Position numbers and translations under genes: made by a program. The notes beneath the pieces are model-generated. The model was not told where the DNA came from. It was given only the letters and a program-made list of their open reading frames with translations, and did not search any database. Of a stretch of 64,000 bases of DNA, positions 1 to 64,000 are shown piece after piece. Positions within the stretch are counted from its first letter, which is position 1, and each line of letters opens with the position of its first letter. The DNA is from Myxococcales bacterium (GTDB lineage: Bacteria; Myxococcota; Polyangia; Nannocystales; Nannocystaceae), in NCBI GenBank assembly GCA_016793465.1, contig JAEUJW010000057.1, forward strand, positions 110,745 to 174,744, read 5' to 3'.

Positions 1-582
1 CTCGGCGGCGCCGCCGCCCTCGCCCGCGCCGCCCAGCCCGGCCTCGACGCCGTGCTGCTCGACCTCGGCCTGCCCGACATGGACGGCCTCGAGGTGCTCC
101 GCGCCCTGCGCGACGGCATCACCCCGCAGATCCCCGTGCTCGTGCTGACCGCCCGCGACGCCGTCGACGACCGCGTGCGCGCCCTCGACGCCGGCGCCGA
201 CGACTATTTAATCAAGCCGTTCGCGTTCGCCGAGCTGGTCGCCCGCCTGCGCGCGCTGACCCGCCGCGCCGCCGCCCCGCGCTGGGCCCCGCTGGTGTGC
301 GAGGGCCTCGTGCTCGACGACGACCGCGGGGTCCGCTTCGCCGACCAGCGGGTGCTCCTCTCGCCCCGCGAGCACGCGCTGCTGGCCTACCTGCTGCGCC
401 GCCGCGACGAGGTCGTGCCGCGCGTGGAGATCCTCCGCGACGTGTTCGGCTACGTCGGCGACCCCGGCACCAACGCGATCGACGTCCACCTCGTGCACCT
501 GCGACGCAAGCTCGCCGGCGCCCCGCTGACCCTCGAGACCGTGCGCGGCACCGGCCTGCGCGCGCGCACGGAGCCCGCGTGA
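1..582 (+). CDS. OmpR-family response regulator, 5' end outside window
   Basis: The frame is open from the first base, so the N-terminus lies upstream. The visible part starts within the receiver domain: LLDLGLPDMDG carries the phospho-acceptor Asp and YLIKPF the conserved Lys. A winged-helix output domain follows (from about base 355), with the usual late motif VHLVHLRRKL and the turn VRGTGLRA. It would be the DNA-binding half of a two-component system. Its TGA overlaps the GTG of the histidine kinase gene (GTGA), so the two are translationally coupled. The stimulus is unknown. The porin gene 100 bp beyond the kinase is a reasonable target, which is inference. Confidence 0.93.
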   Translation, partial: LGGAAALARAAQPGLDAVLLDLGLPDMDGLEVLRALRDGITPQIPVLVLTARDAVDDRVRALDAGADDYLIKPFAFAELVARLRALTRRAAAPRWAPLVCEGLVLDDDRGVRFADQRVLLSPREHALLAYLLRRRDEVVPRVEILRDVFGYVGDPGTNAIDVHLVHLRRKLAGAPLTLETVRGTGLRARTEPA

Positions 583-1673
583 GCCGCCGACGCACGACCC
601 TCGGCTCCTGGCTCGCCCGCTGGATCGCCCTCGCCACCGCCGCCTCGATCGCCGTCTACGCCGCCACCACCGCCCTCGTGTTCTGGGCCGACGAGGCCTA
701 CGAGGACAGCGCCGACGACGACGAACCGCAGGGCTTCGACGAGGAGGACGCCGCGGAGCTCGTCACCCAGCTCGTCACGGCCCTCGCCCTCGCCGCCCCC
801 GTCGGCATCGCGCTCGCCGCCCTCGGCGCCCGCCTGCTCACCGCCCGCGCCACCCGCCGCATCGACGAGGTCATCACCACCGCCGCCCGCATGTCCGCCG
901 CCGACCTCGCCGCCAGGCTGCCGGTGTCCGGTCAGGGCGACGAACTCGACGACCTCGCCCGCGCCCTCAACAGCCTGTTCGCCCGCATCGACGCCGGCAT
1001 CGCCGCCCAGCGCCAGTTCGCCGCCGACGCCTCGCACGAGCTGCGCTCGCCGCTCACGGTGCTCGCCAGCACCCTCGAGGTCGCCCGCCGACGCCCGCGC
1101 ACCGCCGCCGAGTGGGAGACCTTCGCCGACCGCGCCCAGGGCGAGGTCCGCCACCTCACCGCCCTCGTCGACGGCCTGCTGCAGTTCGCCCGCGCCGGCC
1201 AGCCCCGCCTGGCCCGCCACGACCTCGCGGGCCTCGCCGACGCCGCCGTGGCGCGCTGGTCGAGCGTCGCCGGCGACGCCGGCGTGCGCCTCGAGCTCGC
1301 GCCGGTGCCCGACCTCGCCGCCGACGTCGACGCCGACCTCCTCGGCGTCGCCCTCGGCAACCTGTTCGCCAACGCGATCGCCCACTCGCCCGCCGGCGCG
1401 TCCGTCCACCTCCGCGTCGAGCGGGACGGCGCCGCCGCGCTGCTGCACGTCGACGACGCCGGCCCCGGCGTCCCGCCCGAACAACGCGAGCGCATCCTCG
1501 AACCATTCGTCCGCCGCGCCGCGCCGGCCGCCGACCGCGTGCAGGGCCGCGCCGGCCTCGGACTCGGCCTGGCGATCGTCCGCCGCATCGCCGAGGCCCA
1601 CGGCGGCGCCGTCACCGTCGCCGCCTCCCCCGCCGGCGGCGCCCGCGTCAGCCTGCGCCTGCCGCTCGCCTGA
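579..1673 (+). CDS. Membrane sensor histidine kinase
   Basis: About 364 residues from a GTG start that overlaps the regulator stop. Order of parts: first membrane segment at about residues 10-30; a short, very acidic external loop; second membrane segment at about 62-85; a HAMP-like linker; the phospho-acceptor H box DASHELRSPLTVL; the N box LGNLFANAIAHSP; the G1 box VDDAGPGVPP; the F box ILEPF; and the G2 box GLGLGLAIV. All catalytic motifs look intact. The external loop is only about 30 residues and rich in Asp and Glu, which would suit cation or envelope-stress sensing, though this is only an inference. It forms an operon with the preceding regulator. Confidence 0.95.
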   Translation: MSRRRTTLGSWLARWIALATAASIAVYAATTALVFWADEAYEDSADDDEPQGFDEEDAAELVTQLVTALALAAPVGIALAALGARLLTARATRRIDEVITTAARMSAADLAARLPVSGQGDELDDLARALNSLFARIDAGIAAQRQFAADASHELRSPLTVLASTLEVARRRPRTAAEWETFADRAQGEVRHLTALVDGLLQFARAGQPRLARHDLAGLADAAVARWSSVAGDAGVRLELAPVPDLAADVDADLLGVALGNLFANAIAHSPAGASVHLRVERDGAAALLHVDDAGPGVPPEQRERILEPFVRRAAPAADRVQGRAGLGLGLAIVRRIAEAHGGAVTVAASPAGGARVSLRLPLA

Positions 1674-1781
1674 CGAACTCCTCGCGTCCAGCCGGTCGCT
1701 TCGACCTGTCTCTCAGGACATGCACCGACCTTCATAAAACATTAAGTCGCCCCTCGAGACCACCAGGGCCAACTTCTGGCC

Positions 1782-3068
1782 GTGCCACTCGCCGCACTCG
1801 CCGTCGTCGCCCTCCTCGGGCCGCCCGACTACGGCTCCGAGGACATCCCCGCCGCCCCCGCGCAGCCGGACCCGTCCGCGCGGCCGACCGCGAGCTCCGA
1901 CGCGTTCTACCCGCCCCGCCGCGAGGCCGAGCGCCTCGCCGCCGCCACCGTGGCCCGCCCCGGCGTGTCCTTCGCCCCCGGGAAGGGGTTGAAACTCGCA
2001 AGCAAGGACGAACGCTTCGCCATCTCCCTCGGCCTGCGCACCGGCGTGCTCTACAGCCTGCGCCACACCCCCGAGCACACCTCCCAAGCGCTCGACCTCC
2101 GGCGCCTGCGCCTCCTGCTATTCGGCAACGCGTTCGGCCGCCACAACACGTTTTATGTGCAGCTGGCCTTCGCCCCCCGCGAGCTCGGCCTGCGCGACGG
2201 CGTGCTCCACGAGTCGCCCGCGCTCGACACCTACCTGCGCTTCACCAGGCTGCGCGACGCCACCTTCACCGTCGGCCAGCACCGCGTGCCGTTCAGCCGC
2301 GAGCGCAACGTCTCCGACGTGAACCCGCTACTCGTCGACCGCTCGCTCGTCAACGACGAGTTCTCGCTCGACCGCGACATCGGGCTCGGCGCGCACAGCG
2401 ACGACCTCGGCGGCCTGAGGCGCCTGCGCTACTTCGCCGGCGTGTACCTCGGCGAGGGCCGCAACACCGGGCGGTTCGGCGACGCCGGCCTCCTCTACGT
2501 CGTCCGCGCCGACCTCCTCCCGTTCGGCCTGTTCGACGACTACGAGTCGTCCGACCTGGCCCGCTCGCGCAGGTTCAGGGTCAGCCTCGGCGCCGCCTAC
2601 GCCTTCCACGACCGCGCCCACCGCGACCGCGGCACCGTCGGCGACGTGTTCGCCGACGGCGGCACGATGTCGGCCCACAACGTCACCGCCGACCTCGCCG
2701 CGCGCTGGGCCGGCTGGTCGCTCGACGCCGCCTACCACTGGCGCCGCGCCTGGCGCACGCCCGGCGCCGCCGTCGACGCCGACGGCCAGCCCGTCGCGCC
2801 GATCGCCGCGCGCAACGGCCAGGGCTGGATGATCCAGACCGCATTTTTGATCCCTCGCACCCGCCTCGAGCCCGCGCTGCGCTGGAGCGGCGCCCGCGGC
2901 CTCGGCGTCACCAGCATGCAAGGCCGCGACGAGCTCGGCGGCGGCCTCAACTACTACTTCTACGGCCACAATTTAAAGTTGCAGCTCGACGCCTTCCACA
3001 CCGCCCCGCGCGGCGCCTGGGCGCGGGGCGAGGACACGCTGCGCGTGCAGATCCAGATCAACCTGTGA
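1782..3068 (+). CDS. Phosphate-selective porin O/P-like outer-membrane protein
   Basis: About 428 residues from a GTG start. An N-terminal hydrophobic stretch (LAALAVVALLG) serves as a short signal sequence, followed by a Pro/Ala-rich linker and then alternating beta-strand sequence ending in QIQINL, the kind of aromatic/hydrophobic C-terminal strand recognised by the outer-membrane insertion machinery. The line FTVGQHRVPFSRERN and the overall plan fit the porin O/P family (OprO/OprP type). The substrate cannot be read from sequence. It lies 108 bp after the two-component genes, with an AT-rich patch (ttcataaaacattaag, 1730-1746) that may hold its promoter or operator. Confidence 0.8.
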   Translation: MPLAALAVVALLGPPDYGSEDIPAAPAQPDPSARPTASSDAFYPPRREAERLAAATVARPGVSFAPGKGLKLASKDERFAISLGLRTGVLYSLRHTPEHTSQALDLRRLRLLLFGNAFGRHNTFYVQLAFAPRELGLRDGVLHESPALDTYLRFTRLRDATFTVGQHRVPFSRERNVSDVNPLLVDRSLVNDEFSLDRDIGLGAHSDDLGGLRRLRYFAGVYLGEGRNTGRFGDAGLLYVVRADLLPFGLFDDYESSDLARSRRFRVSLGAAYAFHDRAHRDRGTVGDVFADGGTMSAHNVTADLAARWAGWSLDAAYHWRRAWRTPGAAVDADGQPVAPIAARNGQGWMIQTAFLIPRTRLEPALRWSGARGLGVTSMQGRDELGGGLNYYFYGHNLKLQLDAFHTAPRGAWARGEDTLRVQIQINL

Positions 3069-3303
3069 CCGGCACCGACCGCCTTCTTACCCCCTCGGCG
3101 AAGCGGCCGAGCACCGCGGCGATCGCCAGGTCCGACGGGCGCTCCCCCGGCACCAGCCCGCCGCAGCCGTCCGCGACCACGAACATGTCCCCGACCATCC
3201 CGAGCGCGTCCTCGTTGCGCTTCCGATGACGCCCGGTCCGCGTGGCCCCCGCGTAGTCCGCGAGGGCCGTCGCACCGCGATGCATCGGCTCGATGATCAT
3301 CAT
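3058..3303 (-). pseudogene. Truncated PP2C-type Ser/Thr phosphatase (N-terminal fragment)
   Basis: An 81-residue open frame holding only the beginning of a PP2C domain: GRHRKRNEDALG and the metal-binding VADGCGG are the first two conserved motifs of Stp1-like phosphatases, and the catalytic remainder is absent. The end overlaps the porin gene tail by 11 bp, and its start lies just beside the end of the fusion gene at 3311. Full-length family members are about 240 residues or more, so this is most likely a decayed remnant. A small functional peptide cannot be excluded. Confidence 0.6.
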
Positions 3304-3310
3304 CGATCGC

Positions 3311-6300
3311 TCACACGTGCGTGCGATACACGCTGTAGATCTCCCGCACGTGCGTGGGCAGGTTGACCTCCTCGGCCGCGATCACCTCGTCGGCCGTCAG
3401 CCGCCCGCGGTTGCGCAGCAGCGCCGCCCGCAGCTCCTCCTTGCCCGGCTCGTTGTGGACCTTGCCGAACTGCGTCAGCTGCAGCCACAGCAGGCGCTCG
3501 TTGACCTGCATGGCCTCGCGGATGTGATTGACCCCGCGCTGCGAGATGAAGTTGTGCAGCAGGTCGAGCGCCACCAGCGAGCGGTTGTCGCGCAGCATCG
3601 TCGCCAAGCTGCGCGCCCCCTCGTCGCCGAGGCAGTTGCCGAGCTCGCCGACCGCCACCGTCGCCTTGGTGAACCCGAGGTCGAGCAGCTTCAACGTCGG
3701 GTGCCGCGCCAGCGCCTCGGCCAGCGCGGCGGCCCCGCGCGGCCCGATGCGGTTCGACGCCAGCGACAGCCGCTGCAGCGTGCGGTTGTCCGCCAGCCCG
3801 CGCGCCACCGCGATCGCCCCGTCGTCGCCGAGCCGGTTGCACGACAGGTACAGCGACTCGAGCCCGCAGTCCCCGGCCAGGAACTCGGCGATGCGCCCCG
3901 CCGACGCCTCGGTCACCCCGTTCGTGCCGACGTACAGGTGCCGAAGCGTGGTGTTGCCGTCCGCCCCCGAGAGCGCGTCGAGGATGACCTTCAACCCGTC
4001 GTCGAGCAGCCCGCAGTTGACCAGGTCGAGCACCCGCAGGGTGCGGTTGACCCGCAGCAGCTCGGCCAGCGGCCGCATGCCCGCCGCCTTCAGCGGGTTG
4101 CGCTTCAGCCACAGCGCCGTCACCCGCGTGTCCTCGGCCAGCGCCGCGCACACGTGGGCGATGCCCACCGGCCCGATGTGGTTGCCGGCGATGTACCAGC
4201 AGTCGAGCGGCGAGTCGCCGCGCTCGCGCAGGAACCCGGCGATCGCCGCGGCCCCGCCGTCGCCGATGATGTTGTTGCCGAGCAGCAGCCGCTTCACGTG
4301 GTCGGTGCGCATCATGGCCCCGAGCAGCGGCCGGATGCCCCCGGGCCCGACCACCTGCTTGCACAGGTCGAGCCGCCCGTCGACCGTCAGCGTCCCCTTA
4401 TTGAACGCGGTCTGCCGCTCGACCGCGAGGTTATTGCTTAAGTGCCCGAGCAGCGGATCGAGGTCCTCGAGCGTGCACGGCACCACCGGCTCCGGCTCCG
4501 GCTCCGTCACGGCCCGGGCGATCGGCTCGCCGCGCCGCGACTCGAGCAGCTCCAGCGTGTGCTCGCGCGTGATCGTCGGCCTGCCGGTCTGCTGCAGCAC
4601 CCCGCAGATCAACGAGACCGCCTGGCTGTAGCGCTGATAGGCCAGCCGCCGCGCGAACGTCTCGAGGTCGAACGGCTGCAGCGCCCGCCGCCGCTGCTCG
4701 GGCGCCGCCGGCGGCGACGTCGCCCCGCCCACCCGCTCGCGCAGCTCGATGAACGCCCGCATCGACTCCTTATTAAACATCTCCGCCGCGATGTCGCGGG
4801 CCAGGTGACACACCTTGTCGGTGTGCCCGCCGATCCGCGGCGCCTCGCGGGCGCACAGGCTCGGCCAGCCCGCCTCGTCGCCGGTCGCGGCCCCCTCGCT
4901 CACCAGCGGGATCAGCCGCGCCGCCCGCTGCGAGCTCGCCCCGCCCGGCTTACCGCGCTCGACCGCGATCGCCGCGGCCAGGTCGACGCGCAGACGATTC
5001 TTGAACTGCTCGACGATCTCGTCGTGGATCGCCACCAGCGGCGAGTCTCCCTCGACATCCTCCGGCCCGCGCAGCCCGTACGCCTGCAGCGCCAGCGCCT
5101 GCAGGTCGCGCCACTGCCCGCGCTCCGCCATCTGCTGCACGACCCCGACGACCAGCGAGAGGTCGATCGCCTCCCCGCGCGAGCGGGCCGCCAGCGCCTC
5201 CCAGGCCAGCCCGAGCAGCGACGGCGACTCGACCTGCGCCGGCGACTCCGGCCGCGCCGCCCCGTCGAGCAAGAACCCGCGCACGAACCCGACGATGTCC
5301 GCGTACGGCCACGCCCCCGGCACGAAGTGCCCCCCCGCATGTTTAATTAATTTCGCGGTCGACGGGTCGAACGCCTCGAACAGGGCGATCGACCGGTCCG
5401 GCGTGACGAGGATGTCGTTGAGGCCGAGCACGTGCAGCGCCGGCACCGCGATCGCTGCGGGCCGCATGAACTCGGCGTGCGCCGCGGCCCGCGAGGGGAA
5501 CGCCGAGATGCAGATCGCGAAGCGGAACGCGAACACCGGGTGCGGCTGCATCGCCGCCAGCACGGCCGCCAGCACGCCGCCCTGGGCGAAGCCCACCACT
5601 CCGTCGAACGGCCCGTACTCCTTCACGTACTCCGCCAGCGCGGCGATCGCCGCGTCGACACCCTCATAAACCGAGTTGTCGGCCGACGCCTGCCACCACA
5701 CCCGCTGGAACGGGTTGTCATTGATCTCGCCGAAGGCCGCCAGCGTCGCCTCGCGCGTCTCGCCCTGCGGGCTGTAGATCAGCGGCGACGTCGGATAATA
5801 GAGGTCCGCGACGTCGGCCAGCGCCTCGCGCAGCTTGCGGGCCCGCGCGCGGAACACCTCGCCGTTCTGGCGAAACCCGTGCAGCGCCAGGATCTTGAGC
5901 CGCGGCCCGGACGGCGCCGATTTTTTCGCCTCCGGCTTCGCTGCGGGTGCAGGCGCCGCATCGGCCCGCCGCTCGCGCGGCTGCTGCGAGCGCATGAACA
6001 GCGCCGTGAACTCCGGCCTGTCGAGGAACGCCTGCTCCTCCGGCGTGCTCGCCCGCCCGAGCGCCGCGTTGCGGTGGGGATAACGCCCGAACCGCGCGAG
6101 CACGTCGACGTGCTTCTGCGTGCCGATCCGCCAGCCGCGCGCGGCCCGCTGCTGCGCCCGCGTGCAGCGCGACGCCAGCTCGGCGACACCCGCGAGCGCG
6201 CGCTGCACGTCGGACAGCCGCTCCGAGTGGCTCAGCGTCAGGAACAGGAACAGCGCCTCGACCGGCGCCAGCTCGCGGTCGAGGCCGCGGGCCAGCGCGT

Positions 6301-6667
6301 CCTCGACGACCGCCAGCGCCCGCGCGTCGTGGGCGAACGCCCCCGCGGTCCCGCGGTCGATATGCCGCGGGAACTGGTCGAGCAGCAGCACCAGCGCGAC
6401 CAGCGAGCGCGGCTCCTCGCGCCAGGCGTCCAGCTCGCCGCGGCCCGCCCGGGCCACCAGCTCGCCGAACAGCCGACCTATCTCGTCGTCGACCTCCGGC
6501 CCGGCGCGAAACCACAGCGCCTGCGCGGGCACGTAGCGCTCGGCGAACGGGTCGGCCCGCGGCTCGAAAGCGCCCGAGACGTCCCGCTGGGCGAACCAGT
6601 AATTCCAGACGCGCGCAGCGTCACGGTCAACGAATGGTGCCGTGGACACAGTCATTGCTCCCTCCAA
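3311..6667 (-). CDS. DUF924 + FSH1-like serine-hydrolase fold + leucine-rich-repeat fusion protein
   Basis: About 1118 residues with no obvious signal peptide, so probably cytoplasmic. Residues about 15-225 match DUF924 (VWNYWFAQRD, VLLLDQFPRHI). Residues about 250-470 are an alpha/beta hydrolase of the FSH1 type (KILALHGFRQNGEVF, ... HAGGHFVPG), but the nucleophile elbow reads GFAQGG, with Ala361 where the family has Ser, so hydrolase activity is doubtful. A helical middle region follows, and residues about 735-1080 form ribonuclease-inhibitor-like leucine-rich repeats (LSLASNRIG, LYLSCNRLG). The start could be Met5. All three domains lie in one frame, so this is a true fusion. The function is unknown; the LRR part suggests a protein partner. 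Confidence 0.85.
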   Translation of the reverse strand: MEGAMTVSTAPFVDRDAARVWNYWFAQRDVSGAFEPRADPFAERYVPAQALWFRAGPEVDDEIGRLFGELVARAGRGELDAWREEPRSLVALVLLLDQFPRHIDRGTAGAFAHDARALAVVEDALARGLDRELAPVEALFLFLTLSHSERLSDVQRALAGVAELASRCTRAQQRAARGWRIGTQKHVDVLARFGRYPHRNAALGRASTPEEQAFLDRPEFTALFMRSQQPRERRADAAPAPAAKPEAKKSAPSGPRLKILALHGFRQNGEVFRARARKLREALADVADLYYPTSPLIYSPQGETREATLAAFGEINDNPFQRVWWQASADNSVYEGVDAAIAALAEYVKEYGPFDGVVGFAQGGVLAAVLAAMQPHPVFAFRFAICISAFPSRAAAHAEFMRPAAIAVPALHVLGLNDILVTPDRSIALFEAFDPSTAKLIKHAGGHFVPGAWPYADIVGFVRGFLLDGAARPESPAQVESPSLLGLAWEALAARSRGEAIDLSLVVGVVQQMAERGQWRDLQALALQAYGLRGPEDVEGDSPLVAIHDEIVEQFKNRLRVDLAAAIAVERGKPGGASSQRAARLIPLVSEGAATGDEAGWPSLCAREAPRIGGHTDKVCHLARDIAAEMFNKESMRAFIELRERVGGATSPPAAPEQRRRALQPFDLETFARRLAYQRYSQAVSLICGVLQQTGRPTITREHTLELLESRRGEPIARAVTEPEPEPVVPCTLEDLDPLLGHLSNNLAVERQTAFNKGTLTVDGRLDLCKQVVGPGGIRPLLGAMMRTDHVKRLLLGNNIIGDGGAAAIAGFLRERGDSPLDCWYIAGNHIGPVGIAHVCAALAEDTRVTALWLKRNPLKAAGMRPLAELLRVNRTLRVLDLVNCGLLDDGLKVILDALSGADGNTTLRHLYVGTNGVTEASAGRIAEFLAGDCGLESLYLSCNRLGDDGAIAVARGLADNRTLQRLSLASNRIGPRGAAALAEALARHPTLKLLDLGFTKATVAVGELGNCLGDEGARSLATMLRDNRSLVALDLLHNFISQRGVNHIREAMQVNERLLWLQLTQFGKVHNEPGKEELRAALLRNRGRLTADEVIAAEEVNLPTHVREIYSVYRTHV

Positions 6668-7006
6668 TCAGCGAGCCCGGCACCATACAGACCGCCACCA
6701 GGCTCCGCAAGCGCCGCCGCCCGCATCCCCCGCTGCACCGCCCACGCGCGCACGGATCGCCGATCTGCATCATGCGCAAACCATCGGCGCCGCGTTCGAA
6801 CCACGATTCGTCGGCCTCACGCCGCACCCGCGGTCGCTACACCACCGGCCCCTCGCGCGCGAGCGCCTCGCGGCCCTCGCATCTGCTCGCATCTCCACAC
6901 ATTCGTCACGGCCCACCGTCGCCGCGACATGCCGTCGCCGCGACACGCCCGCGCCACGCCCGCATCACACGCCGACGCCCGCGTTCGCGGTACAACCGCC
7001 GCGCGC
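6668..7006. promoter_or_regulatory. Divergent intergenic region
   Basis: These 339 bp lie between two divergent genes and must hold both promoters. No coding sequence, strong terminator or clear sigma-70 boxes could be picked out by eye. Confidence 0.3.
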
Positions 7007-8683
7007 ATGACCGACGCCTCCCGCCCCCGCCTCGCCGTCGCCTGGGCCATCGCCGTGATCGCCGCCCCCGTCGTCGTCGAGGCCGCGACTCGCCTGCTGT
7101 CCGCATGGACAGGTGACGCCCACCCCGCGGCCCCGCTGGCCCTCGCCGCGATCGTGCCGCCGCTGCTCGCCGGCGCCGTCGCCGTGCTCCGCGGCGCCGC
7201 ATCGCCGCCGATCGCCTGGCTGCTCGCGCTGGTCGCCGCCGCCGTCCTCTTCGCCCTCGCCACCCCGATCCCGCTCGCCCTCGTCGCCGCCCTGCTCGCC
7301 GGCTGGACCGTGTCGGCGATCCCGCGGCTCGCCGTGCACGCCCCCGTCCCGCGCGGCCGCGTCACCGCGTCGCTGTGGGCCCTGCTCGCCGTCATCACGA
7401 TTGTTCAGGTCGGCCGCATGAGCGTGTTCCTCGCCGACCCCGCCGCCACGTGGGGCACCATGGCCCCGAATGACCCGTTCATGACCCGCCACTCGTGCCT
7501 CTCGAGCTACGTGCACGGCGTCGAGCTCGCGCGCCGCGGCGACCGCAACATCTACGACGACCGCTACGGCTCCGACGAGGACGCCAACCCCGGCGAGCTC
7601 GCCCCGATCATCGACACCGGCCCGCTGACCATGGACACCTACGAGTACCCGCCGCAGTTCCTGCTGCTGCCCGGCGCGATCACGGCGCTGACCCGCGACT
7701 TCCTGGCGATCCGCGCCCTGTGGTTCCTGCTGAGCGTCGCCGTCGTCGCGTTCGTCGGCGTCGCGCTCGCGCGCTGGCTCGGCGACGACGCCGAACGCCG
7801 GGCCCGCCTGCTCGTGCTCGTCGTCGCCGTCTCGCCGCCGCTGCTCGTCACCGCCTACTTCGGCAACTTCCAGCTGATGGCGATGGCCCTGTCGGCGCTC
7901 TCCATGGTCTGGATCTGCCGCGGCCACACGCGCCGCGGCGCGGCCCTCCTCGGCTTCGTGATCGGCGCCAAGATCTTCCCCGGCATCCTCGGCATCTGGC
8001 TGCTCGCCACCCGCCGCTTCGCCGCCGCCGCCTGGACGGCCGCGTTCTCCGGGCTCTACATCCTCGTCACGCTCGCCTGGCTCGGCACCCGCCCGTTCAC
8101 CGACTTCTTCACCCACCACCTGCCCCGCCTCGCCAGCGGCGAGACCTTCGCCTTCCTCTCGACCCCACGCGCCTCGATGAGCAACCTCGGCGTGTTCGGC
8201 GTCCCCTTCAAGCTGCGCGTCGCCGGCCTCGACATCTCCGAGTCCGCGGCCTGGACCCTCGCCCGCCAGCTGTCGTGGGGCTACACCCTCGCGCTCGCCG
8301 CCCTCGCCGCCTGGGCCGGCTGGCGCGCGCGCGCGGCCGACAGCGCCGACGACCGTGCCCGCCTCGCCGGCGCGTGGTTCGGCCTGCTCGCGCTCGCCGC
8401 CCTGCGCAGCCCGTTCGCCCCGCCCGAGGCCTACATCCCGCTGGTTTGGGCCCTCGCCCTGCGCGCCGCCGCGGCCCCGCGCCGCCGCGACGTCGCGCTC
8501 GCGGTCGTGCTGTGGATCGCCATCTGCATCGTCATCCCCGTGCCGACCCCCGGCGCCGCGGTCGTCGGCCTGCTCCTCCAGGCCGTGGCCTACGCCGCCG
8601 CGCTCGCGCTCGTGCTCGCGGCCACCCGCGCCGCCAAGAACGCCGGAGCCAGCGGCGAGCCCGGCGGTACACTGCCCGCGTGA
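7007..8683 (+). CDS. GT87-like polytopic membrane glycosyltransferase (DUF2029 family)
   Basis: About 558 residues, mostly hydrophobic, with roughly a dozen membrane segments. A soluble loop after the third or fourth segment contains DRNIYDDRYG and TYEYPPQFLLLP; the YxYPP motif and an acidic first loop are typical of GT87/DUF2029 enzymes, which move a sugar from a polyprenyl-phosphate donor on the outer face of the cytoplasmic membrane. FVIGAKIFPGILG is a second family-like stretch. The ATG at 7007 is the first plausible start. A GTG overlapping its stop opens a short frame to 8835 that looks non-functional. The acceptor is unknown. Confidence 0.82.
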   Translation: MTDASRPRLAVAWAIAVIAAPVVVEAATRLLSAWTGDAHPAAPLALAAIVPPLLAGAVAVLRGAASPPIAWLLALVAAAVLFALATPIPLALVAALLAGWTVSAIPRLAVHAPVPRGRVTASLWALLAVITIVQVGRMSVFLADPAATWGTMAPNDPFMTRHSCLSSYVHGVELARRGDRNIYDDRYGSDEDANPGELAPIIDTGPLTMDTYEYPPQFLLLPGAITALTRDFLAIRALWFLLSVAVVAFVGVALARWLGDDAERRARLLVLVVAVSPPLLVTAYFGNFQLMAMALSALSMVWICRGHTRRGAALLGFVIGAKIFPGILGIWLLATRRFAAAAWTAAFSGLYILVTLAWLGTRPFTDFFTHHLPRLASGETFAFLSTPRASMSNLGVFGVPFKLRVAGLDISESAAWTLARQLSWGYTLALAALAAWAGWRARAADSADDRARLAGAWFGLLALAALRSPFAPPEAYIPLVWALALRAAAAPRRRDVALAVVLWIAICIVIPVPTPGAAVVGLLLQAVAYAAALALVLAATRAAKNAGASGEPGGTLPA

Positions 8684-8819
8684 CCCCCGCGCCGACCCAC
8701 CGCGTCGAGCACCTGCCGGTCGCCGCCCCCGCTCGCCGACCTCGATCGCCCGGCCTACTTCGCGACCGCCGACTCGAAGCTCCCGAGCCCGCCTGCTTCG
8801 CCACGTCCGATTCGAAACA
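8684..8819. other. Convergent intergenic spacer with imperfect tandem repeat
   Basis: Between two converging genes. Two imperfect copies of a roughly 26-bp unit (around 8757-8782 and 8792-8817, each containing ttcgc.ac..ccga.tcgaa) sit side by side. This could be a remnant of a coding repeat or part of a transcription stop. No clear hairpin with a T-tract was seen. Confidence 0.3.
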
Positions 8820-10037
8820 TCAGGGCCCGACGTAACGCGCCCGCGGCCGCAGCAAGAAGCCCGCGGCCCGCTGTTCGAACGCGTGGGCGACCCACCCCGC
8901 GACCCGGCCGACCGCGAAGATCGCCACCGCCGTGCCCGGCGGCAGCCCCAGCGCCGCCCCGATCGCCGCCAGCGACACGTCGAGGTTCGGCCGCTCGCGC
9001 CGCCCCGTCGCCATCGTCTCGACGATCGCCTGCACCGTCAGCACCGCCCGGCTGCGCGGCGCCAGCGAGCCCGCGAGCGCCAGCAGCTCGCGCGCCCGCG
9101 GATCGCCGGCGGGGTACAGCGGGTGCCCGAAGCCCGGCACGTCCTCGCCGCGGCGCACGCGGTCCCGGATCGCCGCGGCCGCGCGCTCGGGCCGCTCGAC
9201 CTCGGCGATCAACGCCTCCACGCGATCCACCGCCCCGCCGTGCCGCGGCCCCGACAGCGTCGCCAGGCCCGCGCTCACGCACGCGAACACGTCGGCCCCC
9301 GCCGAGGCCGCGACCCGCACCGCGAACGCCGAGGCGTTCAACTCGTGGTCGGCGCACAGCACCAGCGCCGCGTCCATCGCCCGCTCGCTGCGCTCCGTCG
9401 GCCGCACCCCGAGCGCCACCAGCAGCGCCCGCGCCACCGTGCCCTCCGCCAGCGCCGCCCGCACCCGCGTCGCGTCGCTCCCCGCGCCCGCGAGCGCCGC
9501 CATGCGCAGCACCAGCCCGCGCGCCGCCCCGACGTCGCGCCCCGGCTCGCCCGCCGCGAGGGCCGGCACCGCCAGCTGCAGCGTCACCAGCGGCGGCGCT
9601 CCGTCCGGCAACATCGCCGCCAGCGACTGCACGCGCAGCCCCGGCCCGCTCGCCCGCCAGCGCGGCCGCGTCGCCGGCAACGCGCCCGTCCACAACAATT
9701 CGGCCGCCGCCTCGAACCCGTGCGCGCGCGCCAGCTCGGTCGCCGCGTGCCCGCGATACCGCGGCCCGCTCGCGTCGATCGCCGTCAACGCCGACTCGAG
9801 CACCGGGTCGCCCCAGCGCAGCGCCCCCGCGGCCACCGGCCCGTGCCCGGCCCGCGCGTCGTGCCTCGCCTTCAGGCGCTCGACGTCCTCGCGGCTGTAC
9901 AGCCGCGCCTTGCCCTTGCCCGCCCCCGGCTCGCTGCGCACCAGCCCCCGGCTCGCGTACGCGTACAGCGTCGCCCGCTTGATGCCGAGGATCGCCGCCG
10001 CCTCGACCCCGGAGATGAACGCCCGCTCGTCCGCCAC
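8820..10037 (-). CDS. Citrate synthase-family protein with MerR-like N-terminal DNA-binding domain
   Basis: About 405 residues. Residues 6-60 form a MerR/HTH_17 type helix-turn-helix (VEAAAILGIKRATLYAYASRG ends in a short recognition helix, then LYSREDVERLK). The rest is a citrate synthase fold with the active-site motifs DHELNAS (catalytic His), FGHPLYP (second His) and NLDVS (catalytic Asp). It may make citrate or methylcitrate from oxaloacetate and an acyl-CoA while sensing and regulating, or be a regulator derived from an enzyme. It is divergent from a second citrate synthase 99 bp away, with a perfect 7+7 dyad in between. Confidence 0.88.
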   Translation of the reverse strand: MADERAFISGVEAAAILGIKRATLYAYASRGLVRSEPGAGKGKARLYSREDVERLKARHDARAGHGPVAAGALRWGDPVLESALTAIDASGPRYRGHAATELARAHGFEAAAELLWTGALPATRPRWRASGPGLRVQSLAAMLPDGAPPLVTLQLAVPALAAGEPGRDVGAARGLVLRMAALAGAGSDATRVRAALAEGTVARALLVALGVRPTERSERAMDAALVLCADHELNASAFAVRVAASAGADVFACVSAGLATLSGPRHGGAVDRVEALIAEVERPERAAAAIRDRVRRGEDVPGFGHPLYPAGDPRARELLALAGSLAPRSRAVLTVQAIVETMATGRRERPNLDVSLAAIGAALGLPPGTAVAIFAVGRVAGWVAHAFEQRAAGFLLRPRARYVGP

Positions 10038-10080
10038 CGCTCGACCCTATCTCAAGCTCCGCGATTAAAAAAATCGCCAT

Positions 10081-10110
10081 GGTTGATTGACGAATCCACG
10101 TTGATCAACC
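10081..10110. promoter_or_regulatory. Dyad operator candidate between the two citrate synthase genes
   Basis: A 30-bp stretch begins ggttgat and ends atcaacc, a perfect 7-bp inverted repeat with a 16-bp centre. It is in the only AT-rich patch between the divergent genes and is the natural binding site for the MerR-like N-terminus encoded at 8820-10037. Confidence 0.55.
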
Positions 10111-10136
10111 CCCCCCGACGCTTCACCTTCAGCCCC

Positions 10137-11210
10137 ATGGAAACCAGCCCTGCAACGAACGCCAGCGCGAGCGGCCTCGACGGAGTCGTCGTCGCCGACA
10201 CCCGCATCGGCCACGTCGACGGCGACCGCGGCATGTTGATAGTCGGCGGCCACGACATCGAGGCCCTCGCCGGCCGCGTGGGCTTCGAGGACGTGCTCGC
10301 CCTGCTGTGGTCCGGCGATCGCGCCGCGATCCGCGACGACCTCGCGGCCGCCCGCGTCCGCGCCTTCGAGCGCCTGCCCGCCCTCGGCGACGCCCTGCGC
10401 CGCGACGACGGCATGGACGCCCTGCGCGCCGCGGTCGCCCACCTCGAGGATCCGGACCCCGCCGCGATCGGCGGGGCCGTCGCCGTGTACGCCGCGGCCT
10501 GGTCGCGCGTGCAGCGAGGCCTCCCGCCGGTCGCCCCCGACCCCACGCTCGCCCACGCCGCCGACTACCTGCGCATGATCACCGACGAGGTCCCCTCGAC
10601 CGCGCGCGCCGCCGGCGTCGACGCCTACCTCGTCACCGTCGCCGACCACGGCATGAACGCCTCGACCTTCGCCGCCCGCGTCGTCACCTCGACCGGCTCC
10701 GACGCCGTCTCCGCCGTGGTCGCCGCGATCGGCACATTAAAAGGCCCGCTCCACGGCGGCGCCCCCGGCCCCGTGCTCGACATGCTCGACGGCGTCGGCG
10801 CCCCCGAGCGCGCAGACGCGTGGATCGAGCGCGAGCTCGCGGCCGGCCGCCGCATCATGGGCATGGGTCACCGCATCTACCGCGTCCGCGATCCGCGGGC
10901 CGCCGTGCTCGAGCGGACCATCGCTCGCCTCGAGCAGGCCGGCATCTCGACCGGCCGCCTGAGCCTCGCCCGCGCCGTCGAGCAGGCCGCCCTGCGCGCC
11001 CTCCAGGCCCGCTACCCCGACCGCCCGCTCGCCGCCAACGTCGAGTTCTACACCGCCGTCCTGCTCGACACCCTCGGCCTCGACCGCCGCCAGTTCTCCC
11101 CGACCTTCGCCGTCGGCCGCGTCGCCGGCTGGCTCGCCCACGTCGCCGAACAGCGCGCCGTCGGCCGCCTCATCCGCCCCGCCTCACGCTACGTCGGCCC
11201 GACGCCCTGA
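10137..11210 (+). CDS. Citrate synthase-family protein (paralogue without DNA-binding domain)
   Basis: About 357 residues from the ATG at 10137. Citrate synthase motifs are intact: GHDIEALAGR at the N-terminus, DHGMNASTF with the first catalytic His, MGHRIYR with the second, and NVEFYTA, where Glu stands in the position usually taken by the catalytic Asp. It ends RPASRYVGP, almost the same as the tail of the divergent paralogue (RPRARYVGP), so the pair came from a duplication. The likely reaction is condensation of oxaloacetate with acetyl- or propionyl-CoA. The Asp-to-Glu change leaves the substrate and activity uncertain. Confidence 0.88.
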   Translation: METSPATNASASGLDGVVVADTRIGHVDGDRGMLIVGGHDIEALAGRVGFEDVLALLWSGDRAAIRDDLAAARVRAFERLPALGDALRRDDGMDALRAAVAHLEDPDPAAIGGAVAVYAAAWSRVQRGLPPVAPDPTLAHAADYLRMITDEVPSTARAAGVDAYLVTVADHGMNASTFAARVVTSTGSDAVSAVVAAIGTLKGPLHGGAPGPVLDMLDGVGAPERADAWIERELAAGRRIMGMGHRIYRVRDPRAAVLERTIARLEQAGISTGRLSLARAVEQAALRALQARYPDRPLAANVEFYTAVLLDTLGLDRRQFSPTFAVGRVAGWLAHVAEQRAVGRLIRPASRYVGPTP

Positions 11211-11337
11211 CCCGCGCCCCAGACGAGGCCGCGTCGCGCTCGCGCAGCTCGCCGTGGAAGTCGATTAGGCGCCACGCCTGGTGCTCCGCGCATCCCCTCG
11301 TCGACCGACCTCGATCACGCACCCGTGCTGACGCCCG

Positions 11338-13349
11338 TCACTTCTCCTCGATCCCGCGTCGCCACGCCTGGATCTCCGCGACCTTGCCTGCGTAGGGCGC
11401 TCCCTGGCGCGCGTAGGCGGAGCTCGCTTCGTCGAGAAGCGCCGCCACCCGCTCGCCACGCCCCAGCGTGTGCAGCGTGCGTGCCAGCGTGAACGCATAG
11501 AGCCCGTGCAACGACGCCACCTGCGCCGCGCCGTAACCCGCCGCCGCCTTCAAGTGTTCGTCCGCCGCGGCCGCGTCGCCCGCCAGCAGCGCCGCGAGCC
11601 CGAGCCGGGTCTCGACCGCCGCCAGCGCGTCCGCCCGTTCATCCGCCCGCAGCGGCCCCACGAGCGCCTCGAGAGTCGCCCTCGCATCCGCCAGTCGGCC
11701 CTCGCTAAACGCCACGTCGACCCGCAGCAGCGACACCTCGAACCCATGCGCGCGGGCGTCCGGCGTCCGCGCCACCACCTGCTCCGCCGCGACGATCTGC
11801 CGCTTCGCCGCCTCGACGTCGCCCCACAGCAAGTGAAACGCCCCCAGTTCGCGGCGCGCGATCACCTCGTAGAGCGGGTACTCATCGCCGAGGCACACCA
11901 ACGTCGCCTCGTAGCCGGCCACGCTGCGGCTCATCTCCCCGAGCCGCGCCTCGGCGCCCGCGATCGCGATCTGCAGCGACACCGCGTGTGGATGGCACCG
12001 GTCGTACTGCTTCACCAGCAGCGCGTACGTCGACTCGGCGATCTCCTTGGCCTGCGCCGGCTGCCCGCTGTCCTCGAGCGCCACCGCCAGGTTGTTGGCC
12101 GTCGCCCAGCGCAGCAGGTCGTCCGGCGCATGCGCCTCGAGCAGCGCGAGCGCCTGGCGGTAAGACTTGACCCCCGCGTCGACGTCCCCGAGCTCGATGT
12201 ACGCCACCCCCTGGCAGTTGTACAGCCGCGCCGTGAGCAGCGGCGGGCTACCCAGCCGCCGCACCAGCGCCCAGGCCAACTCGGCCCGCTCGAGCGCTTC
12301 GGCCCCCTTACGCTCGCCCGCGACGACCACGAACATAGCGATCACCAGCGCCTCGGCCGCGACCTCGTCGACCCTCGCCTCGAGCCCCAGCCGCAGCGCC
12401 CGGTCGAGGTGCTCGCGCGCCTGCGTCATCTGCGTGCGCTGCATCTGCAACGTGCCCACGAGCAGCTCGACCTCCGCGCGCAGCGGCAGATAGTCCAGCG
12501 CCTCCGCCTCCGCCACCATCGGCGCGACCACATGCCAGGCCTCGACGAACCGCCCGCCGCGCTCGAGCGCCTGGACCCGCGCCAGCCGCCCGCGCATCTC
12601 CTCCACCGCGCCGGCCGCCGCCGGATCCGCCGGCGGATCCACCGCGGCCAGCAGCCGCTCGTCGTCCTCGCACAGCGCCACCGGCGGCAGCCCGCGCGCC
12701 GCCTCGGCCGCCTGCGCCACCGTCTCGCGCGTGGTCTGGGCCAGCACCCCCGCCGTCGCCGCCAGCTCGCTGCGACGCTGACGCAGGCAGGCCATGCGAC
12801 GGTCGAACAATTGCGGAGACGTGTGCCCGCGGCGGTGCGACACGCAAGCCTCGGTGTGCACCGCCGTCCACCGCGCCGCGAACTCGTCGAGCAGCTGCGT
12901 GCTCGTGTCTGCCACCCGCTCCGCGTACGCCACCCCGGTCGCCCGCACCGCCTGGTCGACCGCCGCCCGCGACTCCGGCCCCCACGCGCCGGCGATCTCC
13001 TCCGCCGCCCCCTCGCACACCGCGCTCTCCGCCCCGCGCATCGCCGCCGCCGTGTAGCCGGCCGCCGCGATCGCCAGCACCCCCGCACTGGCCGCCAGCC
13101 AGCGCCGTCGCGTGCGCTCCGGGTCGCGGTCGAGGGCCGCCAGCAGCGCGTCCATGCCCGGCCAGCGCCGGCTCGCCTCCACCATCAGCCCGCGCTCGAG
13201 CACCCGCCGCACCCACGCCGGCACCCTCGACGGCGGCGGCGCCACGATCGCCGCGCGCAGCACGTTGGCCCCCAGCTCCGCCGGCGTGCGCCCGGCGAAC
13301 GGCCGCACGCCATACAGCCCCTCCCACAGCGCCACGCAGAAGCTGAACT
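11338..13349 (-). pseudogene. Ser/Thr kinase-TPR gene, C-terminal part, severed by element insertion
   Basis: From the integration core to the stop: end of the kinase C-lobe (FSFCVALWEGLYGVRPFAG and VLERGLMVEASRRWPGMDALLAAL), one membrane segment (WLAASAGVLAIAAAGYTAA), then about 550 residues of helical, TPR-like sequence, as in many myxobacterial receptor kinases. The catalytic core is missing here; its activation segment lies 46 kb away at 59361-59596 in the same orientation. Upstream of the core the frame runs into the stop codon of the element recombinase. An internal GTG at 13335 could still allow expression of the membrane/TPR part, but there is no kinase activity. Confidence 0.92.
13338..13349 (+). 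repeat. attL core of the 46-kb element
   Basis: The 12-mer agaagctgaact occurs here and at 59361-59372 in the same orientation. Host kinase sequence lies to the left, element sequence to the right. On the minus strand it encodes the FSF of the kinase motif QFSFCVAL. The element recombinase gene ends 31 bp away. Confidence 0.92.
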
Positions 13350-13380
13350 CGGTGTAGGGCGGTAAACCCCGCGGAGTTAT

Positions 13381-14556
13381 TCAGTTTTTCGGCAGGGCGG
13401 GATCGCGTCTCCGTCCCGTCTCCAAGATCGACGTCGCGCGGGCCTTCTCGTGGAAGGCGGCGAGGACATCGATCGCGCTCACCGTCGCCGCGGGGGCGAG
13501 GTGCATGTAGTCGTTCGTGATCGCCACGGAGCTGTGACCCGCGAGGTCGCGGATCGCGGTGACGGGCTGGCCCGCCATCGCCAGGTGCGAGCAGAACGTG
13601 TGCCGGAGCGTGTGCACGCCCATGATCGGCACCTTCGCCAGGGTGTGGGTGGCCTCGAGCCACTCACGCGTGACCGAGCGGGTGACCGGGTCGCCCTCCT
13701 GCCCGTAGCGCCCCTGGCTGCGGGTCAGCACGCGGGCCGACCGGCTCGGGTTGGGTCCCCCGAGCTCGCGCAGCGCGACGCGGAGTCGCGGCGTCATGTT
13801 GACGCTCCGCGGCTTGCCGCCCTTGGGCGGGCCGAGGTGCCCGTGCCAGTCCGCGACCTCGACGTGGACCTTGTCCGCGGCGAAGTCGACGCGCCCCCAG
13901 TCCAGCGCGATGATCTCGCCGATGCGAAGCCCCGCGTCGCCGCCGAGGAGCACGAGCACGAGGGCCCGCGGGTCCGTCGCGGTCGCGGCGGCGACGAGGC
14001 GCTCGTAGTCCTCGGGCTGGTAGAACGGGTGGCGGCCGCCCTTGTTCTTGATGCGCTTGATCTTCGGCATCGTCCCGATGTGCTTCGCGTCGATCGCCGC
14101 CTTGAGGATCTGGCCGAGGAGCTGCAGGAGCTTGTTGATCGTGCCGACCGCCAGCTCGAGCAGCTTGATCTCCTTGATCTCGTCGTCCGTGATCTGGTCC
14201 AGGCGCTTCGTCCCGAACATCGGGAGCAGGTGCTCTCTCAGGTTCATCTCCATGCTGGCGGCCGTGCTCGGCGCGAGCCGGTTCGCGCGCACGTGGTCGC
14301 GCACGAATCGCTCCGCGAACTCGCCGAACGTCTGCGCCGGCGCCCTCGCTTTCTCCACCCGCGAGGACAGGAAGGCGTTCGCCTTCGTCCGTGCCCAGCG
14401 CTCGGTCGCGGTGCGAGAGCCGTGCGGGGACTTCCATCGCCGCCGGATCTCCTTCCCGTCTGTCGAAAGCATGAGCACGTTGGCCTCGAGGTTCGTGGTG
14501 CCCTTGTAGTGGGCGATGGTGATCTTGGTGATCTCTCCGGTGTTCGTGACTGGCAT
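13381..14556 (-). CDS. int: Tyrosine recombinase (integrase) of the 46-kb element
   Basis: About 391 residues from ATG 14556, chosen because GGAG lies 6 nt before it; earlier starts at 14568 (ATG) or 14580 (TTG) are possible. An N-terminal strand region resembles the arm-binding domain, then a SAM-like core-binding domain (about 75-170), then the catalytic domain with Arg in DAGLRIGE, the HTLRHTF box, the late His in AGHSS and the nucleophile Tyr in NDYMHLA. All catalytic residues are present. The gene ends 31 bp from the attL core, the usual placing for an integrase beside its attachment site. It is divergent from the winged-helix gene at 14772. Confidence 0.96.
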   Translation of the reverse strand: MPVTNTGEITKITIAHYKGTTNLEANVLMLSTDGKEIRRRWKSPHGSRTATERWARTKANAFLSSRVEKARAPAQTFGEFAERFVRDHVRANRLAPSTAASMEMNLREHLLPMFGTKRLDQITDDEIKEIKLLELAVGTINKLLQLLGQILKAAIDAKHIGTMPKIKRIKNKGGRHPFYQPEDYERLVAAATATDPRALVLVLLGGDAGLRIGEIIALDWGRVDFAADKVHVEVADWHGHLGPPKGGKPRSVNMTPRLRVALRELGGPNPSRSARVLTRSQGRYGQEGDPVTRSVTREWLEATHTLAKVPIMGVHTLRHTFCSHLAMAGQPVTAIRDLAGHSSVAITNDYMHLAPAATVSAIDVLAAFHEKARATSILETGRRRDPALPKN

Positions 14557-14771
14557 GGGGAACTCCATGACAGCCCGCAAGCGCGCTCTTAATACCGCGC
14601 GACTGCGAGCGTTGCAAGCCGGCTATCCAGCACGGGCAGACCACGGCCCGTCAGCATGATAGCGACGATCTCGTGAACGGTGAACGTTCGCCGCCGCACG
14701 TGTAGCGATCGACGGGCGCCCCAGTCGTTCTGCGCGATGACAGCCGATACTGACCGCGGCACCATGTCAGC

Positions 14772-15560
14772 ATGACGATCCTCAAGCAGTTGCAGACCGA
14801 CATGAGGAAGCTGCAGGCGGACTACCAGCGCAAGCTGGTTGTCGAAGCGCTCCGCAACCGGGCGCAAGAGCTGACCCTGGGCGACATCCGCAAGATCCTG
14901 AGCAGCCCGCTTGGCGCTGATTTGGGCGATCTGCGGGTGGCCACCCTGTTCGGGCCGGCGCAGCCGGCCGGAGCCACCGAGAAGCGCGTGGCGGTCAAGA
15001 AGCGCCGGACCACGGCCGACAAGACCGCGTCGAAGCGGTCCAGCCGGAAGCGCAAGAAGACCGCGAAGGCCGGCAAGCGGGTGGGTCAGAAGACGCTGGA
15101 TGCGGTCTGGGGGATCCTCGTGGCTGCGGGGCGACCCGTCGCGAGCTCCGAGATCGCGGGCAAGTTGGAGCTCGACCCGTCGACCGTCACCACAGCGCTG
15201 AAGCAGCTCCGGGCGGCGAAGCGGATCGAGGTGACGGGCGCGAGCAGGATGACGCGCTACGCCGCGAAGCCGACGACTGGACCGCGGATCGAGCCGCTGC
15301 TGAAACCCGAGACGCCTGCGCCGGTGGCCGCTCCTGCAGCGGCCAAGTCGACAGCGCCGGCTGGCTCCCGCACCCAAGCTGACTACGACGCGGCGGTGCT
15401 CGCAGAGGTCGGCCGCCAGGGCTCGGCCTCCTCGACGGTGATCCACACAGCGGTCGGCGGCACCCTCGACGAGGTTCGTGCGTCCCTGAAACGGCTCGTG
15501 GCCGCAGGCCGCGTCCTTCGCTCGGGCGAGCGGCGGTTCACGCGGTACACGCTCAAGTGA
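14772..15560 (+). CDS. Winged-helix DNA-binding protein, basic; possible element regulator
   Basis: About 262 residues. An N-terminal helix (KQLQTDMRKLQADYQRKLV) is followed by a very Lys/Arg-rich linker (residues about 75-105), then a winged-helix domain (TLDAVWGILVAAGRPVASSE, LELDPSTVTTALKQL), an Ala/Pro linker and a second, similar domain at the C-terminus (DYDAAVLAEVGRQGSAS..., LKRLVAAGRVLRSG). The two-domain layout with opposite orientation to the integrase suits a repressor or excision/integration control protein, but no family could be assigned. It stops 2 bp before the convergent Mom-like gene. Confidence 0.75.
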   Translation: MTILKQLQTDMRKLQADYQRKLVVEALRNRAQELTLGDIRKILSSPLGADLGDLRVATLFGPAQPAGATEKRVAVKKRRTTADKTASKRSSRKRKKTAKAGKRVGQKTLDAVWGILVAAGRPVASSEIAGKLELDPSTVTTALKQLRAAKRIEVTGASRMTRYAAKPTTGPRIEPLLKPETPAPVAAPAAAKSTAPAGSRTQADYDAAVLAEVGRQGSASSTVIHTAVGGTLDEVRASLKRLVAAGRVLRSGERRFTRYTLK

Positions 15561-15562
15561 TT

Positions 15563-16726
15563 TCACGACCGCCGCGCCTCGAAGGCATCGAATGCCCGCA
15601 TCGCGCCGCGACGCCGATCCTCCGGCAGCGCCTCCCAATTCGGAGCGCGTGCCGCGGGTCCCGCTTCCCAGACGATCTTGTCCATCATCGCCACTTCTCG
15701 GTCGCCTCCCTTGGCCTGCTTCCCGCGGATGATCCCCACCGGGCGCAGGCCCTTGGCGACCAGGGCGAGGTAGGTCGTCGCGCGCTCGCCGACGACGCTG
15801 TACGTCACGAACCGGCAGCCAACGGACCCGCGACGCCCGCTGGTCGGGAGTAGGTCGATCAGCCGCGATGCAAGGGCCGAACTCGCGTTCACCGGGACGA
15901 CACGTCCACGGCGATCACGTCGTGTGAGGCCCGCGACCGAGGCGATCCTGGTCAGCTCGAGGATGCCGTCGACTGGGCAAGCGCCTGGCCCCCATCGACC
16001 CGTCGGGGTGCCAGCGGTGGCCACCGCGACGAGCTCGGGCCCATGACGTCCTTCGTCTCGTTGCCAGTAGGCACCGATGGCGTACATCATCCCGCGCGGG
16101 TTGCAGTAGGGGAGCAGGGAGTGATGGCGAGCCACGAACTCGCACGCCTCCTCCTTGTCGATGCTCCGCAGTTCGAGGTGCCTTTCTGCCTCCCAGATCC
16201 GATCGGCGATCCTCGCCCTCACGTCGTCGTCGGGCACGATACCGCCGCGGGACTCCGTGTCCATGACCGCGGCGAGGAGGTCGCCGACCTCTTCGGGAGA
16301 CCAGTCGACCGTGCCGACGAGGAACGGAAGGTCGTCGGCGTCCGCCCGTGCCTCGTCGTAGTCATACTCGCCCTCGTCCTCGATGGAGCCGAGCACCGCG
16401 AGGGCGGACGCCAGGTCGATCTCACCGGCCGGCTCATCGAGGAGGGACATCGCGCGGTCGAAGATCGCGGCGGCCAGCTCGCGCGCGTGGCGGTAGCCCG
16501 GCAATGTCGCCCGGGGCACGCCCCCACGGGGGTTGTAGAGCTCGAACCAGTGAGGCGTCTGGACCCTGGCCGATGGACGTAGCCTTGTCATCGCCTGGCC
16601 GACGAGACCCTCGAGCGCGGCCCTGTTTCGCTCGATGAAGCTGTCGAGGTCGCCAGGGCTGTAGCGCAACGCGAGCGTTGCTCGCCAGCGGGGCAGCACT
16701 CGATCCAGGACGCCGGCGGGTGTCAT
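15563..16726 (-). CDS. Mom/XF1762-like GNAT-fold protein with element-specific N-terminal segment
   Basis: About 387 residues, starting 14 bp after the previous gene. Residues 5-45 (VLPRWRATLALRYSP...) match the start of two other element proteins, at 26889 and 34596. The middle is acidic. Residues about 215-380 resemble GNAT-like XF1762/Mom proteins: EFVARHHSLLPY, ELVAVATAG, ILELTRIASV, SSALASRLIDLLP, RFVTYSV. Phage Mu Mom modifies adenines in DNA and blocks restriction; this protein may do the same or a related acyl transfer. The family match was made by eye and is moderate. It is the last gene of the long minus-strand run. Confidence 0.65.
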   Translation of the reverse strand: MTPAGVLDRVLPRWRATLALRYSPGDLDSFIERNRAALEGLVGQAMTRLRPSARVQTPHWFELYNPRGGVPRATLPGYRHARELAAAIFDRAMSLLDEPAGEIDLASALAVLGSIEDEGEYDYDEARADADDLPFLVGTVDWSPEEVGDLLAAVMDTESRGGIVPDDDVRARIADRIWEAERHLELRSIDKEEACEFVARHHSLLPYCNPRGMMYAIGAYWQRDEGRHGPELVAVATAGTPTGRWGPGACPVDGILELTRIASVAGLTRRDRRGRVVPVNASSALASRLIDLLPTSGRRGSVGCRFVTYSVVGERATTYLALVAKGLRPVGIIRGKQAKGGDREVAMMDKIVWEAGPAARAPNWEALPEDRRRGAMRAFDAFEARRS

Positions 16727-16740
16727 CTGGGCCTCATGCG

Positions 16741-17319
16741 TCAGCCGCGGCGTGCTGCCAGCGCGAGCAGACCGACGAGAACGCCGACGGTGGCGACCTT
16801 GCGCGTCGTCGTGATCGGCTGCATCGCGACCTGGACCGCCGGCGACTCCACCGCGCCGCCGGCCCAGCGCGCGCCGGGGTAGAGGGCAGCGGTCAGCGTC
16901 CAGGGTTCGACGAACACGAGGAAGAGGTTTGCCGGCGAACCCGCGATCCGTCGCAGTTCGTAGAGGGCCGCCTCTGGATCCGACACGTACTCGAGCACGC
17001 ACGAGACGAAGACCACGGCCGAGTCGTTGGCCAGGCCGGCGACAGGGCCCTTGGTGATGTCGACCGTCCGCGTCACCGGGCACAGGGGACAGCCGTTGAT
17101 GTCGACGCAGAGGTCGCCGCAGCCGTAGGCCCGGATGATGCGGGTATGGGCCCCGGCGTCGGGATCGCCGACGACGACGAGCGGGCGCTGCAGCAGCGCC
17201 GCTCGTCGTGCGGCAGCATCGAAGGCCCGCCGGCGGGCTTCGAACCGATGGAGGGCCATCCCGGCCTCCGTGAACAGCGCCCCGCCGAGGGCGAGGCGGG
17301 CGAGTCTTCCGATCGTCAT
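16741..17319 (-). CDS. Tail-anchored methyltransferase-like protein
   Basis: About 192 residues. LVVVGDPDAG and a later FVSCVLEYVSDPEAALYEL segment recall the first strand/loop and the post-IV region of class I SAM-dependent methyltransferases, though the glycine loop is degenerate (GDPDAGAHTR). A cysteine group (CGDLCVDINGCPLCP) sits in the middle. The C-terminus is a single membrane segment ending ALAARRG, and the N-terminus is also hydrophobic (RLARLALGGALF). Activity is uncertain. It may be a membrane-bound particle component that kept a methyltransferase fold. Confidence 0.5.
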   Translation of the reverse strand: MTIGRLARLALGGALFTEAGMALHRFEARRRAFDAAARRAALLQRPLVVVGDPDAGAHTRIIRAYGCGDLCVDINGCPLCPVTRTVDITKGPVAGLANDSAVVFVSCVLEYVSDPEAALYELRRIAGSPANLFLVFVEPWTLTAALYPGARWAGGAVESPAVQVAMQPITTTRKVATVGVLVGLLALAARRG

Positions 17320-17346
17320 GGTCGTCGTCTCCTGGGCTCGGGCCTG

Positions 17347-17973
17347 TCAGTTCGCGGTCGACGGCGGGAGGGCTGGCGGCTGCTGGGTCTTGCGGGCGCC
17401 GCGACCCGAACGGCCCGGCTGGGTCTTCTTCCGGCTGGCGATGACACGGACGAGGATCTTGATCTCCTCGCCACCGAAAGTGCAGGTGCTGAGGTGCCCG
17501 TCCGGCGACCCGGGGGGGAACGTGACGTCGACGGTGACGCCGCTTACGAGCCGGATAGGGAGCACGCAGCCCGCCGCCGCCTCCTCGGGCGTGAGACGGA
17601 CCTCGTAGGGCCTGGACTCCTTCGGCTTGCGGGCTTCGCTGGCACGCACCCGCGTGACCACCCGCTCGGCGAAGTCGGACATGGTGCCGGGGAAGCTGTC
17701 CTCGGTCTCGTCGGGCACCCCGGCGAGTTCCTGGACCGCGGCAGCATCGGCGGCCATCGTCCGGCGCAGGTGTTTGTTGATGAATTGCCGGACCCGCCGC
17801 GGATCCGCGCCGGTCGCCAGGGCCGTGTGGATGCACCGGATGAGGTTCATGGTCGATCCAGTCCCGGCGATGAACACGTCGGCGTAGAGCGACGACTCCC
17901 TCTCGGTCCCTTTCAGGTCCTCCAGCTCCCGACGAATGCTCTCGAGGATGTCTTGCAGCGGCACCTTTTCCAT
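17347..17973 (-). CDS. Protein with DnaJ C-terminal-like domain, no J domain
   Basis: About 208 residues, preceded by a strong AGGGAGG ribosome site. Residues 1-120 are helical and charged. Residues about 122-182 (VRLTPEEAAAGCVLPIRL, VDVTFPPGSPDGHL, IKILVRVI) follow the pattern of a DnaJ/Hsp40 C-terminal beta domain: EEA..G, then PPG..DG, then a closing strand. The tail is basic and Pro-rich. There is no HPD-containing J domain, so Hsp70 recruitment is not expected. It might act as a scaffold or assembly chaperone, which is inference. It lies between the ParA-like gene and the methyltransferase-like gene. Confidence 0.5.
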   Translation of the reverse strand: MEKVPLQDILESIRRELEDLKGTERESSLYADVFIAGTGSTMNLIRCIHTALATGADPRRVRQFINKHLRRTMAADAAAVQELAGVPDETEDSFPGTMSDFAERVVTRVRASEARKPKESRPYEVRLTPEEAAAGCVLPIRLVSGVTVDVTFPPGSPDGHLSTCTFGGEEIKILVRVIASRKKTQPGRSGRGARKTQQPPALPPSTAN

Positions 17974-18020
17974 GACTTCGCCTCCCTTCCTATCCCTTCA
18001 CGTCACACACTTGCGGCCGC

Positions 18021-18743
18021 TCAGTTCGCTCCCTGCAGCCGGATCTTCTCGAAGTACGCCGCGAGCTTGGGCCGCGCGGCCTCCTTGCGAGCGGGGTAGT
18101 TCTTGTCCGTTTCCCACCCGCGCTTCGGTTTGCCGCGATAGGAGAGGCGGCGAAGGTCGCCGCACGCGTCCGCGAGGCCCACGTGGGCGAACATGTCCGC
18201 GACGAGGCGCTCGAGGACGGTGGCAGCCGACGATTTCGGGTGGGAGGACCACACAGGCCTCATGGCGTCCCAGCACTGAATCATCGCGTCGCTGTTCGGG
18301 ATCGTCCGCGCCAGCGTCACGTTATCCCGGGCCTCCGCGGGGAGGCGGTGGGGGGCCCAGCCGTGCGTCGGGAGCCACCACACCGCGCCTTCGAGTGAGA
18401 GCCGGAGACTCATGGTGTGGTCCAGGTTCACGTCCCGGCGCATCGGCACAATCCACAGGTCCGGCTTCACGACGTCGAGAAGGCCGGAGCCGGACTGGAT
18501 GTCGAGGACGAGGAGGTCGCAGGTCTCCGGCAGGCTGTCGAGCCCGTCCTGCCAGCGTACGCCTGCGTGCCCAAGCTGGGGCCGAAGGTCGTGGTTCCAG
18601 CCGAGGGTGACCCCGACGACGTCGAGCCCGTGCTCCTGGCCGCGGATGCAGGTGGACGCGGTGTACTGCGTGACCCCCACACCACCCTGCGGACTGTAGA
18701 ACGCGATGATCCTCGGTCGTGTCCCCTTGTTGTGTTTTTCCAT
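18021..18743 (-). CDS. ParA/MinD-like ATPase fold with degenerate P-loop
   Basis: About 240 residues with a GGAGAAGAGG ribosome site. IIAFYSPQGGVGVTQYTAS aligns with the ParA deviant Walker A (KGGVGKT), but both lysines are replaced (Gln19 and Val24). The Walker B-like DLLVLDIQSGSG and the later WIVPMRRDVNLDHT are kept. ATP hydrolysis is therefore doubtful. The second half is basic. The start overlaps the next stop as TAATG. A second lysine-less member is at 36682, so the element uses this fold in two places. Confidence 0.72.
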   Translation of the reverse strand: MEKHNKGTRPRIIAFYSPQGGVGVTQYTASTCIRGQEHGLDVVGVTLGWNHDLRPQLGHAGVRWQDGLDSLPETCDLLVLDIQSGSGLLDVVKPDLWIVPMRRDVNLDHTMSLRLSLEGAVWWLPTHGWAPHRLPAEARDNVTLARTIPNSDAMIQCWDAMRPVWSSHPKSSAATVLERLVADMFAHVGLADACGDLRRLSYRGKPKRGWETDKNYPARKEAARPKLAAYFEKIRLQGAN

Positions 18744-19234
18744 TACCTCTTCTCCTTCTCCTGCTGTGCTGCGATGGTCCTCAATTCGAGAGCGTGCCAG
18801 CCGCCCCAGCGGCCGCCGTCGAGGAGGAGCCCAAACTTCTCGAGGTCCCGGAGCATGACCCGCGAAGCGGCGTCGTTCGCAGCCGCTGCCATGTCACCGA
18901 CACTACGGGACGTCGTGCTTGTGCTCCGGAGCGCGTAGACGGGGCCCTGCTGACCCGGGAACAGTTGGCCCTCGTGGAATAATTCCAGGTGCATCCACCG
19001 ATCGGTGAAGCGCAGCCGCGTCCAGCGGCCATCGATGAAGTGTTCGTCTGCGCGGGCTTTCAGGTACTCGAGCGCGGCGCTGTCGACAAAGATGTCGGAG
19101 CTGACCCGGAAGGTACGCCCGAACGCCACCATGGTTGCCGGCGCGGTGCGCCGGCCGAACATCATGCCGCTGAGGAACCCGGCGCCCACGCTGAGCGCCC
19201 CTCCGAACACCAGCCACTGGTTTGCGCGAGTCAT
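18743..19234 (-). CDS. Small membrane-anchored protein of unknown function
   Basis: About 163 residues. One N-terminal membrane segment (LVFGGALSVGAGFLSGMMFG) is followed by RR and a soluble part of mixed strand/helix (FIDGRWTRLRFTDRWMHLELF). No known family was recognised. It is translationally joined to the ParA-like gene (TAATG) and follows the protease gene by 2 bp. Confidence 0.7.
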   Translation of the reverse strand: MTRANQWLVFGGALSVGAGFLSGMMFGRRTAPATMVAFGRTFRVSSDIFVDSAALEYLKARADEHFIDGRWTRLRFTDRWMHLELFHEGQLFPGQQGPVYALRSTSTTSRSVGDMAAAANDAASRVMLRDLEKFGLLLDGGRWGGWHALELRTIAAQQEKEKR

Positions 19235-19236
19235 GT

Positions 19237-19947
19237 CTAGCCCTCCTCCGCCGCCGCGAACAAGCGCCGCCTCGCCCGCCGCTGGTCATCGACGAGCCCC
19301 GCCCAGGCCGGCTCGGCCAGCTCGACGGGGATCCCCAGGGCCTCGAGTTGCGACGCGTGGATGGGCCAGGCGTGCGGGGCCGCCTCGCCCATGAACACGC
19401 TCATCGCCCGCTCGAGCGCGGCCGGCGGTGCGTCCGCGAGGCGCTCGCGCAGCGTCTGGCGCAGGTAGCCCTCGACCGCCTTGCTGTACTCGGCGGCGAG
19501 CGGATGAAGCGGGTTCTGCTCGTGGTCCTGGGTCGGCTGGATGTGCCTGGCGCGCTGGCCGTAGATGACGGGGTCGACCGCCGAGAGCGCGGCGTTCTTG
19601 CCGAGCAGGAGCCGCCGGGCGTTGAGGGCGACGATCGTGCCGCCCGAGAACGCCATGTATGGCACCACCGCCGTCGAGCGCGGGAACTTGCGGAGGGCGT
19701 CGGCGATGAGCACGCACGCGGCGACCTCGCCGCCGTCCGTGTGCAGCACGACGAACACCTCTTCGCCGGGCGCGTGCTCCAGTCGCTCCAGCACCTCCTC
19801 GGCGAACCTCATCGTGATGACGGGGGTGACGATCGGGATCACGTGCCGCGGCAGCCGCGACGGGCGGGCGCGCTGGTGAAGCCAGGTGATCGCTCCGCCG
19901 ATGAACGCGGAAGTGATGGCGGACCGAATGATGAGACTACGAGACAT
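19237..19947 (-). CDS. Membrane-anchored ClpP-fold serine protease, SDH (serine dehydrogenase proteinase) type
   Basis: About 236 residues from ATG 19947. An N-terminal membrane segment (IIRSAITSAFIGGAITWL) precedes the ClpP/crotonase-fold part: VLHTDGGEVAACVLIADAL, YMAFSGGTIVAL with the likely nucleophile Ser in SGGT, and SAVDPVIYG. These are the three typical blocks of SDH-type proteases (PF01972). As part of a run rich in membrane proteins it could process particle proteins, as head-maturation proteases do in tailed phages, but that role is inference. Confidence 0.75.
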   Translation of the reverse strand: MSRSLIIRSAITSAFIGGAITWLHQRARPSRLPRHVIPIVTPVITMRFAEEVLERLEHAPGEEVFVVLHTDGGEVAACVLIADALRKFPRSTAVVPYMAFSGGTIVALNARRLLLGKNAALSAVDPVIYGQRARHIQPTQDHEQNPLHPLAAEYSKAVEGYLRQTLRERLADAPPAALERAMSVFMGEAAPHAWPIHASQLEALGIPVELAEPAWAGLVDDQRRARRRLFAAAEEG

Positions 19948-19952
19948 CGTGC

Positions 19953-20840
19953 TTATGCTCCTGCCGGCGCCGGGGCTCCGACTTGGGCGGCCTGGCCGCT
20001 CCTGGACGCGGCGGTGAGGACGAGGGTTGCGAGGCCCAGCGTGCCGATGCCCGCGACGACGTAGGGGGCCCACGCGAGGATCTTTGCGAGGTTTTTCGCC
20101 GCCTGCTGGGCCCCATCCGCGACGTCCCCGGCGGTGTCGACGATCTGCGACGCGCCGCTCTCGACCTTGGTGAACAGCACCGCGAGTGGGTTGTCCCGCA
20201 AGAAGTCGATGTCCCAGGTGCGGATCGCGTTGTCCCACGCCGCCGCGAGGAGTGGGTCGTCGGTGGGATCCTTGTCGAAGATGCTGCCGTCGTTGATGAC
20301 GCCCTGGTTGTCGAGCAAGATCACGATCGGCGGGCTGCCCTCATGTGGGAGGACCGTCAGCCAGGGGTTCTTCGTCCAATACTTGTCGATGCTGCGGAGT
20401 ACGTCGCTGTACTTGAGGCGTGCGTCGGTGAGGGCGCCGTCCCATGCGTCCGCGTTGAGGGCGCGGACGAGGTCGGTGAGCGGTCCGCGGTCCGACTCGG
20501 GGATCAGCATGAGCGCGGCGAGACGAGAACGCAGGTCGCGGTGCGGGTTGGTCAGGGCGCTTTGCAGCGCGAACCTGGCGGCCGGCGGCTTGCCGTCGTC
20601 GGTCCGCAGGTGCCACTTCGGATGGAGCATGTAGAGGATGCCCTCCTCGCGGATCTGGTTGCCCCACCGCGCCTCCTTGTCAGCGTTCGCCTTGGCGATG
20701 CCGTCCTTCGTCGCGGAGCTGTAGACCGCGTTGAGGATGAGCAGCGCCTCCCACTTGCGGGCGTCGAGCTCGGCCACCGGGAGGACCGACAGCTCATAGA
20801 CCTTCTTCGCGAGGACGGCGATGTCCTTGTTGTCAGACAT
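19953..20840 (-). CDS. Tail-anchored protein of unknown function
   Basis: About 295 residues from ATG 20840, overlapping the upstream stop by 8 bp. A mostly helical soluble part with a short hydrophobic strand (SPPIVILLDNQGV), then an amphipathic stretch (VDTAGDVADGAQQAAKNL) and a C-terminal membrane segment (YVVAGIGTLGLATLVL). No family was recognised. There is no signal peptide, so insertion would be from the cytoplasm after translation. Confidence 0.7.
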   Translation of the reverse strand: MSDNKDIAVLAKKVYELSVLPVAELDARKWEALLILNAVYSSATKDGIAKANADKEARWGNQIREEGILYMLHPKWHLRTDDGKPPAARFALQSALTNPHRDLRSRLAALMLIPESDRGPLTDLVRALNADAWDGALTDARLKYSDVLRSIDKYWTKNPWLTVLPHEGSPPIVILLDNQGVINDGSIFDKDPTDDPLLAAAWDNAIRTWDIDFLRDNPLAVLFTKVESGASQIVDTAGDVADGAQQAAKNLAKILAWAPYVVAGIGTLGLATLVLTAASRSGQAAQVGAPAPAGA

Positions 20841-22365
20841 TGGGTGCCTCGTTTGCGTCCGGCTCGTCGTCGGGTTCCGTGGTGTCATCGAGCGTCAGGT
20901 CGGAGACTGCGTCGTCGAGGCGGCTGCGCTCGCGCGCTGCCGCCTCGGCGCGAAGCTGGCGTGGCGTCGGCGTCGTGGTCTGCGGGCTGGTCAGGGTCAG
21001 GATCACAGCCGCTGCAGGGGTGAAGCTGGGGGAGCGGGATGAAGTTGACCCGCCCGCCGATGGGGTCGCAACGCGCTCGGTCGGCGGCACCTGGTGGGTT
21101 GGGGGGGTTGGGTCAGGTTCACCGCGCGTCGACACGGCGGCGAGACGCGGCCGGGTCGCCATCACATCGGGGGCCGGTGGCGAAGCCTGCTCCACCACGG
21201 GGGACGCACCTGTGACGGTCGGCTGCGGCGCCGCGACGTGCGGCACGACCGTGGGAGGCGCCGCCTGCTCCACCGGCTGGACGGTCGCCACGGCTGCCAC
21301 GGTCGGCGATGCTTGCTGCACCGGAGGCCGAACCGGGAGCACCCTCGCGGCGCCGTTGACGGCCGGCTTCGGCGGAGCCTGCATGGGCTGGTCGGTGACG
21401 CCTTTCGCGGCCATGTCGACCGGCCGCGTCGGCAAGGCGCCGAACAGCGGCGCCTTGGGCTGGAGTGCCGCGGCCGCGATGTGGTGCACGGTCTCCCCGA
21501 CCATGCCGACGATGTCGACGATGGACTCGATCTTTTCGCCGATCCTGGCGTGCTCGGCCTGCGTCGCGCTCGCCTGCTCGGCGAGGAGCTCGCGGAGGTT
21601 GACCAGCGCCTGTCCGTGCTCGCCCGTCGACTGGGCCACCGTCTGCACCTCCTCGCGATGCTTGGCCAGGAGCTCGCCAAGCTGCTGGCGGTGCTCGTGG
21701 TCTGCCTGCGCCTGTGCCCGCCGGTGCTCCGCGAGGATGGCCTCCATCGTCGCGGCGTGCTGCACCTGCTGGGCTTCGGTCTGCCTGGCGAGTTGGACAC
21801 GATGATCGGCGAGCACCCGCTCGAGCGTGGCGGCCTGCTCGTCGGCGCGAACCAAGGACGGCGGCGTCGGCGGGGGCAGGTCGAGGGTGGGCGGAGCGGC
21901 AGGGCCCCGCCGCGGGGAGCTCGCCTCCACGGCCTGCGGCGTGAAGTCCGGCGGCGGCGGGGTTTGCGGGCTGCGCTTCGGCGCGGAGGGCTCGGACGTT
22001 ACGTCAGGAGCCGCCTGGGGTGGGGTCTGGGGCGCCGGAGCCTCCGCGGCGCGGGCCTCGGACGGGCTTGGCGCTCCGTTGGCGCTGGCTTGCGCAGCGT
22101 CGGACTCCGCCGGGTCGCCGAAGATCGGGACGATGCGGTCGCCGAGCTTGCGATAGGCGATCACGGTCGCCCTCTCTGGGGCCGCCGGGCCAGGGCCAGG
22201 TGGCGCTCCGACCGGAGGGGAGTGCATCGACACCGGCGGCACCGGGGAAGCCGCCGCCGTCGGCGGCGAAGACCGCATCCGGCGCCGCTCGCGGATGGAC
22301 CGCCAGCCGGTCAGCATGTCGTGCAGGCCGACCAGTGTTTGATGGGGATCGCTGAAGCTGATCAT
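20833..22365 (-). CDS. Pro/Ala-rich coiled-coil protein
   Basis: About 510 residues from ATG 22365. A short N-terminal segment (SFSDPHQTLVGLHDMLTGW), then a long Pro/Ala/Ser-rich region, a central coiled coil at about residues 195-320 (repeated AxxxEAILAEHRRAQAQADHEH-like heptads), and a second Pro/Ala/Thr/Val-rich region to the acidic C-terminus. The shape is that of an extended rod or scaffold. No family was assigned. Confidence 0.7.
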   Translation of the reverse strand: MISFSDPHQTLVGLHDMLTGWRSIRERRRMRSSPPTAAASPVPPVSMHSPPVGAPPGPGPAAPERATVIAYRKLGDRIVPIFGDPAESDAAQASANGAPSPSEARAAEAPAPQTPPQAAPDVTSEPSAPKRSPQTPPPPDFTPQAVEASSPRRGPAAPPTLDLPPPTPPSLVRADEQAATLERVLADHRVQLARQTEAQQVQHAATMEAILAEHRRAQAQADHEHRQQLGELLAKHREEVQTVAQSTGEHGQALVNLRELLAEQASATQAEHARIGEKIESIVDIVGMVGETVHHIAAAALQPKAPLFGALPTRPVDMAAKGVTDQPMQAPPKPAVNGAARVLPVRPPVQQASPTVAAVATVQPVEQAAPPTVVPHVAAPQPTVTGASPVVEQASPPAPDVMATRPRLAAVSTRGEPDPTPPTHQVPPTERVATPSAGGSTSSRSPSFTPAAAVILTLTSPQTTTPTPRQLRAEAAARERSRLDDAVSDLTLDDTTEPDDEPDANEAPNV

Positions 22366-22379
22366 GGACTTTGGTCCTT

Positions 22380-22658
22380 TCACCTGCGCCGACGCGTGCC
22401 GCGTAGGCCGAACGCGGAGCGCTCCGCGACGATGGTGTACGTTCCGGGGTTGAGGATGATGAGCGGCGCGCGGGGCGTCGCGTGCAGGCAGTAGCTCGCG
22501 GGCTCGCCCGCCTTCTGCCGCGTGATCTGTAGACACCCGCGGACGAGCACGAATGCGACGGCGTCGCCGGGGCCGACGACTTCGAGGCTGTACTGGCCGC
22601 GGGCCATGACGAGCGCGTCCAGGTGCATGGAGCCGGCGCTGGCGAAGTTAATTTCCAT
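22380..22658 (-). CDS. Small beta-rich protein, possible particle or spike component
   Basis: About 92 residues, nearly all predicted strand: ALVMARGQYSLEVVG, VAFVLVRGCLQITR, APLIILNPGTYTIVAE, ending in RRRR. The pattern of eight or so short strands with turns would fit a small jelly-roll or beta-barrel. No family was recognised. The start overlaps the stop of the upstream 61-residue gene by 11 bp. Confidence 0.6.
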   Translation of the reverse strand: MEINFASAGSMHLDALVMARGQYSLEVVGPGDAVAFVLVRGCLQITRQKAGEPASYCLHATPRAPLIILNPGTYTIVAERSAFGLRGTRRRR

Positions 22659-22833
22659 GGCCGTCCCTCCGGGGTCCCCCCAGCGTGTGCGCCGCGCCGA
22701 ACGCGTAGCCGATCACGAGGCCCGCGAGCATGGTCGACGCGCCGGTCACGATGAGCGCCCAGCCCTGGCGCCGCCGGTCCTGTGCGAGCTGGGCCTGGCC
22801 GTCCGTATCGGGAAGTTTCGAGTACGCCTTCAT
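22648..22833 (-). CDS. Small single-pass membrane protein
   Basis: 61 residues: a charged N-terminus, then one membrane segment (WALIVTGASTMLAGLVIGYAFG), then a short basic tail. Its start overlaps the stop of the M23 gene (ATGA). No family was recognised. Small membrane proteins of this size are common in lipid-containing phages, but this alone proves nothing. Confidence 0.65.
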   Translation of the reverse strand: MKAYSKLPDTDGQAQLAQDRRRQGWALIVTGASTMLAGLVIGYAFGAAHTLGGPRRDGHGN

Positions 22834-23732
22834 CGTGCCGCCTCCTCGGGCTCTGGCCGCCGCCGCATCGACACGACCACCGCCGCGGTGAGACCCGCAA
22901 GGGTGAGGCCCGCGACGACGCCGCCGACGATGCGAATCGGTGAGAGTGCGTCGCTACTGGGGCCTGAGCTCTCCGAGCCCACGCCGCAGTCCTCGAGGGA
23001 GTTGCACGGGCCCTTTTGCAGCGCGCCCTGGATCGCGTCCTCGGTGTGCGGTCCCCACTTGCCATCGACCGCGACGCCGAGCGCGGCCTGGGCCGTCTTC
23101 AGCGCCTCGGTCGCCTCGGTGCCCCACGCCGCGCCGACGTCGCCCTTGTAGTAGCCGAGGTCGGCGAGCGCCTGGAGGCGCTGCCGCGTCAGCAGCAGCG
23201 ACGCATCCTTGCCCACCATCCGCTCGACGTAGTTCGCGGGGTTGAGGAGGCCCTCGGGCGGCGGGTCGTCCTGCCACCACCGGGAGTTCGCGGTGCGGCT
23301 CGGCGTCGCGGTGTAGGTCTCGAAGTGCAGCATGCCGTAGCTGCCGACGATGCGCCCGAGCTCGCCGCCCCGCGCCACCTTGGCGCCGACCTTGCGGCCC
23401 CACTCCTTGTGCGAGCCGGCGATGACGCCGCCGAGCACGAGGAAGAGGCCCGAGTCGGTGACGAAGAAGATCGCCCGTGTGCCCTCGGTCCAGCCCTTGT
23501 CGAGCCCGACGAGCGTGCCGTCCTCGGGGGCGACGACGAGGGCCTTGTCCGGGGCCCGTTGCAGGTCGATGCCGGCGTGCCAGCGCTCGCACTTCTCCGT
23601 CGCGCAGCCGTCCGGGCGTCCGCCACCGAGGCTAAACGTCGCGAACTTCGGCGTCACGGTCGGCATGGGCCACAGCGGATCCTTGCCGCCCTCGGCCATG
23701 GGAACCTTCTCCCAGTCGGGTGAACGGGCCAT
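22830..23732 (-). CDS. M23-like peptidase with peptidoglycan-binding domain and C-terminal membrane anchor
   Basis: About 300 residues from ATG 23732. Residues about 45-140 are an M23/LytM fold: WHAGID (zinc ligands His52 and Asp56), VVAPEDGTLVG and GMLHFE (zinc ligand His136). The first His of the usual HxH is Met134, so the general base is missing and cleavage may be impaired. Residues about 180-240 form a peptidoglycan-binding domain (ALADLGYYKGDV...GVAVDGKWG). A membrane segment (about 265-290) and RRR end the protein. There is no signal peptide, so it is tail-anchored, as expected for an entry or exit enzyme carried in a membrane. Confidence 0.85.
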   Translation of the reverse strand: MARSPDWEKVPMAEGGKDPLWPMPTVTPKFATFSLGGGRPDGCATEKCERWHAGIDLQRAPDKALVVAPEDGTLVGLDKGWTEGTRAIFFVTDSGLFLVLGGVIAGSHKEWGRKVGAKVARGGELGRIVGSYGMLHFETYTATPSRTANSRWWQDDPPPEGLLNPANYVERMVGKDASLLLTRQRLQALADLGYYKGDVGAAWGTEATEALKTAQAALGVAVDGKWGPHTEDAIQGALQKGPCNSLEDCGVGSESSGPSSDALSPIRIVGGVVAGLTLAGLTAAVVVSMRRRPEPEEAAR

Positions 23733-23734
23733 GA

Positions 23735-24271
23735 TCAGATACCTCCCCTTCCATCCTCGAAATGACGGGCGTCGCCACCGTGGTAGTAGCGGTCCTCGAT
23801 CTCGTCGATCTGCAGGCCGATCTCGAAGTCCGCCACCGTCTGGGCGGCCACCTTGAACGAGGGCGACTTGACCAGGCCCTCCTCCGTGGCGCGTACGGTC
23901 GCGGCGGCCAGGAGGGCCACGACGCGGCGCTGCGTGGTGGTGTGAAAGCGCCAGCAGAGGAGCACGCGGTGAGCGGGTGAGAGCCCGTCGATGACCTCGC
24001 TGGCGATCCGGCGTTGCTCGGCCATCAGGGCCTCGCGCTTCTCGTCGCGGTGCATGCCGAGGAGCATCTGCAGGTGCGCGCCCGGCCATTCCTCCTGCGG
24101 GACAGGGGCCTCGTGGTCCCCGCTCCACATCTCCTCGGCCTCGTCGGCGAGCCGGCGGGCGAGCTCGGCCCGATTTGCCGTCTCGAAGTGCCGGACGATG
24201 ATCGCCAGCTCGTCCGCGGGCAGCCTCTCCAGCGCCCGCGCTGCGAGGGCGATGAGTTCGTCGTTCGTCAT
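23735..24271 (-). CDS. Helical protein of unknown function
   Basis: About 178 residues from ATG 24271, which overlaps the stop of the preceding gene (ATGA). Mostly acidic/basic helices (LAARALERLPADELAIIVRHF) and no membrane segment. No family was recognised. Confidence 0.65.
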   Translation of the reverse strand: MTNDELIALAARALERLPADELAIIVRHFETANRAELARRLADEAEEMWSGDHEAPVPQEEWPGAHLQMLLGMHRDEKREALMAEQRRIASEVIDGLSPAHRVLLCWRFHTTTQRRVVALLAAATVRATEEGLVKSPSFKVAAQTVADFEIGLQIDEIEDRYYHGGDARHFEDGRGGI

Positions 24272-26892
24272 GACTGCACCAGGGGAAAGAGGAGGCGATC
24301 GCGGACGATCGACGCGTGAATTCCGGCGTCGCGGAGTGCCCGCCGGGCCTGTTCGCGCACCGCGGCCGTGGGAGCACAGCACTCTCCGAGCCGCCCCACC
24401 GCGCGGACGCCCGCCGGATCGATCGTGACGCCCGCCCGAGTGAGGATCGCTCGGGCACGTGCGATCGGGTCGTGTTGGATGCGGAGGGCCTGAGCCGGCG
24501 GCGTCGTGGTCGCGCCACCGCGGGCAGCGTGTGCGTCCGCTTTGATCTGCCGCTCCTGCTGATGATTCTCGGCGGCCTCGACGGCGCGCAGCGTCTCGGT
24601 ATCCTCCTCGCTCGGCTCGAGACGAGGCGCATGCTCCGACGAGACCCGAGCCGCCAGCGGCTCTTGCCCCTCCGCACACGCCTCGGCGATCGACGCGGCC
24701 GCGAGGCCGATGCGGCGGAGCGCGTCGTGGACTCGTTCGGACGCGGCGATCGCCGCACCACGGGCCAGGCTCCGACGAGCGGTGTCGTAATACTCCCTGG
24801 CCTTCTCGAAAGCTCGTGTCGCGGCGGCGCGGTGCGCCCCCTTGCAGCGAGGCGCGTCGATCATGGCGGCGGTCAAGAACAGCAGTTGCCGCACGTCCTC
24901 CAGCCGTTCCGGCGTGCGCTCGACCTCGGCGATGAACTCGGCGATCCTGCGATAGAGCTCGATCTGGTCGTCCGCCCGATCCTCGTCGCCGACCAGGAGG
25001 AGCTGATCGCCGTCTCGCAGGTGTCCCGCGTCGTCCTCGATCTCACAGACGTTCGGGTCGTCGGTGGGCCGGACAACGGCGCGCATCTTGAAGAGCTGGA
25101 ACTCGCCGTCCCGTCCGACACGACGAAGGAGGACCGCCTGGCCTCCGTCGCCGGTCGTGAACGGCGCCTCGGTGGAGGTATGCAGGACACCGTCACGGGC
25201 ATGCACCGTCGTCGTGCCCGGCTCCTTGAAGACGGCGCTCCAGAGCTCACCCGCGAGCGACGTGTCCCCTGGGACATCCCCGTCGCGCCATTCCTCAATC
25301 ACCCCGAGCGCGGGATGATCGTCGTGGGTCGCTCGCAGCCACCGGATCAAGCCCTCGGGTAGATCCGGCCGGGGATCGGCGAGGTAGGCAAGCGCTCGGG
25401 CCATCATCCCGTGGGACGGCTGGCCCGCCAGCGTCGCCGGATCGATGCCGAACTCGCCGACGCGGCGGCGCACCTCTTCGATCCGGCCCGCGAGTGGTGA
25501 TGGTGGCAACTCGCCCAGCTTCACGGCCTTGGCGGCCTTCAGCGCCCGCTGGACGCGGCGAAGCAGCTCGTCCTGCAGCGCCGTCGTGAGGCCAGGGGGG
25601 AGCCAGCGCACTTCACCGATCGCGTTGTCGCGGACCTCGATCGAGACGACGCCATCCGCCAGGGCGCCGTCCTCGGGATACACCGTGAGCACGTGACCCG
25701 GTCCGCGGGGGGCGACGTCAAGGCGCCAGCCTGGCTCCTGTTCGAACGCCTGAACGACCGATTCAGCCCATGTAGGCTCCTGGCTGCGGTTCGCCGCGCG
25801 CTCCCGCATGAACTCCGTCGACTCCTTGCTCGCCTCGGTGATGAGACGCTTCGGGTTCTCGCCGCGGTCGGCCGCCTTCTCCACCCGCGTTAGGTACGCG
25901 CTGCGGCGAGACGGCGGCAACACAAGGTCGCCGATCCGATCCCTCGCCTCCTCGCGCGTCTTCGCCGGGAGAGGCGACCTGGGCGTCCTGGTCGCCGCCG
26001 GCTTCGCCGCCGACCGGGGCGAGGCCGATGCGTCCTTCCTGGGCGCGCTCCGGGGCTTGATCGCATCGCCCACCGCGGTCACGAAATCTGGATATTCCTC
26101 CCACGCGAGGGCCTCGCGCACGAGGGTCTGGTCGTCGAACTCCGCGGTCGTCTTGTGGTGTACCGGGTGCGCCGCGACATCGAAGCGCAGCGCCAGCTCG
26201 CCGCCGCTGCTTGGATGGCGGTACTTGAGGACGAGCTCGCGGTCGCCCAGCGTGGGTCGACCGCGCATCTGGTAGGTGCGCCCCGCGGTGGCGAGATCCT
26301 TCGCGAAGAGCGCGTACCAGCGCATCCAGACGTGTTGCGCACGATCCTTCAGCTCTTTGATGTCGCTCGCCGATGTGGCGAACACCGCCGAGCGGGGCTC
26401 CTCGGGTTCGTCACCACCGAGCCAGGCGACGAACTCGGGCAGGCGCCTTCGCCGTTCGTCACTGGCCTTCGCGCGCCAGGTCGCGAGGCTCGGCCGAAAC
26501 CCGGCCTGCAGTAGCAGCAGTTCGACCCGGCGGGACGGGACGCGGATGCCCACGAGGACCAGCTCACCCTCGAACTCATAGCCCTGGGGCTGCCCGAGGA
26601 GGTCAGCGACCATGACGTGCTTCACCCAGACCTGCGCGCGACGAGCGGCGGCCTCGCTCTGCCACCTCCACAGCGCGTCGTCCATCCACATCTTCGCGCT
26701 CGCCTCGCCCTTCCCGATGAAGGTGCCGAGCTCGACATCCTTCGATTCGCCGCTGGTCTGGAACCGGATGCCGGCTCCGAGGCTCACGTCGATGGTCCCC
26801 GGGTACACGTAATGAATCAGCGTCCCCTCGGTCCGCGGCCAGATCGAGACGGCATTCATGGCGAGCGCGGAGAAGTTGCCAATGGTACTCAT
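24268..26892 (-). CDS. Large protein of unknown function beside the polyvalent protein
   Basis: About 874 residues. The N-terminal 270 residues are mixed strand/helix (GYEFEGELVLVGIRVPSR, ELVLKYRHPSSGGELALRF). A basic Ala/Pro linker is near 290-320, then helical regions and a C-terminal half with long helices and a beta module (TTVHARDGVLHTSTEAPF, QAVLLRRVG). It overlaps the 2148-residue gene by ATGA and may act with it. Large auxiliary proteins coupled to such methylase-helicases are often transferred into the new host, but that is inference here. Confidence 0.6.
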   Translation of the reverse strand: MSTIGNFSALAMNAVSIWPRTEGTLIHYVYPGTIDVSLGAGIRFQTSGESKDVELGTFIGKGEASAKMWMDDALWRWQSEAAARRAQVWVKHVMVADLLGQPQGYEFEGELVLVGIRVPSRRVELLLLQAGFRPSLATWRAKASDERRRRLPEFVAWLGGDEPEEPRSAVFATSASDIKELKDRAQHVWMRWYALFAKDLATAGRTYQMRGRPTLGDRELVLKYRHPSSGGELALRFDVAAHPVHHKTTAEFDDQTLVREALAWEEYPDFVTAVGDAIKPRSAPRKDASASPRSAAKPAATRTPRSPLPAKTREEARDRIGDLVLPPSRRSAYLTRVEKAADRGENPKRLITEASKESTEFMRERAANRSQEPTWAESVVQAFEQEPGWRLDVAPRGPGHVLTVYPEDGALADGVVSIEVRDNAIGEVRWLPPGLTTALQDELLRRVQRALKAAKAVKLGELPPSPLAGRIEEVRRRVGEFGIDPATLAGQPSHGMMARALAYLADPRPDLPEGLIRWLRATHDDHPALGVIEEWRDGDVPGDTSLAGELWSAVFKEPGTTTVHARDGVLHTSTEAPFTTGDGGQAVLLRRVGRDGEFQLFKMRAVVRPTDDPNVCEIEDDAGHLRDGDQLLLVGDEDRADDQIELYRRIAEFIAEVERTPERLEDVRQLLFLTAAMIDAPRCKGAHRAAATRAFEKAREYYDTARRSLARGAAIAASERVHDALRRIGLAAASIAEACAEGQEPLAARVSSEHAPRLEPSEEDTETLRAVEAAENHQQERQIKADAHAARGGATTTPPAQALRIQHDPIARARAILTRAGVTIDPAGVRAVGRLGECCAPTAAVREQARRALRDAGIHASIVRDRLLFPLVQS

Positions 26893-29800
26893 CGCACACC
26901 TCCCAGTCCGGGCGGGAGGATATCGACGAAGTCGCCGTCGCCGTCCTGCTCCGTCTTCGGCCTCTCCTCGACGGTTGCCGCCCCGGCCGTCTTGTGATCA
27001 CGAGCGCGTCGCCAGATCGTCAGCACCGTGCGCTCGTCGAGACTCGGACGTCCTGCACGCTCCTCGCGGATGATGTTCTGCACGGCCGCCTGCGCTTCCT
27101 GCAGGTCACGCTCGAAGCGGTCCTCGAGCGCATGGTCGAGTCCGTTGGCGAACCACACCGCCGGGGTCACACCGACGAGGCGGACCCCGAGGACCTGGCC
27201 GCGGTAGCCGATGACGTTGAGTGCTCTGGCGTTCCCCTCCATGAGGTGCACCCCATACCCGCGACGACGCAGCACGCTGGCCTCGGCGCGCAGGGTGGTA
27301 ATCGCATCGAACCGCTGCCCCGCGGCCGCGCCTCGCTCTGCGCGGTCCTTCTTGCTGGCGCCGAACATCGCAAGCGCGTCCATCGACGCGGCGTGCTGGA
27401 GAAACAGGTTATCGATGACCCGCCTGTCCGTCTCTTCGTTCGACAGGGCCCGGCTCGCGTCCTCGTTCTTGGTGTACTCGGCCTGGGCGTGCTCCTGGTC
27501 GCTGGGTCGCATGCGCGGCCTGGCGGGGACCTGAGCCCCGGCGCCGGACGGCTTTGACGTCTTGTTCTTGTCCGCCTCGGCAGCCTCGTCCTCATCGCCG
27601 ACCTCCTTGGCCTTCGAGAGCAGGTCCCAGGGGATCTTGCGACCCCACCACGCAAGCCCGACCTCTTTGAGCGTGGTGAAGCTCTCGCCGCTCTTCGGGG
27701 CGAGCCCCAGGAACCGCTGCCAGCCGGCGAGGGTGGGCGGCAAGATCGTGGCGCCGCGGACTTCCGCGCCCGTAGCGACGGCCAGGCCCTCGTCGTCCAC
27801 CACCGGCACCTTCTCGGGGTAGTAGGAGGCGGCCAGCCCCTCGGTGATCGGCTGCGCGAAGCGGGGCCACCACTTCTCGAGCCAGGCGTCGCTGGCACCG
27901 CGCCACGCCAGGGACTCGAAACGGCTGGAGCGGAGGTCACGGATGGTCCGCTCCAGCGCGTCGCCCGTTCGGGTGTCGTCGTCCTCGGGCCACGCCGGGC
28001 CGCCATCACGGGGGAGTTCGGCGGCGGTGATCGGCGCGCCGCCGAGGAGGCCCGTGTAGGCGATGAGCTGCCATCCCGGCGAGCCGGCCGCGCGCAGGCC
28101 GATGCGCTCGCCCTCGTCGTCCTGGACGATCCGACCGAACTCGAAGTAGTCGAGCTGGCCCGGTGCACCGGGGCGCTGCCTGGCGAGGCGAAGCCCCTCG
28201 TACACCGGCGCTCCGCCGTTGTCGGGGACGATCATCTCGGTCTCCCGCGCGGCGTACATCCAGGGCGCCCAGGGCCAGGCGTCGGCGCTGACCTGCTCGA
28301 GATCCTCGAGGCGCTGGTCGCCCTCGTCGCGTAGCCTGGCCGCCTTCTCCGGATCCGAGCTCGCCCTCGCGTCGCGGAAGCGGCCCGCCGCCTGCCGGAG
28401 TACACGCGCGGCTTCACGGGCGATCCGGGCGCGCGCCTCCTCCGCCTGCCGCTGCTTCTTCTCCTCGAGCAGCCGCTTGGTCTTCTCCTTGTTGCGGGAG
28501 ATCATCAGCAGGATGTCCTCGGGCGTGAGTTGCTGCTGCGCCGCGGGGTTGTTCGTGTCGCGGACCTGCGACTTGATGAGCTCCCCGAGCCAGCCGGCCT
28601 TGCCGTCGATCAGCGAGAAGCGGTAGCCGTCCGTCGAGCCGTCCGCGAAGTAGTAGAAGATCTGGACGGTGCCCAGCGTGTTCCCCTGCCGGACCGCGCG
28701 GCCGTTTCGTTGCTCGAGGTCGGCGGGCGTCCACGGGAGATCGAGGTGGTGGATCGTGCAGGTCCGGACCTGCAGGTCGACGCCCTCGTAGGCGACCGAG
28801 TTGGCGATCACGACGTCGTACTTCGGCGTGATCGCGGTGTCCTGCGCTGCGCCGCAGGTGCCGGGCGGCGGCGGATCCGACGAGAGGCCGTTGAACTCGC
28901 GGGCGATCCGGATCCGATCGGCCGGCGCCGTCTCCTCGGCGTTGAGGATGGCGATCCGCTCGCGGGGGATGCCGTGCTGGACGAGGACCTCGCGCATCCA
29001 CTGGTGCACCGCGGTCGGCTCGCAGAAGATGATGTGGCCGCAGTGCTGGCTCGCGGCGACCCGCTTCGCGCACTCGGTCAGCTTCGGGCTCTCGTAGGTC
29101 GGCCGCGGGAGGCGGACGGTGACTTCGACCTGCTCGCCGTCCTGCCAGACCTTCTTCTTCACGGTGCCGCCCTCGAGCGCCGTCTTGTAGGAGTAGCCGC
29201 GCTCGAGCGCGGCGTGCAGGGCGACCAGCGAGAGGCGCGCCAAGAGGCCCAGGATCACGTAGCTCTCGCCGCCCTCGGGATTCGGGTGCTCGAGGATGTC
29301 CTCGATCCGCGCGACGTACTCGTCGTACTTCGCCTCCTGGTCGTCGTCCATGGTGATCTTGAGCGTCTCGACCACGGGACGCGGCAGCTTGAGGCCGACC
29401 TCGGCGGCGGTGCGAAACTCGCCGTAGGTGAAGATGATCGTCCGCAGGTCATCGAGGCCCATGAACCCGGTGACGGCGCTCTTCTTCGTGACCTCGAACG
29501 TCGAGTCGAGGACCTCGCGGTACTCGATCTTGAGGAAGCGGTCGATGAACTGTTCCGGGTCGCGGATCCCCGCCCGGGTGAACGCGGTCGGGTCGATGTA
29601 CTGGATCAGGTTGTAGAACTCGAGCGGGCTATTCTTTGCTGGCGTCGCCGTCAGGAGCACGATGCCGGCGCCGCCGGTCTGACGGCGGACGGCGGCGGCG
29701 CGGAAGTCGAGTTGCCACGCGCGGTCGCTGCCCTCACCGCCGCCGCCCATGAACTTCGGGACGCCGTCCTCGCGGGCCTGGGGCTTGTGCAGGTTCTTGA

Positions 29801-32800
29801 ACGCGGCCGCCTCGTCGACGACGAGCATGTCGATGCCGATGTCGTCCCACGCGACGCCAGGGTCGTACTCCCAGTCCTTCGGCAGCGCGAGAATCTCCTC
29901 GACCCACGCGTGCACGCCGTGCTCGAGCAGGGCCCGGTCGCGCTCGGACAGCGTCTCCTTCTGCTTCGCGTTCGTGATCTTCTCCTGGAGCGCGCGTCGG
30001 CGCAGCGCGATGGACCGCTCGACGGCCTCGACCTGGCTGACGTACGCGAGGACCGCCTCCTCCTTCATCTTGGTCCGCGCGAGTGCGTCGAAGCTGAGGA
30101 TGACGACGTCGACCTGGCCGGTCTGGAGCAGCGTCCACTTCTTCGCGCGCTCCTCGGGGGTGTCCGTCTCGGAGGTGACGACGCCGCGGCGCACGCCGCG
30201 GGTGATCTGCTTGCGCTTCGAACCGATCACGGCGACGCGGTAGTCCGGCAGCGTGCAGAGGATGTCGTCGTGCCACTTCCAGACGAGCGAGCTGGGGACG
30301 AGGATGACCGGGCGACGGACCCACCCCTCCTGCCGCGCGCGGGCGACGATCGCCAGCGCGGTGTAGGTCTTGCCGACGCCGACGTCGAACGCGATGAGGC
30401 CGCCGCGCTGGGCGAGCACGCGGCGAGCCCCGGCGATCTGGTGGGGCTTGAGCTTCGGCGACTGCGGGCCCCACCGGGCGATCTCCAGGGGCTCGGGCGA
30501 GTAGGACGGGACGATGCGGCCGCGGGCGACGCGGTTGTACGCGTGGACGAGCTGCTCGCGGCGGACCTCGTCGACCCCGACCCACGCCCGGAACGACTCG
30601 TCCCACTTCTTGCCGAGCGCGATGCGCCGCTCGGCGAGGTTCTGCTTCTTCGCGGCCCGCTCCTCGCGGGTCTTCGGTCCGGCCGACCGATCGGACGGCT
30701 CACGCTCGGGTTTAAAAAGCTCGGGGTCGTGGTTGACGTAGCCGAGGAAGGCGAGCGTCTCCGGGGCGATCGGCGGCTGGTCGGGGTCGGTGTAGTCGTG
30801 GCCCTGGAGCTGGACGAAGCCGCCCGCCCGCTCGAGCTTGACGGGTCCATAGCGGCCGTTGATCGTCTCGGAGGCCCACCCCGAGACGAGGTCCAGGGGC
30901 ACGTAGCCGAACCGCGGGCTGACCTCGGTGAGATCCTCGAAGGTCGCCGGCCGGATCGCCTCGAGCAGGCGGCGCACTTGCAGCTTCGCCTGCTCGTCGC
31001 CGGCGGCGGCCCGCGCGGCGGCCCGGTCGTGGCGCGCCCACAGGTCACTGCCGGTCAGGTAGGCGTCCGGCGGGAGCAGCTCGTCCCAGGCGTCACCGTC
31101 GAGGTTCCAGTCCGCCGCGAGAACCGCCGACAGCGCCGCGTCGACGGTGAGGGTGCCGCCTTGCTGTCGGTGGAACGCGAGGAGCTGCGGGACCTTGAGG
31201 AGCCGCTGCTGGCGAAACAGGGCCTCCGCCTGGGCGACGACGTCGCCGGGCTGGCCGGTGAACTTGGGCGCGATCTGCGGGGCCTCGCGCAGCGCCAGCG
31301 TCAACGCGCCGGTCTTCTCGAAGGCGGTCAGCAAGTGCTGGGCTGCGGGCAGCTTGCGACGACCCTCGGCGAGCTCGACGAGCGACCGATCACGCCAGGG
31401 GTTGCCGACGCTCTCGCGGTAGTCGTGGAGCGCCGCGCGGAGCTCGGGCCAGAGCTGGGCCGCACGCTCCGTCTCGTCGGCACCGACGATCGCCAGGTAG
31501 CGGCCGACGCGGCGGCCGAGCTCGAGGGCAGGACGCATGCCCTCGTCGATGTCGCCCGGGATCTCGTCGCTCTCCTGGGTGACGCGCTGGACCGGCCCCG
31601 CGTCGTCCCGGACCGCGATGCTGCCGAGCACGCACGCGGTGCACAGCGGCCGGGGGTCGAGTGGCGGCAGCCCGCGAAAGTCGCCGGTGACGCGGTAGCG
31701 CCAGCTCCGGGCCATGCCCGCCTCGTCGTCGCCCGCGAAGGGACCGTCCTCCTTGCCGAGGACGTGGGACTTCTCGCGGGTGAAGTAGTCGCCATCGACG
31801 ATGAACTGGTCGGCCTCGTCGACCTCGGTCAGCTCGCCGCCGCGGCTGCGCCAGAAGATCATGTCCATCACGACCGAGGCGCCGGGCACGGTCTCCCGGC
31901 CCTTCGAGTCGTGGCTGGGGAGGCGAAACGCCGCGAGGAGGTGATGGCGCAGGAGCAGCTTCTCGCGCAGGCTCCGGCCCTGGTTCCCGCTGAGGAAGCC
32001 GGCCGGGACGAGGAACACGCCGACCCCGCCGGGCACGAGCAGGTCGAGCGCCCGCCGCATGAAGTAGGCGTAGGCGCGCTTCTCCTTGTAGAAGTCGTCC
32101 GGATCCTCGCGGGCCATGACGCCTCGCTCGCCGTAGGGCGGGTTCGAGACGATGAAGTTCAGCGTGCCGCGGTAGCGCGGGCCCTCCTCGCGGACCCACC
32201 GCTCGAAGGACATGTGATAGAGCTCGATGTCCGGCCGAAGTGCGCGAAGGATCGTTGAGCTGACGACGGAATACTCGACCGCTGTCCATTCGATCTTCTT
32301 GACCTGACCGCCGGCCTCGAGCTCGAGGCAAAGCTCCGGGCCGAACGACCGGAGAAGACGGCCGATACCGGCGCTCGGCTCGAGCGCCCGAATGACGCCG
32401 TCGCTGCCCGCGAGCTCGGCGAGCATGGAGCAGATGGCGGCGACGAGCGCCCGCGCGATCATCGTCGGCGTGAAGTACTCGTGGATGAGCCCGAACGTCT
32501 CGGGCACGAGACCCTTGGGGATCTTCTTCTTGACGGCCTCGATCGAGAGGCCGCCCCAGCCGGAGTAGGCGGCGAGCACCGCGAGCTCCTCCGCCGTGAA
32601 CTCGCCGGGCTTCTTGGTCAGCACGAGCTGCATCGCCTTCAGGTTCGCTTCGGTGCGCCAGGGCTTCGCTTGCAGGTCGGGCGGGGTCTCCACAGGCGTT
32701 GCTGCGGGGGTGGCCGACGGGCCGCGCACGCGCACCCAGAGGACGGCGGCGTAGCGCTCGAACCGGGCCTCCGGGATCTCGCGGGTCACTTCGAAGAACG

Positions 32801-33335
32801 CCTGGTAGACCCTGAAGAGGGCCATTCGCAGGCGATCCTCGTCGGCGAAGCCCGGCACGACGGCCACCTCCCGCTCGATCTCGTCGACGACCGCGACGAC
32901 CTGGCCGTCCACGAGGATGGCTGTCGCCGGCTCGCGCAGGAGCAGCGGGACCGCATCGAACCCTGCACGCCGGAGCAAGATCGCCACGGCGCGCGCTTCG
33001 ATGTAGCGCCGAGCGGCGAGGTCGGGGGCGGCCCGCTTGCGGGGCTTCCACTGCATCAGGCGTGCAGTGATCCGCTCCACGACCACGTCATCGGGCTCGG
33101 CGTCCCTCGGCCGCTCGCGCTCGACGAGCTTGCCGTAGGCGGCGAACTCCTCCGCGGCCTTGGGCGGGGTGCCCTGCTTGACCCGCCGGTACATCATCGC
33201 CCGTTCGACGACCGCTGCGAGGGCCGAACGGTTGCGCGTGATGAACCCGTCGATGTACTCGGGCGAGTAACGCGCCGGCAACTTGGCGCGCCAGCGGGGC
33301 AGCAACTTCTCGAGGGCGATGGCAGCGGTCGTCAT
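26889..33335 (-). CDS. DarB-like polyvalent protein: adenine methylase + SNF2 helicase, 2148 residues
   Basis: Residues 1-200 are a domain shared with the product at 34596, and the first 45 also with that at 15563. An N6-adenine methylase follows: AAYSGWGGL near 257, motif I EPSAGIGRLL near 317, catalytic NPPYGERG near 408. The SNF2 helicase has FDVGVGKTYTA (Walker A, near 983), VVDEAAAF (near 1170), LLTATPAKNS (near 1231) and QRNGRAVRQGN (motif VI, near 1545). A long charged C-terminal region follows. Size and plan match phage P1 DarB, which is carried in the particle and protects incoming DNA from type I restriction. The ribosome site is GAGGAC, inside a 24-bp sequence repeated 1.27 kb upstream. 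Confidence 0.9.
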   Translation of the reverse strand: MTTAAIALEKLLPRWRAKLPARYSPEYIDGFITRNRSALAAVVERAMMYRRVKQGTPPKAAEEFAAYGKLVERERPRDAEPDDVVVERITARLMQWKPRKRAAPDLAARRYIEARAVAILLRRAGFDAVPLLLREPATAILVDGQVVAVVDEIEREVAVVPGFADEDRLRMALFRVYQAFFEVTREIPEARFERYAAVLWVRVRGPSATPAATPVETPPDLQAKPWRTEANLKAMQLVLTKKPGEFTAEELAVLAAYSGWGGLSIEAVKKKIPKGLVPETFGLIHEYFTPTMIARALVAAICSMLAELAGSDGVIRALEPSAGIGRLLRSFGPELCLELEAGGQVKKIEWTAVEYSVVSSTILRALRPDIELYHMSFERWVREEGPRYRGTLNFIVSNPPYGERGVMAREDPDDFYKEKRAYAYFMRRALDLLVPGGVGVFLVPAGFLSGNQGRSLREKLLLRHHLLAAFRLPSHDSKGRETVPGASVVMDMIFWRSRGGELTEVDEADQFIVDGDYFTREKSHVLGKEDGPFAGDDEAGMARSWRYRVTGDFRGLPPLDPRPLCTACVLGSIAVRDDAGPVQRVTQESDEIPGDIDEGMRPALELGRRVGRYLAIVGADETERAAQLWPELRAALHDYRESVGNPWRDRSLVELAEGRRKLPAAQHLLTAFEKTGALTLALREAPQIAPKFTGQPGDVVAQAEALFRQQRLLKVPQLLAFHRQQGGTLTVDAALSAVLAADWNLDGDAWDELLPPDAYLTGSDLWARHDRAAARAAAGDEQAKLQVRRLLEAIRPATFEDLTEVSPRFGYVPLDLVSGWASETINGRYGPVKLERAGGFVQLQGHDYTDPDQPPIAPETLAFLGYVNHDPELFKPEREPSDRSAGPKTREERAAKKQNLAERRIALGKKWDESFRAWVGVDEVRREQLVHAYNRVARGRIVPSYSPEPLEIARWGPQSPKLKPHQIAGARRVLAQRGGLIAFDVGVGKTYTALAIVARARQEGWVRRPVILVPSSLVWKWHDDILCTLPDYRVAVIGSKRKQITRGVRRGVVTSETDTPEERAKKWTLLQTGQVDVVILSFDALARTKMKEEAVLAYVSQVEAVERSIALRRRALQEKITNAKQKETLSERDRALLEHGVHAWVEEILALPKDWEYDPGVAWDDIGIDMLVVDEAAAFKNLHKPQAREDGVPKFMGGGGEGSDRAWQLDFRAAAVRRQTGGAGIVLLTATPAKNSPLEFYNLIQYIDPTAFTRAGIRDPEQFIDRFLKIEYREVLDSTFEVTKKSAVTGFMGLDDLRTIIFTYGEFRTAAEVGLKLPRPVVETLKITMDDDQEAKYDEYVARIEDILEHPNPEGGESYVILGLLARLSLVALHAALERGYSYKTALEGGTVKKKVWQDGEQVEVTVRLPRPTYESPKLTECAKRVAASQHCGHIIFCEPTAVHQWMREVLVQHGIPRERIAILNAEETAPADRIRIAREFNGLSSDPPPPGTCGAAQDTAITPKYDVVIANSVAYEGVDLQVRTCTIHHLDLPWTPADLEQRNGRAVRQGNTLGTVQIFYYFADGSTDGYRFSLIDGKAGWLGELIKSQVRDTNNPAAQQQLTPEDILLMISRNKEKTKRLLEEKKQRQAEEARARIAREAARVLRQAAGRFRDARASSDPEKAARLRDEGDQRLEDLEQVSADAWPWAPWMYAARETEMIVPDNGGAPVYEGLRLARQRPGAPGQLDYFEFGRIVQDDEGERIGLRAAGSPGWQLIAYTGLLGGAPITAAELPRDGGPAWPEDDDTRTGDALERTIRDLRSSRFESLAWRGASDAWLEKWWPRFAQPITEGLAASYYPEKVPVVDDEGLAVATGAEVRGATILPPTLAGWQRFLGLAPKSGESFTTLKEVGLAWWGRKIPWDLLSKAKEVGDEDEAAEADKNKTSKPSGAGAQVPARPRMRPSDQEHAQAEYTKNEDASRALSNEETDRRVIDNLFLQHAASMDALAMFGASKKDRAERGAAAGQRFDAITTLRAEASVLRRRGYGVHLMEGNARALNVIGYRGQVLGVRLVGVTPAVWFANGLDHALEDRFERDLQEAQAAVQNIIREERAGRPSLDERTVLTIWRRARDHKTAGAATVEERPKTEQDGDGDFVDILPPGLGGVR

Positions 33336-33358
33336 GTTGTCCTCGGGCGCGGGGTGGC
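33335..33358 (+). repeat. 24-bp direct repeat, copy 1
   Basis: Identical over 24 bp to 34608-34631 (starts tgttgtcctcgggcgc). This copy holds the ribosome site of the 2148-residue gene. The two copies flank the zinc-ribbon/HTH gene. Confidence 0.9.
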
Positions 33359-33375
33359 GGTCATCTCCACGACGT

Positions 33376-34596
33376 TCATCCGCCGACGCTGCTGTTCACC
33401 ACGTGCAGTGGTTGAAGTTCGAAGATGTCCAGTTCGGTGTCGGCGCAGAGTGCCGCCACGAGCCGCTTCACCGTCCACAGGGACGGGTTCGGGTTGGTCT
33501 TGTTTAAAATGGTGCTGAGCTGCGACCGATGAATGTCGGCGCGGAGGGCCAGCGTGGAGACCGTGAGACCCTGCTGATTGCGTAATTCCTTCAGTCGCGC
33601 GATGACAGCTTGCGGCGTCGTCTCAGGTGCGCCGCGCAGGCTGGCGCCGGCGCTCCGGACGAGGTCCAGGTAGAAACGGAGTGAGATACGGCGGTCGTCC
33701 TTCGTGAAGAAGTGATGAGCGATGGTCGCCCGGTCGCGCCCGGTACGCTTCGCCAGTGCCAACTCGTTGATCCCGCTGTCACGCATCCAAGCGGCCAGTC
33801 GTTCGATCAACGTCCGAGAATCCGCGCTTCTCGAACCCGCTCGTGCATGATGGCCTGCCCTGACTGGGGGCGCCGCGTGCTTCTCGGCCCGGTCCGGACC
33901 CGGAGGCTGCACCCCAACCGTCTGCTCCGCGAGCCTTGGGACGGGGACGAGCTTGAGGGGGGGCTTCTCGTCCTGGCCGCCGAGCCTGGCCTGTTCGCCG
34001 TCGATGACTTGCGGGTCTGGGCGGTCCAGGCGCTCTGTCGTAGAGGGCTTGTGAGCGATGGGCGCCCGGTCGCGCCTGGCACGCCTCGCTTGCGCCACCT
34101 CGCTCATCCACGCGCCCAGTTGGTAGAGTGAGACTGGGTTCTGTGCGGCGTGCTTCCCGGCCTGGTCTGGGCCCGGCTGCACCTGCTCCGTCCTCGACGA
34201 CGATCCTCCACCGCCGCGATGCTCCAGCAGTTCGTTCGCCACGGAGGACGGTGTGGAGCCCCCAGGTGATTCGATGACTTGCGGGCGTGCAGTCCGACAG
34301 CTCCGAATCACAAAATCGAACGTAAGGTTGTCGAGCTGAGATTTGAGCACCTGAAGATCGGTCAGATCCGACTCCGCATGCCACCTCGGCCGTGAGGGCT
34401 CGACGACCTCAAGAAGATGTGCCACAGCCTGCCGCACCCCCACCATCGCACTGGAACGCCTGAGCGCGAGCTCCAATTGCGTTGAGGCGGATCGTACGCA
34501 GTGCTCGCACAGGACGCCCTGGATCGTGCGAACAAGGATCATGCCCGGGTACGCCCGGGTCCCGCAGGCGCTGCATACATTCGTTTCAGTCGACAT
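33376..34596 (-). CDS. Zinc-ribbon protein with repeated XRE-like helix-turn-helix domains
   Basis: About 406 residues, starting at a TAATG overlap with the previous stop. The N-terminus has paired cysteines (CSACGTRAYPG and CEHC), a zinc ribbon. The C-terminus has two XRE-like helix-turn-helix units (LAAWMRDSGINELALAKRTG with ATIAHHF, and LRNQQGLTVSTLALRADIHR). A degenerate third copy lies around residue 185 (GAWMSEVAQARRARRDRAPIA). It is likely a regulator of the element. The gene sits between 24-bp direct repeats, as if inserted as a unit between its neighbours. Confidence 0.78.
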   Translation of the reverse strand: MSTETNVCSACGTRAYPGMILVRTIQGVLCEHCVRSASTQLELALRRSSAMVGVRQAVAHLLEVVEPSRPRWHAESDLTDLQVLKSQLDNLTFDFVIRSCRTARPQVIESPGGSTPSSVANELLEHRGGGGSSSRTEQVQPGPDQAGKHAAQNPVSLYQLGAWMSEVAQARRARRDRAPIAHKPSTTERLDRPDPQVIDGEQARLGGQDEKPPLKLVPVPRLAEQTVGVQPPGPDRAEKHAAPPVRAGHHARAGSRSADSRTLIERLAAWMRDSGINELALAKRTGRDRATIAHHFFTKDDRRISLRFYLDLVRSAGASLRGAPETTPQAVIARLKELRNQQGLTVSTLALRADIHRSQLSTILNKTNPNPSLWTVKRLVAALCADTELDIFELQPLHVVNSSVGG

Positions 34597-35300
34597 TAAT
34601 TTCTCCTTGTTGTCCTCGGGCGCGGGGTGGCAACGCCGGGTGGCGGGGGCAGCCTTGCGAGGCCCCACACGGCCCCGGCGAACTGCAGGAGCCCGTCCAT
34701 GGTGGACCTGTCCTGCTCGGCCTCTTGGTCCAGGTAGGCGGCACGGATCGATGCCTTCTTGAAATCCATCCACAGGTGCGCCAGCGCGTCGGACCGCAGC
34801 GGATGCAGCACGACCTTGCCGCGCGTATCGCGGACCGCGACGACAGCTCCTGCCTCCGTCACCGCGAGCACCGGGGTGCGGAGCATCAGCGGCACCGCGT
34901 CCCAGCCGGCGTACCACAGCAGGATCGCCTCGGTGCGCGCGGTGACGTAGGGCTCGCCGAACCGGGCGAGGACATCGGCCTCGGACTCGCCGCGGGCCAT
35001 CAGCTCATAGAACCGCCGCCGGAGCTGGCGAAGGACCGCATCATCCGACCTCGAGCTGAGGATCTGTTCGTGCGCGACGACAGGGTCATAGGCGGCGAAC
35101 TCGATGACGGTGTCCGGCAGTTCGCCCCGCCTGGCACGCAGGGCCGCGAGCGCTCGCTGGGTGAGCACCTCGAGGACGCCGCGGTTGAGGCGCAGGAATC
35201 GCTCGGCGAACGGGGCGAGCCGGGTCGAGAGCGCGGCCCGCCACTGCGGGAGGAAGCCCTCGAGAAATTCGACCGCCGTCATGTCGTAGACCCTCGTCAC
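34596..35300 (-). CDS. Stand-alone copy of the polyvalent-protein N-terminal domain
   Basis: About 234 residues from a GTG overlapping the upstream stop (GTGA). An ATG at 35282 is the alternative. It aligns along most of its length with residues 1-200 of the 2148-residue protein: FLPQWRAALSTR against LLPRWRAKLPAR, VIEFAAY against AEEFAAY, and ARTEAILLWYAGWDAVPLML against ARAVAILLRRAGFDAVPLLL. The domain has no recognised family. Its reuse suggests a targeting, packaging or partner-binding role. Confidence 0.75.
   Translation of the reverse strand: MTRVYDMTAVEFLEGFLPQWRAALSTRLAPFAERFLRLNRGVLEVLTQRALAALRARRGELPDTVIEFAAYDPVVAHEQILSSRSDDAVLRQLRRRFYELMARGESEADVLARFGEPYVTARTEAILLWYAGWDAVPLMLRTPVLAVTEAGAVVAVRDTRGKVVLHPLRSDALAHLWMDFKKASIRAAYLDQEAEQDRSTMDGLLQFAGAVWGLARLPPPPGVATPRPRTTRRN
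34608..34631 (+). repeat. 24-bp direct repeat, copy 2
   Basis: Identical over 24 bp to 33335-33358. It overlaps the last codons of the gene at 34596 and lies just upstream (minus strand) of the zinc-ribbon/HTH gene start. Confidence 0.9.
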
Positions 35301-35668
35301 GCATGCCCTCCGTGCTTGGCGCGGCATGGGCCGCACGCGCAGGCGTGGCCGCAGGCGGACGCCGGCAGGCCGGGCCAGGTCTCGAACCTGCCCGCGGGTT
35401 TGACGAGCCCTTGCTGGGCCCAAGCGGTGCACCGCTCCCGCAAGCGCACGTCGCCCTCCGCGACGAGCGTGTAGAGGGTGCCGCGTTGGCCAGGCAGCGT
35501 CGGCCGGTCCGGGGCCGCGGCGCACACCACAGCGCCATCGTCGGCGAGCACGCGCCACCCGCCGGGATGCTCCACGACCCGGTGACTGCCGGCGAGGTTG
35601 AGCACCGCCTGGCTGTCGACGTAGAGCCGGCTACACACGCAGTAGAGGTTGCCTGGCCGCAGGGACAT
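35297..35668 (-). CDS. Small Cys/His-rich protein
   Basis: About 123 residues. An N-terminal CVCSRLYV and a C-terminal cluster (CGHACACGPCRAKHGGH) suggest a zinc-binding fold. The middle is strand-like (WRVLADDGAVVCAAA, LYTLVAEGDVRL). It overlaps the next gene (GTGA) and follows the previous one by 1 bp. No family was recognised. Confidence 0.65.
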   Translation of the reverse strand: MSLRPGNLYCVCSRLYVDSQAVLNLAGSHRVVEHPGGWRVLADDGAVVCAAAPDRPTLPGQRGTLYTLVAEGDVRLRERCTAWAQQGLVKPAGRFETWPGLPASACGHACACGPCRAKHGGHA

Positions 35669-35669
35669 G

Positions 35670-36602
35670 TCAGTCGTCCTCCTCCGCGAGCACGTTCTCG
35701 AGCTCCTTGGCGAAGCTCGACATGAGCTCCTTGTCCATCGTCTCGGTCTCGCTGGGCGCGTCGCCCGCGGGCGGACGCGCGTCTTCAGCCGGCGGTTCGG
35801 CCTTCGCCCGCCTCGGTGCCCCGGCTGCCGGCTCGGACGGGGCGGGGGTACGAACGGGCCGCAGGCGTTCGCTCGCGGCCTCCTTCTGGTCAGGGGTGCC
35901 GCAGAAGAGGCGAGCGACCTCCAGCGTGAGCGTGGTCAACGGCGCCTTCGGTTGCTCCTCCTCCGACCGTGCGCCCGCGAGGCGCATCAAGTCGTCGGCT
36001 TTTCCGCAGGCGATCCGCTCCCACTTGCCGCCGTCCCACTCGTAGAAGAGGGCATGGGAGTCGCCGCCGGTGTGCAGGATCTTAAACTGCCCCTTGCCCC
36101 ACCTCGCCTGGAGGCCGCTCCGGCCGTCCACCGTGATCTCCTGCCAGCCCAGCCCGCCTCGCTTGCCTCGCCCCTTCGACAAGAGCGCCCGGAACTGCTC
36201 GACCGCGGCCTTGTCTTCGTCGGTGAGGGTCGACTCGTCGACGATCGGGGTCGGGTCCTCGGTCTCACCACGCGAGTGCGGGACGGCCCGCGCCGGCGCC
36301 TCCTCCACGTTCGCCTCGCGCTGCGCCTCGGCCTTCCTCGCGCGAGCCCTCCGCTTGCGGCGCTTGCGCTTGGCGGCCGCCGCTGCGTCGTCGGCCCCAT
36401 CCTCGTCCGCGTCGGTGGCCTCGTCGTCGTCCGTTGTGCTCTTGTCGGCGTCGGCGTCATCATCCGCCTCGTCCTCTCCTGGAAGCGTCAGTGCGCTCCC
36501 GACAGTGAGCGGCACATCGACCACCTTGCCGGTCCGCGAGTCCCGCAGCCGCATGGTTCCGCCGGTCACGCGCACCTCTTCGATGATGAATCCCTTGGCC
36601 AT
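35670..36602 (-). CDS. Protein with acidic and basic low-complexity block
   Basis: About 310 residues. The N-terminal 40 residues are strands (GFIIEEVRVTGGTMRLRD), then a strongly acidic tract (about 43-75), then a strongly basic tract (KRKRRKRRARARKAE, about 80-95), a middle domain with aromatic strands (FYEWDGGKWERIACG) and an acidic, helical tail. The charge-block design could bind DNA or the shell during assembly, which is inference only. No family was recognised. Confidence 0.65.
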   Translation of the reverse strand: MAKGFIIEEVRVTGGTMRLRDSRTGKVVDVPLTVGSALTLPGEDEADDDADADKSTTDDDEATDADEDGADDAAAAAKRKRRKRRARARKAEAQREANVEEAPARAVPHSRGETEDPTPIVDESTLTDEDKAAVEQFRALLSKGRGKRGGLGWQEITVDGRSGLQARWGKGQFKILHTGGDSHALFYEWDGGKWERIACGKADDLMRLAGARSEEEQPKAPLTTLTLEVARLFCGTPDQKEAASERLRPVRTPAPSEPAAGAPRRAKAEPPAEDARPPAGDAPSETETMDKELMSSFAKELENVLAEEDD

Positions 36603-36681
36603 ATCGCGATCCGCTCCAATCCGGGAATGTACAAACGAGCGCGCCCGTGGGCGCTCGAAGTCGTAATCTATCTAGTCGGCG

Positions 36682-37434
36682 CTATGCGCTAACGCGGCAA
36701 TCATCTTCACTCGCCGCGCGTCGAACCGTTGACCCCGTGCTCCAGGTGGCGGATGTGGTCCATTGCTGGGTTAGTTCGCACAGGCTGCAACGGCCGCAGA
36801 CGGCCGGGGCGGGGGGCTGCCCGCCGATCACACGGGCCGCGCTGTCGAGGGTCACGGCGGTGCGAGCCAGGATCTCGCGCAGCACGCGGATCATCGCGCG
36901 TCCCGCGGTGGAGCCCGCACCTCCGGGCAGGCGCCAGATGGGTGTCAGCGCCTCGTCGGCGCGACGCAGCAGGTCGCTCTTCGGGAGTGCGCTAGCGGCA
37001 ATCGCAACTCGCCCAAAGGGCAGGCTCACGCGTCGGCGAACTGCATCGTCGGCGCCGTTCCACACCAGGAGCACACTCCCCTGGAGGTGCGGCGCGATTT
37101 GGAGTCCACGCTCAAGCGATGCCTCATCGCGGATCGGGATCACCCAGCTCTCGCACGCGTTTTCGCCGAGCTCCGCGGCGAAGAGTTCCGCGTGGAGATC
37201 GGAGATATGGACGCCAAAGCCGAGCGGTCTCAACAGGGTCTGTTTGCACAAGGGCGCGCCTGCAGTACTCGAGATGTCGGCCCAGCGCGTGAGCCCCAGG
37301 GGACGACCGCCCCGGAACCCGCGGCTCGCCGCGCCGCAGTAGACGCCGTGCTCCCGGAGATAGTAGTAAAGGTGCGCGGCGAGCAGGGTGCTCCCGAGGC
37401 CACGAGCAGCGCCGTAAATGCCAGTATGATGCAT
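36682..37434 (-). CDS. Second ParA/MinD-like protein with degenerate P-loop
   Basis: About 250 residues. GIYGAARGLGSTLLAAHLYY matches the start of a MinD/ParA fold, but the Walker lysine is Ser15 and the signature lysine is Arg11. Later strands fit the fold (SWVIPIRDEASLERGLQI, GSVLLVWNGAD). The C-terminus has CGRCSLC, a possible metal knuckle. Like the product at 18021 it may have lost ATPase activity. The gene follows the 709-residue gene by 1 bp; the next gene is 79 bp further on, which leaves room for a separate signal. Confidence 0.62.
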   Translation of the reverse strand: MHHTGIYGAARGLGSTLLAAHLYYYLREHGVYCGAASRGFRGGRPLGLTRWADISSTAGAPLCKQTLLRPLGFGVHISDLHAELFAAELGENACESWVIPIRDEASLERGLQIAPHLQGSVLLVWNGADDAVRRRVSLPFGRVAIAASALPKSDLLRRADEALTPIWRLPGGAGSTAGRAMIRVLREILARTAVTLDSAARVIGGQPPAPAVCGRCSLCELTQQWTTSATWSTGSTVRRAASEDDCRVSA

Positions 37435-37435
37435 G

Positions 37436-39565
37436 TCAGGTCCCTCCCGCGACGAAATTGCGTCGCCGACGATTGCGCGCGACCAGGGCCGCGGCGAGTG
37501 CAGTGCCGATGCTGCTCACGGTGGCCGCCGCGATGGCCCGCGTGCGGATGCTGGTGCTCACGACGTTATCGGGGCGGCCGACACGCTTGGGCGGTTTGGG
37601 TTCCCATGGATCCGGATTTCCCGCGACAAAGGGCGGCTTCGGCGGCGGCTTGTCCTTGTCCGGGCAGGGGATACCGGCCTCGCACGGGATTCCGCCGCCG
37701 ACGCCCTGGCCAGGTGGACGCTGGCCCGCGCTGATCTTGACGCTGTTGTCGAGCTTCTTCGGGGTGGCAGGGACACCCGCCGCGACAAGCTGCTGTTTCC
37801 AGCTCTCGCTTCGAGGCATGCCGCTGATGCCGGGCTCGTCGTCGGGGACGTCGTTGAGGTTGATGTACATGCGATCCGACGCCTTCAGGAGCGCGGCGCG
37901 CATCTTCAGCAGATTATCGCGTGTGGCGGCGTTGGCGTTTCCCGCGAACGCCGCATCGGACTGCGAGCAATACGCCGACGCAAGCGTGTGGCGGAGCGTC
38001 CAAGCCTGGAGCTTCTGAAGATCGGCGAGCGTGTCAGCGATCGACACACCGAGGGGTCCGCGGTGGTAACGCTCGCCCATGCACTGATCCGGCCATTTCG
38101 CCGGATCGTAGATCGGCAGGAACGCGCCGCTGTAGGAGGAAGACACCGACGATTTTTCCATGCCGTAGGCGTCGCGGATCGTATGCAGCTCGGCCCCGCT
38201 GAAGCCAGCGGGCCGCGGGTAGATGCTGTACTTCTGCACGTAGGACGTGCTGCCCGGCGCGACCCGGCCAGCCCACACACCCATCGCCAGGAAGATCCCG
38301 GTGCCGAAGTAGCCGGCGAGGTCGGCTGCGGGGTCGGGGCCGTCGAGGTTGAGGGCCGCGGAGATCGATCCGTCCGGCTGGCTGTACTTCGGGTACCACG
38401 GGTAACAGACCTCGCGGATGTACCGGAGCCCGCCTTCAGCCCAATCCTTCCACTCCTCGTGCAGCCGGCGCGCGTCGACGCGGAACACGTAGGGGTTGCC
38501 GTGGTAGCTGTACCCCTCCTTCGAGGTCAGCATCTCCCAGAGGCTCGCGGCGAGTCTGCCGGTCGCCGGGTAGTACATGCCGGTGTCTTTGACGCGCGTG
38601 TAGCCTTTGCGACCGTTGACATCAATGCCTCGCGGATCACGGCCCTTCCCGCTCTTGAACGAGAGCCATGCCGCAGCGTCGATGTCGTCGGGGTTAGTCT
38701 CGAGGCTGACCTGCACGACCCGCGTCACCTGGTCGGTGCCAGGAATCACGCCGAGTCCGCCGCTCGGGACGAAGAATCGGGTCGCCTCGTGCGTGAGCTC
38801 GTCATCACCGCTGTCAGCACCGCCCTGAGCGAACGCCATACCGCCCTGCCGGAATACGCCCTGCCACTCGCCCTTGAACGCAGGCGCCCAAATCTTCGTC
38901 CAGTTGTGTGTACGGATGAAGCGGCGGATGCCGCGATCCACGGTGGCTGCGTCCATGTCGGCGTCAGCGACCTGCATTGGCGGGAACTCGGCATAGAGCT
39001 GACGCGCGCGCTCTGCATCATCCGCGGCCTTCTTGGCCTTGGCCCGGTTGAAAGCCGCAGAGACGGCGGAGGCAACGATGGTGATCGCGGCTCCGATCCA
39101 TCCCACGACTGGCACGGCGACCCCGACGGCCGTCATGCCCACGCCGATTAGCGCAACGCCCACCTTCTTGGGATCGCCACTAACGACCCCGTTGAAGATT
39201 GTGTAGACGGTCTGGTTGCTGAGCACGGAGCCGATCTCCGCGCTGTTCACCACTTGCTGGAGGCCGTTCACCAGAAGACTGCTCGGGCAGTTGATGCTGA
39301 TATCCGATTCGCCGGCGTCGGTCTCGAGGCTGACGGCGAGGTCTCGCATAAACAGGCGAAGCCCATTTCGAACGTCCTGAGACTGGACGCCGTTTAGATT
39401 ATCGGCGTCCGAAAAGATGTTCGCGTTAGTCTCATCAGTGAAGGCGTTTTTGATGAGACCAAAACTTGGGCCTTGCGAATCAAATTTCGCCAGGGACAGC
39501 TCCGCCAGACTCGGGTAGGGGCCGAACGTCTCCTTGAACTGCGGGCTGTCGGTCGTGATCTTCAT
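37436..39565 (-). CDS. Large membrane protein with C-terminal anchor, possible particle protein
   Basis: About 709 residues. No signal peptide. A hydrophobic pair of segments at about 150-190 (VALIGVGMTAVGVAVPVVGWI) is followed by a long soluble part rich in Tyr, Trp and Gly, a Cys/Pro-rich linker (GIPCEAGIPCPDKDKPPPKPP) and a C-terminal membrane segment ending RNRRRRNF. The size, the linker and the anchor would fit a receptor-binding or membrane-remodelling protein. No family was recognised. The start overlaps the stop of the lipoprotein gene (ATGA). Confidence 0.68.
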   Translation of the reverse strand: MKITTDSPQFKETFGPYPSLAELSLAKFDSQGPSFGLIKNAFTDETNANIFSDADNLNGVQSQDVRNGLRLFMRDLAVSLETDAGESDISINCPSSLLVNGLQQVVNSAEIGSVLSNQTVYTIFNGVVSGDPKKVGVALIGVGMTAVGVAVPVVGWIGAAITIVASAVSAAFNRAKAKKAADDAERARQLYAEFPPMQVADADMDAATVDRGIRRFIRTHNWTKIWAPAFKGEWQGVFRQGGMAFAQGGADSGDDELTHEATRFFVPSGGLGVIPGTDQVTRVVQVSLETNPDDIDAAAWLSFKSGKGRDPRGIDVNGRKGYTRVKDTGMYYPATGRLAASLWEMLTSKEGYSYHGNPYVFRVDARRLHEEWKDWAEGGLRYIREVCYPWYPKYSQPDGSISAALNLDGPDPAADLAGYFGTGIFLAMGVWAGRVAPGSTSYVQKYSIYPRPAGFSGAELHTIRDAYGMEKSSVSSSYSGAFLPIYDPAKWPDQCMGERYHRGPLGVSIADTLADLQKLQAWTLRHTLASAYCSQSDAAFAGNANAATRDNLLKMRAALLKASDRMYINLNDVPDDEPGISGMPRSESWKQQLVAAGVPATPKKLDNSVKISAGQRPPGQGVGGGIPCEAGIPCPDKDKPPPKPPFVAGNPDPWEPKPPKRVGRPDNVVSTSIRTRAIAAATVSSIGTALAAALVARNRRRRNFVAGGT

Positions 39566-40101
39566 GGGGACAAATCGTAGATGCAGTAGTACGCGCCGAA
39601 TCCGGGCAAGCTGCCATTCTCAACGCAGGTCATGTAGGTGGGACAAGGCAAATTGTCGCAGGTCAGGACGCACAGCCCCTTTTCTCCTTCGACGGTTTGA
39701 ACAGGCTCGCAGGTCCCAGAGAAGCCTTGAAAGTCTCCACAGGGCTCGCCGAGCACGCATGGCTGGGCGCAGATGCTGCCTGCGCTGGTTTCAATAACTC
39801 CGTCCCAGAGGCACGCAGCGCGCTCTCCAACGGGCGGACATGCATCCGCATTGTCAGCGCACTTCTCGCTCACGCAGTCGAGGTAGAACGGGTTCCTTTG
39901 TTCGGACACCGCCGAGAGTCCACACCCGCAAGTCTTCTCGGTTTGCACGTTGCCGGGATAGGCCGGGTTCTCGCAGTACTCGTTCTCGGGGAGCCCCGTC
40001 GACTCGGAGCTGGACTCGTCGCCCTTGCTGTCGCCGCATGCGAAGCAGGCGGAGGTCAGGGCCAGGAAAAGACCGTGGGTGAGGGTGCTGTTGATGCGCA
40101 T
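39562..40101 (-). CDS. Cysteine-rich lipoprotein
   Basis: About 179 residues from ATG 40101. A signal sequence (LTHGLFLALTSACFACGDS) contains a lipobox-like stretch before Cys. Then comes an acidic Ser/Glu linker (GDESSSESTG) and a domain with about 18 cysteines in small loops (TCGCGLS, CLWDG, CVLTCDNLPCPTYMTC). The style is that of myxobacterial surface lipoproteins. It stands out in a run of otherwise signal-less proteins and may alter the host surface. Confidence 0.75.
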   Translation of the reverse strand: MRINSTLTHGLFLALTSACFACGDSKGDESSSESTGLPENEYCENPAYPGNVQTEKTCGCGLSAVSEQRNPFYLDCVSEKCADNADACPPVGERAACLWDGVIETSAGSICAQPCVLGEPCGDFQGFSGTCEPVQTVEGEKGLCVLTCDNLPCPTYMTCVENGSLPGFGAYYCIYDLSP

Positions 40102-40153
40102 GTCGGCGGTATACCGCAGCGCGGTCTCGCGCGTCGAGGCCGCCAGTTGGGCT

Positions 40154-41167
40154 TCAGCCTGCACGGGCGACCTCCTGGACGTGCTGGCGCAGGCAGGGGT
40201 CGGCCGAGCCACGGGCGAGCTGCTGTAGCTCGGGTCCGAGGCTGGGGAGGGCTCGAAGCGTGGCGCGACGGACGGCGAAGAAGGCGGCGAAGCGGCGGAC
40301 GATGTAGTTGTACGCCGGAGCGGCGATGCGTCCGCGAGGACCGTCGAGGCCGGCGACGTGCAGGCTGCCCTGGTGCACGTGCAGGAGGCCGCCGTGGCGG
40401 TAGAGGCGGCCGGGCTCCGCGCGACCGGGCTGGTAGACCGGCAGGCGGGCGAGGAGCGGCGCCGTGTGCATGATGAAGTGGCGGACGATCGCCGCGACTT
40501 GGCGGGCGTCCTGCTGCAAGTTCTGCCGCGGCTCGAGCATGCTGACTGCGACCTGCAGGCCCTCGAGCGCGGGGCTCGTACCCTGCGAGGGCCACCGCAT
40601 CCCCGGCCCGACGCTCTCGAGGCGCGTGCTGTAGACCCACGGGAACGTGCCCAGGTGGAGCACGAGCGGCGTGGTCCATCCACAGGCGCTCTCGGCCCGG
40701 GGCGGGGGACCGGGCCACCCGTCGCCGAAGTAGCCGGGGGCCGTGTCGGGGTAGAACGCGCGGAGCGAGCGGTCGCCCTCGGAGTAGCACGCGCCGGTCT
40801 GCAGGGTTGTTGGGTCGGCGGCGACGCGCCAGAGCTCGCCGGTTCGCCTCGCGGTGGCGGCGAGCTGGCGAAGGATCGCCGACTGCACTCGGGCTTGCTC
40901 GGCGCTGGCGTTGGCCACGCGGGCGTGCAGCGAGCGCTCGAACGCGGCGAGGCCGGTCGCGTTCGTCGCGACGATGCGGTCGTCCGTCGTCGGGATCGAG
41001 GTCGGCATCGCGGCGAGCTGTTGGGCGAAGCCGAGGGCTTCGGCGATCACCTGCCATTCGCGGCGCAGCCACGTCGACACGCCCATCGGTGAGCGCAGGT
41101 CGAAGTCGCTGGCGACGTCGGCGAGTGCGTTGATGTCGTCGCCGTAGCAGGTGAGGTCGGGGATCAT
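40154..41167 (-). CDS. Protein of unknown function next to the transglycosylase gene
   Basis: About 337 residues from ATG 41167, which overlaps the preceding stop (ATGA). The N-terminal half is helical (WQVIAEALGFAQQLAAM, QARVQSAILRQLAATARR). The second half has strands and an aromatic loop (PYFGDGWPG-like: APGYFGDGWPGPP), then a basic helix (YNYIVRRFAAFFAVRRATL). No membrane segment or known family was seen. Coupling to the lysozyme-like gene suggests a joint role. Confidence 0.65.
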   Translation of the reverse strand: MIPDLTCYGDDINALADVASDFDLRSPMGVSTWLRREWQVIAEALGFAQQLAAMPTSIPTTDDRIVATNATGLAAFERSLHARVANASAEQARVQSAILRQLAATARRTGELWRVAADPTTLQTGACYSEGDRSLRAFYPDTAPGYFGDGWPGPPPRAESACGWTTPLVLHLGTFPWVYSTRLESVGPGMRWPSQGTSPALEGLQVAVSMLEPRQNLQQDARQVAAIVRHFIMHTAPLLARLPVYQPGRAEPGRLYRHGGLLHVHQGSLHVAGLDGPRGRIAAPAYNYIVRRFAAFFAVRRATLRALPSLGPELQQLARGSADPCLRQHVQEVARAG

Positions 41168-42015
41168 GAAATCTCCTTCGGCAGTGCGCCGACGAGGGCC
41201 GAGAACACGGCGGGGACGCCCGGCCATGCGGACGCATCGAGCTTCGCGGGGATGGTGCTCGTGTCGAGGATGTCGATGCCGAGTTTGATCGCGTCCTCCA
41301 TGAAGCGGGCGCGAACACTCTTGTAGGTCGCGCCGTCTCGGCCCTTGCCCAGCAGCGACGGACTGGCCCAGCCGGCCTTGATGTCGGCGTGGTCGTCGAT
41401 GCGGTATTGGGTGAGCAGGCGCTGCATGTACACGCAGGCGCCGAAGGCGGCCGCGCGCGGCTGGAACACCAGCTCCGGCGGGGCGTTGAGGAGCGGCGCC
41501 CGCTTGCCGACCTCGGGCACGCCGGTCCACAGGAAGTAGGGCGCGAGCAGGCCGAAGAGGCCCCCGCTGCCGAACTCCGCCGCCTGCTCGCCGTAGCGCA
41601 GCGGCGGGTTGCGGGCCTTGTTGTTGTTGTAGGCCGCGCGCGAGTCGTCGCGTTCGTCCTGCTCCTTCGCGGCGTTGCCGTTGTGCGCCGAGGTGATGTA
41701 CTGCGATTCCCGGAAGGCGATGGCGCTAAACAGGCGAGCCGTGCCGACGATCTTCGCGGTCTCCTCCATCAGCATGAACAGCGGGCGAAGGTCGGCGGGG
41801 GTGTCGCCCCAATTCTTGGACAGGTCGCCGCGGACGTCGGCCGCCTTGGGAAGCGCGGCCAGGTCGATCGGCGGCAAGTTGCCGCTCCCCGAGCTGGGCT
41901 GGTTCGTCGTCCCCGAGCTCGCCGCGCTCGCGCGTCGCCCGGCGAGGAACACGGCGCCCCCGATCCCGAGCGTCGCGCCGAGCGTGCCGAGCTTGACCCA
42001 AATGCTGCGGCTCAT
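41164..42015 (-). CDS. Membrane-anchored lysozyme-like lytic transglycosylase
   Basis: About 283 residues from ATG 42015, overlapping the previous stop (ATGA). An N-terminal membrane segment (LGTLGATLGIGGAVFLAG) followed by RR anchors it. The domain from about 75 resembles SLT/lysozyme folds: FSAIAFRESQY with the likely catalytic Glu, and EFGSGGLFGLLAPYF where a GxxGLxQ-like turn is expected. Together with the M23 protein it gives the element two cell-wall enzymes, as needed for entry through or exit from the wall. Confidence 0.72.
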   Translation of the reverse strand: MSRSIWVKLGTLGATLGIGGAVFLAGRRASAASSGTTNQPSSGSGNLPPIDLAALPKAADVRGDLSKNWGDTPADLRPLFMLMEETAKIVGTARLFSAIAFRESQYITSAHNGNAAKEQDERDDSRAAYNNNKARNPPLRYGEQAAEFGSGGLFGLLAPYFLWTGVPEVGKRAPLLNAPPELVFQPRAAAFGACVYMQRLLTQYRIDDHADIKAGWASPSLLGKGRDGATYKSVRARFMEDAIKLGIDILDTSTIPAKLDASAWPGVPAVFSALVGALPKEIS

Positions 42016-42908
42016 GTCGGTTCCTCCGTGGGTCGCGGGGCGGTCGTCGGCGAGCTGGCGGCCGTGGGAGCCGCGAGCGGGACGGGACGACGACGGCGGC
42101 TGCGAAGCGCGTAGAGCGTGACCACGGCCGTCGTAGCGACGGTCGCACCCGTAGCAATGACCGCCGGGTGCCGCCAGGAGAACGGCATTGCGGTCGGCGG
42201 GCTGGTCTCCGTTTGGCCCGTGCCGCCGCCGCCGCTCGGCCCGCCGCCGTTCGGCCCGCTGCCGTTCGGCTGCACGCCGCCGCTGGGCTGCACGCCGCCG
42301 CTGGGCTGCCCGCCGCCGCTGGGCTGCACGCCGCCGCTGGGCTGCACGCCGCCGCTGGGCTGCCCGCCGCTGGGCTGCCCACCCACCCCGCCTGCGTTCG
42401 GCGAAACGCCGCCGGGCGTCTGGCTTGTCGCCATCCCCCCGGCCACCCATCCCTGCGGGCCGATCCACTTCTTGATCGTCGCCGTGTCCCACAGGTCGAG
42501 CGCCTTGTGGAGCGGCTCCCAGGCGGCCGCATCGGGCTGCCCGCGGTCGGGGACGCGGTTGCCCGGGTCCGCGTCGGCTCCCTCCGCCTGCCCCCGCAGG
42601 AGCACGAGGGCTGCCGGCGCCAGCGCGCCGGGTGCGGGCGACCAGAGGACGTTGGCTCCGCCGCCACCACCGCGAGCATTGCTGCGCGGCGTCATGGCTT
42701 GGACCGCCGACCACGGCCAGGCGCTCGTCGGCATCGGCTTCATGCGGGCCATGAAGTCCGCGCGGGCGAGGTCCGTCGCGTCGTCGTATGCGGCCTTGAC
42801 CAGCAGGGCCACGTCCTCCTCGCGCAGCATCCGCTCGAGCCCGAGGACGCGCCGCTCGAGCTCGGCGAGCTCGATGAGTCGGAGGAGACGATGACGATTC
42901 AGCAACAT
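42012..42908 (-). CDS. Tail-anchored protein with tandem PSGGxQ repeats
   Basis: About 298 residues from ATG 42908. An N-terminal helical region (RLIELAELERRVLGLERML), a middle part, then at about 175-225 a tandem repeat of GGQPSGG/GGVQPSG units, a membrane segment (AVIATGATVATTAVVTLYAL) and RSRRRR. The repeat gives a flexible stalk between domain and membrane. The copy number is likely to vary between relatives. No family was recognised. Confidence 0.7.
   Translation of the reverse strand: MLLNRHRLLRLIELAELERRVLGLERMLREEDVALLVKAAYDDATDLARADFMARMKPMPTSAWPWSAVQAMTPRSNARGGGGGANVLWSPAPGALAPAALVLLRGQAEGADADPGNRVPDRGQPDAAAWEPLHKALDLWDTATIKKWIGPQGWVAGGMATSQTPGGVSPNAGGVGGQPSGGQPSGGVQPSGGVQPSGGGQPSGGVQPSGGVQPNGSGPNGGGPSGGGGTGQTETSPPTAMPFSWRHPAVIATGATVATTAVVTLYALRSRRRRPVPLAAPTAASSPTTAPRPTEEPT
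42261..42385 (+). repeat. Coding minisatellite (about 18- to 21-bp units)
   Basis: Tandem copies of ccgccgctgggctgc plus acg or ccg, encoding PSGGVQ/PSGGGQ on the minus strand. About seven units can be counted with small differences. This is a protein stalk repeat, not a CRISPR array. Confidence 0.85.
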
Positions 42909-42922
42909 GATGCACCTCGCTT

Positions 42923-43648
42923 CTAGACGCCGACGAACGCCCACGCGTCGCCATTGTTCATCAAGAACACCGACCGGGTGACCGGGAAGTTCGCCAGCCC
43001 GCCAGCGAGCTCGTCGCCCGCGCTCGCGGTCAGCACGGGCGTCCCGGCCCCGCTCCGCGTGAACGTCAGCATCGCGTCCTGTGGCACGAGGCCGCGGGTC
43101 GGGAGCGTGACGGCGTCGGCGTTCGCCGAGTCGTGGATGATGTGGAGCTGGCCGGTCCACGCCGGGATGCCACCCGGCCCATGCATCGTCAGCGAGGCCA
43201 CCTTGCCGGCGGTGCTGGCCGTCGTGGCCTGGGCCCAGTCGAAGAGGCGCGAGCCGAGCTCGTTCGTCCCGCCGATGCTCTCGGCGAGCAGCTCGACCAC
43301 GACCTCGGGGTTCTGCGGTGAGATCAGCAGACGCAGGCGATCGGTCGGTCGCACAAGCACGAGCCGGGTGTTGTCGGGTGTCGGCCGGTACTGCACCCGC
43401 GGCTGCACGGGCGGGCCGCTCTGCAGCTCGAAGAGGTCGCCGGGGGCGAGCGGGACGGTGGTCAGGGCGTTGATGTGGAGGAGGTACGGGTCGCCGCCCG
43501 GCACCTTGCCCCACAGCGCCGCCGGGACGATGCCGACCGGCGCCTCGAGCGACGCCTCGATCCAGCCGTCCACCTGGCGAAAGGTCGGCGTCTCGTCGTA
43601 GACGGTTACGCCGTCGAACTGCCTCGCGCGGAGTCTGATCTTGTCCAT
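42923..43648 (-). CDS. Beta-rich protein, candidate capsid or shell protein 1
   Basis: About 241 residues with a good AAAGGAGA ribosome site. Dense strand/turn pattern throughout (RLVLVRPTDRLRLLI, PEVVVELLAESI, DAMLTFTRSGAGTPVLT, SVFLMNNGDAWAFVGV), few helices, no membrane segment and no signal. This fits a jelly-roll or similar all-beta fold. It is followed by genes for anchored proteins. No sequence family was recognised, so the capsid idea rests on size, fold pattern and context. Confidence 0.5.
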   Translation of the reverse strand: MDKIRLRARQFDGVTVYDETPTFRQVDGWIEASLEAPVGIVPAALWGKVPGGDPYLLHINALTTVPLAPGDLFELQSGPPVQPRVQYRPTPDNTRLVLVRPTDRLRLLISPQNPEVVVELLAESIGGTNELGSRLFDWAQATTASTAGKVASLTMHGPGGIPAWTGQLHIIHDSANADAVTLPTRGLVPQDAMLTFTRSGAGTPVLTASAGDELAGGLANFPVTRSVFLMNNGDAWAFVGV

Positions 43649-43730
43649 TGGGATGGTCTCCTTTCATTCGATTCGGCCGCCTCGAGGCGCTTGCCGAGCC
43701 TGGACCCGGTGAACGCCCGAGGCTGGACGT

Positions 43731-44411
43731 CTACGAGGACTTGCCGCCGCAGTCGCACGACCGGCCCATCGAGCACGACGAGCAGCACTTGATGCCCTTG
43801 CCGTGGTGGACGAACAGGCGGATGTTCTCGATCTGGTTGTTGTTGCCGAGGTGGCGGATGCGGGCCTTGAGCCGATTGTTGCCGCCGACGCAGCAGTGCT
43901 GCCCCATCGCCAGGGGGACCGGCAGGAGGCCGTCGCCGATCACCGTGCCGTCCGCGTTGTAGATCTCGCTGCCGTAGTGCTTCGTGTCGAGCATCTCGTC
44001 GTCCAGGAACCACTCGATCTGGATCTCGTCGTGGTTGCTGCCGTTGTTGGCGAGGCGGTAGCGCAGGCTGTAGCAGCCGGTCGGCCACGGCGGCTTGGCG
44101 TCCTGCGACAGCAGCACCGACGCGCCCGGGACGACGGGGATCTGGCCCTCCTGGATGACGTTGATGTCGGTGCGGCCACCCCGGAAGAACCGGAACGTGG
44201 TGATCGGCGCGTAGAGCAGGTTCTCGCAGCCGTTGAGCGGCATGAGGGTGCCGCACGCCGGGTAGACGGTGCCAGCGGCGGCCGCTGCGGCGGCGGCGGC
44301 GGCCGCCGCCGGCGTGTTCGACACCATCAGCGCCGCGGGGTTCCTGCAGATCTCGGCGGCGATCTGCCGCGCCATGAAGGTCAACTTCTCTTCGGTCTCG
44401 GTATCCATCAC
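43731..44411 (-). CDS. Beta-rich Cys-containing protein, candidate capsid or shell protein 2
   Basis: About 226 residues. A short helical N-terminus, then a run of 12 alanines (about 35-46), then a beta-rich domain (PITTFRFFRGGRTDINVIQEG, SVLLSQDAK, YSLRYRLANNGSNHDEIQIEW, NIRLFVHHG) and a C-terminal cysteine cluster (CCSSCSMGRSCDCGG). It could pair with the product at 42923 as a second shell protein, as in viruses with two single jelly-roll proteins; this is inference. Its start overlaps the next stop (ATGA). Confidence 0.5.
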   Translation of the reverse strand: MMDTETEEKLTFMARQIAAEICRNPAALMVSNTPAAAAAAAAAAAAGTVYPACGTLMPLNGCENLLYAPITTFRFFRGGRTDINVIQEGQIPVVPGASVLLSQDAKPPWPTGCYSLRYRLANNGSNHDEIQIEWFLDDEMLDTKHYGSEIYNADGTVIGDGLLPVPLAMGQHCCVGGNNRLKARIRHLGNNNQIENIRLFVHHGKGIKCCSSCSMGRSCDCGGKSS

Positions 44412-44833
44412 TTCTGTCCTTTCGCCCCGGCGCTGCCGAGGAGGGTGCTCAACTCGTGGTCGATGTCGCGGCCCGTGAATGTCTTGCTGGTGCGCGTGCC
44501 GTTCATCAGCGACATGAACTCTTGATCGACCGCCGCAGGGTCCTGGGCGGGGCCGTTGGTGTTGTGGGTGCTGCCCGTCGTCGTGAACTCGGCGTCGACG
44601 ATGACGGCCGGCTCGCCCGCCACGCGGCGGGCCGCCCCGCCCTGGGCGGCGCTCGCCTGGTTGACCAGCGACCAGTGGACCAGCAGGAGCTGGCCCTCGG
44701 CCGCGCCGCGGACGAGGTCCGCCGGAGCCTCGAGGCGTAGCTCGTGGCCGTCCTCGTTGACCGCCTCGATCCGCGCGACGGGGGACTGCTCGACTGCACG
44801 CACCCGCACGACGCGAAACGTCTGGGTCGTCAT
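44408..44833 (-). CDS. Small protein of unknown function
   Basis: About 141 residues. The first half is strand-like (FRVVRVRAVEQSPVARIEAV, ELRLEAPADLV, LLLVHWSLV) and the second is polar with Thr/Asn (FTTTGSTHNTNGPAQ). No family was recognised. It has ATGA overlaps on both sides, so it is tightly bound to its neighbours. Confidence 0.6.
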   Translation of the reverse strand: MTTQTFRVVRVRAVEQSPVARIEAVNEDGHELRLEAPADLVRGAAEGQLLLVHWSLVNQASAAQGGAARRVAGEPAVIVDAEFTTTGSTHNTNGPAQDPAAVDQEFMSLMNGTRTSKTFTGRDIDHELSTLLGSAGAKGQK

Positions 44834-45285
44834 ACCTGCTCCGTCTGCGGGTGGGTCAGCGCGTAGGTGGTCGCGCCGACGATGTACATGGTCCCACCGA
44901 CCGCGAACACCGAGCGCGTCACGACGCTCTCGTCGAGCAACGCGCCGACGACGACGCCGGGCACGCCAGCGACGGCGGCAGCGGGCACGCCGCCGGGTCT
45001 CCAGTCGGCGAACTTCTGGGCGTTGTAGCCGATGGTAAAGCCGGTCACGGCGCTACCGACGACGGCGCCCACGTGATACCAGCGACCGCGACGGTACTCG
45101 CCCATCCGAGCCGTCATCTCCGCGGTCGCCTTCTGCCCGCAGATCCGTTCGGCACTCGCCTGGTCGCGCGCGTCGCGGATCTGGCGGCGCAGATCTTCCA
45201 TCTGTGCCGTGAACTTCTTTTCCACCCCAGCCTCGATACCCTTGATGAAGGATTCGGGCGTATCTCTCTGGTCCTCCGCTGCCAT
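44830..45285 (-). CDS. Small membrane protein with two or three membrane segments
   Basis: About 151 residues. A charged N-terminal coiled coil (EKKFTAQMEDLRRQIRDAR), then hydrophobic segments at about 70-90 (VGAVVGSAVTGFTIGY), 100-118 (AAAVAGVPGVVVGALL) and 123-140 (VFAVGGTMYIVGATTYAL). No family was recognised. It has a good AGCGGAGGA-type ribosome site. Confidence 0.65.
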   Translation of the reverse strand: MAAEDQRDTPESFIKGIEAGVEKKFTAQMEDLRRQIRDARDQASAERICGQKATAEMTARMGEYRRGRWYHVGAVVGSAVTGFTIGYNAQKFADWRPGGVPAAAVAGVPGVVVGALLDESVVTRSVFAVGGTMYIVGATTYALTHPQTEQV

Positions 45286-45300
45286 TTGTTTGTCCCCCCG

Positions 45301-45969
45301 TCAGTTCGGATTCCACGGTTCTTTCGGCGTCCGCGCGCCGCACATGACGCCGATCGCCAGCGCGACGCCGTCGATCAGTTCGTCGATCCACTCCCCCGGC
45401 GCGCGATGTGTGCTCGCGGCCTCGGCCTCGGCCTTCGCCTTGTCGATCAGGAAGCGGGCGTGCCGGCTCGCGGCAGCCTCCGCGTCCATCATCATCTTCT
45501 CGTGCGCCACGAAGTCGATCTTCGCCAGTGATTCCTGGTAGCGCCTTTGCATTTCGCTCGCCTGGTCGGCGAGGCGCTTGTTGTTCTCCAGCAGCGTCGT
45601 CGTGAAGCTGCTGGCCTGCGCGAGCATCCACGCCTGGGTCTTCGCGGCCCGGTCATAGGTGTCCCAGATCATCGCGTGTGCGAGCTCTACGGCCGCCAGT
45701 GTCCCGGCGTCGCCGGAAAGCACCCGCGCGGGCGGCCGCTGCGGGATGACGTGCGGCTCGATCTCGGTGGCGAGCTTTGCGACGGCCTTCTGATCGAACT
45801 CGGCGCCGTCCACGAGGATCTCCGCGGAAGGACCGTGGCGGGCGCGCAGCGCGGCGACCTCTTGTACGAGCGCGGTCGCCGGCACGCCCATCTTCCGGTC
45901 GAGGACGCGGCCGCCCTCGAGCACGAGCAATGCGTGAGTACCCCCATCCATTCGATTCGGCGCAGCCAT
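45301..45969 (-). CDS. Coiled-coil protein, first gene of the long minus-strand run
   Basis: About 222 residues from ATG 45969; starts at 45951 and 46011 (TTG) are possible and no ribosome site decides. Residues 10-90 are strand/helix (HALLVLEGGRVLD, ILVDGAEFDQKAVAKL); about 115-190 is a coiled coil (NNKRLADQASEMQRRYQESL). A weak hydrophobic stretch (ELIDGVALAIGVM) ends it. No family was recognised. As the first gene it lies nearest the presumed main promoter. Confidence 0.6.
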   Translation of the reverse strand: MAAPNRMDGGTHALLVLEGGRVLDRKMGVPATALVQEVAALRARHGPSAEILVDGAEFDQKAVAKLATEIEPHVIPQRPPARVLSGDAGTLAAVELAHAMIWDTYDRAAKTQAWMLAQASSFTTTLLENNKRLADQASEMQRRYQESLAKIDFVAHEKMMMDAEAAASRHARFLIDKAKAEAEAASTHRAPGEWIDELIDGVALAIGVMCGARTPKEPWNPN

Positions 45970-46647
45970 CAAGGCGACCACATGACAGACCCCGCGGGGC
46001 CATTTCAACAATTATTTTCGAGCAGGCCGGCGGCTCCAGTATGTCGATACCGTGTCCAATCGCCTTCCAAAGCGATTCAAACGGCGAATTTGCAGCCCTG
46101 GGGTAATGTCAGTGGATGATTTGCCAGGCGCGATGAGCGAGGTATCGATGGCGCGAACTGTAGATATGGCTGGCGAGAACGACGACGGAACATCGGTTGT
46201 CGCTTAACGGCCGGACGGACACAGGTCACGAGTTCTGGCGTCCTGGCGGGAGGGCGAGGGCCTACCCCGGGTTTCAGACCAACGGCGCCGGTCGGCAGGG
46301 ATCACGCGGATCGGCCACGTGGCCACCCCTGGCCCCACTTAGCCCCGCGTTGTCCATTACTTCTGCCTGTCAAGGCGCGCGTTCATGGCGAGCGGTGTTC
46401 ATGCCGCTTGCACGGGCGCTGCCACAACCTATGTACCCAGATTCCAAAGCGTGGGCACAACGTGTCCATTAAATTTCGGTCGCTCCTCGTTGGCGACTCG
46501 CGCTCCCGCCGGGGTGTTTGCGAGCGGCACGGGCGATCCTGTGGTCTTGAAATTTACGGTACCGGGTGTAGCGTCGGCGCGGGGATGAGGACGGGTTTGG
46601 GGACGGCAGCAGCCGCGGGCGTGCCCGGGGCGGACGAGAGGGGCGTC
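45970..46647. promoter_or_regulatory. Divergent control region of the element
   Basis: About 680 bp without a convincing gene, between the long minus-strand run and the plus-strand cargo. It is less GC-rich than its surroundings, especially 46000-46200. A TTGACA hexamer on the minus strand (46373-46368) is a possible -35 box, but no good -10 box at the right distance was seen. This is the most likely place for the main late promoter. Confidence 0.4.
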
Positions 46648-48360
46648 ATGCTCGTCCGGGGGCTGTTTGCCCGCGCTACCGGACGAGCGCTTGTGTCGGA
46701 CCGGGACTGGTACCCCCTCGACGACGGCATCGGTTACGGCCGCGACATCCCCGAGGGCGCCCTCTGGCTGCGCCCAAAGGGTGAGGTCTGGGTGGTCGTC
46801 TGGTGCACGTCGACCACGGAGGGCCGCCCAATCGCCATCGGGTCCCGCGGCGAGGTCGAGCAGGACACCCGCGATTTCATCCTCTTCGGGCTCCCTGGTG
46901 GGGCCGAACCTCCTGGCTGCCCACCCTGGAGGTTCGACGAGGGGTCGCTCCACCGGGGAACTGGCGATGGTTCGCTCCGATTGATGGTGCAACGCAGCCA
47001 GCGTGGCGGTCTGGTGTTCGTTCGCCACAACGCGGCCGTCTTCTTCCTCGGTGAGGACCGAGTGGATGCGCTCTTCCGCTCGGCGGATGCGCGCCTGGAG
47101 CACCTGGGTCCCCCGCTGCACGTCTGGTTCGCGGGGCGGCGTCTGCCCCTGCGCGGGGTCGGAGTCGTCGGGGTCGTCGGCCAGGCCGAGCTCGCGCGGG
47201 ACGTCCACATCGTGCTCGTGCATGTCGATCACGACCGCTACGAACTGCACGTCGCCACGATCAGCGACGCGTGCGGCCTGATCGGCGTGTACACCAGCGC
47301 GGACCTGCTTCGTGGCGACCTCGGTGCGATTTTCGTCGCCGGCCCTGTCCAGAAGAGCGCGTCGCACCCACCCGGAGACACGGACGGTTCCGTGGGCGCG
47401 GCCGAGACCGCGCCGCCGATCGAGTCACCGGCTCCGTCGCAGCAGGCCCAAACACGTCGGGAGCCGTCCCCAACCACAGCCAAGGTAACGCAAGCACAGC
47501 CCCCGGCCCCCCAAAAACCGCCACCACCGGCGTGCTTCACCGAGGATGATCGCCAGCGGCTCGATGTCTGCCTGACGCCGCGCCGGAATGAATACACCGG
47601 AGCGGGTGCGTCGGTCATGTTGTACCTCTACGACGGGTTTCGCCTGATCATGGAAGATGTGCTCAAGGATCTGGCGGACGCTGTGCGGCAGTATGGAGGC
47701 CTCCTCCGCGCCAAAGCGATACGCAAGATCATCGAGGCGAAGCGCAAGGCGCCGCTCCCCGTATCTCAGCGGACCTTCACGCGCGGGCTCGTGCGCTTCC
47801 TGGCGGAGACGGGGCTGGGCGAACGTGTGGTCCGCCGATTCCAACTCCACCTCGCTGACTGGCAACGGGTCATCACGATGCTTCGGGCGAACTACGAGCC
47901 CGCGGTGCCAACCGCAAGCCGCCCTGCGCCAGCACCGAGTCACAAGGACTCGCCCCCCGCGGCCTCCTCCTCGAGCACGCCGTCTTCGTCGCGAGCGGAC
48001 GCGTCGGCGTCCGCCCCAACGGGCTCGCCGCCGGACGAGTCGGCGTCCGCCCCCACGGACTCGCCGCCGCCGCACACCGTCACCAGCATGGGCGAACCCC
48101 GGGTGGGCGACTCGCCGTCGCCGCAGACCGTCACCAGCATGGGCGAACCCCGCGTGGGCGACCTGCCCCAACCGGGCGACCGTGATCCCGGTGTTGAGCT
48201 GGGTGATCAAGATCCCGAGCCCGTCGTCGGTGGCTGGCGTTCGACGCTCCGGCAGGACGGTCGCCCGACGTATTTTGAACGGCTCTTCGATCGGACGGAC
48301 GGCGACAGCCCGAGTCGATTCCAGGGTGTGAACCCCAACCGCGGCCCGCCCGATAGTTGA
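46648..48360 (+). CDS. Large protein with proline-rich linkers and C-terminal repeats, unknown function
   Basis: About 570 residues if the ATG at 46648 is used, where GAGAGG is 6 nt upstream; an ATG at 46585 would add 21. Residues to about 230 are beta-rich (EVWVVVWCTSTTEGRP, FVRHNAAVFFLGED, VHIVLVHVDHDRYELHV). A Pro/Gln linker follows, then a helical domain (FRLIMEDVLKDLADAVRQYG, RTFTRGLVRFLAETGLG) and a Ser/Pro tail with repeats (TVTSMGEPRVGD twice, SASAPT twice). No family was recognised. It starts the cargo region, opposite in direction to the long run. Confidence 0.68.
   Translation: MLVRGLFARATGRALVSDRDWYPLDDGIGYGRDIPEGALWLRPKGEVWVVVWCTSTTEGRPIAIGSRGEVEQDTRDFILFGLPGGAEPPGCPPWRFDEGSLHRGTGDGSLRLMVQRSQRGGLVFVRHNAAVFFLGEDRVDALFRSADARLEHLGPPLHVWFAGRRLPLRGVGVVGVVGQAELARDVHIVLVHVDHDRYELHVATISDACGLIGVYTSADLLRGDLGAIFVAGPVQKSASHPPGDTDGSVGAAETAPPIESPAPSQQAQTRREPSPTTAKVTQAQPPAPQKPPPPACFTEDDRQRLDVCLTPRRNEYTGAGASVMLYLYDGFRLIMEDVLKDLADAVRQYGGLLRAKAIRKIIEAKRKAPLPVSQRTFTRGLVRFLAETGLGERVVRRFQLHLADWQRVITMLRANYEPAVPTASRPAPAPSHKDSPPAASSSSTPSSSRADASASAPTGSPPDESASAPTDSPPPHTVTSMGEPRVGDSPSPQTVTSMGEPRVGDLPQPGDRDPGVELGDQDPEPVVGGWRSTLRQDGRPTYFERLFDRTDGDSPSRFQGVNPNRGPPDS
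48078..48161 (+). repeat. Coding tandem repeat in the cargo gene
   Basis: Two near-identical copies of about 40 bp, accgtcaccagcatgggcga and onward to gtgggcgac, encode TVTSMGEPRVGD in the tail of the product of 46648-48360. Confidence 0.8.
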
Positions 48361-48409
48361 GCGGCGTGGTCGCCGCGTCCGCCCAGGGGGTGCGACCCAC
48401 GACTGGCCC

Positions 48410-49576
48410 ATGTCCACAACCGGGGGTAAAGTCGCGGCGTTGAGGCTTCGCTCCCCAGCGCTCCCGCTCCTGGTCCTCGGTGCCTGTCAGGCGCCGCCCT
48501 CGGACTCGTCCGCGTTCACGATGCCGCCGGAGATCACGACCGTGTCGGACGGCTCGTCCAGCGGATCCTCGTCGAGCTCGAGCAGTTCGGGGACGTCGTC
48601 GACGGACGACAGCGGCTCGGGAGGGGGCAGCGCCGACACGACGACCGAGCCGGCCCGCGACCTCGGCGACGCGCCGGACTTCGGCAACGGCACGCCCGCC
48701 GGCTGCAAGGGGAAGATCGACTTCCTGTTCGTCATCTCGCGGACCCACACCATGGCCGGGCGCCAGGCCCAGCTCGCCCTGGCGGTCCCTCAGTTCATCG
48801 ACGCGATCGAGACGAAGTTCGCCGACTTCGACTACCACATCATGGTCGTGGACGGCGACGGCGAGACCAATGACAACGACTTTGGATGGGGCAGCATGAC
48901 CTGTAACGAGGTCTGCCCGAACCTCGCGTGCGAGGTCGGGCAGGAGTGTTGCGAGTGGAACAATCTCCCCGACTTCGGCAAGCCGTGCTGTCCCGATCCG
49001 GACTACCCGTGCGAGGACCTGGACCTCGTGACCGCGTGCGACTGGGCATGGGGGGCGGGCACCGCGTTCCCCGCGGGCGAGTTCACCGCGGACAAGCCCT
49101 GCCCGATCGATGGCGGGCGCCGCTACCTCGTGAGGGGGCAGACGGACCTGGACGAGACCTTCGCGTGCGTCGCGAACGTCGGGATCGCCGGCTGGGACGC
49201 GCTGGGCCAGGCGCTGACGGAGGCGGTGCAGAAGCCGATGAACGAGCCGGGCGGCTGCAACGCGGGCTTTCTCCGCGAGGACGCGCTGCTGATGGTCACG
49301 ACCATCGCCACCAATCCCGACCAGGACTCGGAGGGTTGGCCGGCCGAGTGGGCGCAGGCCGTGATCGACGCGAAGGGCGGCGACGAGAAGTCGGTCGTCA
49401 TGTTCAACATCGGCGGCACGGAGTGCAAGCCCTCCGACCGGGTCTGCCAGATGGCCAAGATGTTCACCTACCACCACCTCGTCTACGTCGAGGAGCCCGA
49501 CTACGGCCCGGGGTTCGTCGAGGCCGCGAGCCTCGTCGAGACCGCGTGCGCCGGGTTCGTGCCTCCGCCGGGCTAA
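48410..49576 (+). CDS. Lipoprotein with VWA-like domain and altered metal site
   Basis: About 388 residues. A signal sequence ends in LLVLGACQAP (lipobox). A Ser/Gly linker (SSGSSSSSSSSG) leads to a VWA-like domain from about residue 100: KIDFLFVISRTHTMAGRQ stands where myxobacterial relatives have a DxSxS metal site, here S-R-T-H-T, so the MIDAS is lost. Two Cys-rich loops (ECCEWNN, GKPCCPDPDYPC) and NVGIAGWD, typical of these proteins, follow. It is likely on the cell surface. It is convergent with the lipoprotein gene at 49598, 21 bp apart. Confidence 0.85.
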   Translation: MSTTGGKVAALRLRSPALPLLVLGACQAPPSDSSAFTMPPEITTVSDGSSSGSSSSSSSSGTSSTDDSGSGGGSADTTTEPARDLGDAPDFGNGTPAGCKGKIDFLFVISRTHTMAGRQAQLALAVPQFIDAIETKFADFDYHIMVVDGDGETNDNDFGWGSMTCNEVCPNLACEVGQECCEWNNLPDFGKPCCPDPDYPCEDLDLVTACDWAWGAGTAFPAGEFTADKPCPIDGGRRYLVRGQTDLDETFACVANVGIAGWDALGQALTEAVQKPMNEPGGCNAGFLREDALLMVTTIATNPDQDSEGWPAEWAQAVIDAKGGDEKSVVMFNIGGTECKPSDRVCQMAKMFTYHHLVYVEEPDYGPGFVEAASLVETACAGFVPPPG

Positions 49577-49597
49577 GCCTGGGCTAAGCCTCCACTT

Positions 49598-51286
49598 CTA
49601 GCTGCCGATGACCGCGAACGCGGGGTGGTTCGTGGTGCCGATGCCCCCGGCGTAGACCTCACCGAAGAGGCCGACCGCCACGGCGAAGGCGATCTGGAGC
49701 CCCTGCTTGTCGCTCGGCGTGAAGGTCCACAGCGGCTCGTAGATGTTCGGTGCGAACGCCTGCACCTTGAACACGATGGACTGGCCCTGCAACTCGGCGA
49801 AGGCGACGACGGCGTAGCCGGCCGGGCTCCACGCGATGTCGTGCGGACCGAACCAGGCCGACCCCAGAGGGCCCATCGACACCTGGCTCTCGAGCACGCC
49901 GCCGGGCGAGTAGACCCTGACGTCGCCGTCGGGTTCGCAGACGTCGAGACACGTGTAGCCCACGGTGTGGTAGCGGCCCTGGTCGTCCACGTCGACAGCG
50001 AGGATGCGACTCTGCACGCCGGGTCCGGGTCCGCCGACGTACCACTTTGCGTCGTCCGCGACGACGTCATACTCGATCACCATACGGCGGTCGCGTTTGT
50101 CCGGCCAGTTCCCGCCGTCATGCTTGCCGTTGGCTTCGCCGACGAGCACGAGCGTCTCGCCCGCGCCCACGAACATGCAGTCGCGGGCGGTCTCCCCGGC
50201 CCAGTGCTTATCGGCGGTCGGCTGGTAGTCGAACAGCCGCTCCTCCGGCGGCTGGCCTGGGCGGAGCAGTACGGCGAGCGCGTCGCGCTTGTCGGGCGTC
50301 GCCACCGGCTTGGCGCCGCAGACCGCGACGAGGCCGGGGCGGCTCGCCAGGGCGAGCGCCGTGTCGCCCACCTCGCCGACGCCGATGTTCTTCGGCGCGA
50401 TGCCCCACCCGGGGCTCTCCCCGGCCCACCACACGAGGCCGTCGCCGCTCTTGCGCTCGACCAGGAAGTGCATCACGCCGGTGGCGCGGTCGATCGTGAA
50501 GTCGATCGCGCGGCAGCGGGCCGGGGGCAGGACGTCGACGAACTCGATCGGCTCGCCGCTCTTGTCGCGGAGGCGGAGGTAGCAGCGCGGCTCGCCCATC
50601 ACGTGGTAGGTGCCGAACTCGACCGGCCTCCCATCGGGCAGGACGCCGATCTTCGCGACGTTGCCGTCGACGTCGAGCTCGTCGGCGTTCCAGTAGAGCT
50701 CGTAGCCCGGCGGCGGCAACGCGATCACGTACTCGACGCCCACCGTCTCGCCCACGAGCGCATCGCGCCAGGGGGTCAGCCACGCCGTCATCTGCCCGTT
50801 GCTTAATCCGGAATACGCCAGGATCTCGCCGCCGAACTCGCCGGCGCCGAGCGGCGTCAGCTCGACAACGTCGCCGTTCTCGAGCTCCATCCGCACTCCG
50901 TCCGCGTGGTCGGCCGTGACGTGCACGTCCAGGATGGCGTTCACGTCGGTGTAGTCCGGGTCCACCTTGCGGGTGAGGATCAGCGGCAACTCGGCGGGCT
51001 CGCCGGTCGTCGTGCCGATCGACTCGGCGCCGGTCTCAGGGTCGGCGCCCGAGCTGGAGCTGTCGCCCGTGTCGCTCGAGCTGTCGCCCGTGTCGCTCAA
51101 GCTGTCGCCCGTGACGGTGTTCACGCCCTCGCTCGTCGTGGGCGCTCCGTCGCTGCCCGTGGAGGCCGGCTCGGTGGTTCCGCACGCGTTCTGCTCCTCG
51201 CAGGTGACGACGTCGGGCCACACTTGGGGGCACCCGACGAGAAACACGAGCAGGAGGGCGAAATACGGGCGGATACGCGGGCTCAT
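49598..51286 (-). CDS. Lipoprotein with probable beta-propeller domain
   Basis: About 562 residues. Signal sequence ALLLVFLVGCPQ with lipobox Cys, then a Ser/Asp/Thr linker with three SDTGDSS repeats, a beta domain (DVHVTADHADGVRMEL), and from about 200 repeated blades with short W/Y/G turns (VQSRILAVDVDDQGRYHTVG, DIAWSPAGYAVVAFAE, VAVGLFGEVYAGG). It has the look of an NHL/YVTN-like propeller. It is the third gene of an operon with the tandem kinase (17 bp after the preceding stop). The role is perhaps an exposed binding protein reporting to, or controlled by, the kinase. Confidence 0.78.
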   Translation of the reverse strand: MSPRIRPYFALLLVFLVGCPQVWPDVVTCEEQNACGTTEPASTGSDGAPTTSEGVNTVTGDSLSDTGDSSSDTGDSSSSGADPETGAESIGTTTGEPAELPLILTRKVDPDYTDVNAILDVHVTADHADGVRMELENGDVVELTPLGAGEFGGEILAYSGLSNGQMTAWLTPWRDALVGETVGVEYVIALPPPGYELYWNADELDVDGNVAKIGVLPDGRPVEFGTYHVMGEPRCYLRLRDKSGEPIEFVDVLPPARCRAIDFTIDRATGVMHFLVERKSGDGLVWWAGESPGWGIAPKNIGVGEVGDTALALASRPGLVAVCGAKPVATPDKRDALAVLLRPGQPPEERLFDYQPTADKHWAGETARDCMFVGAGETLVLVGEANGKHDGGNWPDKRDRRMVIEYDVVADDAKWYVGGPGPGVQSRILAVDVDDQGRYHTVGYTCLDVCEPDGDVRVYSPGGVLESQVSMGPLGSAWFGPHDIAWSPAGYAVVAFAELQGQSIVFKVQAFAPNIYEPLWTFTPSDKQGLQIAFAVAVGLFGEVYAGGIGTTNHPAFAVIGS

Positions 51287-51303
51287 AGGTCCTCCAAGAC
51301 TGT

Positions 51304-52296
51304 TCAGAACCGAGTGAAAAGCGCAAGGCCCCCGGGCACCGGGACGAGCGCGGTCCGCGACGCTGCACGGGCCATCCGTCGACCCCCCACCCCTACGAGC
51401 ACGGCAGCGACGACGATGGTCGTGCCGGCCGCGACACCCAGCGCCAGGGCCTGCGTCTGCATGGCCTTGTAGTCACCGAGCAGTCCAGCGGCCTTCGCGT
51501 CTTGGTCCGGCGTGCCGAAGCCGCTGATCGAGTCGACGAGGGTGAAATACTCCTGCCGGGTCTCATTCATGCGGCGGCCCATGTGACCGGCCCCGGCGGT
51601 GAGAGCGACACCGGCGCCCAGCATGACGCCGCCCGCGATCACGAGCCCGCGTCCGGGGCGCAACCCGTCCGCCTGGGACTTCGGCGGTGTGCGTCGGTTG
51701 GGGATCGCCATGAGCGTCTCGTCGGGGCGCGGCCCGTTCGTCGATGGCGGCGGCAGGTGGACCGCGGATGGTGAGGACTCGGGCGCCGATGGAGGCTCGG
51801 GCGTCGCGGTGCTCGTGAGCAGCGCCGGCGGCTCGCTCGTCGGCTCAACCGTATCGGCCGGCGAGCGGGCGAGCGGCACCTTCGGATTCGTCCCGCTCGC
51901 GACGACGGGCGGCGCGTCGGGCCGCGAGACGCGCTGTTGCTTCGCCACCTTGCACGGCGTGGCCGCCTTGTGCTCGCGATCGACGAGATCGCCTCGGAGT
52001 TTTTGAGTACGTGCTCGCTCGTCGGCGGTCTGCCCCTTGACCGCCAGGCTCGCGTCGAACGCCCGCCGCGCCGAGCACAGGTCGTGCACTTCACCTGTCT
52101 TGTCGTACAGGGCGAGGTACGAGAGATGCGCGCTCCGGAGGTAGGTCGCCTGGTCGTCCGGCTTGATCGCCGACGCGGCCCGTCGCTCCGAGCGACGGGC
52201 CTTGCAGCCGTGGTCGGTGGGGTCACAGCCGGCCGTCGCCTGGGAGGGCGCCGCGCCGCCAAGCACGAGAAAGGCTGCGAGCATGTGAAGGGTCAT
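51304..52296 (-). CDS. Exported membrane protein of the kinase operon
   Basis: About 330 residues. N-terminal signal (LAAFLVLGGAAPSQATA), a Cys-containing helical region resembling TPR-linked proteins (YLRSAHLSYLALYDKTG, LCSARRAFDASLAV), a long Pro/Ser/Thr linker, then two membrane segments (LVIAGGVMLGAGVALTAGAG and ALGVAAGTTIVVAAVLVGVGG). This layout is common in myxobacterial genes next to Ser/Thr kinases. The start overlaps the kinase stop (ATGA), so it is produced with the kinase. Confidence 0.78.
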   Translation of the reverse strand: MTLHMLAAFLVLGGAAPSQATAGCDPTDHGCKARRSERRAASAIKPDDQATYLRSAHLSYLALYDKTGEVHDLCSARRAFDASLAVKGQTADERARTQKLRGDLVDREHKAATPCKVAKQQRVSRPDAPPVVASGTNPKVPLARSPADTVEPTSEPPALLTSTATPEPPSAPESSPSAVHLPPPSTNGPRPDETLMAIPNRRTPPKSQADGLRPGRGLVIAGGVMLGAGVALTAGAGHMGRRMNETRQEYFTLVDSISGFGTPDQDAKAAGLLGDYKAMQTQALALGVAAGTTIVVAAVLVGVGGRRMARAASRTALVPVPGGLALFTRF

Positions 52297-54605
52297 GGGT
52301 ACTCCTCGGTGAAGCGCTGCGGCTCTGCGAGCGGCTGAAAGCGGAGGCTCGCCGTGGCGTCGCCGACACAGCGGTCCACGGCCGGGCTGGTGCGACTGTG
52401 AATCGCCACGTCGGCGAACTTGTCCCCGTGTTCGGCCGTCGTGAACTGGACGACGAGAGGACCGCCGGCGAGGTCGGAGCAGTGACGCAACTCCTCGGCC
52501 GCATCGGCGAGCGCCTCACGCATCGGCTTCCGGACGTCCGACGACGCGAGCAGTTCGCGCTTTGGTCCTGGGGTCGAGCGTGCTGCGGGTGATGAAGGCA
52601 CGACCGCCGCATGCGTCACGCCCGACGAGGGCGGCGCTGGTGACGGCTCTGCGGCGACGTTGCTGTCTCCGTCGCGCAACGCGAGGACGAGGATCGCAGC
52701 GGCGGCCAGCGCCTCCACGCCGATCCGCATCCACTCGCGGGCGCTGCGGCGGCGAGGGGGCGGTGAGGTCGTCGGCCTCGGCGCTGTTGCGTTCGCTGAG
52801 GGCGAGGGGTCGATCTCTTCGGCCAGCTCGTCCGCCGTGGCCTCCTCGAGGAGGCCGAGTAACTGGACGGCATTCACCCGCTCGTCAGGGTCAGGGTTGA
52901 GCGCCGAGAGCACCGCCGACGCGAGTGCGTCGGGACAGCGCGGCTGGAGCTCGCGCGGCGACACGAGCACCCCCTCCGCGTTAGTCACAGGCCGCTTGCC
53001 GGTGAGCAGCTTGTGGAGCAGGAACCCCAGCGACCACACGTCGCTCTTGCCGGTCCAGACGCGACTTGTCTTCGCCTCGGGCGCGGTCCACTCCAGGCGC
53101 TCGAGACCCCCGGTCCCGAGCTTGACGCGCTCTCCGGGTCGTGGGGGATAGCGCTGGTCCACGACGGCGTAGAACGTGTCCTCGAGCTCGGCCATCCCGA
53201 CGTCGATCAGCGTCGCCGTCGTCGTCTTCGGCACGCGATCGATCAGGACGTTGGAAGCGTTGACGTCGCGATGAAGGATGCCCCGCGCATGGAGGGTGGC
53301 CAAGGCGCCCGCGATGCACCTGCCGACCTCGAGAACTTCCGCGGGAGGCAGGATGTTCTTGCCGATGCAGAACTCCCCAGCGCGTCGTCCCGGCGCGAGA
53401 GACATCGCGATGTAGGGGCGACGCTCCTTCTCGGACGTGCGGCACTCGTAGACCTCGGGCAGTGCAGGATGACGCACGGCCTTGAGCACCTGTGCCTCGC
53501 GCGCGAAGCGGGCGCGTTCCTCGGGATTCGCCTTCGACTTCTCACTGAGCAACTTGAGCGCCACGTGGGACGGGGCGTCATGGTTGTAGGCTTTGTAGAC
53601 TTCGCCCTTGGCTCCCACCCCGAGGGGTTGCAGCAACTCGAAGCAGCCAGCGAACAGGCACGGCTCGGACGCGTCACCGTAGGCGATGCGGATGGACGCG
53701 AGTCGCGCTCCGAACTCCTCGGCCGTGGCGATACGCTCGTCCGCGACCACGGTGAGCGCCGAGACGATCAACGCCTCGAGCTCCTGCGGTGCCCCGCACT
53801 CGGGGCGCACCTCGTTCATCGGCCGCAGGTCGGCAAGGTCCGGCATCTTGCCGGTGCAGAGCAGGTAGAGCGTGGCGCCGAGGGCGAAGGTGTCGAAGCG
53901 CGGGTTGGCGGGAACGTAGCGCGCCTCGGGCGCGATGAAGCCGGGCGTGCCGACGACGAAGTTCGCCTCGGTCTGGTGTCTGGGGGACGGGGTCAGGCCG
54001 GTGGTGTCGACGGCGGTCCAGTCCGTGACCTTGGCGATGCCCAGGTCCACGACCTTGACGAGTCGCCGCCGCGCGATGCTGCCGATCTCGACGAGGTTGC
54101 CGGGCTTGATGTCGCGGTGGATCACGCCCATCTGATGCATGTCAGCGACGGCACCAGCGACTTGGCCCAGCAGCTCCGCGGCCTCTCGCCACGGGAGCGG
54201 CCCTTCTTGTCGCAGGCGTTGGTCGAGATTTCGCCCCGGCAACAGCTCCAGCGCCATGAACGGCATGGCGGGCTTGTCGGAGTTGACGGGCGGGCTGACC
54301 TCGCCCACCGCGAGCACCTGGACGAGATGCGGGCTCTTGAGGTTGGCGAGGATGCGGCCCTCGTCGAGGAAGCGGAGCCGGGCGTCCTCGGTGGCGTCCG
54401 TCAAGACCTTCACGGCGGCCGGGGCATGAAGATGCAGGTCCTCGCACCTGTACACCGTCGCGGTGCCGCCGCTGCTGATCGGCGCGAGGATCCTGAAACG
54501 GCTGGCCAGGACATCGCCGACCGCGACTCCGGACCACAGCTTCGGCGTCGCGGCCAGGTCGGCTGGCGGGGCACTCGGCGGCTCGTCGCTCGGAGGGTTG
54601 GCCAT
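52293..54605 (-). CDS. Tandem Ser/Thr kinase with membrane segment and AgmX-like C-terminus
   Basis: About 770 residues from ATG 54605. Kinase 1 (about 35-300): ISSGGTATVY, AAVKVL, HRDIKPGN, DLG, GTPGFIAPE; it looks active. Kinase 2 (about 315-590): LGVGAKGEVY, VALKLL, HRDVNASN, where the catalytic-loop Lys is Asn, and DVG for DFG; it is probably a pseudokinase or weak. A membrane segment (about 650-668) leads to an external C-terminal domain with two conserved Cys (LRHCSDLAGG, VDRCVGDATASLRFQPL) like the AgmX/PglI C-terminal domain. It starts an operon with two surface proteins and is divergent from a LuxR-type gene. Confidence 0.88.
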   Translation of the reverse strand: MANPPSDEPPSAPPADLAATPKLWSGVAVGDVLASRFRILAPISSGGTATVYRCEDLHLHAPAAVKVLTDATEDARLRFLDEGRILANLKSPHLVQVLAVGEVSPPVNSDKPAMPFMALELLPGRNLDQRLRQEGPLPWREAAELLGQVAGAVADMHQMGVIHRDIKPGNLVEIGSIARRRLVKVVDLGIAKVTDWTAVDTTGLTPSPRHQTEANFVVGTPGFIAPEARYVPANPRFDTFALGATLYLLCTGKMPDLADLRPMNEVRPECGAPQELEALIVSALTVVADERIATAEEFGARLASIRIAYGDASEPCLFAGCFELLQPLGVGAKGEVYKAYNHDAPSHVALKLLSEKSKANPEERARFAREAQVLKAVRHPALPEVYECRTSEKERRPYIAMSLAPGRRAGEFCIGKNILPPAEVLEVGRCIAGALATLHARGILHRDVNASNVLIDRVPKTTTATLIDVGMAELEDTFYAVVDQRYPPRPGERVKLGTGGLERLEWTAPEAKTSRVWTGKSDVWSLGFLLHKLLTGKRPVTNAEGVLVSPRELQPRCPDALASAVLSALNPDPDERVNAVQLLGLLEEATADELAEEIDPSPSANATAPRPTTSPPPRRRSAREWMRIGVEALAAAAILVLALRDGDSNVAAEPSPAPPSSGVTHAAVVPSSPAARSTPGPKRELLASSDVRKPMREALADAAEELRHCSDLAGGPLVVQFTTAEHGDKFADVAIHSRTSPAVDRCVGDATASLRFQPLAEPQRFTEEYP

Positions 54606-54840
54606 GCCCGTATAAGGAGGAGTTTCCGACAACGAAGGCAAGGGGAAATCAGCCGCGAGGTTGGCGCGCACTGAATACCTGAGCAGCGCTGCCTCGCGGG
54701 ACCGGGGCTGCTGGTGCCGCGGGCCCATGACGACGTCGCCTGGCGACGTCGTGTGTCGCCGCAGCAAGAGCCGCCGCCCGTCAACCCAGATGGCGGACGC
54801 GGCGGAGCGTGGGGCGTCCGCGTAGCCGTGTCCATCTGGT
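54606..54840. promoter_or_regulatory. Divergent control region between tandem kinase and luxR-type gene
   Basis: These 235 bp must hold both promoters. A palindromic patch gacgtcgcctggcgacgtc at 54731-54749 (arms of 8 bp) is a good operator candidate. The edges of this region recur in decayed form at 58715-58915. Confidence 0.5.
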
Positions 54841-55314
54841 ATGCAGCGTCGCATGGACCCGGCACGCCCGCTTCCCCCGGTCGACCTGCTCGCCGAGTTG
54901 CTGCAAGGCTATCGCCATCCTGCCGCCGCGACCGACGAGCACGGGGTTGTAGTCTTCATGAACCCCGCCGCCGTGAACGAGGTCGACCAAGCCACCGCGA
55001 CGGCATCCGCCGACGCGAAGGACTGGCCGTTGCTGGCGGTGTTCCGGACCCCGGACGGTCAGACCTTCATGTTGAGGCGTCCAGCGTGGGCGGTCGACGC
55101 GTCAACACCGGCACCAGCGCTGCCGCCGCGACTGGCGAAGATCGCCGCCCTGGTGATCGACGGGCTGACTGACAAGCAAATTTCGCAGCGCGTTGGCCTC
55201 ACGTTCAGCACGGTGCGCACCTACGTCCGCCAGATCTACCGCCGCATGGGTGTGCACAGCCGCGTCGGGCTCGTAAACGCGTCCAGGACGAAGGCTAGCC
55301 AGTCCACGGGCTAA
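54841..55314 (+). CDS. Small LuxR-type regulator with PAS-like N-terminus
   Basis: About 157 residues. Residues 10-45 (GYRHPAAATDEHGVVVFMNPA) resemble the start of a PAS domain. The C-terminus is a LuxR/GerE helix-turn-helix: LAKIAALVIDGLTDKQIS, then FSTVRTYVRQIYRRMGVHSR. There is no receiver domain. It is divergent from the kinase operon, which it probably controls, perhaps after phosphorylation. An in-frame ATG at 54853 is an alternative start. Confidence 0.82.
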   Translation: MQRRMDPARPLPPVDLLAELLQGYRHPAAATDEHGVVVFMNPAAVNEVDQATATASADAKDWPLLAVFRTPDGQTFMLRRPAWAVDASTPAPALPPRLAKIAALVIDGLTDKQISQRVGLTFSTVRTYVRQIYRRMGVHSRVGLVNASRTKASQSTG

Positions 55315-55317
55315 CCC

Positions 55318-55476
55318 ATGCTGCTTCCGATCGACCTTGTCGAAGTCATAATGTTGGCGACCATCGCCATCGTCGCAGTGATCATGTTGGCGGACGGTTA
55401 CGGCCCCGTCGCAGCGTCGGTGGCGGAGTCTGGAGGCGCACCGTTCATCAGTCGTGCGTCGTGCGCCTCCCGCTGA
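55318..55476 (+). CDS. Possible small membrane protein
   Basis: A 52-codon frame starting 3 nt after the LuxR-type stop. The N-terminal half is one membrane segment (VIMLATIAIVAVIML); the rest is polar. Tight spacing suggests co-translation. No family could be assigned at this length. Confidence 0.4.
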   Translation: MLLPIDLVEVIMLATIAIVAVIMLADGYGPVAASVAESGGAPFISRASCASR

Positions 55477-55871
55477 CCTGTCATCTGGCGCTCGAGGTCG
55501 CGGCCGCCGCGCTCGTCGACGATCTGAACCGCGACCCGCGCCGCGGCTTCGGCCACGAGAAGCGTCGCCCCGGCACACCGGGGTGCGACCGGCGGCGTAG
55601 CGCCCGGCGACGAGACCCCCGGACAACCGAGCGGCGGCCCTGTCGGCCTCGACGTCGCCCGTGTTGACTCCGTCATCCCCGGGGCATCGGCCGCCCGGCG
55701 ATCCACGAGGACCGCGCGGTCCCCGGCTTCCGCATGAACCGGACCTTCAACTGCTGAGACTGGCGCGATGAGCGCGGGCTAGAAATTCAGCACCGACTTT
55801 GCTATTCGCGGCGTAACGGGTTTCCCGGGGGACCGAATCGCGTAATTGCCCATTTTTTCCCGTCTGACCGT
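55477..55871. other. Region without a supported gene
   Basis: Nothing convincing is seen in these 395 bp. A 102-codon minus-strand frame (55398-55706) crosses it but shows no family features. The last 100 bp drop in GC and should contain the promoter of the restriction-modification genes. Confidence 0.3.
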
Positions 55872-56771
55872 ATGTCCGGAGCGAAGTCCAGTGGAGTGAG
55901 GTCTAGAGGAGCAAAGCCAGTTCCCGCGGGCACGGTACCGAGCCCGTCAGGAAATCTCCAGACTCATGGGCGGAATAGCAAGGTCTATGTGCCGATCCTG
56001 CTGGCGATCTATCGCCTGAAATACCAGGAGGGTGCCTCGACGATCGATTTTTCGCTCGATGATGTGCGTATGGTCGCCGCGGATCTGGGGATCGTTACGC
56101 GAAATCCGGGTGATGTGATCTACAGGATGCGCTCTCGAACGCTGCTGCCGGCGCCAATCCGCGACAACGGGTTCAATATCCTACGGCAGATCGGGCGGGG
56201 CCATTATCGATTTGAACGCGCAGTGAGCACTCTGATGGAGATCGCGGACGAGACGATCATTGATACGATCGACACGACGCCTCTGCCGGTGAGGCGCTTG
56301 CTGCCGGAGTTGTTGGCGGAGATCGACGAGCAGGGCCTCCTCAGCGTCGTCGATTATTGTAAGCTGCTTTCCCACTTCACAGGGTTGCAAGTGTTTCGTC
56401 TGCGTAGTCACGTGCGCAAGAGCGTGGCGGGGGTCGGGCAGGTGGAGGTCGACGAGGTCGACGTGGGAGTGGCCCTGCGCGACGACGATGCACCGATCAT
56501 CTTCCCGATCGAGGCGAAGGCTGCGTTGGACCCCGTCAATCGCGTACAGATTGCGAATCAAGTGATCTTCGCGTTACAGCACTTCCCCGGTCATGAGGTG
56601 CGTCCGATCGTCGTCAAGGTCGATCACGCATCTCTGCTTCACATGGCTGAATTCAATGCCGCGACGGACCCGAACTCGCTGGTGATCGTCAAGAGGGCGA
56701 CGTATCGGGTTAACCTCTCGGAGCGTCAGCGGGAAATGATCAGGAAGCAAGCACAGGTAGGTCCGCGATGA
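55872..56771 (+). CDS. Probable type II restriction endonuclease (PD-(D/E)xK fold)
   Basis: About 299 residues. The C-terminal half has the nuclease signature: Asp in EVDEVDVGVAL, then strand IIFPIEAKAAL with ExK. The N-terminal part is helical (VYVPILLAIYRLKY, DDVRMVAADLGIV). It overlaps the cytosine methyltransferase by ATGA and has no other function to explain it, so it is called the cognate nuclease. The site is unknown. Codon use is visibly less GC-biased than the rest of the window, a sign of recent transfer. The start could be later than 55872, as no ribosome site is obvious. Confidence 0.72.
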   Translation: MSGAKSSGVRSRGAKPVPAGTVPSPSGNLQTHGRNSKVYVPILLAIYRLKYQEGASTIDFSLDDVRMVAADLGIVTRNPGDVIYRMRSRTLLPAPIRDNGFNILRQIGRGHYRFERAVSTLMEIADETIIDTIDTTPLPVRRLLPELLAEIDEQGLLSVVDYCKLLSHFTGLQVFRLRSHVRKSVAGVGQVEVDEVDVGVALRDDDAPIIFPIEAKAALDPVNRVQIANQVIFALQHFPGHEVRPIVVKVDHASLLHMAEFNAATDPNSLVIVKRATYRVNLSERQREMIRKQAQVGPR

Positions 56772-57952
56772 TGTGCCCCACGGTGATCGATCTTTTCAGC
56801 GGCTGCGGTGGTTTCTCGACAGGGATGCTGGACGCGGGGCTCGCGGTGAAGGCCGGGTTCGACTTTGATGCGCCCTGCATTGAGGTGTATAATTACAACC
56901 ACACCTACAGAGGAGCCAAGGGCTACAAGGTCGACCTCGCCGGAGCGACCGGCGATTCGCTGCTGGAGCTGGCGGGGCTCAAGTCTGTGGATGTGGTCGT
57001 GGGCGGACCGCCGTGCCAAGCGTTCAGCATCGTCGGGGCGCGGGGGGGGCTAGAGGACAGCAGGGGCGCGTTGATCTTCGACTATGTGCGGCTGGTCGGG
57101 GAGTTGCGACCGAAGGCGTTCATACTGGAGAACGTGCCGAACCTGCGGACGTTCGAGGGAGGAGCCGTGTACGAGCGCCTCGTGCAGGACTTAGCGGACC
57201 TCGGGTACGACGTTGCCGGGTCCATCCTGGCGGCAGCGGATTATGGTGTTGCGCAGATGCGCAAGCGGCTGTTCATCGTTGGGCTACGAGGGCGGCGCGT
57301 GTCGGGGTTCCCACCGGCTCCGACGCACGGGAAGGTCGAGGGTTCTCAGTTGGCGCTGGGGCTCGCGCCATACCGAACGACCGAGGCCGTGCTCCGTGAT
57401 CTTCCAGACGTGGACGCGCCCGAAGCCGAACACATCCCGAACCATGAGCCGACGATGCATACTGAGCCGATGTTGCGGCTGTTCGCGGACTTGCAGCCGG
57501 GGCAGCGCTGCCGTGCGTCATTCCACGATCGCCTGCACCCGGACCGACTAGCGTACACGTTGCGCGCGGGGTCAGGGAACTTTTCGCCGCTGCGGCCGAT
57601 CCACTACCGGCATGATCGTGTGATCTCGGTTCGCGAGTCGGCGCGGATCCAAGGGTTCGATGATGCCTTCATTTGGCCGGACTCCATCCCCCGATTGCAG
57701 CAATATCGTCAAGTCGGAAATGCTGTGTGTCCACCGATGGCGCACGCGCTTGGGCTGATGCTCTGCGAACAGATGGGTTGGCGGGCGGACCCGAAGGCGT
57801 TCGCCGGCGACCCGAAGTCCCGGCCGCCGCCGTGCGAGCGGACGTTGGCCGAACGCCTCGCAATCCGGCAGAAGTACATGCACGGCGCGTCGCAGGGCTG
57901 GGACAAGCTCGGTCGCAAGCAGGCGGTGTCTGCCAAGGCGCGCTCGACCTGA
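56768..57952 (+). CDS. DNA (cytosine-5) methyltransferase
   Basis: About 394 residues with all main motifs: I (VIDLFSGCGGFS), IV (VVGGPPCQAFS, catalytic Cys), VI (ILENVPNL), VIII (QMRKRLFIVG), IX region (RVISVRESARIQGF) and X (YRQVGNAVCPPMA). The target-recognition region lies between about 190 and 275. A basic tail of some 50 residues extends beyond motif X. It methylates C5 of cytosine in the site cut by the upstream nuclease, to protect host and element DNA. It shares the lower GC of the nuclease gene. Confidence 0.97.
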   Translation: MMCPTVIDLFSGCGGFSTGMLDAGLAVKAGFDFDAPCIEVYNYNHTYRGAKGYKVDLAGATGDSLLELAGLKSVDVVVGGPPCQAFSIVGARGGLEDSRGALIFDYVRLVGELRPKAFILENVPNLRTFEGGAVYERLVQDLADLGYDVAGSILAAADYGVAQMRKRLFIVGLRGRRVSGFPPAPTHGKVEGSQLALGLAPYRTTEAVLRDLPDVDAPEAEHIPNHEPTMHTEPMLRLFADLQPGQRCRASFHDRLHPDRLAYTLRAGSGNFSPLRPIHYRHDRVISVRESARIQGFDDAFIWPDSIPRLQQYRQVGNAVCPPMAHALGLMLCEQMGWRADPKAFAGDPKSRPPPCERTLAERLAIRQKYMHGASQGWDKLGRKQAVSAKARST

Positions 57953-58054
57953 GTCCCTTGAGACAGGCGATGAGAAGCGAGCACAGGTATCCGCCGATCT
58001 TGAGCTCCACTCGCGCAGGAACCGCATCTCGACGCGGCGAATCTCCGTGAGACC

Positions 58055-58345
58055 GGCCAGACAACCGCAAGACGCTCCTCGAGGCCCTGCGTGGGCGAAT
58101 CACCGATGACCACAGGTTCCTTCTCAAGCTGCACCTCGACCAGATCGCCGCGCTCGAGGCGGCGATCGTCGCGGTCGACGAGCGAGTGGGCGCCGTGCTC
58201 GACCCTTTTCGCGAAGCGGCGGCGAACCTGACGAGCATCCCCGGGGTCAGTGACGGGCCGTCGCCGCCTCGATCCTGACGGCCGCCTACATCATGCTCCG
58301 CGACGGCGTCGAGTACCGCGATCTCGGCCACGACGTCGGCATGCC
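58055..58345 (+). pseudogene. IS110-family transposase remnant
   Basis: Two frames carry pieces of an IS110-type transposase. From 58055: NRKTLLEALRGRITDDHRFL, LKLHLDQIAALEAAI, LTSIPGVSD, ending at a TGA near 58278. After a frame change: TAAYIMLRDGVEYRDLGH, which belongs to the C-terminal end. The part between, with the serine of the catalytic region, has been lost. No IS ends were found. It marks an old insertion beside the methyltransferase gene. Confidence 0.75.
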
Positions 58346-58346
58346 G

Positions 58347-58643
58347 TCACGTGATGAAACGCGGCAGGTTCTCGAGGTTGTCGAGCGTGTTGTTGGTGGG
58401 CGCGGTGGTGATGAACTTCCCGTCCGTCGTCAGGATGACCTGCGCGCCCCGAACAGGGAGATGGTCGTTGGGATGACGCCGACGGGCAGTGTAGTAGACG
58501 CCGCCCTTGCGGATCGACTCGACCACCTCGCTGACCAGCATCGTCAGCAAGATGCTGTTGGGCTTGTCAGCCGGACTATACTTGACGGCCTCGATCGCGC
58601 TGTTGTCGGGGAGGTAGCGCACCTTCTGGATCCAATTCTCCAT
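58347..58643 (-). CDS. DUF3892-like small protein
   Basis: About 98 residues from ATG 58643. IQKVRYLPDNSAIEAVKYSP, VVESIRKGGVYYT and a closing LDNLENLPRF follow the DUF3892 pattern (short strands, a GxxFYT-like centre and a dNL..LP end). The role of this family is unknown. It lies between the transposase remnant and the decayed kinase/luxR copy. Confidence 0.65.
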   Translation of the reverse strand: MENWIQKVRYLPDNSAIEAVKYSPADKPNSILLTMLVSEVVESIRKGGVYYTARRRHPNDHLPVRGAQVILTTDGKFITTAPTNNTLDNLENLPRFIT

Positions 58644-58714
58644 GGCGCGCACTCTAAGACCCGACTCCGGCGTGTCAACGCCCGGCGTGCCCCCTGTGGC
58701 GGTGCCGCCGCGAT

Positions 58715-58915
58715 GATTTTGAAGCGCTCGTCCAGGACGTCCCCACCGCGACGCCGGACCACAGCTTGGGCGTCGCGGGCAGGGTAGCGATCCGTCGCCG
58801 CCAAGCCGGCGGCTCCGTCGTCTGGTATGCAGCCCCCCGCATGGAACCCGGTACGCCTGCCCCCGGTCGACCCGGTCGACCTGCTTGCCGAGTCCCTCAA
58901 GGCTATCGGAGAACT
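58715..58915. pseudogene. Decayed duplicate of the kinase/luxR divergent start region
   Basis: On the minus strand KLWSGVAVGDVLDERFKI matches KLWSGVAVGDVLASRFRI near the start of the tandem kinase. On the plus strand, ctggtatgcag then ccggtcgacctgcttgccgag matches the start of the luxR-type gene at 54841. The region between is shortened and both frames break soon after. This shows a second copy of the cargo module once lay here. Confidence 0.8.
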
Positions 58916-59360
58916 GGGCGTTCGTCGCCGCGGGCGCGCACCCCGAGACGCCGGGCCCCGACCCGTCGTGAGCCCGCCGCCGCCAGCCTCGCGTGCGAGG
59001 CGCTGCGAGCTCGCTGCGCCGCGGCAAGAGCGACGCCAGACGATCGCCGCTGGTGGTCACGCAAGGGACCCGGCGGGCATCGGCCCGAGCTGCTGCTGCG
59101 CTTCGGCGCGGCTGGGCTGTTGCGCCGTGGCGACCGCGTCGTCGCGGACGGACGCGCGCCGAGCCCAAGGGGCTGCGTGGTCACTCAAGCCCCGCCTGAC
59201 CCGCTCGGGCCCGTCTCCTGGTTTTCTCCAAACCCATGGAGACGTGTGGGGGGGTCCTGGGGATTGGCACGATAAATTATGGGCGAATTAACCCCTGCAA
59301 TCTCGCGCATTTGGCCTTGCTTGCGGGCTGCCGGGGTTTGCGGGAGATGCAGGGTGGAGA
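58916..59360. other. Right end of the element, no supported gene
   Basis: About 445 bp of apparent decay between the broken luxR copy and attR. The last 100 bp are less GC-rich (cacgataaattatgggcgaa near 59270-59289) and contain cggggttt at 59332-59339, a possible arm site for the recombinase. Confidence 0.4.
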
Positions 59361-59372
59361 AGAAGCTGAACT
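59361..59372 (+). repeat. attR core of the 46-kb element
   Basis: Second copy of agaagctgaact. Element sequence lies to the left, host kinase sequence to the right (gatcgctgcgcgcg encodes ARSD on the minus strand). Confidence 0.92.
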
Positions 59373-59596
59373 GATCGCTGCGCGCGTCGGTCTCGCCGCG
59401 CAGGTGCTGCTCCGGCGACATGTACGCCGGCGTGCCGAGCAGCGTGCCCGCCCCCGTCACTGTCACCGCAAGCGCCCGTCCCGACGCGCTCGCCTCCGGC
59501 TCGTCGACGGCCTCCGCGTGCAGCCGCGACAGCCCGAAGTCCAGCACCCGCACGCGCCCATCGGCGGCCAGCATCGCGTTGTCCGGTTTAAAATAT
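59361..59596 (-). pseudogene. Ser/Thr kinase catalytic fragment between two integration sites
   Basis: Host DNA reading FKPDNAMLAADGRVRVLDFG, then GTLLGTPAYMSPEQHL and DARSDQFSF. These are the catalytic loop end, the DFG loop and the activation segment of a kinase. On the right it breaks off inside HRDFKPDN (here RYFKPDN), 27 bp from the stop of a second recombinase. On the left it ends at attR. Its continuation is the kinase C-lobe at 13337-11338. The N-lobe must lie beyond the right edge. Confidence 0.93.
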
Positions 59597-59623
59597 CGGA
59601 AGGCGCCAATTCCGGCGTCTGAG

Positions 59624-61156
59624 CTACTTCTGGCGGGCCTTTGCCCGCTTTGCCACGGCTTTGCCATCCGGCTTGCCCGCGGCGGCCTGGTCGAGGAGGG
59701 TCACGGCCTCGCGCGAGAGCGTGGTGCCGAGCTGGTGGAGGTACGACTGCGTGGTCTGCAGCCGCGCGTGGCGGGCCATCGCCTGGACCGCGTAGACGCT
59801 CGCGCCGAGGTTCGCCAGGCGGGTGAGCCCGGTGTGCCGGAGCAGGTGCGGGCCGCTGCGGGCGACCTGCCCCTGCTTCTGCGTCTCGTTGAGCAGGTGC
59901 TTGATGCTGTGCGGGGTGTGGGGGGCCCACTCGCCGCCGGTGTGCTGCGAGCGCCGGTACACGACCAGCGGCCCCAGCTCGCCGCGCTTGCGGTGCTCCT
60001 CGAGGGCGCGCAGCACGGCGGCGCTGAGGGCGATCGTCCTGATCTCCCCCTTCGGCGTCTGCTCCTCGCCCTTGTACACGTTGTGCTCGACGGTGACGGT
60101 CTTCTGTTCGTAGTCGATGTCGGTCCACCGCAACGCGCAGATCTCCGAGACCCGCAGGTTCACGTCGAGCGCCAGCAGGCACACGAGCAGCGCCTCGGGG
60201 CTGCGGTCCTCGGCAGCCTCGCTGAGCCGTGCGATCTCGGTGTCGGAGAACACGCGCTTCTTCCGCGCCTTCGGCACCGGGAAGCGCTCGACCTCCGGCA
60301 GCACCGGGATCAGCTTCAGCCGCTTGGCCTTCTTCAGCATCTTGGCGAGCTTGCCGAGCACGACGTTCGACGTGGTGATGCCGACCCGTTTGCGCAACGC
60401 GGCGCTGAAGGTCGAGATCTTGTCCTCATCGATCGCCACGATCGGTTGATCACCGAGAAGCGGGCCGATGTGGTTGCGGTACAGGCATTCGTAGCTGTCG
60501 CGGGTAGCACGCTTCTGCAGCGCGACGTGCTCCGGCAGGAACCGGCGCTCGTAAAACTCGGCGAGGGTCATCCTCGGAGCCCGCATGGTGGTCGTACTCT
60601 CTTTCTGCGGTTCCACGGTACCGGCATTGCCCGTGCCCCCGACGAGCTCGCGGAGGATCAGCGGGACCTGGCGCTCCCCCCACGTGCGGGCTTGCTTTTC
60701 ATCAAGCCCGGGGGGCGCGACCAGGCGCCTGCGGATGGTCTCGTTGGCGACGGCGGGGTTCATGAAGCGGATGTCGACGTGGAAGCGGGTGATGTCGTTG
60801 GTGTAGGGGCGGAGCGTGATCTTCATCTTGGCCGGTCCAGCCGCCCGGCCGCATTCCCGAAGCCACGTCAGCACGTCTTCGCGCGTCCACGCAAGCGCTT
60901 TCCCGCTCTTGAACGGCCGCGGCACTTGCCCACGCGCCGCGCGATGCCTCACCGCCTTCTCGCTGATCCGCAGGAATCTCGCCAGATCGGGCACATAGAC
61001 CACCGGCGGAAGGTCAGGCGCATCGCTCTGGAGCGAACCCGCGGTGTGCGCGAGGACGATCTCTCTGGCATGACGGCGCGCGAGCGCACGACCGGGAGGT
61101 TCACCACCCTCATCGCTCTGCGACCAGAGACCCTCGACGACGCGCCGCTCCCCCAT
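59624..61156 (-). CDS. Tyrosine recombinase with N-terminal HTH_17-like domain
   Basis: About 510 residues. Residues about 52-100 form a MerR/excisionase-type domain (PDLARFLRISEKAVRHRAARG, WTREDVLTWL). An arm or strand domain (about 110-160) and a core-binding domain follow. The catalytic domain has Arg in NLRVSEICAL, the HLLRHTG box, His in ARHARLQ and Tyr in SYLHQ. A Met-Lys-Ala-rich tail ends it. An excisionase-like domain fused to an integrase may let one protein control both directions. It is unrelated in detail to the recombinase at 13381, though both use the same host gene. Confidence 0.92.
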   Translation of the reverse strand: MGERRVVEGLWSQSDEGGEPPGRALARRHAREIVLAHTAGSLQSDAPDLPPVVYVPDLARFLRISEKAVRHRAARGQVPRPFKSGKALAWTREDVLTWLRECGRAAGPAKMKITLRPYTNDITRFHVDIRFMNPAVANETIRRRLVAPPGLDEKQARTWGERQVPLILRELVGGTGNAGTVEPQKESTTTMRAPRMTLAEFYERRFLPEHVALQKRATRDSYECLYRNHIGPLLGDQPIVAIDEDKISTFSAALRKRVGITTSNVVLGKLAKMLKKAKRLKLIPVLPEVERFPVPKARKKRVFSDTEIARLSEAAEDRSPEALLVCLLALDVNLRVSEICALRWTDIDYEQKTVTVEHNVYKGEEQTPKGEIRTIALSAAVLRALEEHRKRGELGPLVVYRRSQHTGGEWAPHTPHSIKHLLNETQKQGQVARSGPHLLRHTGLTRLANLGASVYAVQAMARHARLQTTQSYLHQLGTTLSREAVTLLDQAAAGKPDGKAVAKRAKARQK

Positions 61157-61522
61157 CCCCCACCACCTCTACTTCACCCAGTGTACCCAAGATCGACGAG
61201 CGGGAGCGCGACCTCCCAGATCAGCACCCGGTCGATTCGCCAAGATCGAGAAACCGAAAACCGGTTTTCCGGTTTTCCGCTCGAGCTTGCGCCGTCGGCT
61301 CACCTCAGCACGGGCGCATTTCGACGCGAAACTGTAAAACCGGTTTTCGGTTTTGCGAACGCGCCGATTTTTCTCGAACTGCTGCAGTGCTGCAGTAACC
61401 CTGCAACCTTATCGGAGCGAGTGCGCTACGTCCGGGCGCGTGAACGCCCGGGTTAGAGCTGCAGTAATACTGCAACACTGCGACGCCATCCCCGTCTGAA
61501 GCCCGCGCTTGCAAAAGGGACC
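61157..61522. promoter_or_regulatory. Control region with paired palindromes upstream of recombinase 2
   Basis: AAAACCGGTTTT, a perfect 12-bp palindrome, occurs at 61257-61268 and 61336-61347, each followed by another GGTTTT. A 19-bp unit gctgcagtaa..ctgcaac occurs at 61389-61407 and 61458-61476 (17 of 19 identical); the second copy contains GCAGTA-A-TACTGC. The region lies between divergent genes and is AT-richer than its surroundings. These are good operator candidates for a repressor and for the HTH part of the recombinase. Confidence 0.7.
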
Positions 61523-62170
61523 ATGCTGACTACTCCCCGGATGTTCTTCGCCTGCCTCGCCCTCACCCTCTCGGTCACCGCCCCTGCCGCTGCGAGCCCC
61601 GCAGCCGCGAGCATCGCCGCTCCCGCGGACGCGAAGAGCACGTTCAAGGTCCGCCACGAGAAGGTCGTCGAGCTCATCAAGAAGGGCGCCAGCGACGAAG
61701 CCCTGCAGAAGGAGGTCGACCAGTTGCTCAACTACCGGGCGCTGGCCGAGACCACCCTCGGCGGTCCGGCCCGCTACGAAGGCAAGTGCGCCCCGCGCTG
61801 CGCCGAGTTCGAGGCGGTGCTCGCGCGCCTGATCCGCGAGAACTATCTCAAGCGGATCCGCAGCGACAAGAAGTACGAGATGACCTACCTCGGCGAGGAG
61901 GTGAAGGGCCGCGCCACGCACGTACGCACCCAGATCGCCCTGACCCGCGACAGCAAACCCGAGGTCGTCGAGATCGTCTACGCGATGGAGCAGACCCCCG
62001 AGGGCTGGAAGGTCAGCGACATCATCACCGACGGCGTCAGCCTCGCCAAGAACTACAAGTTCGAGTTCAACAAGATTCTTAAAGACAAAGGCATCGACGA
62101 GCTCATCTCCCGTCTCGACGTCAAGGTCAGCGAGCTGGCCGCGCGCCCGGCTGCTCACGCGAAGAAGTGA
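61523..62170 (+). CDS. MlaC-like periplasmic phospholipid-binding protein
   Basis: About 215 residues. Signal peptide (FFACLALTLSVTAPAAASPA), then an MlaC/Ttg2D-like domain: LNYRALAETTLGG, FEAVLARLIRENYLKRI, GWKVSDIITDGVSLAKNYKFEFNKIL. MlaC proteins shuttle lipids between outer and inner membranes. No other mla gene is nearby, so it is either a captured single gene or works with the host system. The frame contains more AAA/AAG Lys codons than host genes. It is divergent from recombinase 2 across the palindrome region. Confidence 0.82.
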   Translation: MLTTPRMFFACLALTLSVTAPAAASPAAASIAAPADAKSTFKVRHEKVVELIKKGASDEALQKEVDQLLNYRALAETTLGGPARYEGKCAPRCAEFEAVLARLIRENYLKRIRSDKKYEMTYLGEEVKGRATHVRTQIALTRDSKPEVVEIVYAMEQTPEGWKVSDIITDGVSLAKNYKFEFNKILKDKGIDELISRLDVKVSELAARPAAHAKK

Positions 62171-62230
62171 ACGACCGGACCGACGGGGCGATCGTACCGT
62201 CGCCTCGCGGTCGTCACGCAGCTCGCCGAC

Positions 62231-62725
62231 TCACTGTTCGCCATCGGGCTTCGGTGGGTCGGCCTTCTTCGCCGCGGAGCGGACGGTCTCAACGACGTAG
62301 CGCAGCGCATCCTCGCCGCGGACCTGATCGTCCAAGACCCGCTCGAGCCAGCGACCCCGGAGGGTTCGCAGGATGGCCCGCTCCTGCGCGAAGTCCTGCT
62401 CGTGCTCGTCGCGCATCCGCCGGAGTTCGGCGCACAGGTACTCGTGCTGCTGCACCGCCATCTCGGTGAGCCGCTGGACCTCGCGAAACGGCGCTGGGTG
62501 GCGGTCGTCCGCCGTCGTGGGACCATGCGCAACGGCCTCGCCGTTGATGGCCAGGACGAATCCGGAGCCGAGGTTGGGCGCGATGAGCTCCCGCAGGACG
62601 TCGACGTGCTCCCTGCCGATGCCCGGCAGATCGAGCGCGACGATCGAGGCCCCGTTCGCCGCATCAGGCGGCCGCAGCACCGTGAAGCGGAAGCGTCGAT
62701 CCATCTCCTTGTCTGCCATACGCAT
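62231..62725 (-). CDS. Protein of unknown function
   Basis: About 164 residues from ATG 62725 (62719 possible). The N-terminus has strands (RFTVLRPPDAANGASIVAL, GFVLAINGEAVAH), then a long charged coiled coil (YLCAELRRMRDEHEQDF) and a basic tail. No family was recognised. It is convergent with the MlaC-like gene. Confidence 0.6.
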   Translation of the reverse strand: MRMADKEMDRRFRFTVLRPPDAANGASIVALDLPGIGREHVDVLRELIAPNLGSGFVLAINGEAVAHGPTTADDRHPAPFREVQRLTEMAVQQHEYLCAELRRMRDEHEQDFAQERAILRTLRGRWLERVLDDQVRGEDALRYVVETVRSAAKKADPPKPDGEQ

Positions 62726-62922
62726 CAAGGTACCGCGTCATGGCGCGCGAGAGTGTGCGGCGCATCCGCGCGTGGTCGAGCGCCTTGCGCATCCTTTCCG
62801 CTGATGCGCCGTCCTGTCACACCGCCACGCGCATCACGCTGCGAACTCGAGCGCCGGGCGCTTCACGGACTCGGCGCAGAGCGGCACGCGTACCTTCGCG
62901 CACGACAGCGCAGTAGATTGAG

Positions 62923-64000
62923 ATGATGACGGCGATGAAGCTGCTGGCGGCGATCCGGGCGCGAGCTACAGAACGGGGGTTGACGCTCGCCGACCTGGCG
63001 CGTGCCGCAAGGATGCAGCCAGGGAACCTCCGCCGGATGCTCGCGAACACCGCTGCGAGCCCACGCCTGGGAAGCGCGATGCGCCTGCTCCCGCCGCTTC
63101 AGTGCCACATTGCACCCGCGGGCGCCCGCATCGCCGCCGAGCTCGTCGCCCATCTGGACGGGCAGCGCCGGGCTCGAGGCCTCGAGTGGGAGCAACTCCT
63201 CGGACAACCCGGGAAGCGAACCGACAGGTTCGCTACGCTCGCCCTGTCCGATGCGGATAGCCTCTCGCTCGCGGACGTGGTCTGTGTCGCTGATGCGCTT
63301 CACGTCGAGCTGTCGCTCGTCGACGATCCAGATGAAGCTGCTCGGGATGGCTCGGTGGTTCGTACCGGGGCTTCGCGGCGTCGTGCGACCCGGCATCCAC
63401 GTGCAGCGCACCAAGCTCGCCCCCATGGGACAGTCCCGTCGCCCGCATCACCACCGGACAGGGCGCAACCTGTCCAACCGCCTCCCGTTCCATCGCCGCC
63501 CGGACGAACATCCGGCACGCCCCCCGGCCTCGGACCCCTACGCCCCCCACGTCTTGGGCGTTACGGTGATGCGGGAGCAGAACAGCGCGTTGTTCGACAC
63601 CCGACCGCATCATGGACCCCACGCGAGCCGCGGCCTGAACTCGCCGGCGCACTCCTTCCGCACCTCGCCGAGCTCTCGGGCGACCAGTGGGGCGACGTGT
63701 ACTCGGTCGCGTGGGACGCGTTCTCCCGGGGCGCATCACTGCCGCAGCAATTCGTCGGCTACCTGGGGAGAGCGACGGAGTCGTTCCTCGCGCGTCTTCG
63801 TCGCCCGAAAACTCCCCCGCGGCCGACGGCCCCGGATCCGCCGGACGGCTGGTACGACTCACTCGACCCCGCCTTGCTCGTGCAGCCCTGGCTCGCGTCG
63901 CGTCAGCCGGGCTACCAGCCGACGGACATCTTCCACCACTACGACGAGCACGGCATCCGCATCGGCCACATCGCCCTCGACCGCGAGACGATGGCGGCGA
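62923..64000 (+). CDS. Open-ended gene with two XRE-like domains, 3' end outside window
   Basis: An uninterrupted frame of 359 codons from ATG 62923 (or 62926, 62935) to the window edge. Two XRE-like helix-turn-helix units are seen: RARATERGLTLADLARAARM with NLRRMLAN, and RARGLEWEQLLGQPGKR with LADVVCVADALHVELSLV. A Pro/Arg-rich linker follows (about 155-235), then a helical region (LLPHLAELSGDQWGDVYSVA) and an acidic part at the edge. The two-domain plan with the LxVELSLVDD ending recalls the zinc-ribbon/HTH protein at 33376. It is probably a regulator of the second element. Confidence 0.7.
   Translation, partial: MMTAMKLLAAIRARATERGLTLADLARAARMQPGNLRRMLANTAASPRLGSAMRLLPPLQCHIAPAGARIAAELVAHLDGQRRARGLEWEQLLGQPGKRTDRFATLALSDADSLSLADVVCVADALHVELSLVDDPDEAARDGSVVRTGASRRRATRHPRAAHQARPHGTVPSPASPPDRAQPVQPPPVPSPPGRTSGTPPGLGPLRPPRLGRYGDAGAEQRVVRHPTASWTPREPRPELAGALLPHLAELSGDQWGDVYSVAWDAFSRGASLPQQFVGYLGRATESFLARLRRPKTPPRPTAPDPPDGWYDSLDPALLVQPWLASRQPGYQPTDIFHHYDEHGIRIGHIALDRETMAA

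Follow-up and report, generated by a model that had tools for sequence, protein, structure and literature searches.

What does the long operon on contig JAEUJW010000057.1 of a Myxococcales bacterium encode, and could it be the core of a virus? The question is raised by a 64,000-nucleotide stretch of this contig (hereafter the window), in which the original prediction saw about 29 co-directed, often overlapping genes that may encode a membrane-containing, tailless temperate virus.

Operon organization and limits of the element

In agreement with that description, the ORF list of the whole operon comprises 30 minus-strand ORFs spanning positions 45,969 to 15,563, with 13 of the 29 junctions overlapping and 22 of the 29 no more than 20 bp wide. 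No plus-strand genes were placed within the operon by the gene finder, and at least two of the 30 ORFs (39,562-39,840 and 33,779-34,384) are weak calls. The predicted span of 15563..45969 proved too narrow as an element, the limits of which lie at approximately 13,338-59,372. The element and its genes outside the operon are as follows:

13338..59372, unstranded: whole integrated element, ~46 kb (12-bp direct repeats at ends, split kinase, joined flanks)
13338..13349, unstranded: attachment repeat AGAAGCTGAACT, integrase side (repeat search)
59361..59372, unstranded: attachment repeat AGAAGCTGAACT, far side (repeat search)
13381..14580, minus strand: tyrosine recombinase, integrase (PF00589, E 3e-21 on 13381-14556)
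46408..48360, plus strand: divergent gene at operon head, possible regulator or replication protein (position and inspection by eye)
52293..54854, minus strand: cargo, kinase resembling PD-T4-6 defence proteins (family match)
55872..56771, plus strand: cargo, type II restriction enzyme (family match)
56768..57952, plus strand: cargo, cytosine methylase (family match)

The integrase sits at the downstream end of the operon, and the element interrupts a host Ser/Thr kinase gene at the 12-bp repeat; joining both flanks restores the kinase as a single 752-codon open frame. The repeat by itself was rejected as evidence of integration, since chance sharing is common: out of 1000 randomly drawn 200-bp windows, 835 have a 12-mer in common with some site more than 20 kb away. 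A tyrosine recombinase, flanking repeats and an interrupted target, the features by which integrating elements are recognized, were all found and, judged by its genes and borders, the operon makes up the core of an element that has integrated. The temperate lifestyle proposed for it is borne out by the integrase, the interrupted and restorable host gene and the several copies present in other genomes.

The search for empty sites showed the right flanks of the Nannocystis elements Nex2 and Nba1 to be uninterrupted in other genomes. The left end was fixed in neither case: the left flank of Nex2 lay ~140 kb distant in the match (an island), and that of Nba1 fell among repeated genes. The same search gave no clean empty site for Npu and no match for Nba2. 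The element of N. pusilla measures 79 kb between its repeats and perhaps represents more than one insertion.

Conservation of the module

Elements colinear with that of the window are present in Nannocystis, a predator living in soil, with one to three module-bearing copies per strain, and relatives also occur in many metagenomes. The genes g4, g5, g7, g9, g15 and g27 were found in all eight module-bearing elements examined, a set that includes neither the two g5 loci of MAG G005 nor a pair of broken copies of this gene in G001; g4 and g5 are adjacent, with their order kept, in every one of the eight. The dN/dS values of the nine genes tested ranged from 0.06 to 0.32 in 61 of 61 pairs. By these comparisons, the operon is a co-directed conserved module under purifying selection. 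The divergent gene at its head has no family match in Pfam and PHROG scans, and the Nannocystis elements carry a divergent gene at the corresponding place. Nex1 and Nex3 are reduced copies, which were considered as satellites; since Nex1 carries ISL3, IS21 and IS66 genes, decay is likelier. The element was not found in IMG/VR, nor was a description of it found in the titles and abstracts of the literature searched.

Capsid candidates

Structure prediction covered two neighbouring gene products:

43731..44408, minus strand: g4, capsid candidate with a predicted jelly roll and a Cys-rich C-terminus (AlphaFold2, fold matches)
42923..43648, minus strand: g5, two beta domains and a joining helix, shell or spike candidate (predicted fold, fold matches)

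Homologues numbered 96 for g4 and 190 for g5. The AlphaFold2 model of g4 shows a jelly roll of eight strands (residues 79-201), for which VP16, a capsid protein of phage P23-77, ranks first among the PDB matches, level with carbohydrate-binding modules. Six of the best seven VIA matches are capsid chains from P23-77, HHIV-2 or HCIV-1, and a chain of SPV1 appears in the Foldseek list with a probability of only 0.16. The C-domain of g5 resembles phage spikes, including those of tailed phages; VP17 is not among the fold matches of g5, which is uninformative either way. Within this pair of models, g4 forms one barrel and g5 is not listed with double-jelly-roll proteins, the capsid type of the Bamfordvirae. 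Neither protein gave a meaningful match against PDB profiles, g4 retrieved generic beta proteins from BFVD, none at E <=0.001, and no sequence relation to P23-77 proteins was detected for g4, g5 or g7 (hhalign probabilities <1% for the capsid-protein comparisons). On the strength of the modelled folds, g4 and g5 are candidate capsid builders.

Wall enzymes, protease and anchored proteins

Further products of the operon, some of which may act at the cell envelope or in virion maturation, are as follows:

42012..42908, minus strand: g6, C-terminally anchored (kept in 5/5 colinear elements; hydropathy)
41164..42015, minus strand: g7, N-terminal segment, transglycosylase-like as judged from a motif alone (8/8 elements; alignment)
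40154..41167, minus strand: g8, conserved, fold unassigned (conservation in elements)
37436..39565, minus strand: g9, large divergent protein, C-terminal anchor (8/8 elements; hydropathy)
22830..23732, minus strand: g18, M23-like peptidase, peptidoglycan-binding domain and C-terminal anchor (Pfam, PHROGs, hydropathy)
22380..22658, minus strand: g20, small, conserved, apparently beta-rich (alignment; no PDB match)
19953..20840, minus strand: g22, conserved, C-terminally anchored, missing from two elements (comparison of elements)
19237..19947, minus strand: g23, SDH/ClpP-fold serine protease, N-terminal segment (Pfam, PHROGs)

Of the two wall hydrolases originally proposed, g18 has PG_binding_1 over the Pfam cut-off (E 4e-7) and Peptidase_M23 under it (E 0.0095 only). 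Searches of Pfam, NCBIfam and PDB profiles gave no match for g7, whose transglycosylase identity is a catalytic-Glu-like motif read by eye. The predicted ClpP-fold protease was recovered as g23, which belongs to the SDH protease family (Pfam E 5e-16, over the cut-off) and resembles head maturation proteases in PHROGs (E 1e-5); its PDB profile search gave a weak ClpP match (E 0.079) below an unrelated one (E 0.012). No meaningful PDB profile match was obtained for g7, g8, g9, g20 and g22. In a crude hydropathy scan covering 29 proteins of the window, near-terminal hydrophobic segments appeared in g6, g9, g18, g19, g22 and g24 and a less terminal one in g2; for g7 and g23, it is only the Nex2 orthologues whose N-terminal segments exceed the threshold. 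Several anchors are thus predicted, about eight to nine rather than clearly the ten first suggested.

DarB-like protein and its N-terminal module

The DarB-like gene and four further genes of the operon are as follows:

34596..35300, minus strand: g13, stand-alone copy of the g15 N-terminal module (33% over 221 aa to g15)
26889..33335, minus strand: g15, DarB-like N6-methylase/SNF2-helicase (Pfam, PHROG)
24268..26892, minus strand: g16, matched by the C-terminal part of longer Nannocystis DarB-like ORFs (element comparison)
16741..17319, minus strand: g27, methyltransferase-like, conserved (8/8 elements and two reduced copies)
15563..16726, minus strand: g28, g15-type N-terminal module and weak Mom-like C-terminal part (module comparison, PHROG)

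The DarB-like protein already noticed in the original prediction is g15 (2,148 aa; PHROG DarB, E 3e-69), which, having both domains in one giant DarB-similar protein, falls among the DarB-like polyvalent proteins. The ten phage relatives listed align with 39-47% of the protein at 22-31% identity. Both g13 and g28 carry the module found at the N-terminus of g15; g28 matches PHROG Mom at E 0.029 and XF1762 at E 0.0016, below the cut-off, and g27 matches Methyltransf_11 at E 0.092 only. In phage P1, according to PMC9024508, the first 30 residues of DarB send a reporter into the capsid. By analogy with the Dar and polyvalent proteins, among which giant methylase/helicases of this type are described (PMC9024508, PMC5512222), a targeting function of the N-terminal region of g15 is plausible, and from the shared module we infer that g15 may be carried in a particle and delivered with the DNA. 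Unlike that of P1, however, the DarB-like gene of the element stands without recognized portal or terminase genes.

Search for packaging and transfer genes

No terminase, portal, tail or T4SS proteins were recognized with Pfam (28 of the 30 ORFs), PHROGs (19) and NCBIfam (10), nor were the HK97 capsid and other hallmarks of Caudoviricetes with Pfam and PHROGs. Among the scanned window ORFs and 20 scanned cargo proteins from N. pusilla and Nex1, neither a relaxase nor a coupling protein was found, nor VirB4 or any further T4SS part, and no transfer ATPase was recognized. The claim that tailed-phage and conjugation genes are not recognizable stands, with two weak hints: g1 resembles a tail tube protein in PHROGs (E 0.042), and TrbL is matched by a hydrophobic part of g9 (E 0.0032, 16.6 bits vs a cut-off of 442, NCBIfam). 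None of the findings named beforehand as contrary to a virus, as far as testable (terminase, portal, tail or T4SS proteins, or no capsid-like fold in the two proteins folded), was encountered. An FtsK/HerA packaging ATPase had no Pfam match in 28 of the 30 ORFs, and a Walker A scan of the operon strand of six elements gave no convincing candidate, the partial pattern used also missing the g15 helicase.

Nature of the element

The element probably represents a new lineage of temperate, tailless viruses of the membrane type and is known from its genes alone. That it is a virus-like, temperate element from myxobacteria of the Nannocystis type, the module of which builds a tailless particle, has, in our judgement, about an even chance. 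The full picture is less likely than not: a new temperate, tailless, membrane-containing DNA virus lineage of myxobacteria with a jelly-roll capsid, no packaging ATPase, a module loading DarB- and Mom-like protectors and a defence cargo slot, widespread among metagenomes but not present in those viral collections that were searched. Regarding the virus first proposed, the temperate habit, the predicted g4 jelly roll beside g5, the anchors and the DarB-like protein are supported, whereas the capsid role, the internal membrane and the particles remain predictions.

In such a virus, g4 and g5 would make up the shell or both the shell and its spikes, and g6, g9, g18, g22, g23 and the small anchored proteins would belong to a membrane inside or around the particle. 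The enzymes g7 and g18 may open the cell wall at entry, and g23 may mature virion proteins. The shared N-terminal module would bring g15, g28 and g13 into the particle; thus loaded, they would reach the new host along with the DNA, which they would protect against restriction. In place of an FtsK-type ATPase, DNA might be co-assembled or moved by an unrecognized motor. Counting against a virus are the lack of a recognizable packaging ATPase and the lengths of 46 kb and 79 kb, which are long for this virus type.

Among the closest known systems are the Helvetiavirae (P23-77, SH1/HHIV-2/HCIV-1), which have two major capsid proteins, each a single jelly roll. Single-barrel g4 lies beside two-domain beta g5, much as VP16 and VP17 are neighbours in P23-77; predicted anchored proteins and wall-degrading enzymes are further likenesses, and proviruses are known among those viruses (PMC4958249). 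The element differs in having no detected capsid sequence similarity and no recognized FtsK/HerA ATPase, which is listed for Sphaerolipoviridae (PMC8328091), in the spike-type second domain of g5, in the giant DarB-like protein and in length (46 kb vs 17 kb for P23-77 and 31 kb for HCIV-1, PMC4958249). SPV1 (Portogloboviridae), reported in PMC8812541 with a single-jelly-roll capsid and no packaging ATPase, comes nearest to the plan proposed here; it is, however, archaeal, and g4 was compared with its capsid proteins through fold lists only.

Anchored proteins might instead shape vesicles and load them with DNA and DarB-like proteins, g4 and g5 being surface or receptor-binding proteins with no closed capsid. 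Such a vesicle-borne mobile element, which we consider unlikely, would fit the several predicted anchors, the failure to recognize a packaging ATPase and the tie of the g4 fold with carbohydrate-binding modules. It also has a parallel in the Charybdis elements, which PMC12324425 describes as virus-like and found mainly in a vesicle fraction, encoding jelly-roll-like proteins as well as methyltransferases and MOM-like genes, with an unproven capsid; these are, however, marine, with a median contig of 4.3 kb, and are likened here by description only. The conservation of g4 and g5, among the highest in the module and with their order kept in 8/8 elements, is more like that of a structural lattice, and two cell-wall enzymes with a protease suit virions well.

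An integrative element with a contact-dependent envelope transfer machine of unknown type, sending DarB-like proteins with the DNA as in conjugation, appears less probable still. Relatives of g15 occur in 1,987 plasmid records (682 on plasmids typed conjugative) vs 98 phage records, and the 46 kb length, the envelope-anchored wall enzymes, the TrbL hint and the large cargo with defence genes point the same way; the absence of T4SS parts, relaxase and transfer ATPase from the proteins scanned argues against it. Least probable, and in our view improbable indeed, is a tailed-phage satellite or remnant which would use a helper's capsid and tail and supply its own surface and injected proteins. The spike-like g5 C-domain, the head maturation protease similarity of g23 and the reduced copies Nex1 and Nex3 would agree with it, but capsid, portal, terminase and tail proteins are unrecognized in the scanned ORFs and the conserved part is the roughly 30-kb module itself. 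Known satellites are typically smaller than this.

The viral nature of the element, which has so far been seen as sequence alone, is a testable hypothesis. The Nannocystis carriers have strain designations (three are named collection strains or isolates), and an induction test is therefore within reach. Equally testable are DNA packaging with no recognizable ATPase and the loading of several protective proteins by one N-terminal module. As of 2016, the single-jelly-roll viruses covered in PMC4958249 all came from extreme environments. If particles of a tailless virus are confirmed, present viral detection would be missing a lineage, and the range of single-jelly-roll viruses would come to include ordinary bacteria of soil and sludge, with an integrated lifestyle and defence cargo.

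Genome organization and borders of the element

As originally predicted, the region 15,563-45,969 is occupied by a long co-directed, often overlapping operon: 30 ORFs were called on the minus strand (45,969-15,563), with 13 of their 29 junctions overlapping and 22 of the 29 no more than 20 bp apart. The numbers g1-g28 refer to the 28 of these ORFs that were used as tblastn queries. Pfam searches with 28 of the 30 ORFs gave matches above the cut-off only for g14 (HTH), g15 (DarB-like), g18 (peptidoglycan-binding domain) and g23 (SDH protease). Two proteins (36,682-37,434 and 18,021-18,743) resemble ParA/MinD ATPases by eye, with altered P-loops; neither has a Pfam or NCBIfam match, or a counterpart in five colinear Nannocystis elements.

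The G+C content is 0.689 within the element versus 0.748 for the adjoining 13 kb on the left. The tyrosine integrase gene ends at 13,381, and the 12-mer AGAAGCTGAACT is situated ~30 bases past this end, at the border of a gene encoding a kinase C-lobe and TPRs, while its second copy, at 59,361, terminates another kinase piece (KPDNAML...GTPAYMSPEQ...DQFSF). Since 835 of 1000 random 200-bp windows have a 12-mer in common with a site more than 20 kb away, the repeat by itself carries no weight, and the evidence is the restored kinase frame: fused at the 12-bp repeat, the two pieces form a single open frame of 752 codons, and a Nannocystis protein aligns across the joint at the level of 30% identity. 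This joining gives an element of ~46 kb, almost certainly an integrated mobile element, in which the following are also included:

46,408-48,360, divergent gene
Cargo: PD-T4-6-like kinase
Cargo: type II restriction enzyme with cognate methylase

At the KPDNAML motif, this kinase gene borders on another tyrosine integrase gene (59,624-61,156, in the stretch 59,613-61,156), apparently the mark of a further integration into this host gene; the kinase N-terminus, missing there, was not found in the translated part of the window.

Conservation among Nannocystis elements

The 28 genes were compared by tblastn with the related elements Nex2 (N. exedens), Nba1 and Nba2 (N. bainbridge), Npu (N. pusilla) and Np29. 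Colinear matches were obtained in all five for g4-g8, g12, g13, g15, g16, g18, g22, g23 and g27, in four for g9 and g20, in three for g11 and in one for g2; ten genes had none. The matches of g28 cover its N-terminal module only; for g13, most matches lie in the N-terminal part of the DarB-like ORF, a separate g13 ORF being present only in Nba2. Np29 looks like a broken element (g22 split, DarB-like ORF shortened, integrase a fragment). In two further elements, Nba3 and Npu2, g22 was not detected; the gene order of the latter is rearranged, g9 and g15 lying on the opposite strand. Each of the eight module-bearing elements examined, namely that of the window plus seven more, has g4, g5, g7, g9, g15 and g27 (for g9 of Nba2, the match came from a Nannocystis query), and dN/dS, calculated with our own Nei-Gojobori script for nine genes, was 0.06-0.32 in 61 of 61 pairs. 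Nex1 and Nex3 of N. exedens retain only the end comprising g21, g22, g27 and a small membrane protein, and the kept genes are under purifying selection. In these reduced copies (Nex1, loci L027, L013 and L014, also with an integrase; Nex3, L017 and L018) the kept genes are intact and lie amid IS elements.

The integrase of Nba3 shares 83% identity with that of Npu and 78% with that of Nex1, and each of the three is followed within ~75 bases by CAGTA(TC or CT)TGTGGAACAA. This sequence occurs seven times in three of four genomes (reversed control, 0), with a spacing of 27.3 kb around Nex1 and 79 kb around Npu. The 79-kb stretch of N. pusilla also contains DISARM genes and a VgrG-like gene, and may represent more than one insertion. 

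The DISARM genes drmD, drmMI, drmA and drmB (L032:3615-19476) adjoin the N. pusilla module, the counterpart of this position in the window being held by the type II restriction system and the PD-T4-6-like kinase; the left end of the element appears to be a slot for defence cargo. Next to the module, the window has three genes, one lipoprotein-like (48,410-49,576) and two unknown (49,598-51,286; 51,304-52,296), and the same arrangement is found beside the module in Nba1 (L030) and Npu2 (L056). Nex2 lies in a ~140-kb island relative to N. bainbridge (G001:C1:1,444,754-1,585,226 of its host genome; L040-L044 and Nex2 pieces), which also carries a broken, reversed g5 copy.

Homologues and nature of the element

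At E ≤0.001, at least 260 homologues of g22 were detected among the best 7,999 candidates, together with 96 of g4 and 190 of g5; most of these are unnamed, and where a name is given it is mainly Myxococcales or Nannocystis. A single scan of the collection of species genomes returned eight loci, all titled Nannocystis. A g22 match, in one case short and partial, was found in two of the 377 genomes of the phylum sample (≤6 candidates scored per genome), and g5 is present in five of the 29 genomes of the family, exactly those reached via the Nannocystis loci. In g5 clusters P0291 and P0299, the named members belong to MAGs that bear the labels Sulfuritalea and Gemmatimonadetes, which may reflect mis-binning or a wider host range. 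No confirmed relative of g4, g5 or g22 was found in IMG/VR, nor any relative in 50,697 phage records; the g22 query found none in 72,556 plasmid records, and the titles and abstracts listed in searches of the open-licence PMC literature yielded no description of the element.

DarB-like relatives were detected in 98 records of phages and 1,987 of plasmids, with identity below 60% throughout. The N-terminal module of g15 recurs in g13 (33% over 221 aa) and g28 (31% over 193 aa), the remainder of g28 giving a weak Mom-like match (E 0.029) or an XF1762-like one (E 0.0016), below the cut-off. For DarB of phage P1, the 30 N-terminal residues are reported to be enough to direct a reporter into the capsid (PMC9024508); by analogy, the shared module may serve in particle targeting.

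No FtsK/HerA-type ATPase was recognised by Pfam in 28 of the 30 ORFs, and a partial motif scan of the operon strand of six elements gave unconvincing matches only, such as the Cys-rich GCGCGKT in g12 orthologues. Such an ATPase is among the features listed for Sphaerolipoviridae (PMC8328091), so membership in this family fails. SPV1 and FLiP, according to PMC8812541, are without it. The chief doubts about a tailless virus concern the absent ATPase, the length of the element and tied fold matches. The conserved module probably serves a DNA-delivering particle; that the element is a tailless, membrane-type virus, as originally predicted, we consider an even chance, and it is the best-supported single reading.
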